37,103 nucleotides of DNA from Deltaproteobacteria bacterium. Lineage in GTDB: Bacteria; Desulfobacterota; Desulfuromonadia; Geobacterales; Pseudopelobacteraceae. The translations under genes and the position numbers were made by a program. The DNA is taken from positions 1 through 37,103 of the forward strand of contig JAJYCS010000017.1 of assembly GCA_021778115.1 (NCBI GenBank), in the 5' to 3' direction. The notes below the pieces were generated by a model. The model was not told the origin of the DNA, did no database searches, and saw only the letters and a list, made by a program, of their open reading frames with translations. Below, piece after piece: positions 1 to 37,103 of the stretch (within the stretch, counting starts at the first letter, position 1; each line of letters opens with the position of its first letter).

Positions 1-38
1 GCGTGGTCGTTATCGTCGCGTACTACCTGTTCAAGTAA
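1..38 (+). CDS. nuoL: NADH-quinone oxidoreductase subunit L, C-terminal end (partial)
   Basis: Only the last eleven codons and the TAA stop (36-38) lie in the window. The frame starting at base 3 reads VVVIVAYYLFK and stops, a hydrophobic end consistent with the last transmembrane helix of a proton-pumping complex I subunit. The assignment to NuoL rests mainly on position: the standard nuo order is L-M-N, and nuoM follows 37 bp downstream on the same strand. The visible residues alone would not identify it. Confidence 0.6.
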   Translation, partial: VVVIVAYYLFK

Positions 39-75
39 GGTTCCGTTTCGCATTCTGTATAAAGGAGCAGATTCG

Positions 76-1647
76 ATGAGTAACATTTTGAGCGTGATGA
101 CCTTTCTGCCGATCCTGGGGGTGCTCCTGCTGCTCTTCATCCCCAAGGAGAGCAAGGGGACCCTGCGCGGCGTCGCCATGCTGACGACGATCGCCACCTT
201 CCTGGTCTCGCTGCCGATCCTGACCGGCTTCCAGACCAACGCTGACTTTCAGTTTGTGGAGAATGTCCCCTGGATCGCCGCCGGGCCCTTCGCCATGCGT
301 TACAACATCGGTGTCGACGGCATCAGCCTCTGGCTGGTAATCCTCACCACCTTCATCATGCCGATTGCGGTCCTCTCCACCTGGACTGCAGTTGAGGAAA
401 AGGTCAAGGAGTACATGATCTGCCTGCTGCTGCTCGAAACCGGCATGCTGGGCGCCTTCATCTCCCTGGATCTCTTCCTCTTCTACATCTTCTGGGAAGT
501 GATGCTGATCCCGATGTACTTCATGATCGGTATCTGGGGCGGCAAAAACCGGATCTACGCCGCGGTGAAGTTCTTCATCTACACCATGGTCGGCTCGCTC
601 CTGATGCTGGTGGCCCTGATCTACCTCTACTTCCTGGGTACCAAGGCCGGTATCACCGACTTCAGCCTGCTGCACTTCTTTGACCTGAAGATCGACCCGG
701 CCACCCAGACATGGCTCTTCCTGGCATTTGCCTTCGCCTTTGCCATCAAGGTGCCGATGTTCCCGTTGCACACCTGGTTGCCCGACGCCCACACCGAGGC
801 GCCGACCGCCGGCTCCGTGATTCTGGCCGCCATCCTTCTGAAGATGGGCACGTATGGTTATATCCGCTTTGCCATACCCCTCTTCCCCGATGCAACCCGC
901 CAGTTCACCCCGCTGATCGCCACCCTTGCGGTCATCGGTATCATTTACGCCGCCTTGGTCGCCATGGTTCAGGAGGATGTCAAGAAGCTGGTGGCCTACT
1001 CCTCAGTGGCCCACTTAGGCTTCGTCATGCTCGGCATCTTTTCCCTCAACCAGCAGGGGGTGACGGGCGGCATGTTGCAGATGCTGAACCACGGTGTATC
1101 CACCGGCGCACTGTTCCTCATCGTCGGCTTTATCTATGAGCGTCGTCATACCCGTCTGATTACCGACTTTGGTGGCCTCTCCAAACAGATGCCGATCTTT
1201 GCCACCATCTTTATGATTGTCACCCTCTCATCCATAGGCCTGCCGGGCACCAACGGCTTTGTCGGCGAGTTTCTGGTGCTGATCGGCGCCTTTGAGAGCT
1301 CCTTGCGTTGGTGGACCATCATCGCCTCCAGCGGCGTCATCTTTGCCGCGGTCTACATGCTCTGGATGTTCCAGAGGGTCATGTTTGGTGAGTTGGATAA
1401 TCCCAAAAATCAGGTACTCAGCGACCTGAATGTTCGCGAGATTGTCATTATGGTGCCGCTGATCGTGCTCATCTTTGTCATGGGTGTCTATCCGAACCCG
1501 TTCATTGAGAAGATGACTCCGGCCATCGAGAAGGTGATTGCCAAGGCCCGTATCGAACCGGTCGTAACCGCCACCGCGGTCCCTGTTGCCGCTCCCGTGG
1601 CGCCTGTGCTGCCTGCTTCCCCGTCAGCGCAACCGGCTGTCCACTAG
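76..1647 (+). CDS. nuoM: NADH-quinone oxidoreductase subunit M (NuoM)
   Basis: NuoM is an antiporter-like membrane subunit of respiratory complex I and forms one proton channel of the membrane arm. The 523-aa product is hydrophobic throughout, with about 14 predicted helices. Hallmarks are a glutamate in a membrane helix at E141 (context YIFWEVMLIP), a channel lysine at K225, and the LHTWLPDAHTEAPTAGSV segment from residue 231. The start is supported by an AAGGAG ribosome site about 8 bases upstream of ATG 76. The gene sits between nuoL and nuoN, 33 bp before nuoN. The last 30 or so residues form an Ala/Pro/Val-rich tail that is not typical of NuoM; it looks like a flexible extension and does not affect the assignment. 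Confidence 0.96.
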   Translation: MSNILSVMTFLPILGVLLLLFIPKESKGTLRGVAMLTTIATFLVSLPILTGFQTNADFQFVENVPWIAAGPFAMRYNIGVDGISLWLVILTTFIMPIAVLSTWTAVEEKVKEYMICLLLLETGMLGAFISLDLFLFYIFWEVMLIPMYFMIGIWGGKNRIYAAVKFFIYTMVGSLLMLVALIYLYFLGTKAGITDFSLLHFFDLKIDPATQTWLFLAFAFAFAIKVPMFPLHTWLPDAHTEAPTAGSVILAAILLKMGTYGYIRFAIPLFPDATRQFTPLIATLAVIGIIYAALVAMVQEDVKKLVAYSSVAHLGFVMLGIFSLNQQGVTGGMLQMLNHGVSTGALFLIVGFIYERRHTRLITDFGGLSKQMPIFATIFMIVTLSSIGLPGTNGFVGEFLVLIGAFESSLRWWTIIASSGVIFAAVYMLWMFQRVMFGELDNPKNQVLSDLNVREIVIMVPLIVLIFVMGVYPNPFIEKMTPAIEKVIAKARIEPVVTATAVPVAAPVAPVLPASPSAQPAVH

Positions 1648-1680
1648 CAGATTGAGTCAACGTTCCTGGAGGACTGTTCA

Positions 1681-3138
1681 ATGGATATCAATGTAGCTCA
1701 ACTTTTTCAGACGATTAACCTTGCCACCATCATGCCGGAGATCATCCTCTCCGTGGTGGCGATGGTGTTGTTACTGGTTAACGTCTTCGTCCCCTCAAGC
1801 TCCAAGGGGTATCTGGCCTGGCTCAGCCTGGCCGGCCTTGTGGGCGCCGGTATCTCCGCCGCCACCGGATGGGGATCAACCATTTCGAGCTTTAACGGCG
1901 CGGTTGTGCTGGACAATTTCGCCATCTTTTTCAAGATCATCATGGCGGTTGCGGCCGGTCTCTCCATCCTGATCGCCGATCAGTATCTTGAGCGAGAAGG
2001 CTGCAACCACGGCGAACTGTACCCCTTGGTCCTCTTCACCACCGTCGGTATGATGCTGATGGCCTCCGGCACCGACATGATGACCATTTTCCTGGGGCTG
2101 GAGCTGATGTCTATCTCCCTCTATGTCCTTGCAGGGTTTAACCGCGCCAATCTCAAGTCCAACGAGGCCGGTTTGAAATACTTCCTCCTGGGTGCCTTCT
2201 CCACCGGTTTTCTGCTGTACGGCATGGCCTTGGTCTATGGCGCCACCGGCACTACCCGTATCGCCGAGATCGCCGCAGCGGTGCAGATGGGTGCCTCCGG
2301 TACCATGCTGACCATCGGCGCCCTGCTAATCCTGACCGGCTTCGCCTTTAAGATAGCCGCCGCTCCCTTCCATATGTGGACCCCTGACGTCTACGAGGGG
2401 GCGCCGACCCCGATCACCGCCCTGATGTCCGCCGGACCCAAGGCCGCCGGCTTCGCCGCCTTCCTCCGCGTCTTTCTCGTGGCCTTCCCCACCATGAAGG
2501 CCGACTGGTCCGACCTTCTCTGGGTTCTGGCGGTTCTGACCATGACCATCGGCAACATCACCGCCCTGCGTCAGGACAACATCAAGCGGATGCTTGCCTA
2601 TTCATCCATCGCCCATGCCGGCTACGCGCTGGTTGGCTTTGCCTCTGCCACCGTTACGGGTGTCTCCGGCATCCTTTTCTACATGCTCTCCTATGCCTTC
2701 ATGAACATCGGGGCCTTTGCCATTGTGGTGCTGGTGAGCAAACAGGGCGAAAGTAACGGCAATGTCCAGGACTTCGCCGGGCTAGGCCATAAGCGGCCGG
2801 TCCTGGCAGCGGTCATGACCCTGTTCCTCTTCTCCCTTGCCGGCATGCCGCCAACCGCCGGCTTTATCGGCAAGTTCTATCTCTTCTCCGGCGCCGTTCA
2901 GGCCGGCTATGTCTGGCTTGCCGTGATTGGCGTTCTGAACAGCGCCGCATCGGTTTACTATTACCTCCGCGTGATGGTCTACATGTATATGAAGCCTGCA
3001 GATGAGGAGTTCAGCTGGGTGACCGTGACCGCCCCCATTACCCTGGCCCTTACCCTCTCGACCATCGGCTCGCTGGTCCCGGGGATCATTCCTTCCTATC
3101 TGCTGCAGTTCGCCCAGGAGGCGGTTAGAATCTTCTAG
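1681..3138 (+). CDS. nuoN: NADH-quinone oxidoreductase subunit N (NuoN)
   Basis: NuoN is the third antiporter-like proton-channel subunit of complex I, in the cytoplasmic membrane. The 485-aa protein has the expected length and about 14 hydrophobic helices. It carries the family segment FKIAAAPFHMWTPDVYEGAP with its channel lysine, followed by a KRMLAYSSIAHAGY motif. A GGAGG site lies upstream of ATG 1681. It is the last gene of the nuo operon: a perfect 12-bp hairpin with a short T run follows 28 bp after the stop. The next genes are on the opposite strand and converge on it. Confidence 0.96.
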   Translation: MDINVAQLFQTINLATIMPEIILSVVAMVLLLVNVFVPSSSKGYLAWLSLAGLVGAGISAATGWGSTISSFNGAVVLDNFAIFFKIIMAVAAGLSILIADQYLEREGCNHGELYPLVLFTTVGMMLMASGTDMMTIFLGLELMSISLYVLAGFNRANLKSNEAGLKYFLLGAFSTGFLLYGMALVYGATGTTRIAEIAAAVQMGASGTMLTIGALLILTGFAFKIAAAPFHMWTPDVYEGAPTPITALMSAGPKAAGFAAFLRVFLVAFPTMKADWSDLLWVLAVLTMTIGNITALRQDNIKRMLAYSSIAHAGYALVGFASATVTGVSGILFYMLSYAFMNIGAFAIVVLVSKQGESNGNVQDFAGLGHKRPVLAAVMTLFLFSLAGMPPTAGFIGKFYLFSGAVQAGYVWLAVIGVLNSAASVYYYLRVMVYMYMKPADEEFSWVTVTAPITLALTLSTIGSLVPGIIPSYLLQFAQEAVRIF

Positions 3139-3166
3139 CGCACTCCGGTTTTTCACGACGCACACG

Positions 3167-3207
3167 CAGAAACGGCGGCCCATCTCGGGACCGCCGTTTC
3201 TGTTTAC
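3167..3207 (+). terminator. Rho-independent terminator of the nuo operon
   Basis: A perfect 12-bp inverted repeat (3167-3178 with 3191-3202, arms CAGAAACGGCGG / CCGCCGTTTCTG) with a 12-base loop is followed on the plus strand by TTTACA. It lies between the convergent nuoN and mvhD-like genes. The T run is short and only on the plus side, so it best serves nuo; it may also slow transcription arriving from the hydrogenase side. Confidence 0.8.
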
Positions 3208-3227
3208 AGACAACAACGGTACGGTGT

Positions 3228-3710
3228 TTAACCGCTGTCTTCGCTAGGATCGGATTGGGAGGGGAGCTGCCGGAGGCGTTCCGCAAAGTCAACGGTCAGC
3301 CGGGAAAACTTCTCCGCCTCAGCAGCCGAGACATAGTCAAAACAGAACCGGGCGGGATCAATACCCAGCTGTGGGAGGAGGGGGAGGAGGAGTTCAGCGC
3401 GGCAGGCGGCACGGAGATTCCCCTCCTTGTAGTGACAGTCGCCCGGGTGGCAGGCGAGGAGCATTACACCATCGGCGCCGCCTTGAAATGCCTCCAGGAG
3501 AAGGGTCGGCTCCACCCGGCCGGAACACATTACCCGGATCACGGAGAGCTCCGGCGGGACCGGCAGCTGGTTGGCGCCGGCCTTGTCGGCACCGGCGTAG
3601 GAACACCAGGTGCAGAGAAAGGCGACAATCCTGAGGCTCGTCTCGGTATGAGCGGTAGTTGTGGCAGGCCGATGCGCAGTCCATGTATCCGATATCTCCC
3701 GGCAGCTCAT
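3228..3710 (-). CDS. mvhD: MvhD-like iron-sulfur subunit (hydrogenase/HdrA electron connector)
   Basis: MvhD carries a [2Fe-2S] cluster and links the F420-non-reducing hydrogenase MvhAG to heterodisulfide reductase subunit A. The 160-aa product shows the family pattern in order: AFLCTWCSYAGADKAG near residue 32, IRVMCSGRVEP, then LLACHPGDCHYKEGN, giving five conserved cysteines. The tail is a short amphipathic helix. Its ATG overlaps the stop of the HdrA gene by four bases (ATGA, 3707-3710), indicating translational coupling. It is the last gene of the long minus-strand block. In some archaea and bacteria this domain is fused to HdrA; here it is separate. Confidence 0.9.
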   Translation of the reverse strand: MSCREISDTWTAHRPATTTAHTETSLRIVAFLCTWCSYAGADKAGANQLPVPPELSVIRVMCSGRVEPTLLLEAFQGGADGVMLLACHPGDCHYKEGNLRAACRAELLLPLLPQLGIDPARFCFDYVSAAEAEKFSRLTVDFAERLRQLPSQSDPSEDSG

Positions 3711-5644
3711 GCAAGCACCCCCTCGATCTCGGCCCGCAGCATAGCGCGGGAAAATCCGCGGCCGGTTATGGCTCCTGCCGGGCAGGCGGCAACGCAGGTA
3801 CCGCAGCCACGGCAGAGGATATCAGTAACCTCCGCGCTCCGCTCCCGGCTGTTCCAGCCGATCGCCTGGTAGGGGCAGAGCTGGATGCAGGTTCGACATC
3901 CGGCGCACCGCACTGCATCCACCACCGCTACCTGGGGATCCACCACGAGGTCGCGCCCCTCAACCAGCTCAGAGAGGGCAAGACCGGCGGCAGCGGCGCC
4001 GCTGGCAAAGGCTTCACGGATATCCCCGGGCCCTCGGCAGGAACCGGCCAGGTAGACACCAAGCAGAGGGCTGCTGCAGGGAGCGGAGAGGCTATGGAGG
4101 GGGGTGACGAACCCCCCCTCACCGGTTGTAAGCTCGAGGAGTGAGGCAGCCATGCCGGTCCCGTCACCTGCCGCAAGGGGACGCAGCAGGACGATCAGTT
4201 CGGCCGGAACGGACTCGCCGGAGGGGAGGGTGATGGTCTGATCCGGACCACTGCCTGTCACGCGGAGGTCCGACAAACGTTCATAGCGGTGCACCCGGCT
4301 GCGATCACCGTGGTACTGGCGGGCTGCCTCGACCCCAGGGAGAGACTGTTCCCGCACCAGGCGGGTAATCTCTGCACCCTCCAGCTTGGCAGCGGCCAGA
4401 TGGGCGTACTTAAGGGCGGCCCGGCAGCAGGTGGCTGAACAGTACGCGGTAGCCGAGCTGTCCAGGGAACCGGCGCAGTGGACAAGAACAACCGAGGCAG
4501 GCGGGGTCGCGCTGGCGGTTACCAGTTCACCGCCGGTGGGACCGTTCATGGCCAGGAGCCGTTCAAAGCTGTAAGCGGTATGAAGGTTGGTTGCCGCAGC
4601 AAAGGAGGGCGGGATGCTCTGCTGTTCAACGGCACCGGTGGCGATGATGAGCGCCCCGGCCTGCAGCTGCAGCTCCTGTCCGGTATCGGAGAAGTCCATG
4701 GCCCCTGCTACCGGGCATTCAGTCAGGCAGAGGTCGCACGGCGTCCCATTCAGGCGGAGGCAGGCGTCGGCTGCAATGTGCGGGAGGTTCGGCAGGGCGC
4801 CGGCAAAGGGGACGTCAACGGCGGCGAGTTCACCGGTGCGATTCCATCCGTTAGGGCGACGGGCGGGGCAGACCGCTGCGCAGAGCATGCAGCCGATGCA
4901 GAGATCGGGATTGATGAAGCGGGGGCGCTGCCTGACCGTCAGGTTCCAGTTGCCGAAGCTGCCGGTAACGCCGGTCAGATCCGACAGGGTAAGGATGGTT
5001 ACCCGCGGGCTCTCCGGGCCATGCAGGAGCTCCCCCATAAGCGGTTCCAGGAGGCAGGGGCCGCATTCAAGGCCGGGAAAAAGCTCCTCAAACCGGACCG
5101 CCAGGCCACCGATCAACGGTTCCCGTTCTATCAGGGTGACCCTGCGCCCTGCCCGGGCCAGGGTAAGGGCCGCCTGCATCCCGGCAGGCCCGGCGCCTAC
5201 GATCGCCACCTCGGTACGTACCGGCACCTGCCGCTCGGCAAGGGGTTCGTGGCGTTGCACCCGGTACAGGGCGGCGGAGAGCATCCGGGCAGCCTTGCGG
5301 GTGGCCTGCAGGGGGGCGTCGGTTACCCAGGCGACCTGTTCGCGAATGTTCACCAGCTGCAGCATCCAGGGGTTGATCCCCGCATCGGCCAGCAGGCGGC
5401 GGAAGGTGGGCTCATGCTCACGCGGGGAGCAGGCCGCCACCACCACCCGGTCAGGCTGTTCCTGACGCAGCCAGGCGGTAAGCTGTTCAAGATTGTCGGC
5501 GCCGCAGGCCAGTTCATCGACCCTGAAGAGCGGTTTGCAGGGGTGGTGGGCCAACAGGTCCTGCACCTGTGCCCAGTCGATCTTCTCGGTGACGATGCCG
5601 CTGCAGCTGCAGAGGATGACGACGGTCTTGATGCGATCAGGCAT
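3707..5644 (-). CDS. hdrA: HdrA-like FAD/iron-sulfur protein (heterodisulfide reductase subunit A family)
   Basis: HdrA proteins hold the flavin that splits hydrogenase electrons between two acceptors in flavin-based electron bifurcation. The 645-aa product has the HdrA architecture: an N-terminal domain with C12 and C14 (CSCSG) and the VVVAACSPREHEPTFRRLL block (residues 68-86), an FAD Rossmann motif GAGPAG at 150-155, a CGPC motif, an inserted ferredoxin-like cluster (CIGCMLCAAVCP, about residue 255), and two C-terminal [4Fe-4S] motifs (CAGCRTCIQLCP and CRGCGTCVAACP). I chose ATG 5644, which has GGGGGAAACC just before it; an in-frame ATG at 5656 lacks such a site. It overlaps the protease gene by 8 bp and mvhD by 4 bp. 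HdrB and HdrC, the usual heterodisulfide-reducing partners, are not in the window. Confidence 0.9.
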   Translation of the reverse strand: MPDRIKTVVILCSCSGIVTEKIDWAQVQDLLAHHPCKPLFRVDELACGADNLEQLTAWLRQEQPDRVVVAACSPREHEPTFRRLLADAGINPWMLQLVNIREQVAWVTDAPLQATRKAARMLSAALYRVQRHEPLAERQVPVRTEVAIVGAGPAGMQAALTLARAGRRVTLIEREPLIGGLAVRFEELFPGLECGPCLLEPLMGELLHGPESPRVTILTLSDLTGVTGSFGNWNLTVRQRPRFINPDLCIGCMLCAAVCPARRPNGWNRTGELAAVDVPFAGALPNLPHIAADACLRLNGTPCDLCLTECPVAGAMDFSDTGQELQLQAGALIIATGAVEQQSIPPSFAAATNLHTAYSFERLLAMNGPTGGELVTASATPPASVVLVHCAGSLDSSATAYCSATCCRAALKYAHLAAAKLEGAEITRLVREQSLPGVEAARQYHGDRSRVHRYERLSDLRVTGSGPDQTITLPSGESVPAELIVLLRPLAAGDGTGMAASLLELTTGEGGFVTPLHSLSAPCSSPLLGVYLAGSCRGPGDIREAFASGAAAAGLALSELVEGRDLVVDPQVAVVDAVRCAGCRTCIQLCPYQAIGWNSRERSAEVTDILCRGCGTCVAACPAGAITGRGFSRAMLRAEIEGVLA

Positions 5645-6122
5645 GGTTTCCCCCATCGGGATAGCCGGTTCGTTCTTGCACGAGCTTCAGGACGGTGCTG
5701 CAGACGTCAGTAAGCGCCTCCTGTACCGCCGGGGTCAGCTGCTCGCTGAAGGTGGCGACGTCACCTGCTACCACCGCCACCAGATGTATGGCCTCATCAG
5801 GGGGAAGTGGAATCCCCATTCCCCGGCCGATGGCCAGCGCCTCAGCAAGGGAGCAGTCGTGGCCACAGGCGGCATTGCGAGTTACGGTCTCAACCCCGGC
5901 GATCAGGACCTCGCCAGGGACACGGCGTGTATCCCAAAGGGCATCCACGATCACGGCGCGGTCTGCACCGGCCAGCTCCTCCACCAGAAGCAGCCCCCCG
6001 GCGTGGGATTCAACCAGCCGGACGCCGGGCAGCTCGTCGCCGGTCAGCAACTGCCGTACCACCCGGGGGCCGACCCCGTCGTCGGTGAGATAGGGGCATC
6101 CCAGCCCAATCACCACCTGCAT
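5637..6122 (-). CDS. [NiFe]-hydrogenase maturation protease
   Basis: This 161-aa protein belongs to the HycI/HyaD/FrcD endopeptidase family, which removes the C-terminal peptide of the hydrogenase large subunit after nickel insertion. Seen in the sequence: the opening strand VVIGLGCPYLTDDGVGPRVV with its acidic residue (E16 in HybD, here in the LTDDG segment), and the later DRAVIVDALWD segment with the second conserved acidic residue. Length and alternating beta/alpha pattern fit the family. It starts immediately after the large-subunit gene (2 bp gap) and overlaps hdrA, so the substrate is almost certainly the adjacent large subunit. Confidence 0.9.
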   Translation of the reverse strand: MQVVIGLGCPYLTDDGVGPRVVRQLLTGDELPGVRLVESHAGGLLLVEELAGADRAVIVDALWDTRRVPGEVLIAGVETVTRNAACGHDCSLAEALAIGRGMGIPLPPDEAIHLVAVVAGDVATFSEQLTPAVQEALTDVCSTVLKLVQERTGYPDGGNHA

Positions 6123-6124
6123 CG

Positions 6125-7615
6125 CTAGTCCCTGGAGATCCGATCAAGGAGTGCGCCGTCGGATACCCGGCGCACCAGCAGCTCCAGCGGCGCCTTGCCG
6201 AGGGCATGGGTGGCGCAGGAACAGCAGGGATCGTAGAGGCGAAAGGCCATCTCCACCCGGTTCAGTATCCCGTCGTTGCAGAGACCGTTTTTGATCAGTC
6301 CTTTGGCCGCCTTCATGATCGAGAGAGAGATCGGCGCGTTGTTGTTGGTGGTGCCGACGATCAGATTCACCCTCGTGAGTATGCCCCGCTCGTCAGTCTC
6401 GTAGTGATGGGTCAGGGTCCCCCGGGGTGCCTCGACCGAACCTACCCCGGTCCCCGCCCGCGGTGCCACGGCCTGGCGGACATTTGTATCGCAGATGTCC
6501 GGGTGTTCCAGGAGCTCCTCCATCCGTTCCGCGGCGAACAACAGCTCAATCAGCCGGGCCCAGTGGGTAGCCAAGCGGTGGTGAACCGGTAGGTTACGAC
6601 CCTTGGGGCCTTTGCCGAGGAGCCCGAAGGTGTCGTAGAAGCGTTCAAACTCGGCCTGGGCCAGGGGGGTGGCCATCCGATCGGCCACGTTGAGGCGGGA
6701 GAGGGGGGTAGCCTGATAGATGCCACTGTCCAGGCCGTCCACAAAACCGTGCCAGCCAAATTTTTTCAGATAGGGGAACTTCAGGTAGCTCCAGGGCTCC
6801 ACCCGCTCGGCAATATGCTCTTGATAGTCCTTTGGTTCGTAAAGGGTCACCTGATTCCCCAGGGTATCCACCACCCTGATCCTGCCGTCATAGAAGTTGA
6901 CCGCCATGCCGCTGTCCACCGTCCCCATGCTATGGGTCTCGTGACGGTAGAGGTCCGACAGGACTAGGTCCCGATAGGACGGTTCCTTGAGAACGATATC
7001 CGCAAAGAGCTGCAGGGAGAAGCGGGCAAAGGCGACGTTTTCAGCGGCATAACGGCGAAAAGTGATCTGTTGTTCCCGGGTGATCGGTACGGCCCAGCCA
7101 CCGGGGAGGGCACCGCAGAGGTGTACACCGCGACCACCAAGCTCTTTGATTAGTTCGTGGTTGCGGCGTCGGCAGGCGATGACCTGCCCGCCCACCTCCT
7201 GCCCCACCGTGCGGATCACCCCGAGGATGTTTCGTTCGGAGGGAGGCGCATCGGGACCGACGATGAAGTCGGGACCCCCCAGACAGTAAAAATGGGTGGT
7301 GTGGTCGGCGACAAAAAAGGCGTGGTAGATCAATTCGCGGATCCGGCGGGCCGCCGGCAGGCAGGGGACCCCCCAGGCCGCATCCACCGCCTTGATGGCT
7401 GCGATATGGTGCGCCTCGGGGCAGACCCCGCAGATCCGGTTGGTGATGTTCGGCATCTCCTCGGCCGGTCGGCCGATGCAGAATGACTCGAAGCCGCGCA
7501 GCTCCGGAACCTGGAAATAGGCAGCCGTCACCTCGCCGCTGTCGTCAAGGAATATCTCGATCTTGCCGTGGCCCTCAAGGCGGGTGATCGGGTCGATGGT
7601 GATCCTGCGGCTCAT
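6125..7615 (-). CDS. mvhA: [NiFe]-hydrogenase large (catalytic) subunit, MvhA/group 3c-like
   Basis: This is the catalytic subunit that splits or forms H2 at the NiFe(CN)2CO site. In the 496-aa product the four nickel ligands are visible: the L1 motif RICGVCPEAH with C62 and C65, and the L2 motif DPCCSCATH with C464 and C467. The 26 residues after H470 are the expected C-terminal peptide removed by the adjacent protease. The DPCxxCATH form and the partner genes MvhD and HdrA point to group 3c. The start is ATG 7615: it has GGAGA about 8 bases upstream and shares an ATGA overlap with the small-subunit stop. The frame stays open for 85 more codons upstream, but these are low-complexity and overlap the small-subunit gene. 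All four ligands are Cys, so no selenocysteine is used here. Confidence 0.94.
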   Translation of the reverse strand: MSRRITIDPITRLEGHGKIEIFLDDSGEVTAAYFQVPELRGFESFCIGRPAEEMPNITNRICGVCPEAHHIAAIKAVDAAWGVPCLPAARRIRELIYHAFFVADHTTHFYCLGGPDFIVGPDAPPSERNILGVIRTVGQEVGGQVIACRRRNHELIKELGGRGVHLCGALPGGWAVPITREQQITFRRYAAENVAFARFSLQLFADIVLKEPSYRDLVLSDLYRHETHSMGTVDSGMAVNFYDGRIRVVDTLGNQVTLYEPKDYQEHIAERVEPWSYLKFPYLKKFGWHGFVDGLDSGIYQATPLSRLNVADRMATPLAQAEFERFYDTFGLLGKGPKGRNLPVHHRLATHWARLIELLFAAERMEELLEHPDICDTNVRQAVAPRAGTGVGSVEAPRGTLTHHYETDERGILTRVNLIVGTTNNNAPISLSIMKAAKGLIKNGLCNDGILNRVEMAFRLYDPCCSCATHALGKAPLELLVRRVSDGALLDRISRD

Positions 7616-8613
7616 GGTTGTCTCTCCGGTTTTCTGTCGGCCACCACGGAGGCGGCCAGGGTGTAGCGGTACAGGCTTCCCAGGGGGTCGGTCAAACCTA
7701 CCGAAGGAACGGGTCGGGCAGCCCCACCAGCCGCGAGGAGTTCCACGGCGGGTGGACGGATGGCTGCGGCGATGGCGGTGAGGGCTGCAGCACCAGGGTC
7801 GGCGTCCAGATCCAGGGGGCCGTAGCAGCCGGTGCAGGGCATGGCAACGGAGGGACAGAGTGCGGCGCATCCCCCCCTGGTGGCGCTGCCGACACAGGGT
7901 ATCCCCTGCTCAAGGAGGCACCAGCCCGGTTCGGGGATCAGCGCGCAGCTCCGCAGCAGCTGAGGCGTCAAGACACCTCGCTTCTCACGGGGACAGTCAT
8001 CGCAGACCGCCCGTGCAGAACAGCCCAGGAGAGAGCAGGGAGGGGGGAGGGGAGCGCCGGAGGCCAGCTGCCGGATCAGGGCGACGATCTGTTCAGGTTC
8101 CGGTGGGCAGCCCGGCATGCCGTAGTCCACTACTACCGCTTGATCCAGGGCCAGGACACGCGGCAGGAAGGGGGGGAGCTCCAGTTCCCCGGCAGCCACG
8201 TGACTGACCGGCTGCGGTACCAGCCCTTGGGGGTTGTCCAGGGTGGGGGAGGTTCGATAGACCGTCTCCAGCAGGTGCTGTAGACCGTGCTGGTTTGCCA
8301 GGGCAGGAATCCCGCCGCTCACCGCACAGCTGCCGAAGGCGATGAGGAGCCGTGACTTCTGACGCAGGAGCCGGGCCATATCGAGGTTCTCCGCCGTCCG
8401 GAGGGCCCCGTTGAAGAGGGTCACCGCGATGGCCCCGTCCGGCAGCGCCTCTATGTCGGCCCGTTTGCCGTCCAGGAGGCAGGGGCAGAAGATGAAATCG
8501 AAGTGGCGGTCCACCTCCAGGATCGCTTCATGGATGTTAGCCAGGCTGACCTCGCAGCCGCCGCAGGAGGCGGCCCAGTACATGGCCAGTTTCGGTCTCT
8601 CGGTCGCGGTCAT
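7612..8613 (-). CDS. mvhG: [NiFe]-hydrogenase small (iron-sulfur) subunit, MvhG-like
   Basis: The small subunit carries electrons from the NiFe site through FeS clusters. The 333-aa product has the proximal-cluster ligands C17 and C20 (AASCGGCEVSL), then FGSCAVSGG and MPGCPPEPE. A Cys-rich C-terminal region (about residues 192-270) with CSLLGC, CDDCP, CVGS, CAALCP and CTGCYGP is enough for two further [4Fe-4S] clusters, as in MvhG. There is no Tat signal, so the enzyme should be cytoplasmic, in keeping with group 3. GGGGAGGAG lies about 9 bases before ATG 8613. The upstream diguanylate cyclase ends only 23 bp away on the same strand, with no terminator or separate promoter visible between them. 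Confidence 0.92.
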   Translation of the reverse strand: MTATERPKLAMYWAASCGGCEVSLANIHEAILEVDRHFDFIFCPCLLDGKRADIEALPDGAIAVTLFNGALRTAENLDMARLLRQKSRLLIAFGSCAVSGGIPALANQHGLQHLLETVYRTSPTLDNPQGLVPQPVSHVAAGELELPPFLPRVLALDQAVVVDYGMPGCPPEPEQIVALIRQLASGAPLPPPCSLLGCSARAVCDDCPREKRGVLTPQLLRSCALIPEPGWCLLEQGIPCVGSATRGGCAALCPSVAMPCTGCYGPLDLDADPGAAALTAIAAAIRPPAVELLAAGGAARPVPSVGLTDPLGSLYRYTLAASVVADRKPERQP

Positions 8614-8636
8614 TGCCGGTCTCCTCCCCGCTGGGT

Positions 8637-10313
8637 TCAGGCGGGCACCTCGGCCGCCAGCACCCGGTTGCGTCCCGCCTCTTTGGCTTGATACAGGGCT
8701 GTGTCGGCCGCCTTGCAGAGTTTTTCCGGGTCGGGGAAACAGGAGAGGGAGGCCACTCCGCAGCTGAAGGAGGAGGAGAAGGTCTCGTTGCCCACGGGGA
8801 AACGGAGCGAGGCAAAGCTTTCCCGGAGTTGGTTTATGAGTTCAAGGGCCGTGGTCAGGGGGCAGTCGGGCAGGACCAGGGCAAACTCTTCCCCGCCGTA
8901 TCGCCCGACGATATCCCCTTTGCGGACCCGCTGCCCAAGCATCCGGGCCAGGGCCATCAAGACCTGATCACCCATGGCATGGCCGTAGCGGTCGTTAATC
9001 AATTTGAAACGGTCCACATCGATCATGGCGAAGCAGATCTCCTCCCCGTTCCGCTCCGCCCGCGCCACCGCTACCCCCAGGTGTTCCTTGGTGGCGGTGT
9101 GGTTGAAGAGCCCGGTCATGCTGTCCCGAACCATGAAGGAACGGATGATCTTCATTCGCTCTGCCCGTCCGGCCACCGCTGAGATCAGGTTTTCCGGCAC
9201 CACCGGCTTGGTGAGGAACTCATCCCCACCCATTCGCATGGCGTAGAACTGTTTGCCCAGATCGGTCTCGCTGGAGAGGAAGATGATCGGGATACTGAAG
9301 GCGTGGCCGATCTGCCGGACGGTGGCAGCCAGCTCCATGCCGTTGCAGCCTGGCATGTACATGTCGGTCAGGATGAGGTCGGGCTTGAATTCATTGAGCG
9401 GCTCCATGATCTGGAGGGGGTTGTTCACCGCACGGGTGCTCATGCCGGCCTCCTGGAGGATGGCGGCATACAGATCGGTCATCAGGGGGTCGTCATCCAC
9501 TATCAGGATACGGTACGGCTCCGGCTGTGCTGACGCCGTCAGGTTGCTGATGGTGGTGCACAGTTCGGTGACGTTGATCGGCTTGACAAAGTAGGCACTG
9601 GAACCGGCCCGCACCGCCGCCAACCGGGAGAGAAAGTGGTTGGAGGAGGAGATGAAGATCACCGGTAAGTCGGTGCCGATATCCTGGCGGATGGTCTCGG
9701 TCATCTCCGCCCCCCCGGTCGGTCGGTCGGGGAAGATCATGTCCATCACCAGGATGTCGGGGGGGGCGTTGTTCACCGCCTTCTGGAGCTGCTCCAGGGT
9801 GCCGAAAGAGACCACCCGAAATCCGAAACACTCCATCTGGGTCATCAGGGTCAAGCGTTGGTAGGAGTCGTCCTCGCAGAGGTAGACCAGCTTCTGGGGT
9901 CGATCATCCACAGGCAGTTCGCTCGCCGCCACCAGCTCAACGGCCCGGACATCCACGGTCGGGGTGAGGTCAAGCTGGGTCACCTCCTGTTCAAGGCGGC
10001 TGTAACTGTCCTCCCAATGCAGACGCCAGTTTTTATCGGTGCTCTCCGGGGACTGCATCATCCCCTTGATCAGGACGCCGACGGTATCGGCGGCGGCGCT
10101 CAGGCGTTTAAGTCCGAAGGAGGCGCTGCTTCCTTTCAGGGTATGGAGGCGGCGGTGCAGATCCTCCAGGAGGGTTGCATCGAGGGTGCTCTGGCGGGTC
10201 AGCTCTTCATAAGCGGTGCGGATAGCCTCCAGTTGGGTGGGGACCTGCTTCAGGTAGGCCTCACGGATCTTTTTCAGCTTTGCGGCTGCTGCTACGGCTG
10301 CCGGTGTTTCCAT
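8637..10313 (-). CDS. Hpt-REC-REC-GGDEF diguanylate cyclase
   Basis: Predicted to make cyclic di-GMP under phosphorelay control. The 558-aa domain order is: an Hpt domain (about residues 1-110, phosphoacceptor His in LHTLKGSSASFG), a first receiver (about 130-255, acceptor Asp in VMDMIFP, lysine in FVKPIN), a second receiver (about 270-390, Asp in LTDMYMPG, lysine in FLTKPV), and a GGDEF domain (about 395-555). The active-site signature is GGEEF, and an inhibitory RxxD site (RKGD) sits five residues before it, so the cyclase looks active and product-inhibited. A strong AGGAGGGG site precedes ATG 10313. It closes the signalling part of the block, directly upstream of the hydrogenase genes. An Hpt domain on a diguanylate cyclase is uncommon and suggests that it is both a target and a relay. 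Confidence 0.92.
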   Translation of the reverse strand: METPAAVAAAAKLKKIREAYLKQVPTQLEAIRTAYEELTRQSTLDATLLEDLHRRLHTLKGSSASFGLKRLSAAADTVGVLIKGMMQSPESTDKNWRLHWEDSYSRLEQEVTQLDLTPTVDVRAVELVAASELPVDDRPQKLVYLCEDDSYQRLTLMTQMECFGFRVVSFGTLEQLQKAVNNAPPDILVMDMIFPDRPTGGAEMTETIRQDIGTDLPVIFISSSNHFLSRLAAVRAGSSAYFVKPINVTELCTTISNLTASAQPEPYRILIVDDDPLMTDLYAAILQEAGMSTRAVNNPLQIMEPLNEFKPDLILTDMYMPGCNGMELAATVRQIGHAFSIPIIFLSSETDLGKQFYAMRMGGDEFLTKPVVPENLISAVAGRAERMKIIRSFMVRDSMTGLFNHTATKEHLGVAVARAERNGEEICFAMIDVDRFKLINDRYGHAMGDQVLMALARMLGQRVRKGDIVGRYGGEEFALVLPDCPLTTALELINQLRESFASLRFPVGNETFSSSFSCGVASLSCFPDPEKLCKAADTALYQAKEAGRNRVLAAEVPA

Positions 10314-10322
10314 CGTCCCCTC

Positions 10323-10697
10323 CTATGGCGCAACCAGCAGGTTTGCCACCAGCGCCGGCAGCGCCTCCTGCAGCTGTTCATCCTTGGTGATGACGGCATC
10401 CAGGGCCGGGTGGGCCTGACGGATGGGGTCAGCCTCCTCACCGGTGAGCAGGATGAACGGCTGTTTTCCTCCGTTGCCCCGCAATTCGTCAAACAGCTGC
10501 AGCCCGTCCATGAACGGCATGTTCATATCCGAGACCACCAGACAGACCCGGTCGTCGCTGGCCAGGGTCTCCAGGGCCGCCACCCCTCCCTCTGCGGTGA
10601 CGGTCTCGTAGCCGGCCATCTCCAGGGCCATGGCGGTCAGTTCGGCGGTGAACGGGTCGTCGTCAACCACCAGGATTACTGCTGCTCCTTCGCTCAT
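10323..10697 (-). CDS. Single-domain response regulator (CheY-like)
   Basis: A stand-alone receiver of 124 aa with no output domain. Seen: the acidic pair VVDDD at residues 11-14, phosphoacceptor D57 in VVSDMNMPFMDG, the switch Thr in ILLTGEEA, and the lysine in VITKDE. It probably passes phosphoryl groups between the neighbouring CheA hybrid and the Hpt-REC-REC-GGDEF protein, or acts on another target by binding. AAAGGAG lies upstream of ATG 10697. Gaps are 9 bp to the next gene and 12 bp from cheA. Confidence 0.9.
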   Translation of the reverse strand: MSEGAAVILVVDDDPFTAELTAMALEMAGYETVTAEGGVAALETLASDDRVCLVVSDMNMPFMDGLQLFDELRGNGGKQPFILLTGEEADPIRQAHPALDAVITKDEQLQEALPALVANLLVAP

Positions 10698-10709
10698 CCT
10701 GTACTCCTT

Positions 10710-12962
10710 TCAGTATCCGATCAGACTGCGGACCGTCTCGATCAGGTTCGACTGATCGAAGGCCCCTTTGACGATGTAGGCGTTGGCCCCTACCCGGATA
10801 CCCCGTTTCTTGTCCTCGTCCTTTTCGCGGGAGGTGACGATGATGATCGGGGTCAGGTGGTACCGATCGTCGGCACGAAGGCGTTCGGTCAGAGAGAAAC
10901 CGTCCAGCCTGGGCATTTCAACGTCGGTAACGATTAGATCGTACAGTCTTTCACGACTCTTCTCAAACCCTTCTTCGCCGTCCCCGGCGGTTTCCACCTG
11001 GTAGCCGCAGGCCTCCAGGATGCTTTTTTCGATCTCCCGGGTATTGTAGGAGTCGTCCACCACCAGAATGGTGGCGGTCCGCGATGCCGGGGCCTCCCGG
11101 TCCCGGGCCGGCTCAGCGATCTCCCTCGCCCGGCGGAGCAGTTCGGGGATATGGAGCAGGTTCAGGACGCTGTTGCGCTCACCGATGGTTACCCCAGACA
11201 CGAGGCGTAGCCCCTGGAGGTGATCGGGGAGCGGTTTCACCACCATCTCCTCCCGGCCGTGGATATCGTCCACCAGAAGTCCCAGTTTCTCCTCGCCGTC
11301 CCGGATGATGACGATCAGCACCTCAGCCGCTGCGGTGGCGTGGGGCAACCCCAGGATCACCCCCAACTCTTCCACCGGAATCAGTTGCTCCCGGAGCCTG
11401 ATGGCCCGCTTGTTGACGATCTCGATCAGTTCAGCCGAGGGGAGCGAAAGCATCTCCACCACGCCCGTGGCCGGCAGGGCGCAGGTCTTGTCGGCCACCG
11501 ACACCAGGAACAGGGGAAACACCGCCAGGTTGAGGGGTAGGCGCAGCAGAAAGGTGCTTCCCTTCCCCTCTTGGGAGTCGATGACGATGGTCCCCTTCAG
11601 GTCGTCCACAATACTCTTGCGCACCACATCCATGCCGACCCCCCGTCCGGAGAGATCGGTAATGATCGGGCTGGTGCTGAAGCCGGGCATGAAGATCAGG
11701 TTGATCAGCTCCGAACGCTGCATGGCGGCCAGGCTCTCCTGATCGAACAGGCGTCGGGCCAGGGCCTTCTCCTTAATCCGCTCAAGCAGGATCCCCCTGC
11801 CGTCGTCGCTTATGGCGATGGTCACGCAGCCGCCGTCGTAGCAGGCGGAGACGGTGATGGTCCCCTGGGGCGGTTTGCCGGTCGCTACCCGCTCCGCCGT
11901 CGTCTCCAGGCCGTGGTCCAGGGCGTTGCGGATCAGATGGATCAGGGCGTCACCGATCCGATCGATGATCTTGCGGTCAAGCTCCGTTTCACCCCCCTCC
12001 ACCACAAACTCGATCGGTTTGTCGAACTCCAGGGAGAGGTCGCGAACGGTACGCCGCAGGGGATCAAAGACCGTGGAAAGGGGGAGCATCCGCATCTTGA
12101 GAGAGGTCCCCTGCAGGTCCTCCATCAGGTGATCCTGCAACAACGAGGTCCGCTGGATGGTCTGCACCACCTCCTGCAGCTGATTGTACAGGACTTCCCC
12201 CGTCTCCAGGAGGGGGGCGTGCCCGCCACTCTCCGCAGCATGCAGGCGTTCCATCATCTGGGTGTGGCGTCTGGTCAGGGATCGTTCCAACTCGTGGAGC
12301 CGCCGAACTTCACGTCGGAACCGACCATGCTCCGAGACTATCTCCCCCATCAGGCGGATCAGATCGTCCAGTTTCGCGGCATGGATCCGGAGGTACTCAG
12401 CTTGCCCTTTCTTGGGTGCCGGCGGGGGTGTCTCCGGTGAGGGTGTGGGGGCTGATGCAGAGGGTGTCGCCATCACCGGCAGGGGGGGCGTCGCCGGTTC
12501 AGGTTTGGCCGTGGGGGCTGACTGGGGTTGGGGCGGCGGCGTAACCGGCGTCGTCACTGGCGGCGTCTCCGCCTCAGCGCCGGCAGCGGCCTGGCCCAGG
12601 GCCTCACAGATCGCCTCCGGAGGATCGGGGTTCTGGTTGCCGGCAGCGATCTGGTCAAGCATCCCCTGCAGTCCATCCACCCCCTTGAAGAGCAGATCGG
12701 CCATCGTCTTATCCAGAGAGCGCCTGCCGCCGCGCACCGCGTCCAACAGGTCCTCCATCCGGTGAGCCAGCTCCGTTACCCCCAACAGTTTCATCATTCG
12801 CGAGGAGCCTTTGATGGTGTGGGCGGAGCGGAACAGGGCGTTGATCAACTCGCCGTCTTGGGGCGCATGTTCCAGGCTAAGGAGCCCGTCGCTGATCCGC
12901 GAGCAGTGTTCACGGGCCTCTTCGACAAAGCGGAGCAGAAATTTGGCATGATCGAAGGCCAT
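10710..12962 (-). CDS. cheA: CheA-type histidine kinase with C-terminal receiver (CheA-REC hybrid)
   Basis: Central kinase of a chemosensory array. In the 750-aa protein the domains are: P1/Hpt with H48 (RSAHTIKGSSRM), a Pro/Ala-rich linker at about 125-185, a dimerisation region, a HATPase domain (N box HLIRNALDHGLE, G boxes ISDDGRGI and SGRGVGMDVV), a CheW-like P5 domain, and a receiver at about 625-750 (Asp in IVTDVEMPRLDG, lysine in YIVKGAF). No P2 CheY/CheB-docking domain is apparent. The layout resembles FrzE of Myxococcus and other hybrid CheAs, in which the receiver modulates or drains phosphoryl flow. AGGAG lies 12 or so bases before ATG 12962; cheR ends 3 bp upstream. Confidence 0.93.
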   Translation of the reverse strand: MAFDHAKFLLRFVEEAREHCSRISDGLLSLEHAPQDGELINALFRSAHTIKGSSRMMKLLGVTELAHRMEDLLDAVRGGRRSLDKTMADLLFKGVDGLQGMLDQIAAGNQNPDPPEAICEALGQAAAGAEAETPPVTTPVTPPPQPQSAPTAKPEPATPPLPVMATPSASAPTPSPETPPPAPKKGQAEYLRIHAAKLDDLIRLMGEIVSEHGRFRREVRRLHELERSLTRRHTQMMERLHAAESGGHAPLLETGEVLYNQLQEVVQTIQRTSLLQDHLMEDLQGTSLKMRMLPLSTVFDPLRRTVRDLSLEFDKPIEFVVEGGETELDRKIIDRIGDALIHLIRNALDHGLETTAERVATGKPPQGTITVSACYDGGCVTIAISDDGRGILLERIKEKALARRLFDQESLAAMQRSELINLIFMPGFSTSPIITDLSGRGVGMDVVRKSIVDDLKGTIVIDSQEGKGSTFLLRLPLNLAVFPLFLVSVADKTCALPATGVVEMLSLPSAELIEIVNKRAIRLREQLIPVEELGVILGLPHATAAAEVLIVIIRDGEEKLGLLVDDIHGREEMVVKPLPDHLQGLRLVSGVTIGERNSVLNLLHIPELLRRAREIAEPARDREAPASRTATILVVDDSYNTREIEKSILEACGYQVETAGDGEEGFEKSRERLYDLIVTDVEMPRLDGFSLTERLRADDRYHLTPIIIVTSREKDEDKKRGIRVGANAYIVKGAFDQSNLIETVRSLIGY

Positions 12963-12965
12963 GGG

Positions 12966-14462
12966 TTATCCGTTCTCCTGGAGCAGGGATAGCTTGTGCC
13001 GGCAGATGCTGATGAACTGCGGGACGTTGAAGGCGAGGGGAAAGAACGCCTGCCCCGGGTCCTGCAGGGTGTCGTTGTGCAACAGCCTGAGGGCGGCCTC
13101 GTAGCTGCCGAGTGCCCGTTTCCGCTCCTGACGGTTGAACAGGATCTCGGCGGTGTAGAAATGGGCCAGCCAACAGTCCGGGTCGATGTAGAGCGCCTCG
13201 CGGAAACGTCTGAACCCCTCGTCGTTATCCCCCCGGTGCCGGGCGATGATCCCCAGGAGCAGGCAGGCCTCCCGGCAGAGGGGGTCAAGCTCCAGCATCG
13301 CCTCGGCGGCGGTACGGGCTTCGTCATAGCGGGAGTTGTTCAGGAGCAGGCAGGCCTTCAGGCCATGGGCCTTCAGAAATGTGCCGTTTCGCTCGATCAG
13401 GTCTCCAAGCAGCGCCAGGGCCTCGTCATCGCGCTGGGTACGTGCAAGCACCAGGGCGTTATCGAAGGTACGGCGGGGATCGGTGTCGACCGGAACCGCC
13501 ATCCGCGGGTGGCGCGATGCGGGGGCGGGCTGCCGCCGCTCAGTGGGTGGTACCGCTGTGGGCGGGGATGTAACGTTGGGTGGCGGGGGGGAGAGTATCC
13601 GTTTTGTGCTGCGCCGATCCCCGATCCCCACTGCCGGACGTTTGGCGAAATAAAACAGCCCCTGGCGTTCCAGAAGCGGCAGTATACCGACATCGTGGGC
13701 CAGGGTCTCGGATGCCCCCACCAGCAGCACCCCTCCCTCCTGGAGCAGATCGGCCAGCTGGCGGAAGATCCGAAGCTGGACCTCCTGGGGGAAGTAGATG
13801 GAGACATTCCGGTACAGGATAATCGCCGGTGGTGGCAGGAGTTCCGTGTTGGGTGCGGTCAGAAGATTCGCCACCTCGAACCGTACCTGTTGGCGCAGGG
13901 AATCCCGCACCCGGAAGGCTCCGTGACCGGCCGTCTCGAACCAGCGTTCCTTCATGCGGGGATCCATCGCCCGGAAGGAGGGTTTGCCGTAGACCCCGTT
14001 GCGGGCTGCGGCCACCGCATGGGAATCGATATCAATACCGGTAATGGTGAACGGAAAGGGGCGGGGAACGCCTTGGCGTTCAGCGAGCAGCATGGCCAGG
14101 GTATAGGCCTCCTCCCCGGTGGAGCAGCCGGCGCTCAGCAGGCTTAACGGTTGTGACGGGTCGTGGGTATTCAGCAGTTCCGGCAGCAGCGTGTCGACCA
14201 GGAGGTTCAGGTGGTCGGGCTCACGAAAGAAGTAGGTCTCGTTGACCGTGAGTAGCTCCACCAGGGCCTGCAGCTCCTCACCCTCCCGGCGCAACAGGGC
14301 GTAGTAGGACTCCGGCGCCGGGATACCCCGCTGTGTCATCCGCTCCTGCACCGCCCGGCAGACGGTCTCCCGGCGGTCGTCACCGAAGGTGAGGCCGCAA
14401 TTCAGGCGGATCAGCTCCAGCAGCTGGGGGTAGAGCGGTGTGTCGGGGAAGGGCTGGGACAT
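12966..14462 (-). CDS. cheR: CheR chemoreceptor methyltransferase with C-terminal TPR region
   Basis: CheR methylates glutamates on chemoreceptors using S-adenosylmethionine. The 498-aa product begins with the all-helical CheR N-domain (VNETYFFREP is typical). The SAM-binding domain follows (LSAGCSTGEEAYTLA near residue 108, ITGIDID, and the RNVSIYFP strand). From about residue 275 there is a Pro/Arg-rich linker and then about 200 residues of TPR-like helix pairs (LGIIARHRGDNDEGFRRF, LAHFYTAEILFNRQ). CheR-TPR fusions such as FrzF use the repeats to control access to the receptor. It sits 12 bp after cheB and 3 bp before cheA. Confidence 0.93.
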   Translation of the reverse strand: MSQPFPDTPLYPQLLELIRLNCGLTFGDDRRETVCRAVQERMTQRGIPAPESYYALLRREGEELQALVELLTVNETYFFREPDHLNLLVDTLLPELLNTHDPSQPLSLLSAGCSTGEEAYTLAMLLAERQGVPRPFPFTITGIDIDSHAVAAARNGVYGKPSFRAMDPRMKERWFETAGHGAFRVRDSLRQQVRFEVANLLTAPNTELLPPPAIILYRNVSIYFPQEVQLRIFRQLADLLQEGGVLLVGASETLAHDVGILPLLERQGLFYFAKRPAVGIGDRRSTKRILSPPPPNVTSPPTAVPPTERRQPAPASRHPRMAVPVDTDPRRTFDNALVLARTQRDDEALALLGDLIERNGTFLKAHGLKACLLLNNSRYDEARTAAEAMLELDPLCREACLLLGIIARHRGDNDEGFRRFREALYIDPDCWLAHFYTAEILFNRQERKRALGSYEAALRLLHNDTLQDPGQAFFPLAFNVPQFISICRHKLSLLQENG

Positions 14463-14474
14463 GGCTTAGCCCTG

Positions 14475-15515
14475 TCAGCGGCAGCCGGCCAGTGATTGCA
14501 GGGCCGGGGCGATATCGGCCAGAGGCAGGGTCCGGTCAACCCCACCGCGCTCGATGGCCAGCTTGTTCATGCCGTAGATGACCGAGCTGGCGGCGTCCTG
14601 GGCGAGGGTGGCGCCACCGGCGTTTTTAATGGCCCGCATCCCGGCGACGCCGTCGCTCCCCATGCCGCTCAGGATCAGGCCGATGGCCTGACGGCCGAAT
14701 GATGTGGCGACGGAGTTGAGCATGGTATCGCAGGAGGGGTGATAGATATCGCGTCGATCCTGGGGGCCCAGGGTGATGGTGGGGCCGGTGAGTTGCAGGG
14801 CCTGTTCGGCCGGGTTCAGGTAGACATGGCCCGGTGCCGGTCGTTCGCCGTGAAGCGCTACCGAGACCGCGAGCGGTGTTCCCCCCGCAAGCCAGTCCAC
14901 CATCCCCTGGGTGAACCCCTCCGCGATATGCTGGGTGATGACGATCGGTAGGGGGAAGCTGGCCGGCAGCTGGGAGAGTATCTTGTAGATGGCCTGCGGG
15001 CCGCCGGTTGAGGCGGCAACGGCCACTATCCGGCTCTCGCCTCGCCCCGCCCGGGAGGGTGGCATGGTGATCGGCGAGGGGGGAAGCGCCCGTTTCCTCA
15101 TGGTTGCCAGGTGGGCCGTCATATCAACGCGGGAGAGTACCCGCACCTTGGAGATCAGTTTACGGACGTTCTCAATGCTGATGTCGGGTTTCTCGATCAC
15201 ATCAAGGGCGCCCCGGCTCACCGCCTCGAAGGCGGTGCGGACCCCGGTGAGGGCGGTGATGACCAGGATCGGCACCGGGTGGGCCGCCATGATCTTTTCG
15301 ATCGCCTCAAGCCCTCCCAACACCGGCATTTCGATATCCATGGTCACCAGGTCAGGCTGCAGCGCCAGCACCTTCTCCAGGGCGTCCTTGCCGTCGGAGG
15401 CGTCACCCACCACGGTGATGTCCGGTTCCGAGTTCAAGATGGTGCAGATCAGGTCCCTGATCAGGCCGCTGTCATCGACCACCAGGACCCGTATCGTCTT
15501 GCCGTGCTGTGTCAT
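14475..15515 (-). CDS. cheB: CheB chemoreceptor methylesterase/deamidase
   Basis: CheB removes methyl groups from chemoreceptors and is activated by phosphorylation. In the 346-aa product the receiver spans about 1-125 with phosphoacceptor D60 (LVTMDIEMPVLGG). A linker leads to the esterase domain, with catalytic S169 (VAASTGGP), H196 (ITQHIAEGF) and an Asp in SGMGSDGVAGM. Length is normal. Its start overlaps the receptor stop by four bases (15512-15515), so receptor and demethylase are translationally coupled. Confidence 0.95.
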   Translation of the reverse strand: MTQHGKTIRVLVVDDSGLIRDLICTILNSEPDITVVGDASDGKDALEKVLALQPDLVTMDIEMPVLGGLEAIEKIMAAHPVPILVITALTGVRTAFEAVSRGALDVIEKPDISIENVRKLISKVRVLSRVDMTAHLATMRKRALPPSPITMPPSRAGRGESRIVAVAASTGGPQAIYKILSQLPASFPLPIVITQHIAEGFTQGMVDWLAGGTPLAVSVALHGERPAPGHVYLNPAEQALQLTGPTITLGPQDRRDIYHPSCDTMLNSVATSFGRQAIGLILSGMGSDGVAGMRAIKNAGGATLAQDAASSVIYGMNKLAIERGGVDRTLPLADIAPALQSLAGCR

Positions 15516-17209
15516 GGCTCGGAACGCTCCTTGGTGGTGTGGGGTGTCGTGGTATCGGTCCGCTGTCCCAGGTTGAAGGTCTCCACCAGCGCCCGCAGCT
15601 GTTCGGAAAGGGCGGACAGGGTGCCGGTGATCCGGTTGGTCTGCTGCACCGAGTCGGTGGCGAAGCGGACCCCCTCCTCGATCTCCTTCAGTGCCAGTAC
15701 CACCTGGCTGCTGGCAATCTGCTGCTGCTGGGTAGAGAGGGAGATCTGGCGCGCCGAGCTGGTGGTTTCGTCCACGCCGTCCACGCTCTCAATCAGGATG
15801 GCCACCGTATGGGAGGCGTATTCCTGCCCCTCCTGGATCAGCTGTGAACTCTTCTCCGACGACATGACCAGCCGGTTCACCGCATCCAGGATCTCGGTGA
15901 TCTTTCCCTCGATCTCCCCGGTGGATTCCACGACGCTGTCGGCCAGACGTCGGATCTCCACCGCCACCACGCCGAACCGTTTGCCGGCCTCGCCGGCACT
16001 GGCCGCCTCCAGGGCGGCGTTGAAGGCGATCAGCTTGGTCTGGTTGGCGATATTGTTGATAATCTCCATGATCTTGTTGATCTCTTTTGATTTTCTCCCC
16101 AGTTCGACGATCTCGTTCAGGTTGCTCTGGATGGTGGCGCTGATATCCATGATCTTGAAGGTCAGGTTCTCCACCTCGCTGGCGCCATGCTTGGTGTCGG
16201 CCAGAGTCTTGTCGGCCCGTTCCACCACTCCTTGACTGTGCTGGGCGATCTGGGTGGCGGTTGAGGAAAATTCCTCCATGGTGGAGGAGATCTCCACCAC
16301 CGAGCTGGAGAGCTGCGTGGTGAAGCCGGCCTGCTGGTCCATGTTCAGGGCGATCTCCTTGATCTGGTCGTCCACTTGTGCGGTGATCCCCGCTACCTTG
16401 CTGATGGTCGCATGGAGGCTGCGTATCTGTTCGTTGAACCAGCTGGCCAGCTCGGCGGTCTCATCGGCGGTGCTGATCGGGATGGTCAGGGTCAGATCGT
16501 TGTCAAAGTGCCGCAGCGCCTGCGTAATCGCCTCAATCGGCCCGGAGATGTAGCGCTTGACCAGATAGGTGGAGATGAGGAGCATGCCCGCCAGAAACAG
16601 GATCGTAATAAAGCCGTACTGGAACAGGCTGGTGGCCACCTGCTGATTGATAGCGGCCTGTTCCTTGCCAACCTTGGCCTCAATATCGTCTACATAGATA
16701 CCGGTCCCCACGATCCAGCGCCGGGCCGGGATCGCCTTGGCGTAGGAGATCTTTGGTTTCAGGGTCTCCTCCCCCGGCGCCTTCCACATATACTCGACAA
16801 ACCCTTCACCCTTGCTCCGGCAGGTGTTGGTGATCGCCTGGAGGATGTAGACCCCGTTGGGGTCCCTGAGGTTGGTCTCATCCTTTCCCTCCAAGCGGGG
16901 GTCAGGGTGCTCCAGCATGATGTTGTTGAAGTCGTTGACCCAGATGTAGCCATCCTTGCCATAGCGCATGCTGCGGGCCACCTGCAGCGCCTGGTCAGGG
17001 GGAAGACCGGCGATGACCCTCGCCGCCATCTCGACATACCCCTTGATCTGGTTCTGGCGTTCCGAGAGGAGGGTGGCCCGGTAGAGCTGGAGCCGTTCGT
17101 CACCCCGGGCGATGATGTTTCTGATGGAGATGGCGGAGATGAGCGTGGCTATAAGGATGACGCTCAGAAAGGTGATGCCGAGGATCTTCTTCCGTAACGA
17201 GACATTCAT
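15512..17209 (-). CDS. Methyl-accepting chemotaxis protein with periplasmic single-Cache sensor domain
   Basis: A membrane chemoreceptor of 565 aa: TM helix at about 9-28, a periplasmic sCache_2-like domain at about 35-190 (RYGKDGYIWVND, HPDPRLEGKDETNLRDPNG, and ARRWIVGTGIYVDDIE are typical), TM2 at about 192-214, HAMP, and a long coiled signalling domain. The hairpin tip is recognisable (IANQTKLIAFNAALEAASAG, then KRFGVVAVEIRRLADS). Cache domains of this kind often bind small organic acids, but the ligand cannot be read from sequence. The C-terminus ends in ERSEP, with no CheR-tethering pentapeptide. GGGAGGG precedes ATG 17209. It is the only receptor in the block and so the likely input. 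Confidence 0.95.
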   Translation of the reverse strand: MNVSLRKKILGITFLSVILIATLISAISIRNIIARGDERLQLYRATLLSERQNQIKGYVEMAARVIAGLPPDQALQVARSMRYGKDGYIWVNDFNNIMLEHPDPRLEGKDETNLRDPNGVYILQAITNTCRSKGEGFVEYMWKAPGEETLKPKISYAKAIPARRWIVGTGIYVDDIEAKVGKEQAAINQQVATSLFQYGFITILFLAGMLLISTYLVKRYISGPIEAITQALRHFDNDLTLTIPISTADETAELASWFNEQIRSLHATISKVAGITAQVDDQIKEIALNMDQQAGFTTQLSSSVVEISSTMEEFSSTATQIAQHSQGVVERADKTLADTKHGASEVENLTFKIMDISATIQSNLNEIVELGRKSKEINKIMEIINNIANQTKLIAFNAALEAASAGEAGKRFGVVAVEIRRLADSVVESTGEIEGKITEILDAVNRLVMSSEKSSQLIQEGQEYASHTVAILIESVDGVDETTSSARQISLSTQQQQIASSQVVLALKEIEEGVRFATDSVQQTNRITGTLSALSEQLRALVETFNLGQRTDTTTPHTTKERSEP

Positions 17210-17224
17210 GACAACCCTCCCAGG

Positions 17225-17683
17225 TCACGCAGTAGTGCTTGATAGCAGCTCCCGCAGCGGTATGTCGGCAACAGTGCCCCGCCCACGGGCGAGGCGTTGA
17301 AAATCAACCAGCAGCACCATCCGGTCGTTATGGAGGGTTACCCCCCACACCCCGCGCCGCAGGGCGGCCGGCTCCACCAATGGGGGGAGGGGGGCGATGG
17401 CGCGTATGGGGCACTCAAGCATCTCTTCCGGCTGGTCAATCACCACCAGCCAGGGGCGGTCGCTGTCGTTTCTGATGGCAAGCACCGTTGGGGTTCGGTA
17501 CTGCACGGCGCCCTCTTTGAATCCCAGCAGGTCGTGACTCCAGTGCAGATTGCCGTCATCGTAGTTGGTGCAGGCCACCATGTCGGCTATCTGTTCCATA
17601 TCGATCCCGAACCGGACCTGCGCCAGGGAGAACAGGAACAGGCGTAGCTGCAGCTGCTCCAGCGTCGTGGGGTTGCCGGTCAC
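17225..17683 (-). CDS. cheW: CheW-like coupling protein (second copy)
   Basis: A 152-aa CheW-domain protein, expected to bridge receptor and CheA. The fold signature is visible in LFLFSLAQVRFGIDMEQI, then VLAIRNDSDRPWLVVIDQPEEM and a final hydrophobic strand (MVLLVDFQRLA). It is divergent from typical CheW: the expected segment around a conserved Arg is replaced by NLHWSHDLLGFKEGAVQYRTPT. It may therefore be a specialised or non-canonical coupler, comparable to FrzB. It starts with GTG at 17683, overlapping the previous cheW stop by four bases. Confidence 0.8.
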   Translation of the reverse strand: MTGNPTTLEQLQLRLFLFSLAQVRFGIDMEQIADMVACTNYDDGNLHWSHDLLGFKEGAVQYRTPTVLAIRNDSDRPWLVVIDQPEEMLECPIRAIAPLPPLVEPAALRRGVWGVTLHNDRMVLLVDFQRLARGRGTVADIPLRELLSSTTA

Positions 17684-18198
17684 AGCCGTGCCCTGGTCGC
17701 CAGTTTTTCAGTGTCCAGCAGGGTAATCTGAAGGCCGTCCAGATCGATCGCGCCGGCAGCAAGCTCCCTGGCTATGCCGCTCAGGGTGGACAACGGGGGA
17801 TGGACGGCGCTTACCGGGATGTCCCGGACATCCTCGATGGCGTCCACCAGTATGCCGGAGCGGAAGCTCCCCTGGGTCACCATGGCCACCAGGCAGCTTT
17901 CAGCGGGGACGGTCTCCTGTCCCAGGAGGCTGCGCAGATCAAGCACTGATTCGATATCACCACGCACGTTGATCAGTCCGGGCAGATGGGGCGGCAACCC
18001 CGGCACCCAGGCGACGGGAGTGGGGGGGAGGATCTCACGGACAGTGCTGCCGTACAGGGCAAAGCGATGGATACCGGAGGTGAAGACCACCACCTTGACC
18101 AACTCCGTGTCGACATCGACCACCTCCCGGGCGCGTTGCAACCGCTTGACATGTTCCAGGATCTGGTCGCTCTTCAGTCTGTCCGTACCGCTTGCCAT
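17680..18198 (-). CDS. cheW: CheW coupling protein (first copy)
   Basis: A 172-aa CheW: after a helical N-terminal stretch (about 35 residues) the double-barrel domain runs VVVFTSGIHRFALYGSTVREILPP, then VPGLPPHLPGLINVRGDIESVLDLRSLLG, which is the classic CheW signature, then ILVDAIEDVRDIP. I set the start at ATG 18198, preceded by GGAAGGGGG. The frame extends 46 codons further, but that part overlaps the upstream kinase gene and is Pro/Ser-rich. It is the better-conserved of the two couplers and the likely receptor-CheA adaptor. It ends in the GTGA overlap with the second copy. Confidence 0.9.
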   Translation of the reverse strand: MASGTDRLKSDQILEHVKRLQRAREVVDVDTELVKVVVFTSGIHRFALYGSTVREILPPTPVAWVPGLPPHLPGLINVRGDIESVLDLRSLLGQETVPAESCLVAMVTQGSFRSGILVDAIEDVRDIPVSAVHPPLSTLSGIARELAAGAIDLDGLQITLLDTEKLATRARL

Positions 18199-18214
18199 CG
18201 AGCCCCCTTCCGTG

Positions 18215-19795
18215 TCAGCGGGCGTCACCGGCGGTCCCTCCATCGGAGGGGGGGGAACAGGGGAGTTCGAAGGCGAAGATACTCCCGCCTTCCACCCCCT
18301 GCTCGGCCCAGATGACGCCGCCGTGGTATTCCACAATCTGCCGGCAGATCGGGAGCCCCAGTCCGGTCCCCTTGGGGCGGTCCGTCAGGGTGTCGCCGAC
18401 CTGCTTGAACTTCTCGAACACCCGGCTCCGGTCCTCTTCGGCAATACCGATACCGGTATCGATGACGGTGACCCGCAGACCCTCACCAGCCAGTCGTCCT
18501 GGCCCCGACACGCCGGCGCGGATGGTGACCGTCCCGCTGTCCGTGAACTTGAGGGCGTTGGAGAGGAGGTTGATCACTACCTGGATGATCCGGTCCGGAT
18601 CGCAGGTGATCACCGGTAGGTCTGCCGGGATCTCCCGGCGCAGGGCCAGCCCTTTCTGCTCATAGAGGGGGCTGATGGCCGCAGTGGCACGATCGATCAG
18701 ATCCCCCACCGTTGCCGGCTCGTAGCGCCACTCGATCTTTCCCGCCTCCATCTTTGCCAGATCTAGGACGTCGTTGATCAGGTCAGTGAGGCGTTCCCCT
18801 TCCGCAATGATCACCTCGATGCTCTCGCTCACCTGGGCCACGGTCCGGTCGGTCCTGGCATCGCGGTCGATGAGGCGGGGAAAGATTTGCTCCTCCAGCT
18901 TCTTCCGGATGACCCGGGTAAAGCCGATGATGGAGGTGAGGGGGGTACGGAGCTCGTGGGAGACGGTGGAGATGAAGTCGTCCTTCATCCGCTCGATCTC
19001 TTTTTCCGAGGTGACGTCCCGCACGATCACCAGATTGCCGATGCACTCATCCTGACGTTTCGCGGCGGTCTGTTTCCGGTGGATGACCGCCCCCACCGCA
19101 GAACCGGTCCCCCCCCCTTTTAGTTCCAACTGGGTGGTAGCCGGCAGCTCGGCGTCGTCACCGAACCCGGCGTACAGGGGCGCCAGCTGTTCCGGCAGGA
19201 CCTGGCTGCAGTGCTGACCCATTAGCTCCTGCTCGGTGCGTCCCAGCATCGTGACCAGAGCCGGGTTGACCAGGGTGATCCGGGATTGGGCGTTGGTGAC
19301 CAGCAGGCCGTCAGGCATATTGTTGATGATGGCGGTCAGGTAGGAGAGGGTCTCCTCCTGCTCGCTGGTCTTGGCGGCCAGATCGGCCAGCAGCTGGATG
19401 TTCTGCAGCTTGAGCTGGTGCTTTTCCAAGGCCCGTTTGACGGTGATGGCGATGGTCTCCTGGATCCCCTCATCCTTGAGCACATAATCGATGGCGCCGC
19501 TGCTCAGGGCGTCCACCGCCACCGAGATGCTGCTGACGCTGGTCACCATGATGATCGGCAGGTCCAACTGCTGCTCCCGCAAGGTCTTGATCAACATGAT
19601 GCCGTCCATCTCCGGCATATTGACGTCGGAGACGATCAGGTCGATCTCCGATGCCGCCCGGCAGGTCTCCAGCGCCTCCCTGCCGTTTGTGGCCGTGATT
19701 ACCCGGTAACCGTTGGCCTCCAGGATGGTGGCCAGCATCTCCCGCACAAAGGCGTCGTCGTCGACTACCAGGATGGTTATGGCCTTGGCGCTCAT
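18215..19795 (-). CDS. REC-PAS sensor histidine kinase
   Basis: A soluble 526-aa hybrid kinase with its receiver at the front. Domains: REC at 6-122 (D57 in IVSDVNMPEMDG), a coiled linker, a PAS domain at about 150-265 (IINNMPDGLLVTNAQ, then the VIVRDVTSEKEIERM exit), HisKA with the phosphoaccepting His in VSHELRTPLTSIIGF, and HATPase_c (VINLLSNALKFTDSG, VIDTGIGI, GTGLGLPICRQIV). There are no transmembrane segments, so it senses cytoplasmic signals or takes input through the receiver. GGGAG precedes ATG 19795; the gap to the upstream receiver gene is 28 bp. Likely partners are the neighbouring stand-alone receivers. Confidence 0.93.
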   Translation of the reverse strand: MSAKAITILVVDDDAFVREMLATILEANGYRVITATNGREALETCRAASEIDLIVSDVNMPEMDGIMLIKTLREQQLDLPIIMVTSVSSISVAVDALSSGAIDYVLKDEGIQETIAITVKRALEKHQLKLQNIQLLADLAAKTSEQEETLSYLTAIINNMPDGLLVTNAQSRITLVNPALVTMLGRTEQELMGQHCSQVLPEQLAPLYAGFGDDAELPATTQLELKGGGTGSAVGAVIHRKQTAAKRQDECIGNLVIVRDVTSEKEIERMKDDFISTVSHELRTPLTSIIGFTRVIRKKLEEQIFPRLIDRDARTDRTVAQVSESIEVIIAEGERLTDLINDVLDLAKMEAGKIEWRYEPATVGDLIDRATAAISPLYEQKGLALRREIPADLPVITCDPDRIIQVVINLLSNALKFTDSGTVTIRAGVSGPGRLAGEGLRVTVIDTGIGIAEEDRSRVFEKFKQVGDTLTDRPKGTGLGLPICRQIVEYHGGVIWAEQGVEGGSIFAFELPCSPPSDGGTAGDAR

Positions 19796-19823
19796 GGTGC
19801 ACTCCCTGCGGCGTCCCTCGGAT

Positions 19824-20198
19824 TCAACGTTTCAGGACCTCCCGGGCCTTGGCGAGTACGTCGTCCGGGTTGAACGGTTTTGTCATATACAGGTCAGCCC
19901 CCACCTCCTGGCCCCGTTGCTTGTCAAACTCCTGCCCCTTGGCGGTCAGCAGCACGATGTAGACATCGCCCAGCTCGAGTTCGTTCTTGACCGCGTTGCA
20001 GACATCAAAGCCGCTCATCTTCGGCATCATGACGTCGAGAAAGACCAGCGCAGGCTCCTCATCCCGGATGATCTCCAGGGCGGCCTGACCGTTATCGGCG
20101 GTGATCACCTCGACCCCCTCCTCTTCCAACTCCTCCAGGGTCAGCTCCAACAGGTAGCGGATATGGGGTTCATCATCAACCACCAGTATCTTGGGCAT
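19824..20198 (-). CDS. Single-domain response regulator (CheY-like)
   Basis: A 124-aa stand-alone receiver. Visible residues: VVDDE at 6-10, phosphoacceptor D55 (LVFLDVMMPKMSG), Thr in VLLTAKGQ, and lysine in YMTKPFNP, all in the proper places. A run of glutamates (LEELEEEGVE) lies in the first helix. GGGGAGGAG precedes ATG 20198. It lies between the HD-GYP gene and the REC-PAS kinase, so it probably accepts from that kinase; the output partner is unknown. Confidence 0.92.
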   Translation of the reverse strand: MPKILVVDDEPHIRYLLELTLEELEEEGVEVITADNGQAALEIIRDEEPALVFLDVMMPKMSGFDVCNAVKNELELGDVYIVLLTAKGQEFDKQRGQEVGADLYMTKPFNPDDVLAKAREVLKR

Positions 20199-20233
20199 TT
20201 GGGTCTCCTCCCCGTGCTATCGGCCGGTATACT

Positions 20234-21589
20234 TCAGGCGAGCCGCGCGTTGGCCGTAAAGTAGGCATCCATGACATCTGAGGCGAAAAAGGCCTCCACG
20301 ATCTCCGGGTCAAACTGGGTTCCGGCGTTTTTACGCAGCTCCTCAAACGCCTCTTCAAAGGGGAACCCTTTCCGGTAGGGGCGATCGGTGGTCATGGCGT
20401 CAAAGGAGTCGGCCACGGCTATAATTCGGGCGGTTATGTCGATCTGGGCGCCGCTCAGGCCGTCGGGGTAGCCTCGCCCGTCGAAACGTTCGTGATGGTG
20501 TTTGACACCAGGGATGATGTCGCTCAGTTGCGGTATCCGGCTGATAATCTCCTCCCCAAAGACCGGATGGCGCATGATCTGCTGAAATTCATCCTCGGTG
20601 AGTTTTGACTGTTTGAGGAGGATATCGTCCCGGACCCCGATCTTGCCTATGTCATGGAGGACTGCGGCTAGTTCAAGCCGTTGCAGCTGCTCGTCGGAGA
20701 GATTCAGGGTCCGGCCCAGGGCCAGGCTGTATTCCATCACCCGTTTGGTATGGTTGCCGGTATAGGGGTCCCTTTTTTCGATGGTCTCTGCCAGGGTGTA
20801 GACCATGGTGTAGAAGGCGGCCTTCAACTGCAGGTACAGGGCCGCGTTCTCCATCTGCACCGCTGCCTGGGAGGCCAGCGTGGTGAACAGTTTCAGGTCC
20901 TCTGCCAGATACACCCGCTGGGTGGCGCTGGTCAACATCACGATGCCGATCCTGCTCTCCTTGGAGTGCAGCGGGGCGCACATGAGGGAGCTGACCGTTG
21001 TTGGGCGGTTGACGAAGCGGGGGTCTGTCGCGGCGTCGTTGACGATTTCCCCTTTTCCGGAGGCCCAGACCGCCCCCATGATGCCCTCGGGTTCAAGGCG
21101 GGCGCCTGGCCGGTACTCATTGCCTTCAGCAAGGAGCACCTCCAGAAGGCCGGTTTCCTTGTCCTGCAGCAGCACCGTGGCGCTGGTGAACGTGATCACC
21201 TGGCGGAGTTGTTCGAGGAGAAACGACGCGATCTCACGGGGTTCCATGCAAAACGGTATCTTGTCGGCAGTCTCGTAGAGGAGGGTGATCTCACGGTATT
21301 TGTGTAGTGTCTCGTTGCCCAGGTGTTTTCGTTCAAGCTCGATCTCGGCGTGGTAGGAGAGCAGAGAGGCCAGCAGTGAGGCCTTTTCATCGCCATAGAC
21401 CCGGCCGATCAGCTCCCCTTGGACGGTTACCGGATAGCAGGTGACGGCCCGTTCCCCTTCCGTTGCCAGCAGGAGGGTTCCGTCGGCCTCTTCAATCACC
21501 AGTGGGGTTGCCAAGGTGGTGACCAGGCGGGTTACCAGCGGGCTGAACGGCCTCCGTTTGAGCACCTTGCCAAGCGTGATACTGTTCAT
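20234..21589 (-). CDS. GAF/HD-GYP domain protein, predicted cyclic di-GMP phosphodiesterase
   Basis: A 451-aa protein with an N-terminal region of about 115 residues of unassigned fold, a GAF sensor domain (about 120-260) and an HD-GYP domain (about 265-440). The metal-binding HD motif is in LHDIGKIGV, and the HHERFDGRGYPDGL segment gives an intact GYP signature, so activity against c-di-GMP (or a related cyclic dinucleotide) is likely. No transmembrane segment is present. AAAGGAA precedes ATG 21589. It lies 42 bp downstream of the TusA-like gene. At the other end of the same block is a GGDEF synthase, giving an opposing pair. Confidence 0.92.
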   Translation of the reverse strand: MNSITLGKVLKRRPFSPLVTRLVTTLATPLVIEEADGTLLLATEGERAVTCYPVTVQGELIGRVYGDEKASLLASLLSYHAEIELERKHLGNETLHKYREITLLYETADKIPFCMEPREIASFLLEQLRQVITFTSATVLLQDKETGLLEVLLAEGNEYRPGARLEPEGIMGAVWASGKGEIVNDAATDPRFVNRPTTVSSLMCAPLHSKESRIGIVMLTSATQRVYLAEDLKLFTTLASQAAVQMENAALYLQLKAAFYTMVYTLAETIEKRDPYTGNHTKRVMEYSLALGRTLNLSDEQLQRLELAAVLHDIGKIGVRDDILLKQSKLTEDEFQQIMRHPVFGEEIISRIPQLSDIIPGVKHHHERFDGRGYPDGLSGAQIDITARIIAVADSFDAMTTDRPYRKGFPFEEAFEELRKNAGTQFDPEIVEAFFASDVMDAYFTANARLA

Positions 21590-21631
21590 AACCGTTCCTT
21601 TGCGGCGGGGACAGCCGTGTTGCGGGAGAGA

Positions 21632-21856
21632 TCAGAATTTGATCTGGGCGCGTTTTTTACCGTCCCCTTCATCCCGTATCCAGAGGATGGTCTTACGGGA
21701 ACGGGCGCACCAGTCGCGGAGGTCTTTCTCGAAGGTGTGGCAATCGGCGATCACCTCAAGTAGGTCGCCAGGCTGCATCTTGGTTGCCATTACGGTGAGC
21801 TTTAAGGTCGGTTGGGGGCACTTCAGGCCGAGGCAGTCAAGGGTCTGGCTGGACAT
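21632..21856 (-). CDS. TusA/SirA-family sulfur carrier protein
   Basis: A 74-aa protein of the TusA fold, which carries sulfur as a persulfide on a cysteine for thio-modification, molybdenum-cofactor or redox-sulfur pathways. The signature is LDCLGLKCPQPTLKL, with the carrier cysteine at C13 in the CPxP motif and an extra cysteine at C8. I chose ATG 21856: AAGGAG ends five bases before it, while an in-frame GTG at 21862 would sit on top of the ribosome site. It is the first gene of the long minus-strand block and follows a good promoter. Whether it serves the hydrogenase/HdrA module or simply shares the promoter cannot be told. Confidence 0.85.
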   Translation of the reverse strand: MSSQTLDCLGLKCPQPTLKLTVMATKMQPGDLLEVIADCHTFEKDLRDWCARSRKTILWIRDEGDGKKRAQIKF

Positions 21857-21934
21857 GGGCACTCCTTGTCGGGAGAGGATTGTGGTGAGACGGCAGAAAA
21901 AGGATGCCGTTTTATTTTTCCCTATTGCCCGTTT

Positions 21935-21962
21935 ACAATACGACGGATTCTTCGAATGTCAA
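21935..21962 (-). promoter_or_regulatory. Sigma70-type promoter ahead of the tusA-chemosensory-hydrogenase block
   Basis: On the minus strand TTGACA (21962-21957) is followed after 16 bases by TATTGT (21940-21935). Transcription would start near 21928, leaving a leader of about 70 nt before tusA. It is the only convincing promoter I found between the tRNA genes and the end of the block. Confidence 0.6.
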
Positions 21963-22029
21963 CCGTGTTATGCGATTGATAACGATGGCGCAGGATTTTC
22001 AGATGGGCTGGGGGGTATGGGGGGATGAT

Positions 22030-22127
22030 TGGCGGAGGCACATGGGAATCGAACCCACCGGGGAGATTTCTCATCCCCCCCACCGGTTTTGAAGACCGGG
22101 CGGCCCACCAGCGACCGACGTACCTCC
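22030..22127 (-). tRNA. selC: tRNA-Sec (anticodon TCA)
   Basis: Reading the minus strand, an 8-bp acceptor stem (GGAGGTAC with GTGCCTCC), a long D stem, an anticodon stem CCGGT/ACCGG around loop CTTCAAA, a long variable arm and a 3' CCA are all present. The length (98 nt with CCA), anticodon TCA and long acceptor stem identify the selenocysteine tRNA. It implies that the organism makes selenoproteins, although none is evident in this window. Confidence 0.95.
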
Positions 22128-22134
22128 GAACGAG

Positions 22135-22168
22135 AAACGGGTTAGGAGGTGAAATCCTAACCCGTTTT
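22135..22168. terminator. Perfect hairpin between tRNA-Arg and tRNA-Sec
   Basis: Arms AAACGGGTTAGGA (22135-22147) and TCCTAACCCGTTT (22155-22167) form a 13-bp perfect stem with a 7-base loop, with T-rich bases on both sides. It lies between two same-strand tRNA genes, so it is either a (partly read-through) terminator or a processing signal. If it fully stops transcription from the tRNA-Ser/tRNA-Arg side, tRNA-Sec would need its own promoter, and almost no room is left for one. Confidence 0.65.
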
Positions 22169-22173
22169 GTCTA

Positions 22174-22250
22174 TGGCGCGCTTGGAGAGATTCGAACTCC
22201 CGACACCCAGATTCGTAGTCTGGTACTCTATCCAGCTGAGCTACAAGCGC
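22174..22250 (-). tRNA. tRNA-Arg (anticodon ACG)
   Basis: A 77-nt cloverleaf including an encoded CCA. The acceptor stem is GCGCTTG/CAAGCGC, the D arm is AGCTCAGCTGGATAGAGT, the anticodon loop is ACTACGAAT with ACG (read as ICG), and the T arm contains GGGAGTTCGAATCTCTC. It is 18 bp downstream of tRNA-Ser on the same strand. Confidence 0.96.
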
Positions 22251-22268
22251 ATGGTGCAGCAATGGTGG

Positions 22269-22361
22269 TGGCGGAGAGAGAGGGATTCGAACCCTCGATA
22301 CCGGTTGTCCCAGTATACTCGCTTAGCAGGCGAGCGCCTTCGGCCTCTCGGCCATCTCTCC
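22269..22361 (-). tRNA. tRNA-Ser (anticodon GCT)
   Basis: A class II tRNA of 93 nt with encoded CCA: acceptor GGAGAGA/TCTCTCC, D arm GGCCGAGAGGCCGAAGGC, anticodon GCT in CTGCTAA, a long variable arm, and T arm AGGGTTCGAATCCCT. It is the first tRNA of the three-gene minus-strand cluster. Confidence 0.96.
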
Positions 22362-22382
22362 AAAGCAGGCAACGGATTTAGC

Positions 22383-22411
22383 TATATACATGATCACTGT
22401 AATGAGTGCAA
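22383..22411 (-). promoter_or_regulatory. Promoter of the tRNA-Ser/Arg/Sec cluster
   Basis: Minus-strand TTGCAC (22411-22406) and TATATA (22388-22383) are separated by 17 bases. The -10 lies 21 bases before the mature tRNA-Ser 5' end, the usual distance for a short tRNA leader. Confidence 0.65.
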
Positions 22412-22451
22412 GCTTTTTAAGACACTGGCCAACAGTGAGCAGAGACAGGGG

Positions 22452-23039
22452 CTAACGACCCTTCTTGAGGTCCACCAGGATCAGCTTGGCAACGGCCTTG
22501 AGCGTCTCGAAAACCCCCTCCCCTGTGGAGGCGCAGGCCTCAAACTCTGGGACATTGGTCGGGTTCAGTTCTTTGCGTAGTTCATCAATGGTAACCGTGT
22601 TTGGTAGGTCTCGTTTGTTGTACTGCACCACATAGGGGAGCCTGTCCAGGTCGTAGCCCTGTTCTTTCAGGTTATGGCGGAGATTTTCCAGGGATTCAAC
22701 GTTGGCGTCCATCCGTTCTTCCTGGGAATCGGCCACAAAAACGATCCCGTCTACCCCCTTCAGGATCAGTTTTCGGGAGGCATCGTAAAAGACCTGGCCC
22801 GGTACGGTATAGAGGTGGAAACGGGTCTTGAAACCGCGAATTTCACCAAGGGCCAGGGGGAGAAAGTCGAAGAACAGGGTTCGCTCGGTCTCGGTGGCAA
22901 GGCTGATCATCTTGCCTTTTGACTCAGGTGCGGTCTTGGCGTAGACGTGTTGCAGGTTGGTAGTCTTGCCGCACAGGCCTGGGCCGTAGTAGACGATCTT
23001 GCAATTTATTTCACGGGATGCGTAGTTGATGAAGGACAT
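22452..23039 (-). CDS. mglA: MglA-family small Ras-like GTPase
   Basis: MglA is the bacterial Ras-like GTPase that sets cell polarity; in Myxococcus it directs pili and gliding motors to one pole. The 195-aa product matches the family length. It has the P-loop GPGLCGKTT at 19-27 and a switch II segment VPGQ, where the usual Asp of DxxGQ is missing, a known MglA feature. The NKRD base-recognition motif (QYNKRDLP) is also present. I chose ATG 23039, with GAGG upstream; further in-frame sequence to 23135 overlaps mglB. It follows mglB by 22 bp. In Geobacter-type cells it may control pilus polarity, which is inference. Confidence 0.93.
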
Positions 23040-23061
23040 GCTGCGTACCTCGATCCAACTC

Positions 23062-23553
23062 CTAGCTGAACAGGTTGTCGATATCGTCGTCCGTGATCTC
23101 GGCAAACGGGAAGGAGGAGGAACCTGATTTTGCATGTTCTTCCGATTTCTTTACGAGTTTTTCAAAGATGGTGGAGAGCTCTTCGGAGGATTTTTTGACG
23201 CGCAGCCGCACCAGTCCCAATGAGGAACGGTTGTCGAACAGCACCACAAGGATGACCCGGCCGCCAACGATGGAGATGTGAAGATTGTCTTTTTCTCCCT
23301 CGTGAAAAAGAATGGAGAACTCTTTTTCTCCGATCAATTTGGCGAGGCCGCCGGTTGCGGCGATATTGCCGGCGGTCAACGATGCCAGTGAGGTGGTGTC
23401 AAAACGCTCGGTTTCGCCAACGCCGGAGATCAGCTGGCCGTTTTTGTCAACCAGAAAGATGACCTTTGAGTTTGAATCCTTGAGGAGACGCTCGATTACC
23501 TCATTGATCTCCTGAAATTCCTCGTCATACATGACCATCTGGGATGTGGACAT
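23062..23553 (-). CDS. mglB: MglB-like roadblock/LC7 protein (GTPase-activating partner of MglA)
   Basis: MglB homodimers activate GTP hydrolysis by MglA. The 163-aa product has the roadblock/LC7 fold: a helix, then [37 protein letters not shown], and paired strands [29 protein letters not shown] charged helical C-terminal tail ends in DDDIDNLFS. It is transcribed first, then mglA, the usual order for the pair. Promoter TTGAAT-17-TATAGA is seen upstream (23641-23613). Confidence 0.92.
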
Positions 23554-23612
23554 GCCGATCTCCTTGCGTGGGTACGTACGGTTAATGGCTGCAGGCCGCC
23601 ATCTATCGCTTC

Positions 23613-23641
23613 TCTATAACAGAACGGTGCTGCAGATTCAA
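23613..23641 (-). promoter_or_regulatory. Probable mglBA promoter
   Basis: Minus-strand TTGAAT (23641-23636) and TATAGA (23618-23613) are 17 bases apart, about 60 bases upstream of mglB. On the other strand of the same 198-bp gap, TTGAAC (23685-23690) with a weaker TACCAT 17 bases on could serve ahbD. Confidence 0.5.
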
Positions 23642-23751
23642 GCTGATTCATCGCCGTACGGCGAAACGAAGGCGCGTTATGGTCTTGAACTTTCGAGAAC
23701 TTTCACCTACCATGCCACGAACTGCAGATTGCATTCAGGACCGGAGCTGTC

Positions 23752-24813
23752 ATGACAACCGAATTCATACCGAAGTGGATCGCCTGGGAGACCACCCAGC
23801 GTTGCAACCTCCGTTGCGTGCATTGCCGTTGTTCTGCAGAGCTCACCTCTTCCGAGGGGGATTTGAACACCGATGAAGGCAAAGGACTTCTTGCGGAGAT
23901 TGCCGCCTTCTCCAAGCCGGTGGTGGTACTCTCCGGCGGTGAGCCGCTGATGCGGCCCGACATCTTCGAGCTGGCTGCCTACGGCACGTCGCTGGGGTTG
24001 AGAATCTGTATGGCAACCAACGGCGCCTTGGTCACCGATGAGGTCTGCCGGCAGATGAAGGATGCCGATATCAAGATGGTATCGCTTTCCCTGGACGGTT
24101 CCAACGCGGCGCTGCATGACGACTTCCGTCAGTGCCCCGGCGCCTTTGAGGGGGTGGTGCGGGCGGCCGATCTCTTCAGGCGCCACGGTCAGAAGTTCCT
24201 GATTAATTCCTCCTTTACCAAGCGGAATCAGCACGACATCGCCAATACCTTCAAGACCGCCAAATCACTGGGGGCTACGGCCTGGTATATGTTCATGATT
24301 GTGCCCACCGGGCGGGGCGAGGAGATCATGAACGAGTTGATCTCCAAGGAGGACTACGAGGAGATACTGGATTGGCACTACCAGCAGGAAAAGTTGGAGG
24401 ATGAGATACTGATGCGTCCCACCTGCGCACCTCATTACTACCGTATCGTGCCACAGAGGGCCAAGGCGGAAGGGGTCAAGTTCCAGCGTCGTTCCCTCAC
24501 CTTCTCCACAGGCGGTGGCAAAGGCTGCATTGCAGCCCAGACCATCTGTCTGATCGACTGTTTCGGTAATGTGAAGCCCTGCTCCTATTTTCACCGGGTC
24601 GCCGGGAATATCAAGCAGACACCATTTCGTGAGATCTGGGAGTACTCGGAAATTTTTACCGATCTTCGCAATTTCAAAGCCTATAAGGGGAAGTGTGGAC
24701 AGTGCGAGTTCCTGAATGTCTGTGGCGGTTGTCGTGCCCGTGCAGATGCCGTCTATGGCGATTACATGGCTGAAGAGCCATTCTGTAACTATATCCCGCT
24801 GAAGGTCGCCTAG
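23752..24813 (+). CDS. ahbD: Radical SAM/SPASM protein, heme b synthase AhbD family
   Basis: AhbD converts iron-coproporphyrin III to heme b by radical decarboxylation of two propionates, the last step of the siroheme-dependent heme route used by sulfate reducers, methanogens and relatives. The 353-aa product opens with [19 protein letters not shown], giving the CxxxCxxC radical SAM cluster at C18, C22 and C25. GGEPL follows, along with the family-typical [11 protein letters not shown] and a [10 protein letters not shown] region. The C-terminal SPASM-like cysteines are at [12 protein letters not shown] and [17 protein letters not shown] lies upstream of ATG 23752. The related NirJ and AhbC enzymes share much of this; the CAPHYYR segment favours AhbD. 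It stands alone, divergent from mglBA. Confidence 0.85.
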
Positions 24814-24826
24814 ATGCACTTTCGTG

Positions 24827-24855
24827 TTGACACAGCCAGGCAGGCCGTATATAAA
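24827..24855 (+). promoter_or_regulatory. Strong promoter of tRNA-Phe
   Basis: TTGACA (24827-24832) and TATAAA (24850-24855) are exactly 17 bases apart, close to the sigma70 consensus. The predicted start is a few bases before the mature tRNA at 24868. The -35 lies only 14 bp after the ahbD stop. Confidence 0.75.
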
Positions 24856-24867
24856 CAAAAGCTCTTC

Positions 24868-24943
24868 GCCCAGATAGCTCAGTTGGTAGAGCAGTGGACT
24901 GAAAATCCACGTGTCGCTGGTTCGACTCCGGCTCTGGGCACCA
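24868..24943 (+). tRNA. tRNA-Phe (anticodon GAA)
   Basis: A 76-nt cloverleaf with encoded CCA: acceptor GCCCAGA/TCTGGGC, D arm AGCTCAGTTGGTAGAGCA, anticodon GAA in ACTGAAAAT, and T arm GCTGGTTCGACTCCGGC. A hairpin with a T run follows directly. Confidence 0.97.
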
Positions 24944-24956
24944 TCTCGATCTTACT

Positions 24957-24990
24957 AAGGCATCTATCCCGTTCGGGTGGGTGCCTTTTG
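24957..24990 (+). terminator. Terminator after tRNA-Phe
   Basis: AAGGCA (24957-24962) pairs with TGCCTT (24982-24987), with an inner CCCG/CGGG stem, and is followed by TTTTG. It sits between tRNA-Phe and the next open frame, whose GTG start at 25011 lies just beyond it. Confidence 0.65.
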
Positions 24991-25010
24991 TCTGTCTCAA
25001 GGGGGAAACG

Positions 25011-25448
25011 GTGAAAAAGGCGCTCATGCTGGTGATAATGCTCTCTCTTCTCGTTGCCGGTACGGTCTGTCGGGCTGACGAAGATCCAAAGAAACGGGCA
25101 GAACTATTGAAGCAGATCGAAAAATTGGAACAGCAGATTGCCGAACTGAGGGCGCTCAAGCTGCAGAAGCAGTCTCTTCCGGTGAAGCGTGACCAGTGTA
25201 TGAAGGTGGTGGGGGTGGAGGGGTACTGCAGCTGTGTTGTGGAGAAGTTACCCGCTAATGTGGATTTTCGGCAGTTTGTCCATATTCTGCTGGTCCCGGC
25301 AGGAGAGCTTGGGTATGAAAAAATGAAGCCCGATCAGCAACGGGACATTGATGCGGCGCTGGTTGCCTGGGCTAAGTGTGTTCAGTACAAGGGGCCTAAT
25401 AAGGAAGGCTTTCTGAAGGATATCATGAAACGTAAGACGCTGTTTTAG
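25011..25448 (+). CDS. Small secreted protein with coiled coil and conserved-looking cysteines, function unknown
   Basis: I do not recognise a named family. With the GTG start at 25011 (GGGGGAAAC just upstream) the product is 145 aa. It begins with a clear signal peptide (KKALMLVIMLSLLVAGTVCRA, cut probably after CRA) and a short coiled coil (AELLKQIEKLEQQIAELRAL). The globular part has C...YCSC...AKC spacing, four cysteines that could form disulfides or bind a metal in the periplasm. A longer frame from 24981 would start inside the tRNA-Phe terminator and bury the signal peptide, so I rejected it. It is followed by a GC-rich inverted repeat and the convergent iclR-type gene. Confidence 0.7.
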   Translation: MKKALMLVIMLSLLVAGTVCRADEDPKKRAELLKQIEKLEQQIAELRALKLQKQSLPVKRDQCMKVVGVEGYCSCVVEKLPANVDFRQFVHILLVPAGELGYEKMKPDQQRDIDAALVAWAKCVQYKGPNKEGFLKDIMKRKTLF

Positions 25449-25457
25449 ATGCGTTTA

Positions 25458-25492
25458 GGCCCGGCCCGCAGTGTTAGCACCCGGGCCGGGCC
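25458..25492. repeat. GC-rich inverted repeat between convergent genes
   Basis: GGCCCGGCCC (25458-25467) and GGGCCGGGCC (25483-25492) form a perfect 10-bp stem with a 15-base loop. There is no T run on either side, so it is a likely but unproven transcription stop between the convergent gene pair ending at 25448 and 25510. Confidence 0.5.
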
Positions 25493-25509
25493 AGCCAGCT
25501 GTAGGTACG

Positions 25510-26292
25510 CTATTTCTGAAACCCCAGCTTTGACGAGATCTCTTCAGCCGCTCGCATAACCAGTGGTGTGAGTTCCTTTTCAACCCGCTCATCAGAGAAG
25601 CGCATAGAAGGTCCAGAGATACTGACAGCGCCAATTATCCGGCGCGTGTAGTCGCGGATCGGGGCGCCAACGCAGCGGACGCCATCATCCAGTTCTTCGT
25701 TGTCCAGGGCAAAACCCTGCTCGACGATGGTGTGTAGTTCCTTTTTAAGCGCTTCACGGTCGGTGATGGTGTTTGTGGTGAATTTGGCCAGTTCCCGTTG
25801 CGGCATATAGTGATCAAGCTCTTCATCGCTCATGTAGGCGATCTGCACCTTGCCGGCGGCTGTGCAGTAGGCGGGCAGACGGGAGCCAACCCGTGGCACC
25901 ACTCGTACTGTCAGATTGGTTTCCACGGCATCCAGATAGATAATGTGAAAGTCCTTGAGAATGGCGACGTAGGTGGTCTCGTTGCACTCCTTGACCAGTG
26001 ATTCAAGGACCGGTTTGGACTGGCGCAGCAGCCCCATCTGCTTGATGAAGGTCTGGCCCATCTCCAGGGTTTTCAGCCCCAGACGGTAGTTCTCGGTTAC
26101 CCTGTTCTGTTCGATGTAATCCCGTGATTCGAGGGTGGCAAGCAAACGGAATACGTTGTTTTTGTGCAGCTTAAGCCGCTTCGAGAGTTCAGTCACCCCC
26201 AGCTCATCCACCTCGTCGTGGAACTGTTCAAGCAGATCAAGGGCGTGGGAAACGGCCTGGATGAGATATTCCGATTTTTCTTTCTTTGCCAT
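25510..26292 (-). CDS. IclR-family transcriptional regulator
   Basis: A 260-aa regulator with an N-terminal winged helix-turn-helix (about 10-75; ALDLLEQFHDEVDELGVTEL, then LKLHKNNVFRLLATLESRDYI) and a C-terminal effector-binding domain (about 80-255) with the family blocks SRLPAYCTAAGKVQIAYM and VRCVGAPIRDYTRRIIGAVSISGP. The effector is unknown; IclR proteins often sense aromatic or organic acids. It is divergent from a universal stress protein gene, with the two promoters overlapping, so it may control itself and that neighbour. No strong Shine-Dalgarno is seen before ATG 26292. Confidence 0.92.
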   Translation of the reverse strand: MAKKEKSEYLIQAVSHALDLLEQFHDEVDELGVTELSKRLKLHKNNVFRLLATLESRDYIEQNRVTENYRLGLKTLEMGQTFIKQMGLLRQSKPVLESLVKECNETTYVAILKDFHIIYLDAVETNLTVRVVPRVGSRLPAYCTAAGKVQIAYMSDEELDHYMPQRELAKFTTNTITDREALKKELHTIVEQGFALDNEELDDGVRCVGAPIRDYTRRIIGAVSISGPSMRFSDERVEKELTPLVMRAAEEISSKLGFQK

Positions 26293-26357
26293 GGGGAGAA
26301 AGTCCTGTGTCTCTTTCTTGTGTTGGTTGCAAGCTGTATAGCTTCCAATATGGATAA

Positions 26358-26408
26358 AATATATAAAAACGTTTTATAATTGTCAACTGGGAATGATTGC
26401 ATTATATT
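26358..26408. promoter_or_regulatory. Overlapping divergent promoters of the IclR and UspA genes, with a palindrome
   Basis: Minus strand: TTGACA (26386-26381), 17 bases, TATATT (26363-26358), leading to the IclR gene. Plus strand: TTGTCA (26380-26385), 17 bases, TATATT (26403-26408), leading to the stress protein gene. The two -35 boxes occupy almost the same bases. The perfect palindrome AAAACGTTTT (26366-26375) lies in the spacer of the IclR promoter and is a candidate operator. Confidence 0.6.
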
Positions 26409-26473
26409 TTATTCACAAAGCTGCGTTATCTGGCAGTACTGAATTCTAAAAATAAAACATCCAGGAGTCAGCC

Positions 26474-26929
26474 ATGCTGAACCTGCGCAAAAAGATCCTG
26501 GTGGCCATTGACGGATCGCCCTATTCGGACAAGGCAGCTGAAGAGGCGGTGCGTTTGGCGGCCGGCAATCGCAGTCAGTTTAAAAGCAAAATCTATGCCT
26601 TGCTGGTGGTACCCAATGCGCAGAGCTCGTCCTATTCAGATTTTGTGCCGGTCAAGCCGCTCACCGAGACAGAGCAGTGGGATGACATCCGCAAGCGGAT
26701 CTTCTATATTATTGAAAAGAGTGCAGCCGAGTATGACATCCCCCTTGAGATGATCGTCGAGGCCGGTGAACCGGCGGAAAAGTTGGTGGAATTCGCCCAT
26801 CAGGAAGGGATCGATGTGATTGTTATCGGCAGTTCCGGCAAAGGGTTTCTGCAGCGCCGGTTGAAGGGGAGTGTCTCCCATCGGGTGTCGGAGCTTGCCC
26901 CCTGTTCGGTCTATCTGGTGCGTGCCTGA
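26474..26929 (+). CDS. Universal stress protein (UspA family)
   Basis: A 151-aa single-domain Usp. It opens with KKILVAIDGSPYSDKAAEEAV and contains the nucleotide-binding motif IGSSGKGFLQRRLKGSVSHRV, matching G-2x-G-9x-G-S, so it belongs to the ATP-binding class. It ends PCSVYLVRA. The role is general stress tolerance in the cytoplasm; the target is unknown. CAGGAG precedes ATG 26474. It is divergent from the IclR-type regulator and followed 36 bp later by the deacetylase gene, with which it may share a transcript. Confidence 0.93.
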   Translation: MLNLRKKILVAIDGSPYSDKAAEEAVRLAAGNRSQFKSKIYALLVVPNAQSSSYSDFVPVKPLTETEQWDDIRKRIFYIIEKSAAEYDIPLEMIVEAGEPAEKLVEFAHQEGIDVIVIGSSGKGFLQRRLKGSVSHRVSELAPCSVYLVRA

Positions 26930-26965
26930 CGGACGATACTGACTCCTCTGCGAAAGGTTTTTTCA

Positions 26966-27754
26966 ATGTCGCTGCGACTGTTTATTCTGCTGCTGTTCTT
27001 CGCCTTTGCTGCCCCGGCCCGCGCCGCCTCCGCCCCCGCAGTCTCGGTGCCGATCCTGCTGTATCACCGTCTGGGCCCCACCGTGGCCGATGGGATGACC
27101 ATCAAGACCACGGTCTTTGCCGCGCAGATGCGCTATCTCCATGATCATGGATACCGGGTGATTCCACTACGGCAACTGGTGCTCTGGTACCAGGGAAAAG
27201 GGCCGGCGCCGGCGCCGGGATCGGTGGTCATCGTGGAGGATGACGCCCATAAATCGGTCTACAGCGAGATGCTGCCGATCATCCGACAATACCGCTATCC
27301 GGTCACCGTTTTTGTCTACCCGTCCGCCATCTCCAACGCCACCTACGCCATGACCTGGGACCAGTTGAAGGCGCTGAAACGGACCGGTTTGTTTGACATC
27401 CAGTCCCATACGTACTGGCATCCCAACTTTAAGAAGGAACGTCGGCGCCTGACGCCAGCCGCATATGACAAGCTGGTAACGATGCAGCTGACCAGATCAA
27501 AGCGGAAGATCGAACAGGAGCTGGGCGGTACGGTGGATCTGCTGGCCTGGCCTTTCGGCATCTATGACGACTATCTGCTGAAAAAGGCCCGTGAGGCCGG
27601 CTATATCGGCACCTTTTCCATTGAGCGCCGTAACGCCACGGCACGCGAAAGGCTGATGATCCTGCCGCGCTACCTGCTGGTGAACGCCGATCAGGGGCAG
27701 GCCTTTTCGCAGCTTTTACGAGGAAGCGCCGTAAAACGGAATGTGGTCTACTGA
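26966..27754 (+). CDS. Secreted polysaccharide deacetylase (NodB-type, carbohydrate esterase 4)
   Basis: A 262-aa protein with a signal peptide (LRLFILLLFFAFAAPARA, cut about residue 21) and a NodB-fold domain. It starts with VPILLYHRLG and carries a second metal-binding motif, SHTYWHPN (His-x3-His). At the first motif, where most members have TFDDG, this one reads VIVEDDAHKS, keeping both aspartates but changing the flanking residues. WPFGIYDD is a further family motif. It probably removes acyl groups from an extracellular or cell-wall glycan. It lies 36 bp downstream of the stress protein and converges on proC. Confidence 0.85.
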   Translation: MSLRLFILLLFFAFAAPARAASAPAVSVPILLYHRLGPTVADGMTIKTTVFAAQMRYLHDHGYRVIPLRQLVLWYQGKGPAPAPGSVVIVEDDAHKSVYSEMLPIIRQYRYPVTVFVYPSAISNATYAMTWDQLKALKRTGLFDIQSHTYWHPNFKKERRRLTPAAYDKLVTMQLTRSKRKIEQELGGTVDLLAWPFGIYDDYLLKKAREAGYIGTFSIERRNATARERLMILPRYLLVNADQGQAFSQLLRGSAVKRNVVY

Positions 27755-27769
27755 GCTGCCGGCCCGCTG

Positions 27770-28591
27770 TCAGAGCAGCTTGATCCCGGCAAGTTCCCTG
27801 GACCGCTTTACCGCTGCATCCACCGCATCCATCATCACCCCGTGGAAGCGGCCATTCTCCAGGGTATGCATGGCGGCGATGGTCGTTCCCCCCGGCGAAC
27901 AGACCCGATCACGCAGTACGGCGGGATGCTCGCCACTCTGCTGTACCAGGCGCGCAGCCCCCAGCAGGGTCTGCACTGCCAGTCCGTTCGCCACATCCCG
28001 GGTCAGTCCGTTCTTGACCCCGGCATCGGCCAGAGCCTCCACAAAGGAGAAAGCATACGCCGGACCACTACCCGAGACTCCGGTGACGGCATCCATCTGT
28101 TTTTCTCCCACGGTGTAGACCGTCCCCACCATACTGAACAGTTCGCGGGCCGTTTCCATATCTGCCGCCGTGGCACGCCGCCCGGCGCAGACGGCGGTGG
28201 CGGCGGTCTGTACCAGTGCCGGTGTGTTGGGCATGGCCCGCACGATGCGGGCGCCGTTGTGCAGCGACTCCTCGATGAAGGTGGTGGAGATGCCGGCCAT
28301 GATGGAGATCACCAGCTTCTCCGGGGTGACACCCCCTTCAAGGGAGGAGAGGACACTGGCCGCCAGTTGCGGTTTGATCGCCAGGACGATCAGGTCCGCC
28401 TCCCGGGCCGCTTCGCCGTTATCGTCGCTGGTGCGCACCTGCAGGGCGGTGGCCAGATGTGCGCGGCGGTCCAGTACCGGGTCGGTTGCCACGATGTTAC
28501 GCGGTGGCACGCCGCCGGCCAGAAGACCCTTGATAATCGCCTCGGCCATGTTGCCGCCACCGATGAAGCCGATCGTAAGATTCTGGAGCAT
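27770..28591 (-). CDS. proC: Pyrroline-5-carboxylate reductase (ProC)
   Basis: Catalyses the last step of proline synthesis, reducing 1-pyrroline-5-carboxylate with NAD(P)H. In the 273-aa product the N-terminal Rossmann motif is IGFIGGGNMAEAIIKGLL. The C-terminal dimer domain has the signature SGSGPAYAFSFVEALADAG, followed by SPGGTTIAAMHTLE. Length is standard. GGGGGA precedes ATG 28591. It starts 2 bp after the small EamA-type gene and is the last gene of the hopanoid-associated operon. Confidence 0.96.
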   Translation of the reverse strand: MLQNLTIGFIGGGNMAEAIIKGLLAGGVPPRNIVATDPVLDRRAHLATALQVRTSDDNGEAAREADLIVLAIKPQLAASVLSSLEGGVTPEKLVISIMAGISTTFIEESLHNGARIVRAMPNTPALVQTAATAVCAGRRATAADMETARELFSMVGTVYTVGEKQMDAVTGVSGSGPAYAFSFVEALADAGVKNGLTRDVANGLAVQTLLGAARLVQQSGEHPAVLRDRVCSPGGTTIAAMHTLENGRFHGVMMDAVDAAVKRSRELAGIKLL

Positions 28592-28593
28592 GG

Positions 28594-29046
28594 TTATCCC
28601 CCTGTTGCGGTTTCGTTCTGGACTGGTGGCGCTACGGAGGTTGTCTGCCGCTTTTCAATGGCGCCGCTCTTGGTGATCAGCATGACGCCGACACAGACCA
28701 GGGCGATGCCGGCCCAGCGCAGGGGTGAGACCTGCTCATGGAGCAGGTATTTGGCCAACAGCGCCACCAGAACGTAATTCAGGGCCTGCAGCGGCAGGGC
28801 CACCGAGAGATCTTCCCACGAGAGCACCGCCAGCCAGAGGAAGAAAAACAGCGCCAGCATGGCGGTGCCTGCCACGATCTTCCAGGCGGTCATGGCGCGG
28901 AGCGCCACCTCCATGATGCCGCGCAGATTCATGGTGGAGAGGTCGCCTAGTTCCTTCATTCCTTTGGCCAGCAGCAGATCGCCAACCGTGCCGGCGGTCA
29001 CCGCCAGGATCATCAGTAGTAAGGTCTTAAGCATCAGCTTTTTCAT
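28594..29046 (-). CDS. Small EamA/DMT-type membrane protein
   Basis: A 150-aa integral membrane protein with about five hydrophobic segments: TLLLMILAVTAGTVGDLLLA, IVAGTAMLALFFFLWLAVLS, SVALPLQALNYVLVALLAKYL and WAGIALVCVGVMLI are clear. It is a single EamA repeat, half the size of ordinary drug/metabolite transporters, so it probably dimerises in the manner of small multidrug-resistance proteins. I placed the start at ATG 29046; it overlaps hpnK by 20 bp, and an extension to 29070 would overlap more. The cargo is unknown. Position after hpnJ and hpnK suggests a lipid or sugar-lipid carrier role. Confidence 0.8.
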   Translation of the reverse strand: MKKLMLKTLLLMILAVTAGTVGDLLLAKGMKELGDLSTMNLRGIMEVALRAMTAWKIVAGTAMLALFFFLWLAVLSWEDLSVALPLQALNYVLVALLAKYLLHEQVSPLRWAGIALVCVGVMLITKSGAIEKRQTTSVAPPVQNETATGG

Positions 29047-29893
29047 CCCCGCGATAGTTACAGAGCGCAATGGCGTGCGCCTTGAGAGAGCTTCGGAACC
29101 GGGGGGAGAGCAACGCAGCCAGCTCCTCCCGATGGTGGTAGTCGGGCATCCGGCGGCTGATCTCCGAGTCCGGCAGGCAGCCGGGGTGGAAGTAGATCTC
29201 GCTGGTGCCGGGCTGCAGGTGTTCCAGGATGCGCAGCAGATAGTCTTCGGTCATCCGGCCCGAATTCAGGATCCCCTTTACCTCCACCGCCGTGATGATC
29301 CCCCGGTGTCGGAGCTGGGGCCGTGCATAGGCGGCAAGACCCCCGAAGATGAACCGTTCGGCCGACTTGCCGAGCAGGCGGGTTCGATCAAGACGCAGAT
29401 TTTCCCACAGACGTTCGCGGGTAATCCTGAAGCTGGTAATGCCGTGCAGCGGCATCAACTCTGTCAGGATGCTGAATACTGTGGGGTGCATCTGGATATT
29501 CAGGTGTCCGTCGATATGGGTGAGCGGGATACCGGTCGCCCGTACTTTCAGAATCTGGGCCTCGATCTCGTTGCGCAGTTGCATACGGATGGTGGGATCA
29601 AAGAACAGCTTCATCCCCACCGCCACCGGGTTGTCCGGGAAACGGCCGTTTGTCCCCACCAGTCCCGGAACCTGTTCCGGAGGCAGCACCGGTCTGCCTT
29701 GCGCCAGGGTCAGATGCAGTCCCACCTGGAGACCGGGGTTCTGGCGGGCGATCAGCGCCGCCTCGTCAAAGGCGTCACCACCGGCCATCAACGAGGCCTG
29801 GGTCAGCGCCCCCTGCTGCCATGCCAGTTCCACGGCCCGGTTGACCCCAGGCGAAAGGCCGAAGTCATCGGCATTGACGATCAGTCTGCGCAA
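29027..29893 (-). CDS. hpnK: Hopanoid biosynthesis deacetylase HpnK (ChbG/YdjC family)
   Basis: HpnK removes the acetyl group from N-acetylglucosaminyl bacteriohopanetetrol, giving BHT-glucosamine. The 288-aa product has the ChbG/HpnK metal site residues: Asp pair in NADDFGLSPGVN, His in GLHLTLAQGRP, and the paired His in THIDGHLNIQ. It also has the late EIYFHPGC motif. It starts with a rare TTG at 29893, supported by AAGGA five bases upstream, and overlaps hpnJ by 13 bp. The adjacent HpnJ would act on its product. Confidence 0.9.
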   Translation of the reverse strand: MRRLIVNADDFGLSPGVNRAVELAWQQGALTQASLMAGGDAFDEAALIARQNPGLQVGLHLTLAQGRPVLPPEQVPGLVGTNGRFPDNPVAVGMKLFFDPTIRMQLRNEIEAQILKVRATGIPLTHIDGHLNIQMHPTVFSILTELMPLHGITSFRITRERLWENLRLDRTRLLGKSAERFIFGGLAAYARPQLRHRGIITAVEVKGILNSGRMTEDYLLRILEHLQPGTSEIYFHPGCLPDSEISRRMPDYHHREELAALLSPRFRSSLKAHAIALCNYRGDEKADA

Positions 29894-31311
29894 GACGATC
29901 CTTGCTTCCGCTTGCGCATGTAGTCAAAGTACTGTTTGCCCTCTTTCAGGCGTTGTTTGCGGATCTCGCTGTCCACCATCATCCTGCCGATGCTGCGCAG
30001 GATGTACTTGGGCCGGAAGTAGAACTTGTTGTAAAACTCCTCCACCGAATCAAAGATCTCGGCATTGGTCAGGTGCGGATAGTTGATTACGCATTTCTGG
30101 TGGCCGGTGTTGTCGATGAAGTCATCCGAGGCGATCCAGCCTTGCTCTTTGGCCAGGGTGTAAAACTCGGTGCCGGGATAGGGGGAGGCCAGCGAGGCCT
30201 GGATAGAGTTCAGGTCCAGCTGCTTGGCATACTCGATGGTCTCGCGGATGGTCTCCTTGGTCTCGCCCGGCAGGCCCATGATAAAGGCGCCGTGAATCGA
30301 GAGCCCCAGCTTTTTACAATCCTTGGTGAACTGGATCGCCTGTTCCTTGGTGACCCCCTTCTTGATGTTCTTCAGGATCTGCTCATTGCCAGACTCATAG
30401 CCTACCACCACGTGACGCAGGCCCGCCTCGCGCATGATCTTCAGGGTTTCAAAGTCGCAGTTGGCCCGGGCATTGATGGTCCACGAGATCCCCAGCGGCT
30501 TCAGCAGCGTCGCTACCGCACGGGCATGCTGCCGATTGGCGGAGAAGGTGTCGTCATCAAACGAGAGCTCGCGCATCTCCGGAATATTATCAACGATCCA
30601 CTTCACTTCCTCGTAGACGTTCTGCGGTGAGCGGGTCCGCATCCGCTGGCCGGAAAAGGTCTGGGGCCAGAGACAGTAGATGCATTTGGAAGGGCAACCC
30701 CGGCTGGAGTAGATCGAGACGTAGGGGTTCTTGAAGTGGGGGATCACGTATTCCGAGATCGGCAGGTCGCGGCGATAGACCGGCGCCACAAACGGCAGGG
30801 CATCCAGGTCTTCGATCAGGGGGCGATCGGGGGTGTGGGTGATGATGCCGTTCTTCATGAAGCTGATGCCATCCACCGTGGCCCAGTCGTGTCCCTCGCA
30901 GAGTTCCTTGGTGGCGTAGTCGAACTCGCCACGGCAGACGATATCGATGATGCCATTGCCGGCCGTGAGTGATTCCTCCGGCAGTATGGTGACATGGGGG
31001 CCGGTCAGGACCGTGACGATCTCCGGTTTGACCTCCTTGATACGGCGGGCGGTCTCGATGTCGATCGCCAGGGTGGGGGTGGAGGTGTACATCACCACCA
31101 TATCGAATGATCTGGCGATCTCCAGGCAGGCCGACAGGTCAAGTTTTTGGACCGGGGCATCAACCACCCGGGAACCTTCGATCATGCCGGCAGGGAAACA
31201 GAGCCAGGTGGGATACCAGAATGAGGTCACCTCGCGGGATGCCTGATAGCGGGCGCCGGCGCCGCCGTCAAAATCCTCGAAGGTGGGAGGGTTGAGAAAA
31301 AGCGGTTTCAT
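29881..31311 (-). CDS. hpnJ: Hopanoid biosynthesis radical SAM protein HpnJ
   Basis: HpnJ is a B12-binding-domain radical SAM enzyme needed to convert BHT-glucosamine to BHT cyclitol ether (genetic work in Burkholderia). In the 476-aa product an N-terminal cobalamin-binding-like domain (about 1-165, KPEIVTVLTGPHVTILPEES) precedes the radical SAM core, with cluster motif CPSKCIYC in SSRGCPSKCIYCLWPQ. GHQKCVINYPHL lies near the end. AAGGAG lies upstream of ATG 31311. It is first in hpnJ-hpnK-EamA-proC and has its own strong promoter. The squalene-hopene cyclase genes are not in the window. Confidence 0.92.
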   Translation of the reverse strand: MKPLFLNPPTFEDFDGGAGARYQASREVTSFWYPTWLCFPAGMIEGSRVVDAPVQKLDLSACLEIARSFDMVVMYTSTPTLAIDIETARRIKEVKPEIVTVLTGPHVTILPEESLTAGNGIIDIVCRGEFDYATKELCEGHDWATVDGISFMKNGIITHTPDRPLIEDLDALPFVAPVYRRDLPISEYVIPHFKNPYVSIYSSRGCPSKCIYCLWPQTFSGQRMRTRSPQNVYEEVKWIVDNIPEMRELSFDDDTFSANRQHARAVATLLKPLGISWTINARANCDFETLKIMREAGLRHVVVGYESGNEQILKNIKKGVTKEQAIQFTKDCKKLGLSIHGAFIMGLPGETKETIRETIEYAKQLDLNSIQASLASPYPGTEFYTLAKEQGWIASDDFIDNTGHQKCVINYPHLTNAEIFDSVEEFYNKFYFRPKYILRSIGRMMVDSEIRKQRLKEGKQYFDYMRKRKQGSSCAD

Positions 31312-31333
31312 TACAGCTCCTTGATAATTCCTG

Positions 31334-31372
31334 AAATAAACAATAATAGTTTATTTATGACAAAGATGTCAA
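31334..31372 (-). promoter_or_regulatory. hpnJ promoter with inverted repeat spanning the -10 box
   Basis: Minus strand: TTGACA (31372-31367), 18 bases, TATTAT (31348-31343). A perfect 8-bp inverted repeat AAATAAAC/GTTTATTT (31334-31341 and 31349-31356) brackets the -10 symmetrically with a 7-base centre. It is a strong promoter and a good repressor-type operator candidate; the binding protein is unknown. Confidence 0.7.
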
Positions 31373-31416
31373 GGAAAGAAGGGAGACAGCCAGGACCCTA
31401 CGGGGTCCGCATCGGG

Positions 31417-31845
31417 TTATTGCGGCAGGGATGGACTATTTTTTCTGGCGTGCGGGCTCTGCGGGAGGTAGGGTGTTTTATCGACTTTCTTAGGCTGCTT
31501 GGCAATGAGGCGATCTTTCACCTTGGCGTAGACCGATTCTGGCAGGACCTTGCGGGAAACCAGCTGGCTTTTGTTGGCATAGGGACGGTTCGCCGGAATT
31601 CTGGCGCTATAGGCGGCTCCCAGGCCAGGGATCGCCTTCAGTTGGCCATAGGTGGCGCTGTTGATATCCACCAGTTTTTGTTTGGCAGCGGGCTTTGGGA
31701 TGTTAGCCGGTTTTGATGCCCCGGCCTTTGGCGGGGAGGTCAGACCGGCAGCTGCTTTTTGAGCCGGTTCAGCGGTCCATGCGAGGGCAGCAGAGAGGGT
31801 CAGGGCGGAGATATAGGTTGTCGCGTTACGCCAGAAACGCTGCAT
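31417..31845 (-). CDS. Secreted helix-hairpin-helix protein (ComEA-like)
   Basis: A 142-aa protein with an N-terminal signal peptide (NATTYISALTLSAALAWTA), a low-complexity Ala/Pro/Lys linker (KPANIPKPAAKQK) and a ComEA-type helix-hairpin-helix region starting LVDINSATYGQLKAIPGLG, with a second half VSRKVLPESVYAKVKD. Such domains bind DNA without sequence specificity; ComEA uses it in DNA uptake. The basic, proline-rich tail (HARKNSPSLPQ) is unusual. GGGAGGAA precedes ATG 31845. It could be a competence protein or an envelope protein that merely uses the fold. Confidence 0.8.
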   Translation of the reverse strand: MQRFWRNATTYISALTLSAALAWTAEPAQKAAAGLTSPPKAGASKPANIPKPAAKQKLVDINSATYGQLKAIPGLGAAYSARIPANRPYANKSQLVSRKVLPESVYAKVKDRLIAKQPKKVDKTPYLPQSPHARKNSPSLPQ

Positions 31846-31909
31846 GGTGATTCCTCCCAGGGCTCGTATGCGCGGCAGGTTGTCGCGGCAAGGGGCGCGT
31901 GCCGATCTG

Positions 31910-31936
31910 ATTTGTTGCGCTGTAATTTGTTGCGCT
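31910..31936 (+). repeat. Tandem direct repeat upstream of the 32010 gene
   Basis: The 12-base unit ATTTGTTGCGCT occurs at 31910-31921 and again at 31925-31936, a period of 15 bases, in the 164-bp gap between divergent genes. It could be a double regulator site or chance duplication. The rest of this gap shows no convincing promoter. Confidence 0.5.
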
Positions 31937-32009
31937 TGTCAGGGTGTCTGAAAATGTGTTACACAATCAAGCCTTTTTTAACATTCAAGCCATGAGGAAG
32001 GAATTCGTA

Positions 32010-32396
32010 ATGAGTCATCAGCGCAAGCCGGAGATCACCTTCAACTACATCTACAACTACACCTACAACCCGACCTATGCCAACGGCGTGCAGGGTGGCT
32101 TCACCCCCCGCGGCGAGCTGGTCATGCACTTTTATCAGGAACGTCCGGCCCTGCCCAAGGAGGTGACCCATGAAATCACCCCTGAGGGGGGGATCGGTGC
32201 TCTGACCGATTCCGAGCCGAAGAATCTGAACGGCGTCATGGTCCGTTTTATTGAAAACGGCGTTACCATGAACTTTCAGACCGCCGCCATGGTACATGCC
32301 TGGCTGGGTGAGCAGCTGGGCCAGATGCAGGCCATCATGAAGGCCCAGGCGGAATTTATGGAGGGGGGAGCCGCAGAGGCTGCCACTGAAGGTTAA
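32010..32396 (+). CDS. Conserved-looking cytoplasmic protein of unknown function, Tyr/Asn-rich N-terminus
   Basis: A 128-aa protein with no signal peptide or membrane segment. It opens with a Tyr/Asn-rich stretch (FNYIYNYTYNPTYANGVQGG), then has strands TPRGELVMHFYQERPALPKE and VMVRFIENGVTMNFQTAAMV, and a helical end (WLGEQLGQMQAIMKAQAEFME). The beta pattern faintly recalls DUF3467-type small proteins, but I would not assign it. ATG 32010 is chosen because AGGAAGGA lies about 7 bases upstream; an in-frame ATG at 31992 overlaps that site. It ends 22 bp before a strong shared terminator. Confidence 0.75.
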   Translation: MSHQRKPEITFNYIYNYTYNPTYANGVQGGFTPRGELVMHFYQERPALPKEVTHEITPEGGIGALTDSEPKNLNGVMVRFIENGVTMNFQTAAMVHAWLGEQLGQMQAIMKAQAEFMEGGAAEAATEG

Positions 32397-32418
32397 AGGC
32401 TAGCTCGGCATACTGCAC

Positions 32419-32457
32419 AACAAACCGGCCCGTGGAGTCTCCGCGGGCCGGTTTGTT
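32419..32457. terminator. Bidirectional terminator between the 32010 gene and cobC
   Basis: A perfect 14-bp stem AACAAACCGGCCCG (32419-32432) with CGGGCCGGTTTGTT (32444-32457) has an 11-base loop. The arms carry A-rich/T-rich ends, so it can act in both directions between the convergent genes. Confidence 0.85.
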
Positions 32458-32466
32458 ACGTACGTG

Positions 32467-33069
32467 TCAGCCGTTCAGCAGCTTGACCGTGGCCCGTCCG
32501 TCCGGGTAGTAGTCGATGATATTCAGGCAGCCATAGCTCTGCTCGATGTTGAAGGCAACCGCCAGAGGCGCTCCAATGGCGTTCAGCAGGATGACCCGGT
32601 TCAGGCCACCGTGGCCGACCAGGAGTACTTCCTGGCCTTGATGACGCTCCAGCACCTCCTTGACCACCGGCATGGCGCGGGCCTCGAGATCCAACAGATT
32701 TTCCCCCCCCGGTACCCGGTAGTTGACCAGGTCGTCCAAGCGGGCCTGCCAGGCCTCAGGCCAGCGCCCCTGGATCTCCTGCCAGGTCATCCCTTCCCAG
32801 ATGCCGATATTCAGCTCCCGCAGCTCCCGGCGGAATACCGGCTGGATGCCGAACTGCTCGCAGATGATGCCGGCGCCGGTCCGGCAGCGGGTCAGGTCGC
32901 TGGCATAGCAGGCGGAGATATGCTTGTCGGCCAGGCGGTCTTTCAGCAGGTGGTATTGCTCGACCCCCAGATCGGTCAGGGCCACGTCATGGTGGCCGTT
33001 ATAGCGGCGCTGTTCATGGCCAACCACCTGGCCGTGACGGACTACGTAGATACGGGTGAATGCGGTCAT
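32467..33069 (-). CDS. cobC: Histidine phosphatase, probable alpha-ribazole phosphatase (CobC)
   Basis: CobC dephosphorylates alpha-ribazole phosphate or adenosylcobalamin 5'-phosphate in cobalamin assembly. The 200-aa product has the phosphoglycerate-mutase-like active site: R11-H12-G13 in YVVRHGQ, Arg in SDLTRCRTGA, Glu in NIGIWEGMTW, and the second His in LVGHGGLNR. Family membership is clear; the substrate is inferred from its place as the last gene of the cob operon, 7 bp after cobS. A general phosphatase role cannot be excluded. Confidence 0.87.
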   Translation of the reverse strand: MTAFTRIYVVRHGQVVGHEQRRYNGHHDVALTDLGVEQYHLLKDRLADKHISACYASDLTRCRTGAGIICEQFGIQPVFRRELRELNIGIWEGMTWQEIQGRWPEAWQARLDDLVNYRVPGGENLLDLEARAMPVVKEVLERHQGQEVLLVGHGGLNRVILLNAIGAPLAVAFNIEQSYGCLNIIDYYPDGRATVKLLNG

Positions 33070-33076
33070 GGTACGC

Positions 33077-33829
33077 TCAAATCCAGGTTAGAATAGCCGT
33101 TGTGGCAACAACGGCAAGCAGGGCAAGCACCTCGGCGGTCTCCGAGGTGAAGCCGGCAATGTCGCCGGTAACCCCGTCCAGCCGACGGGTGAAATACCAC
33201 CGCACCGTCAACGCCCAGAGGGAGACGGCCAGCAGGGCGATCAGGCCGGCAATCTGCAGGGTGAACCAGGCCAGCGGCAGTGCCGTTGCGGTGGCCAAAA
33301 GCAGCTGCGCCGGTCCCATACCGGTCAGTACGGTGTTGCCCAGGCCGTCGGCGCGGGCAGCCCGGCTGCCCGCCAGCAAGGCCACCTGGGCAAAACGGGC
33401 CAGTGCCGGGACGGCCAGCAGGGCAGGACGCTTCAGGTAGATCGGCACCGCCAGCAGGGCGGCGTATTTGAGCAGCAATCCCAACACCAGTCCCACCACG
33501 CCCAGGGCGCCAACCCGCGAATCCTTCATCACCGCCAGAAAGCGAACCTTATCGCCGCGGGCCGCCAGGCCGTCGCAGACATCCGCCAGGCCGTCCAGGT
33601 GCAGGCCGCCGGTCAGTAGGGCCAAGAGCATCACCAGCAGGGCATCGGTCAGGTGACGGGGGAAGAGTGGGGTCAGCGCCAGGTCAGCCAGCCAGAGCAG
33701 GCCGCCGATCAGCAGTCCCACCAGCGGGAACCAGGCCGTAGAGCGGCCCAGGTCGTCCGGTCCGCACCGTTTGGGGGACGGGACCGGCAGGATGGTCAGG
33801 AACTGGATGGCCAGCAGCAGGTGGCGCAT
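33077..33829 (-). CDS. cobS: Adenosylcobinamide-GDP ribazoletransferase (cobalamin synthase, CobS)
   Basis: CobS joins adenosylcobinamide-GDP and alpha-ribazole (phosphate) at the membrane to complete the cobamide. The 250-aa product is an integral membrane protein. It has the typical start LLLAIQFLTILPVP and the acidic motif GGLHLDGLADVCDGLAA (D-x2-D-x2-D-G type), followed by KDSRVGALGVVGLVLGLLLKYAAL. It lies 3 bp after the BzaF-like gene and 7 bp before cobC, so translation is probably coupled. Confidence 0.95.
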   Translation of the reverse strand: MRHLLLAIQFLTILPVPSPKRCGPDDLGRSTAWFPLVGLLIGGLLWLADLALTPLFPRHLTDALLVMLLALLTGGLHLDGLADVCDGLAARGDKVRFLAVMKDSRVGALGVVGLVLGLLLKYAALLAVPIYLKRPALLAVPALARFAQVALLAGSRAARADGLGNTVLTGMGPAQLLLATATALPLAWFTLQIAGLIALLAVSLWALTVRWYFTRRLDGVTGDIAGFTSETAEVLALLAVVATTAILTWI

Positions 33830-33832
33830 GGC

Positions 33833-35143
33833 CTAGCGCCTGTCTCCTTTAAGGTCGGCGGCGAACAGCTTGCCGGCCCCGCGGGAGGCGCAGAAGTCGC
33901 CACACATGGTGCAGGTGGCCTCGTCCTCAGGGGTGCGGCTGGCGCGGATCGCCTGGGCGTCCTCCGGGAAGAGGGCCAGCTCGAACTGTTTCTGCCAGTT
34001 CAGGTCGCGGCGGGCCTTGGACATCTCCTTGTCCCGCTCCCGCATCCGTTCCGGGTATTTGTTCATGTCGCCGATGTAGGCCGCGATCTTGGCCGCCTTG
34101 ACCCCGTCGCGCACGTCCTGCTCGTTGGGCAGGGCCAGGTGCTCGGCCGGGGTGATGTAGCAGATCAGGTCGGCGCCATACCGGGCAGACTGGGCCGCGC
34201 CGATGGCCGAGGTGATATGGTCGAAGCCGGGGGCCACGTCGGTGGGGATCGGTCCCAGCATGTAGTAGGGGGCGTCGCCGCTCATCCGTTTCTGCAGCTT
34301 GATGTTCCCTTCGATCTCGTCCAGCGGCACGTGGCCCGGCCCCTCTACCAGCATCTGGCAGCCCAGTTCACGACCCCGTTCGGCCAGTTCGCAGTTAAAG
34401 ATCAACTCCTGGATCTGGGCCCGGTCGGAGGAGTCGTGGATCGCGCCGGCCCGCAGGCCGTTGCCCAGCGAGAGTACGGTGTCATACTTCTTGAGGATGC
34501 CTGCCACCCGGTCGAACTGCTCGTACAGGGGGTTTTCGCGTTTATTGGCCAGCATCCAGGCCACCATGCTGACCCCGCCCTTGCTGACCAGGCCGCCGTA
34601 GCGGTAGCCCTGCAGCTTCAGGCGTTCTACGGTGCAGAGGTTGATGCCGCAGTGCACCGCCATGAAGGCCATGCCATCCGCGCACTGGCGCTCGATCAGG
34701 TCGAACAGCTCCTCCGGGTCCAACTTGTTGGGGTCGCCGTATTTGCGGGCCGCCTCGCAGAAGGCCTGGTAGAGCGGCACGTTGCCCACCGGCAGGTCAA
34801 CGGCGGCGATCACCTCCCGCCGTACCCGGTCCAGGTCACCGCCTACTGATAGCTCCATCAGGGTGTCGGCGCCGGTCTCCTGGGCCGCCAGCCCCTTGCG
34901 CACCTCGGCCGCGTAGTCAATGATGTCCGACGAGGTGCCGATGGAGGCGTTGATCTTGGTGCGCAGCCCCTTGCCGATACCGGCTACGCGGGCCGGTTTG
35001 CGGTGGTGGTTCCAGGGGATCACGATGGTGCCGGCCCCTACGCCGCTTCTGACCTGCTCGGCCGGCAGCCCCTCATTGTCGGCAACCTGTTGCATCTGTG
35101 CGGTGATCACGCCGTCGCGGGCATATTCGATCTGGGTTTTCAT
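33833..35143 (-). CDS. bzaF: ThiC-family radical SAM enzyme, probable 5-hydroxybenzimidazole synthase (BzaF)
   Basis: ThiC rearranges aminoimidazole ribotide to the thiamine pyrimidine; the paralogue BzaF turns the same substrate into 5-hydroxybenzimidazole, a cobamide lower-ligand precursor, without oxygen. The 436-aa product lacks the long N-terminal domain of ThiC from E. coli and has family blocks RTKINASIGTSSD, LSLGNGLRAGAIHDSSDRAQ, MLVEGPGHVPLDEI, APYYMLGPIPTDVAPGFDHI. The C-terminal cluster cysteines are C411, C414 and C418 (CTMCGDFC), spaced x2-x3 rather than the usual x2-x4. Placement between cobT and cobS under a B12 riboswitch, rather than in a thi operon, is the main argument for BzaF over ThiC. 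Confidence 0.85.
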   Translation of the reverse strand: MKTQIEYARDGVITAQMQQVADNEGLPAEQVRSGVGAGTIVIPWNHHRKPARVAGIGKGLRTKINASIGTSSDIIDYAAEVRKGLAAQETGADTLMELSVGGDLDRVRREVIAAVDLPVGNVPLYQAFCEAARKYGDPNKLDPEELFDLIERQCADGMAFMAVHCGINLCTVERLKLQGYRYGGLVSKGGVSMVAWMLANKRENPLYEQFDRVAGILKKYDTVLSLGNGLRAGAIHDSSDRAQIQELIFNCELAERGRELGCQMLVEGPGHVPLDEIEGNIKLQKRMSGDAPYYMLGPIPTDVAPGFDHITSAIGAAQSARYGADLICYITPAEHLALPNEQDVRDGVKAAKIAAYIGDMNKYPERMRERDKEMSKARRDLNWQKQFELALFPEDAQAIRASRTPEDEATCTMCGDFCASRGAGKLFAADLKGDRR

Positions 35144-35165
35144 GGAGGTTCCTTATACGTTTTCT

Positions 35166-36218
35166 TTAATGGCCAATGACGCCGGCCTCTTCAAACGTGG
35201 CCATCTCGGCCAGAATCTTGGCCCCGGCCTCGATCAGCGGCATGGCCAGGGCGGCGCCGGTCCCTTCCCCCAGCCGCAGGTCCAGGCCGAGAATCGGCCG
35301 GATGTCGATCCGCTCCAGCATGAAACGGTGCCCCACCTCCACCGATTCGTGGGCGGCAAACAGGTAGTCGTGTACGCTGGGGTGCAGTTCCGAGGCGATC
35401 AGGGCGCCGGCGGTGGAGATGAAACCGTCCACTACCACCGGAATGCGGTTGGCGGCGCAGCCCAGTACCAGCCCGGCGATGGCGGCGATCTCCAGGCCGC
35501 CCACCTTCTGCAGCACGTCCAGCGAGTCGTGCGGGTCGGGACGGTTGAGATCGAGCCCTTTCTGGATCGCCTGCACCTTCAGTCGCAGCGCCTCATCGCC
35601 GATGCCGGTGCCACGGTGGGTGACCTGTGCCACCGCAAGGCCGGCAAAGGCGGCGATGATGGCCGAGGATGGGCTGGTGTTGCCGATCCCCATCTCACCG
35701 GTCCCCACCAGGCCGACACCCTCCCGCTTACACTGGTCAGCCAACTCAATCCCGACCTGCAGGGCGGCCAGCATCTGGTCGCGGGTCATGGCCGGTCCCT
35801 TGGCAAAATTGGCGCTACCACGGGCTACTTTTTTATGGATCAGGCCGGGGCAGCCTGCAAAATCATGGTCCACCCCCACGTCCACCACCCGCACCTCGGC
35901 CCCGGCATGGCGGGCCAACACGTTGACCCCGGCCCCGCCGCGCAGGAAGTTGAACACCATCTGGGTGGTGACCTCTTTGGGGTAGAGGGAGACCCCTTCC
36001 TCGGTGATGCCGTGGTCGGCGGCAAAGGTGAAGATCACCTTTTTCGACAGGTCGGGCAGGTCCTGGCCGCTGATGGCCACCAGTCGGCAGGCGAACTCCT
36101 CCAGGCGGCCCAGGGCGTTCAACGGTTTGGTCTTGCGGTCCAGCCGTGCCTGGGTGGCGGCCAGCAGCTTGGCGTCAAGAGGGGCGATGCGAGACAGGAT
36201 GGCGGTGATACGGTTCAT
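35166..36218 (-). CDS. cobT: Nicotinate-nucleotide-dimethylbenzimidazole phosphoribosyltransferase (CobT)
   Basis: CobT activates the benzimidazole lower ligand by transferring ribose phosphate from nicotinate mononucleotide, forming alpha-ribazole phosphate. The 350-aa product has the expected length and blocks: [63 protein letters not shown], and [19 protein letters not shown], with the catalytic-region glutamate. It lies 16 bp after cobU and 22 bp before the BzaF-like gene, which would supply its substrate base. Confidence 0.96.
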
Positions 36219-36234
36219 GGAGAGCCCTCGGTGG

Positions 36235-36765
36235 TCATTTGAGCTTCAGCGGAATGCCGCTGATGACGGTGTAGACCTCGTCGCAGGTGGCGGCGAGGAT
36301 CTGGCTGGCCTGTCCGGCCAGGTCGCGGAACAGACGCCCCAGGCGGTGCTCCGGCACGATCCCCATACCGACCTCGTTGGTCACCAAGATCACCGGGGTC
36401 GTCATGCTGCGCAGGGTGGCGGCCAGGCGTTGTACCTCGGCAATGACCTGCCCCTCCTGGTCGGCGTCCTCCCGTCCCTGCAGCAGCAGGTTGGTGAGCC
36501 AGAGGGTGATACAATCCACCAGGATGGCGCGATAGCTGCCGTCCAGCCGGGACAGGGTCTGGGGTAGCGCCAGCGGTTCCTCCACCGTGTGCCAGTCGCT
36601 GCCGCGCCGTACCCGATGGCAGGCGATCCGTTCGTCCATCTCGGCGTCCAGCGGTTGGGCGGTGGCCAGGTAGCAGAGCGGTGCGCCGTATGCTGTGGCA
36701 AACTGTTCGGCAAAGCGGCTCTTGCCGCTGCGTGCGCCGCCGGTGATCAGGGTGGTGGTTGCCAT
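36235..36765 (-). CDS. cobU: Bifunctional adenosylcobinamide kinase/guanylyltransferase (CobU)
   Basis: CobU phosphorylates adenosylcobinamide and transfers GMP to it, producing the GDP-activated corrinoid for CobS. The 176-aa product has the P-loop [12 protein letters not shown] at about 9-20, a histidine for the GMP intermediate in [27 protein letters not shown], and the family signature [21 protein letters not shown] lies upstream of ATG 36765. It is the first gene behind the cobalamin riboswitch and its terminator. Confidence 0.96.
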
Positions 36766-36779
36766 GGATGCCTCGCCAC

Positions 36780-36816
36780 AAAAAAAACGACCTGTCCGTT
36801 GCGGGGACAGGTCGTT
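36780..36816 (-). terminator. Riboswitch expression platform: rho-independent terminator before cobU
   Basis: Minus strand AACGACCTGTCC (36816-36805) pairs with GGACAGGTCGTT (36797-36786), a perfect 12-bp stem followed by a run of T. It ends about 15 bp before the cobU start, so cob transcription should stop here unless the upstream riboswitch prevents hairpin formation. Confidence 0.9.
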
Positions 36817-36872
36817 GGATCGCGTACTACCGGCTTTGGTACCCCTCTCCCCGGAGGCCCATGAAGCTGGTG

Positions 36873-37000
36873 GCTGGCAGGTAACCTGGCTTTGGAGGCG
36901 ATTGGCGCCTCACATCACAGTTGCGGGACAGCGGGGGAATTGCACCCCCTTCCCCTGACAGACACAATCCGTTTTGTAACAGGCAGTGGGGCTACCTGTC
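36873..37000 (-). promoter_or_regulatory. Cobalamin (adenosylcobalamin) riboswitch
   Basis: On the minus strand the conserved core is easily read: AGGTAGCC at the 5' side, then GGGGAAGGGGGTGCAATTCC, CCGCTGTCCCGCAACTGTGA, and the B12 box AGCCAGGTTACCTGCC (36892-36876 region). This matches the cobalamin aptamer consensus. With ligand bound, the downstream terminator at 36816-36780 would form and shut off cobU-cobT-bzaF-cobS-cobC. Confidence 0.93.
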
Positions 37001-37021
37001 AAACTGATTACGGATCCTCCC

Positions 37022-37103
37022 TCACATCATCATGCCGCGGAAGGCGGAGGAGATGTTGCGGAACGGGGTTCGCATCGGCACGGTGGAGAGGTTGGTGGTC
37101 AGG
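37022..37103 (-). CDS. C-terminal end of an unidentified gene (partial)
   Basis: The minus strand is open from the window edge to TGA at 37024-37022, reading 26 residues ending in FRNISSAFRGMMM. I do not recognise it. It lies only about 22 bp upstream of the first riboswitch bases on the same strand, so it may belong to the same transcription unit as the cob genes. Confidence 0.5.
   Translation of the reverse strand, partial: LTTNLSTVPMRTPFRNISSAFRGMMM

Follow-up and report, generated by a model that had tools for sequence, protein, structure and literature searches.

The Wsp cluster of Pseudomonas comprises an MCP, two CheW proteins, a CheR-TPR protein, a CheA-REC hybrid, CheB and a GGDEF output protein. 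For the majority of non-motility chemosensory pathways, no connection with a metabolic enzyme is known to us. WspC and WspR of the Pseudomonas system have been described, and CheR-TPR proteins and multidomain response regulators tied to alternative-function (ACF) pathways, in the sections of PMC3447774 used here. On the hydrogenase side, the Mvh cluster of G. sulfurreducens (GSU2416-2423) includes an MCP, MvhV, according to the relevant passages of PMC7894505 and PMC8691401.

We analysed a stretch of 37,103 nucleotides (the window) from a Geobacter-group bacterium, in which a minus-strand block of 17 genes (3228-21856) probably forms one operon that couples, on a shared transcript, a Wsp-like chemosensory pathway with c-di-GMP output to a cytoplasmic hydrogenase of the Mvh-HdrA type. 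The operon reading rests on gene content, intact motifs, tight spacing, a promoter candidate at the head, a hairpin at the end and linkage conserved in relatives. Like Wsp, the block clusters an MCP, two CheW, CheR-TPR, CheA-REC, CheB and a GGDEF output. However, its cyclase is Hpt-REC-REC-GGDEF where Wsp has the WspR-type REC-GGDEF, and for this reason we rejected the identification of the block as Wsp itself. Also unlike Wsp, it adds an HD-GYP enzyme, a receiver and a PAS kinase, its receptor has a Cache domain, and a hydrogenase adjoins it. Judged from its domains, the signalling half is a Wsp-like, ACF-class pathway of the non-motility type with c-di-GMP enzymes: CheR is fused to TPR, a hybrid CheA-REC stands with CheB, two CheW and an MCP, and the multidomain response regulator (Hpt-REC-REC-GGDEF) suggests a non-motility output. 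The preliminary description had proposed a role in place of motility or alongside it, and the CheR-TPR protein and the multidomain regulator fit a role in place of motility, as set out in the sections cited from PMC3447774. A flagellar chemotaxis system was rejected since none of the 17 block genes is flagellar; an FlhA family match is located on a separate contig (C44).

Gene content and layout of the block

All 17 open reading frames were confirmed, each with a Pfam match. The first gene encodes a TusA-family sulfur carrier (21632-21856; Pfam TusA 8.9e-16), which at 74 residues fell below the length limit of the ORF list and was translated separately. It is followed by a GAF-HD-GYP c-di-GMP phosphodiesterase (20234-21589) with intact HDIGK and HHERFDGRGYP motifs, a single receiver domain protein (19824-20198), a REC-PAS-histidine kinase (18215-19795) and the first CheW (17680-18198), for which the ATG at 18198, downstream of GGAAGGGGG, was a better start than the TTG at 18336, which was rejected. 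After a second CheW, divergent in sequence (17225-17683), comes the chemoreceptor (15512-17209), with an sCache_2 domain flanked by two transmembrane-like stretches, a HAMP domain and an MCP signalling domain. The aligned part of this receptor is 345 residues long against 317 in Tsr; the 28 additional residues may hint at the 40H length class, but 2ch7 has the same length. CheB methylesterase (14475-15515), CheR-TPR methyltransferase (12966-14462), the hybrid CheA-REC with intact H, N and G boxes (10710-12962) and a second single receiver protein, REC2 (10323-10697), precede the PleD-like Hpt-REC-REC-GGDEF diguanylate cyclase (8637-10313). In the cyclase both RYGGEEF and the I-site RKGD are intact, and its best PDB match was PleD, with weaker matches to WspR chains.

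The hydrogenase half begins with a [NiFe] small subunit of the VhuG/MvhG type (7612-8613; VhuG 8.9e-59) and a large subunit of the VhuA/MvhA type (6125-7615; VhuA 2.4e-109), both matches being below the NCBIfam equivalog cut-offs. The large-subunit start was set at 7615, giving 496 residues where the ORF list gave 581; both nickel-site motifs are intact and the best PDB matches were 7t2r, 9sw2 and 5odc. Profile matches identified a hydrogenase maturation protease (hycI, 5637-6122) and an HdrA-like FAD/Fe-S protein (3707-5656), and the last gene encodes MvhD/FlpD (3228-3710; FlpD 3.9e-45). MvhA with its nickel-site motifs, MvhG and MvhD place the enzyme in the Mvh/Vhu type (group 3c). The block thus shares its large and small subunits, MvhD and HdrA with the methanogen MvhAGD-HdrABC complex (group 3c, with an electron-bifurcating Hdr). 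Unlike that complex it has no HdrB/HdrC, the CCG domain being absent from the block, and TusA and the protease stand in their place; 11 CCG matches were found elsewhere in the genome.

Measurement of all 16 junctions, from a 20-bp overlap (hycI/hdrA) to a 42-bp gap, agreed with the preliminary description of 17 collinear genes with gaps of at most 42 bp and several 4-bp overlaps. Eleven junctions have gaps (42, 35, 28, 16, 15, 12, 3, 12, 9, 23 and 2 bp) and four of the overlaps are of 4 bp. The junction between the cyclase and the small subunit, where signalling passes into hydrogenase, is the 23-bp gap at 8614-8636, and it holds the ribosome site GGGGAGGAGA, as had been noticed before. A sigma70-type promoter candidate, TTGACA-16-TATTGT, lies on the minus strand at 21935-21962, 78 bp upstream of the first start codon, and both hexamers and the 16-nt spacing are kept in a same-genus locus, the one compared. 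The search of both strands from 2500 to 22400 returned two sigma70-like sites against 3.9 expected, the other being within cheA (10966-10938), and neither is significant by count alone. A sigma54 promoter was rejected (2 pattern matches against 3.25 expected, none upstream of the operon). Terminator-like sites over the same span were at chance level (11 against 11.3 expected), and internal terminators were rejected. The block is closed by a strong hairpin with a 12-bp stem (3167-3202), between mvhD and the convergent nuoN and common to both. A single co-transcribed unit is the likeliest reading of this layout.

Linkage in related genomes

We scored linkage where a CheA of the same class lay within 5 kb upstream of the hydrogenase on the same strand. 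This was found in 21 of the 50 hydrogenase-bearing genomes of the order, the window included, with distances from CheA to mvhG of 409-4807 bp in the 20 others. Constant separation of the halves in relatives, which the preliminary description had named as an outcome that would refute it, is thus not what is seen, and the halves occur together in several arrangements. The cyclase is upstream of mvhG in 10 of the 21, the window among them. In eight others it follows tusA by 37-82 bp on the same strand (truncated at the contig end in G092), which places a hydrogenase-TusA cassette between receiver and cyclase, inside the signalling operon. Two of the remaining three contigs end before the cyclase region, and G084 has no cyclase of this type in the stretch covered. 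The cyclase is likewise behind tusA in G081 and G057, which are not among the 21. Also outside the 21, G129 has the order hydrogenase-TusA-CheW-CheW-MCP-CheB-CheR, with CheA further on, and in an Acidobacteriota bin the two modules are divergent. Beyond the order, the spread of the CheA class was assessed in locus L041 and ten hydrogenase neighbourhoods.

The hydrogenase is present in 29 of the 35 genomes with this CheA class and in 21 of the 106 without it (141 genomes; Fisher 2.9e-11, uncorrected for kinship; by genus 9/2/4/14, p 0.0027). On the mvhA tree, counted by starred branches, linkage was gained or lost at least six times. The linked genomes are kin, and the linkage counts are therefore not independent. 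Roughly one in two of the genomes with the hydrogenase shows no such linkage, and 13 of 15 genomes of the window's genus, some of them incomplete, passed neither cut-off. The unit is also not tight everywhere, since 3.9 kb separate hycI from hdrA in G013 and several loci have stretches of 1.5-4 kb elsewhere in the block.

The hydrogenase of the window and of G013 is of the type found in unlinked genomes, the window's mvhA being about 80% identical to four of them. Their mvhG is only 51% identical to 15 linked family-mates although CheA is at 67%, whereas other linked groups with similar CheA identity have mvhG at 63-67%; the window's hdrA (G013 left out) is only 43% identical to 10 linked family-mates. 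On the CheA tree the genomes that carry this type of hydrogenase fail to group as a single clade (p 1.4e-6 and 0.002). The mvhA test left the alternative grouping standing (p 0.18), and we therefore claim discordance and do not accept replacement of the hydrogenase in place as proven.

Proposed signal flow and the relation between the halves

In the operon reading, a small extracellular metabolite would bind the Cache domain, and the receptor with the CheW proteins would set CheA activity, with adaptation provided by CheR-TPR and CheB. Phosphate would pass from CheA to its own receiver, then to the Hpt domain and the receivers of the cyclase. The HD-GYP enzyme would counteract the cyclase, so that the output would be the c-di-GMP level, governing attachment, matrix or motility. 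Being on the same transcript, the hydrogenase would make H2 uptake or release available whenever the pathway is made. External sensing may in this way be tied to hydrogen handling, the direction of control between the halves being inferred; mere co-expression without signalling between them would look identical.

An alternative, possible but with the odds well against it, makes the hydrogenase the source of the signal: the pathway would read H2, or else the redox state of Mvh-HdrA-MvhD, perhaps via TusA or the PAS kinase, and would then set c-di-GMP or taxis. In four genomes without such a CheA, an MCP domain ends 18-64 bp before the mvhG match, and in L103 an MCP follows tusA. A soluble MCP with HAMP_2 domains follows the second hydrogenase of the window's genome, and all six loci of that kind have an MCP match at equal distance and on the same strand. 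However, the receptors of the 21 linked loci differ at their input end: seven have sCache_2, six have sCache_3_3, seven have a long N-terminal part in which Pfam names no domain, and in one this part is short. Transmembrane stretches were calculated for eight receptors, the window's among them. By these domain assignments the input is exchanged between loci while the core of the pathway is constant. Cache domains of two kinds in 13 receptors and long unnamed N-terminal parts in seven fit poorly with one fixed intracellular signal. Direct sensing of H2 by the linked receptor is thus unlikely, and we ranked it lower.

Somewhat less probable still is that H2 metabolism is the chemosensory output, the pathway controlling the hydrogenase by c-di-GMP-dependent transcription or protein contact. 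This is consistent with the adjacency, with the shared strand in all 21 cases where CheA lies close upstream and with the cassette lying within the signalling genes in eight genomes. None of the 17 proteins has a DNA-binding output domain (Pfam, E<=0.001), so that pathway control of hydrogenase transcription could only be indirect, and autoregulation would affect both halves equally; direct switching is unlikely. The preliminary description had the pathway regulating H2 metabolism or being regulated with it; co-regulation is the safer claim and is kept, and "regulates" is not. Very improbably, two functionally unlinked operons share a promoter through history, for although several lineages lack the linkage and, of 30 genomes that contain the two modules, 6 carry them on different contigs (CheA absent from the 10-15 kb covered upstream of mvhG), four arrangements all retain the pairing, the mvhA tree records its repeated gain or loss, and the CheA class and the hydrogenase co-occur.

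Significance and precedent

The apparent chemosensory-hydrogenase operon persists despite changed gene order and sensor domain, and it offers a direct genetic handle on how Geobacter-type bacteria adjust c-di-GMP, and hence their life on surfaces, to the flow of H2 and electrons. We would only speculate that receptor-hydrogenase pairing is a general, repeatedly rebuilt unit in the order and beyond, with swappable sensors, a fixed CheA/c-di-GMP core and an embedded hydrogenase that reports its redox state to the same array. If so, outside nutrients and internal H2 or electron pressure would be weighed together in deciding between attachment and movement.

The block resembles published cases in which several che clusters lie apart from flagellar genes and some of the clusters encode CheA-CheY fusions; the word "hydrogenase" is absent from the main text of that paper. 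The statement that no such system had been described was too strong, because MvhV is already counted into the G. sulfurreducens Mvh cluster in the passages cited (PMC7894505, PMC8691401). Judged by the genes given in those passages, GSU2416-2423 may be the counterpart of the second hydrogenase in the window's genome (L130). Like that cluster, the block has a chemoreceptor gene within a cytoplasmic [NiFe] hydrogenase cluster; whereas one MCP is named there, in the same passages, the block contains the entire pathway, CheA and the c-di-GMP enzymes included.

Layout and gene content of the block

The preliminary description had read the DNA from 21856 down to 3228 as a collinear block of 17 minus-strand genes, and this layout is present, its 16 junctions ranging from a 20-bp overlap to a 42-bp gap. 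According to domain matches, the order on the minus strand is TusA, GAF-HD-GYP, receiver, REC-PAS-kinase, two CheW, receptor (sCache_2, HAMP, MCP), CheB, CheR-TPR, CheA-REC, receiver, diguanylate cyclase (Hpt-REC-REC-GGDEF), hydrogenase small subunit (mvhG), large subunit (mvhA), maturation protease (hycI), HdrA and MvhD. The junction between the signalling and hydrogenase halves (8614-8636) is 23 bp long and has the ribosome site inside it, as had been described. The signalling proteins keep the H, N and G boxes of CheA, a CheB active-site motif, the GGDEF A- and I-site and the HD-GYP motif, and the large subunit keeps both Ni-site motifs. No DNA-binding domain was found among the 17 proteins at E<=0.001, nor an HdrB-type CCG domain in the block, with 11 CCG matches elsewhere in the genome. 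The same genome encodes the FlhA family on a different contig and has 26 MCP-domain matches in 2.29 Mb (13-40 in five other genomes).

A promoter-like site (TTGACA-16-TATTGT, minus strand) stands in front of the block at 21962-21935, and is one of two such sites on 2500-22400, against a chance expectation of 3.9. Both hexamers and their spacing are kept in the same-genus locus L044, where the background has diverged. A hairpin with a 12-bp stem (3167-3202) closes the block, in an intergenic stretch with a folding z-score of -2.68. The downstream neighbour, a nuoN-like gene that we take from its translation to be nuoN, is convergent with the block, and tRNA-Sec, tRNA-Arg and tRNA-Ser lie upstream. 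Genome G115 (locus L084, 5272-10668) has an MCP gene and mvhG on the same strand as a pair of proton-antiporter-type (nuoM/nuoN-like) genes; nuoM/nuoN-like genes adjoin the window's block too, but are convergent. Beyond the tRNAs, at 22452-23553, are an Arf/Ras-like GTPase and a Roadblock protein, presumably an MglA/MglB-like pair, and the window ends with a cobalamin riboswitch (36859-37014) beside CobS and DBI_PRT phosphoribosyltransferase genes on the same strand.

Linkage of the two halves across the order

The order was surveyed in 141 genomes, with cut-offs of E<=1e-80 for the small subunit, found in 50, and E<=1e-170 for the window's CheA class, found in 35. Scoring was limited to seven CheA candidates per genome, and G051, which does carry this CheA, was missed and is entered as a negative in the statistics. 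The hydrogenase locus was mapped for 50/50 genomes, some stretches being short where a contig ends. Linkage, meaning a same-strand CheA of this class within 5 kb upstream of the hydrogenase, was found in 21 of them (the window and 20 others); in the comparison of synteny that had been proposed, the halves are therefore not always separate. Two of the 15 genomes of the window's genus, which shows kinship to Oryzomonas japonica, pass the cut-offs and both are linked, the other 13, some incomplete, passing neither. One same-genus relative, G013, has a 3.9-kb stretch between hycI and hdrA (L149, 2418-6330).

Other arrangements were also seen. The CheA of G057 shares the strand of the hydrogenase but lies 15 kb upstream of it; in G081 the contig stops at the receiver gene preceding mvhG, and CheA is near the start of another contig; G129 has the order hydrogenase, TusA, CheW, CheW, MCP, CheB, CheR, with CheA 15.8 kb beyond mvhG. 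The modules lie on different contigs in six genomes (G123, G034, G106, G071, G095, G035), with no CheA in the mapped 10-15 kb upstream of mvhG. The che cluster of G123 (L090) ends in a receiver, 101 bp and tusA, the hydrogenase being on another contig instead of between them; this junction is perhaps the scar of a lost hydrogenase cassette.

Counts for both, CheA class only, hydrogenase only and neither were 29, 6, 21 and 85 genomes (Fisher 2.9e-11, kinship ignored), and by genus 9, 2, 4 and 14 (p 0.0027, kinship ignored). With G057 and G081 labelled as linked in both trees, the linked label needs 7 changes on the mvhA tree (46 rows; at least 6 by starred branches) versus 15.7 when shuffled, and 7 on the CheA tree (37 rows; at least 6 by starred branches) versus 10.3. 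Hints that the hydrogenase cassette was exchanged in the past are no more than suggestive.

The position of the cyclase was followed by retrieving the far side of 15 loci. A full window-type cyclase precedes mvhG in 10 of the 21 linked genomes (the window, G013, G051, G026, G041, G080, G059, G083, G087, G118), with 2.5 kb between the two genes in G059 and G083. In eight others (G060, G074, G073, G069, G075, G091, G068, G092) it lies 37-82 bp behind tusA on the same strand, with 56-61% identity to the window's cyclase, the G092 gene being cut by the contig end; in these eight, the hydrogenase-TusA cassette thus stands between receiver and cyclase. The contigs of G020 and G089 end before the cyclase position, and G084 has no window-type cyclase within the mapped stretch. 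The cyclase is also behind tusA in G081 and G057, at 156 and 181 bp, and receiver and cyclase adjoin in che clusters without hydrogenase (L089, L092, L093, L098). The tusA gene comes after mvhD in 16 loci (L045, L048, L052, L053, L054, L056, L062, L063, L066, L068, L073, L076, L080, L081, L083, L087) and is the first operon gene in the window (21632-21856) and L044. TusA, a sulfur carrier, may regularly work together with this HdrA-type hydrogenase.

Receptors beside hydrogenases

Receptors were compared in the window, 18 co-directional loci, G129 and L041, one per locus although L078 has two. Of these 21 linked receptors, seven have an sCache_2 input, six sCache_3_3, seven a long N-terminal part that matches no Pfam family and one (L074) a short one; the window's receptor has sCache_2 whereas its same-genus relative has sCache_3_3. 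Identity to the window's receptor is 55-79% over the aligned part, which in many cases is no more than the signalling half. The input of the pathway thus changes while the rest stays. In the PDB, the window's input domain is related to MCP sensory domains (4k08, 5g4y, 2qhk). Short carboxylates are frequent ligands of Cache domains of this kind.

Four genomes (G035, G030, G095, G115) have an MCP without CheA directly upstream of mvhG, its signalling domain ending 18-64 bp before the mvhG match; G035, which also has a receiver gene there, and G095 are among the six with modules on different contigs. The remaining hydrogenase loci have no MCP in the mapped stretch, except G090 (other strand, 5.2 kb) and G019 (11 kb). 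L042 shows a weak match to the receptor (29 bits, 14517-14720) close upstream of mvhG, perhaps a remnant; L047 has a 327-aa receptor in this position.

The window's genome has a second [NiFe] operon on contig 46 (L130), which encodes both hydrogenase subunits (small and large), a protein with a sub-threshold ATC_hydrolase match, a protease and an MCP. This MCP (7726-9330) overlaps the protease gene and has HAMP_2 domains and no TM-like stretch. Same-strand MCP matches lie at a like distance beside the second-type hydrogenase in 6/6 retrieved loci, the domain scan covering L130 alone.

Of 395 genomes drawn evenly from the phylum, 15 had the small subunit at 1e-80; in the ten of them that fall outside the order, some on short contigs, no window-class CheA was found beside it. 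G419 (L102) has a 363-aa MCP just upstream of the hydrogenase and a different CheA-REC (33%) about 11 kb off, with unrelated genes between, and G338 (L103) has an sCache_2 MCP behind tusA. In the Acidobacteria-labelled bin L041, which is possibly misbinned, the che cluster (MCP 55%, CheA 58%) is divergent from the hydrogenase.

Overall reading and known systems

The best reading of the block is that of a single operon, from which the cell makes both a cytoplasmic hydrogenase and a Wsp-like pathway whose output is c-di-GMP, and a functional link between the two, as the preliminary description had proposed, is likely. The literature searched, which covered few subscription papers, held no report of a hydrogenase operon that contains a complete chemosensory pathway. 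Geobacter che clusters have been described in a paper whose text never uses the word hydrogenase (PMC2577667). In other papers, CheR-TPR is tied to alternative-function pathways (PMC3447774), and an MCP, MvhV, is assigned to the Mvh cluster GSU2416-2423 of G. sulfurreducens (PMC7894505, PMC8691401).
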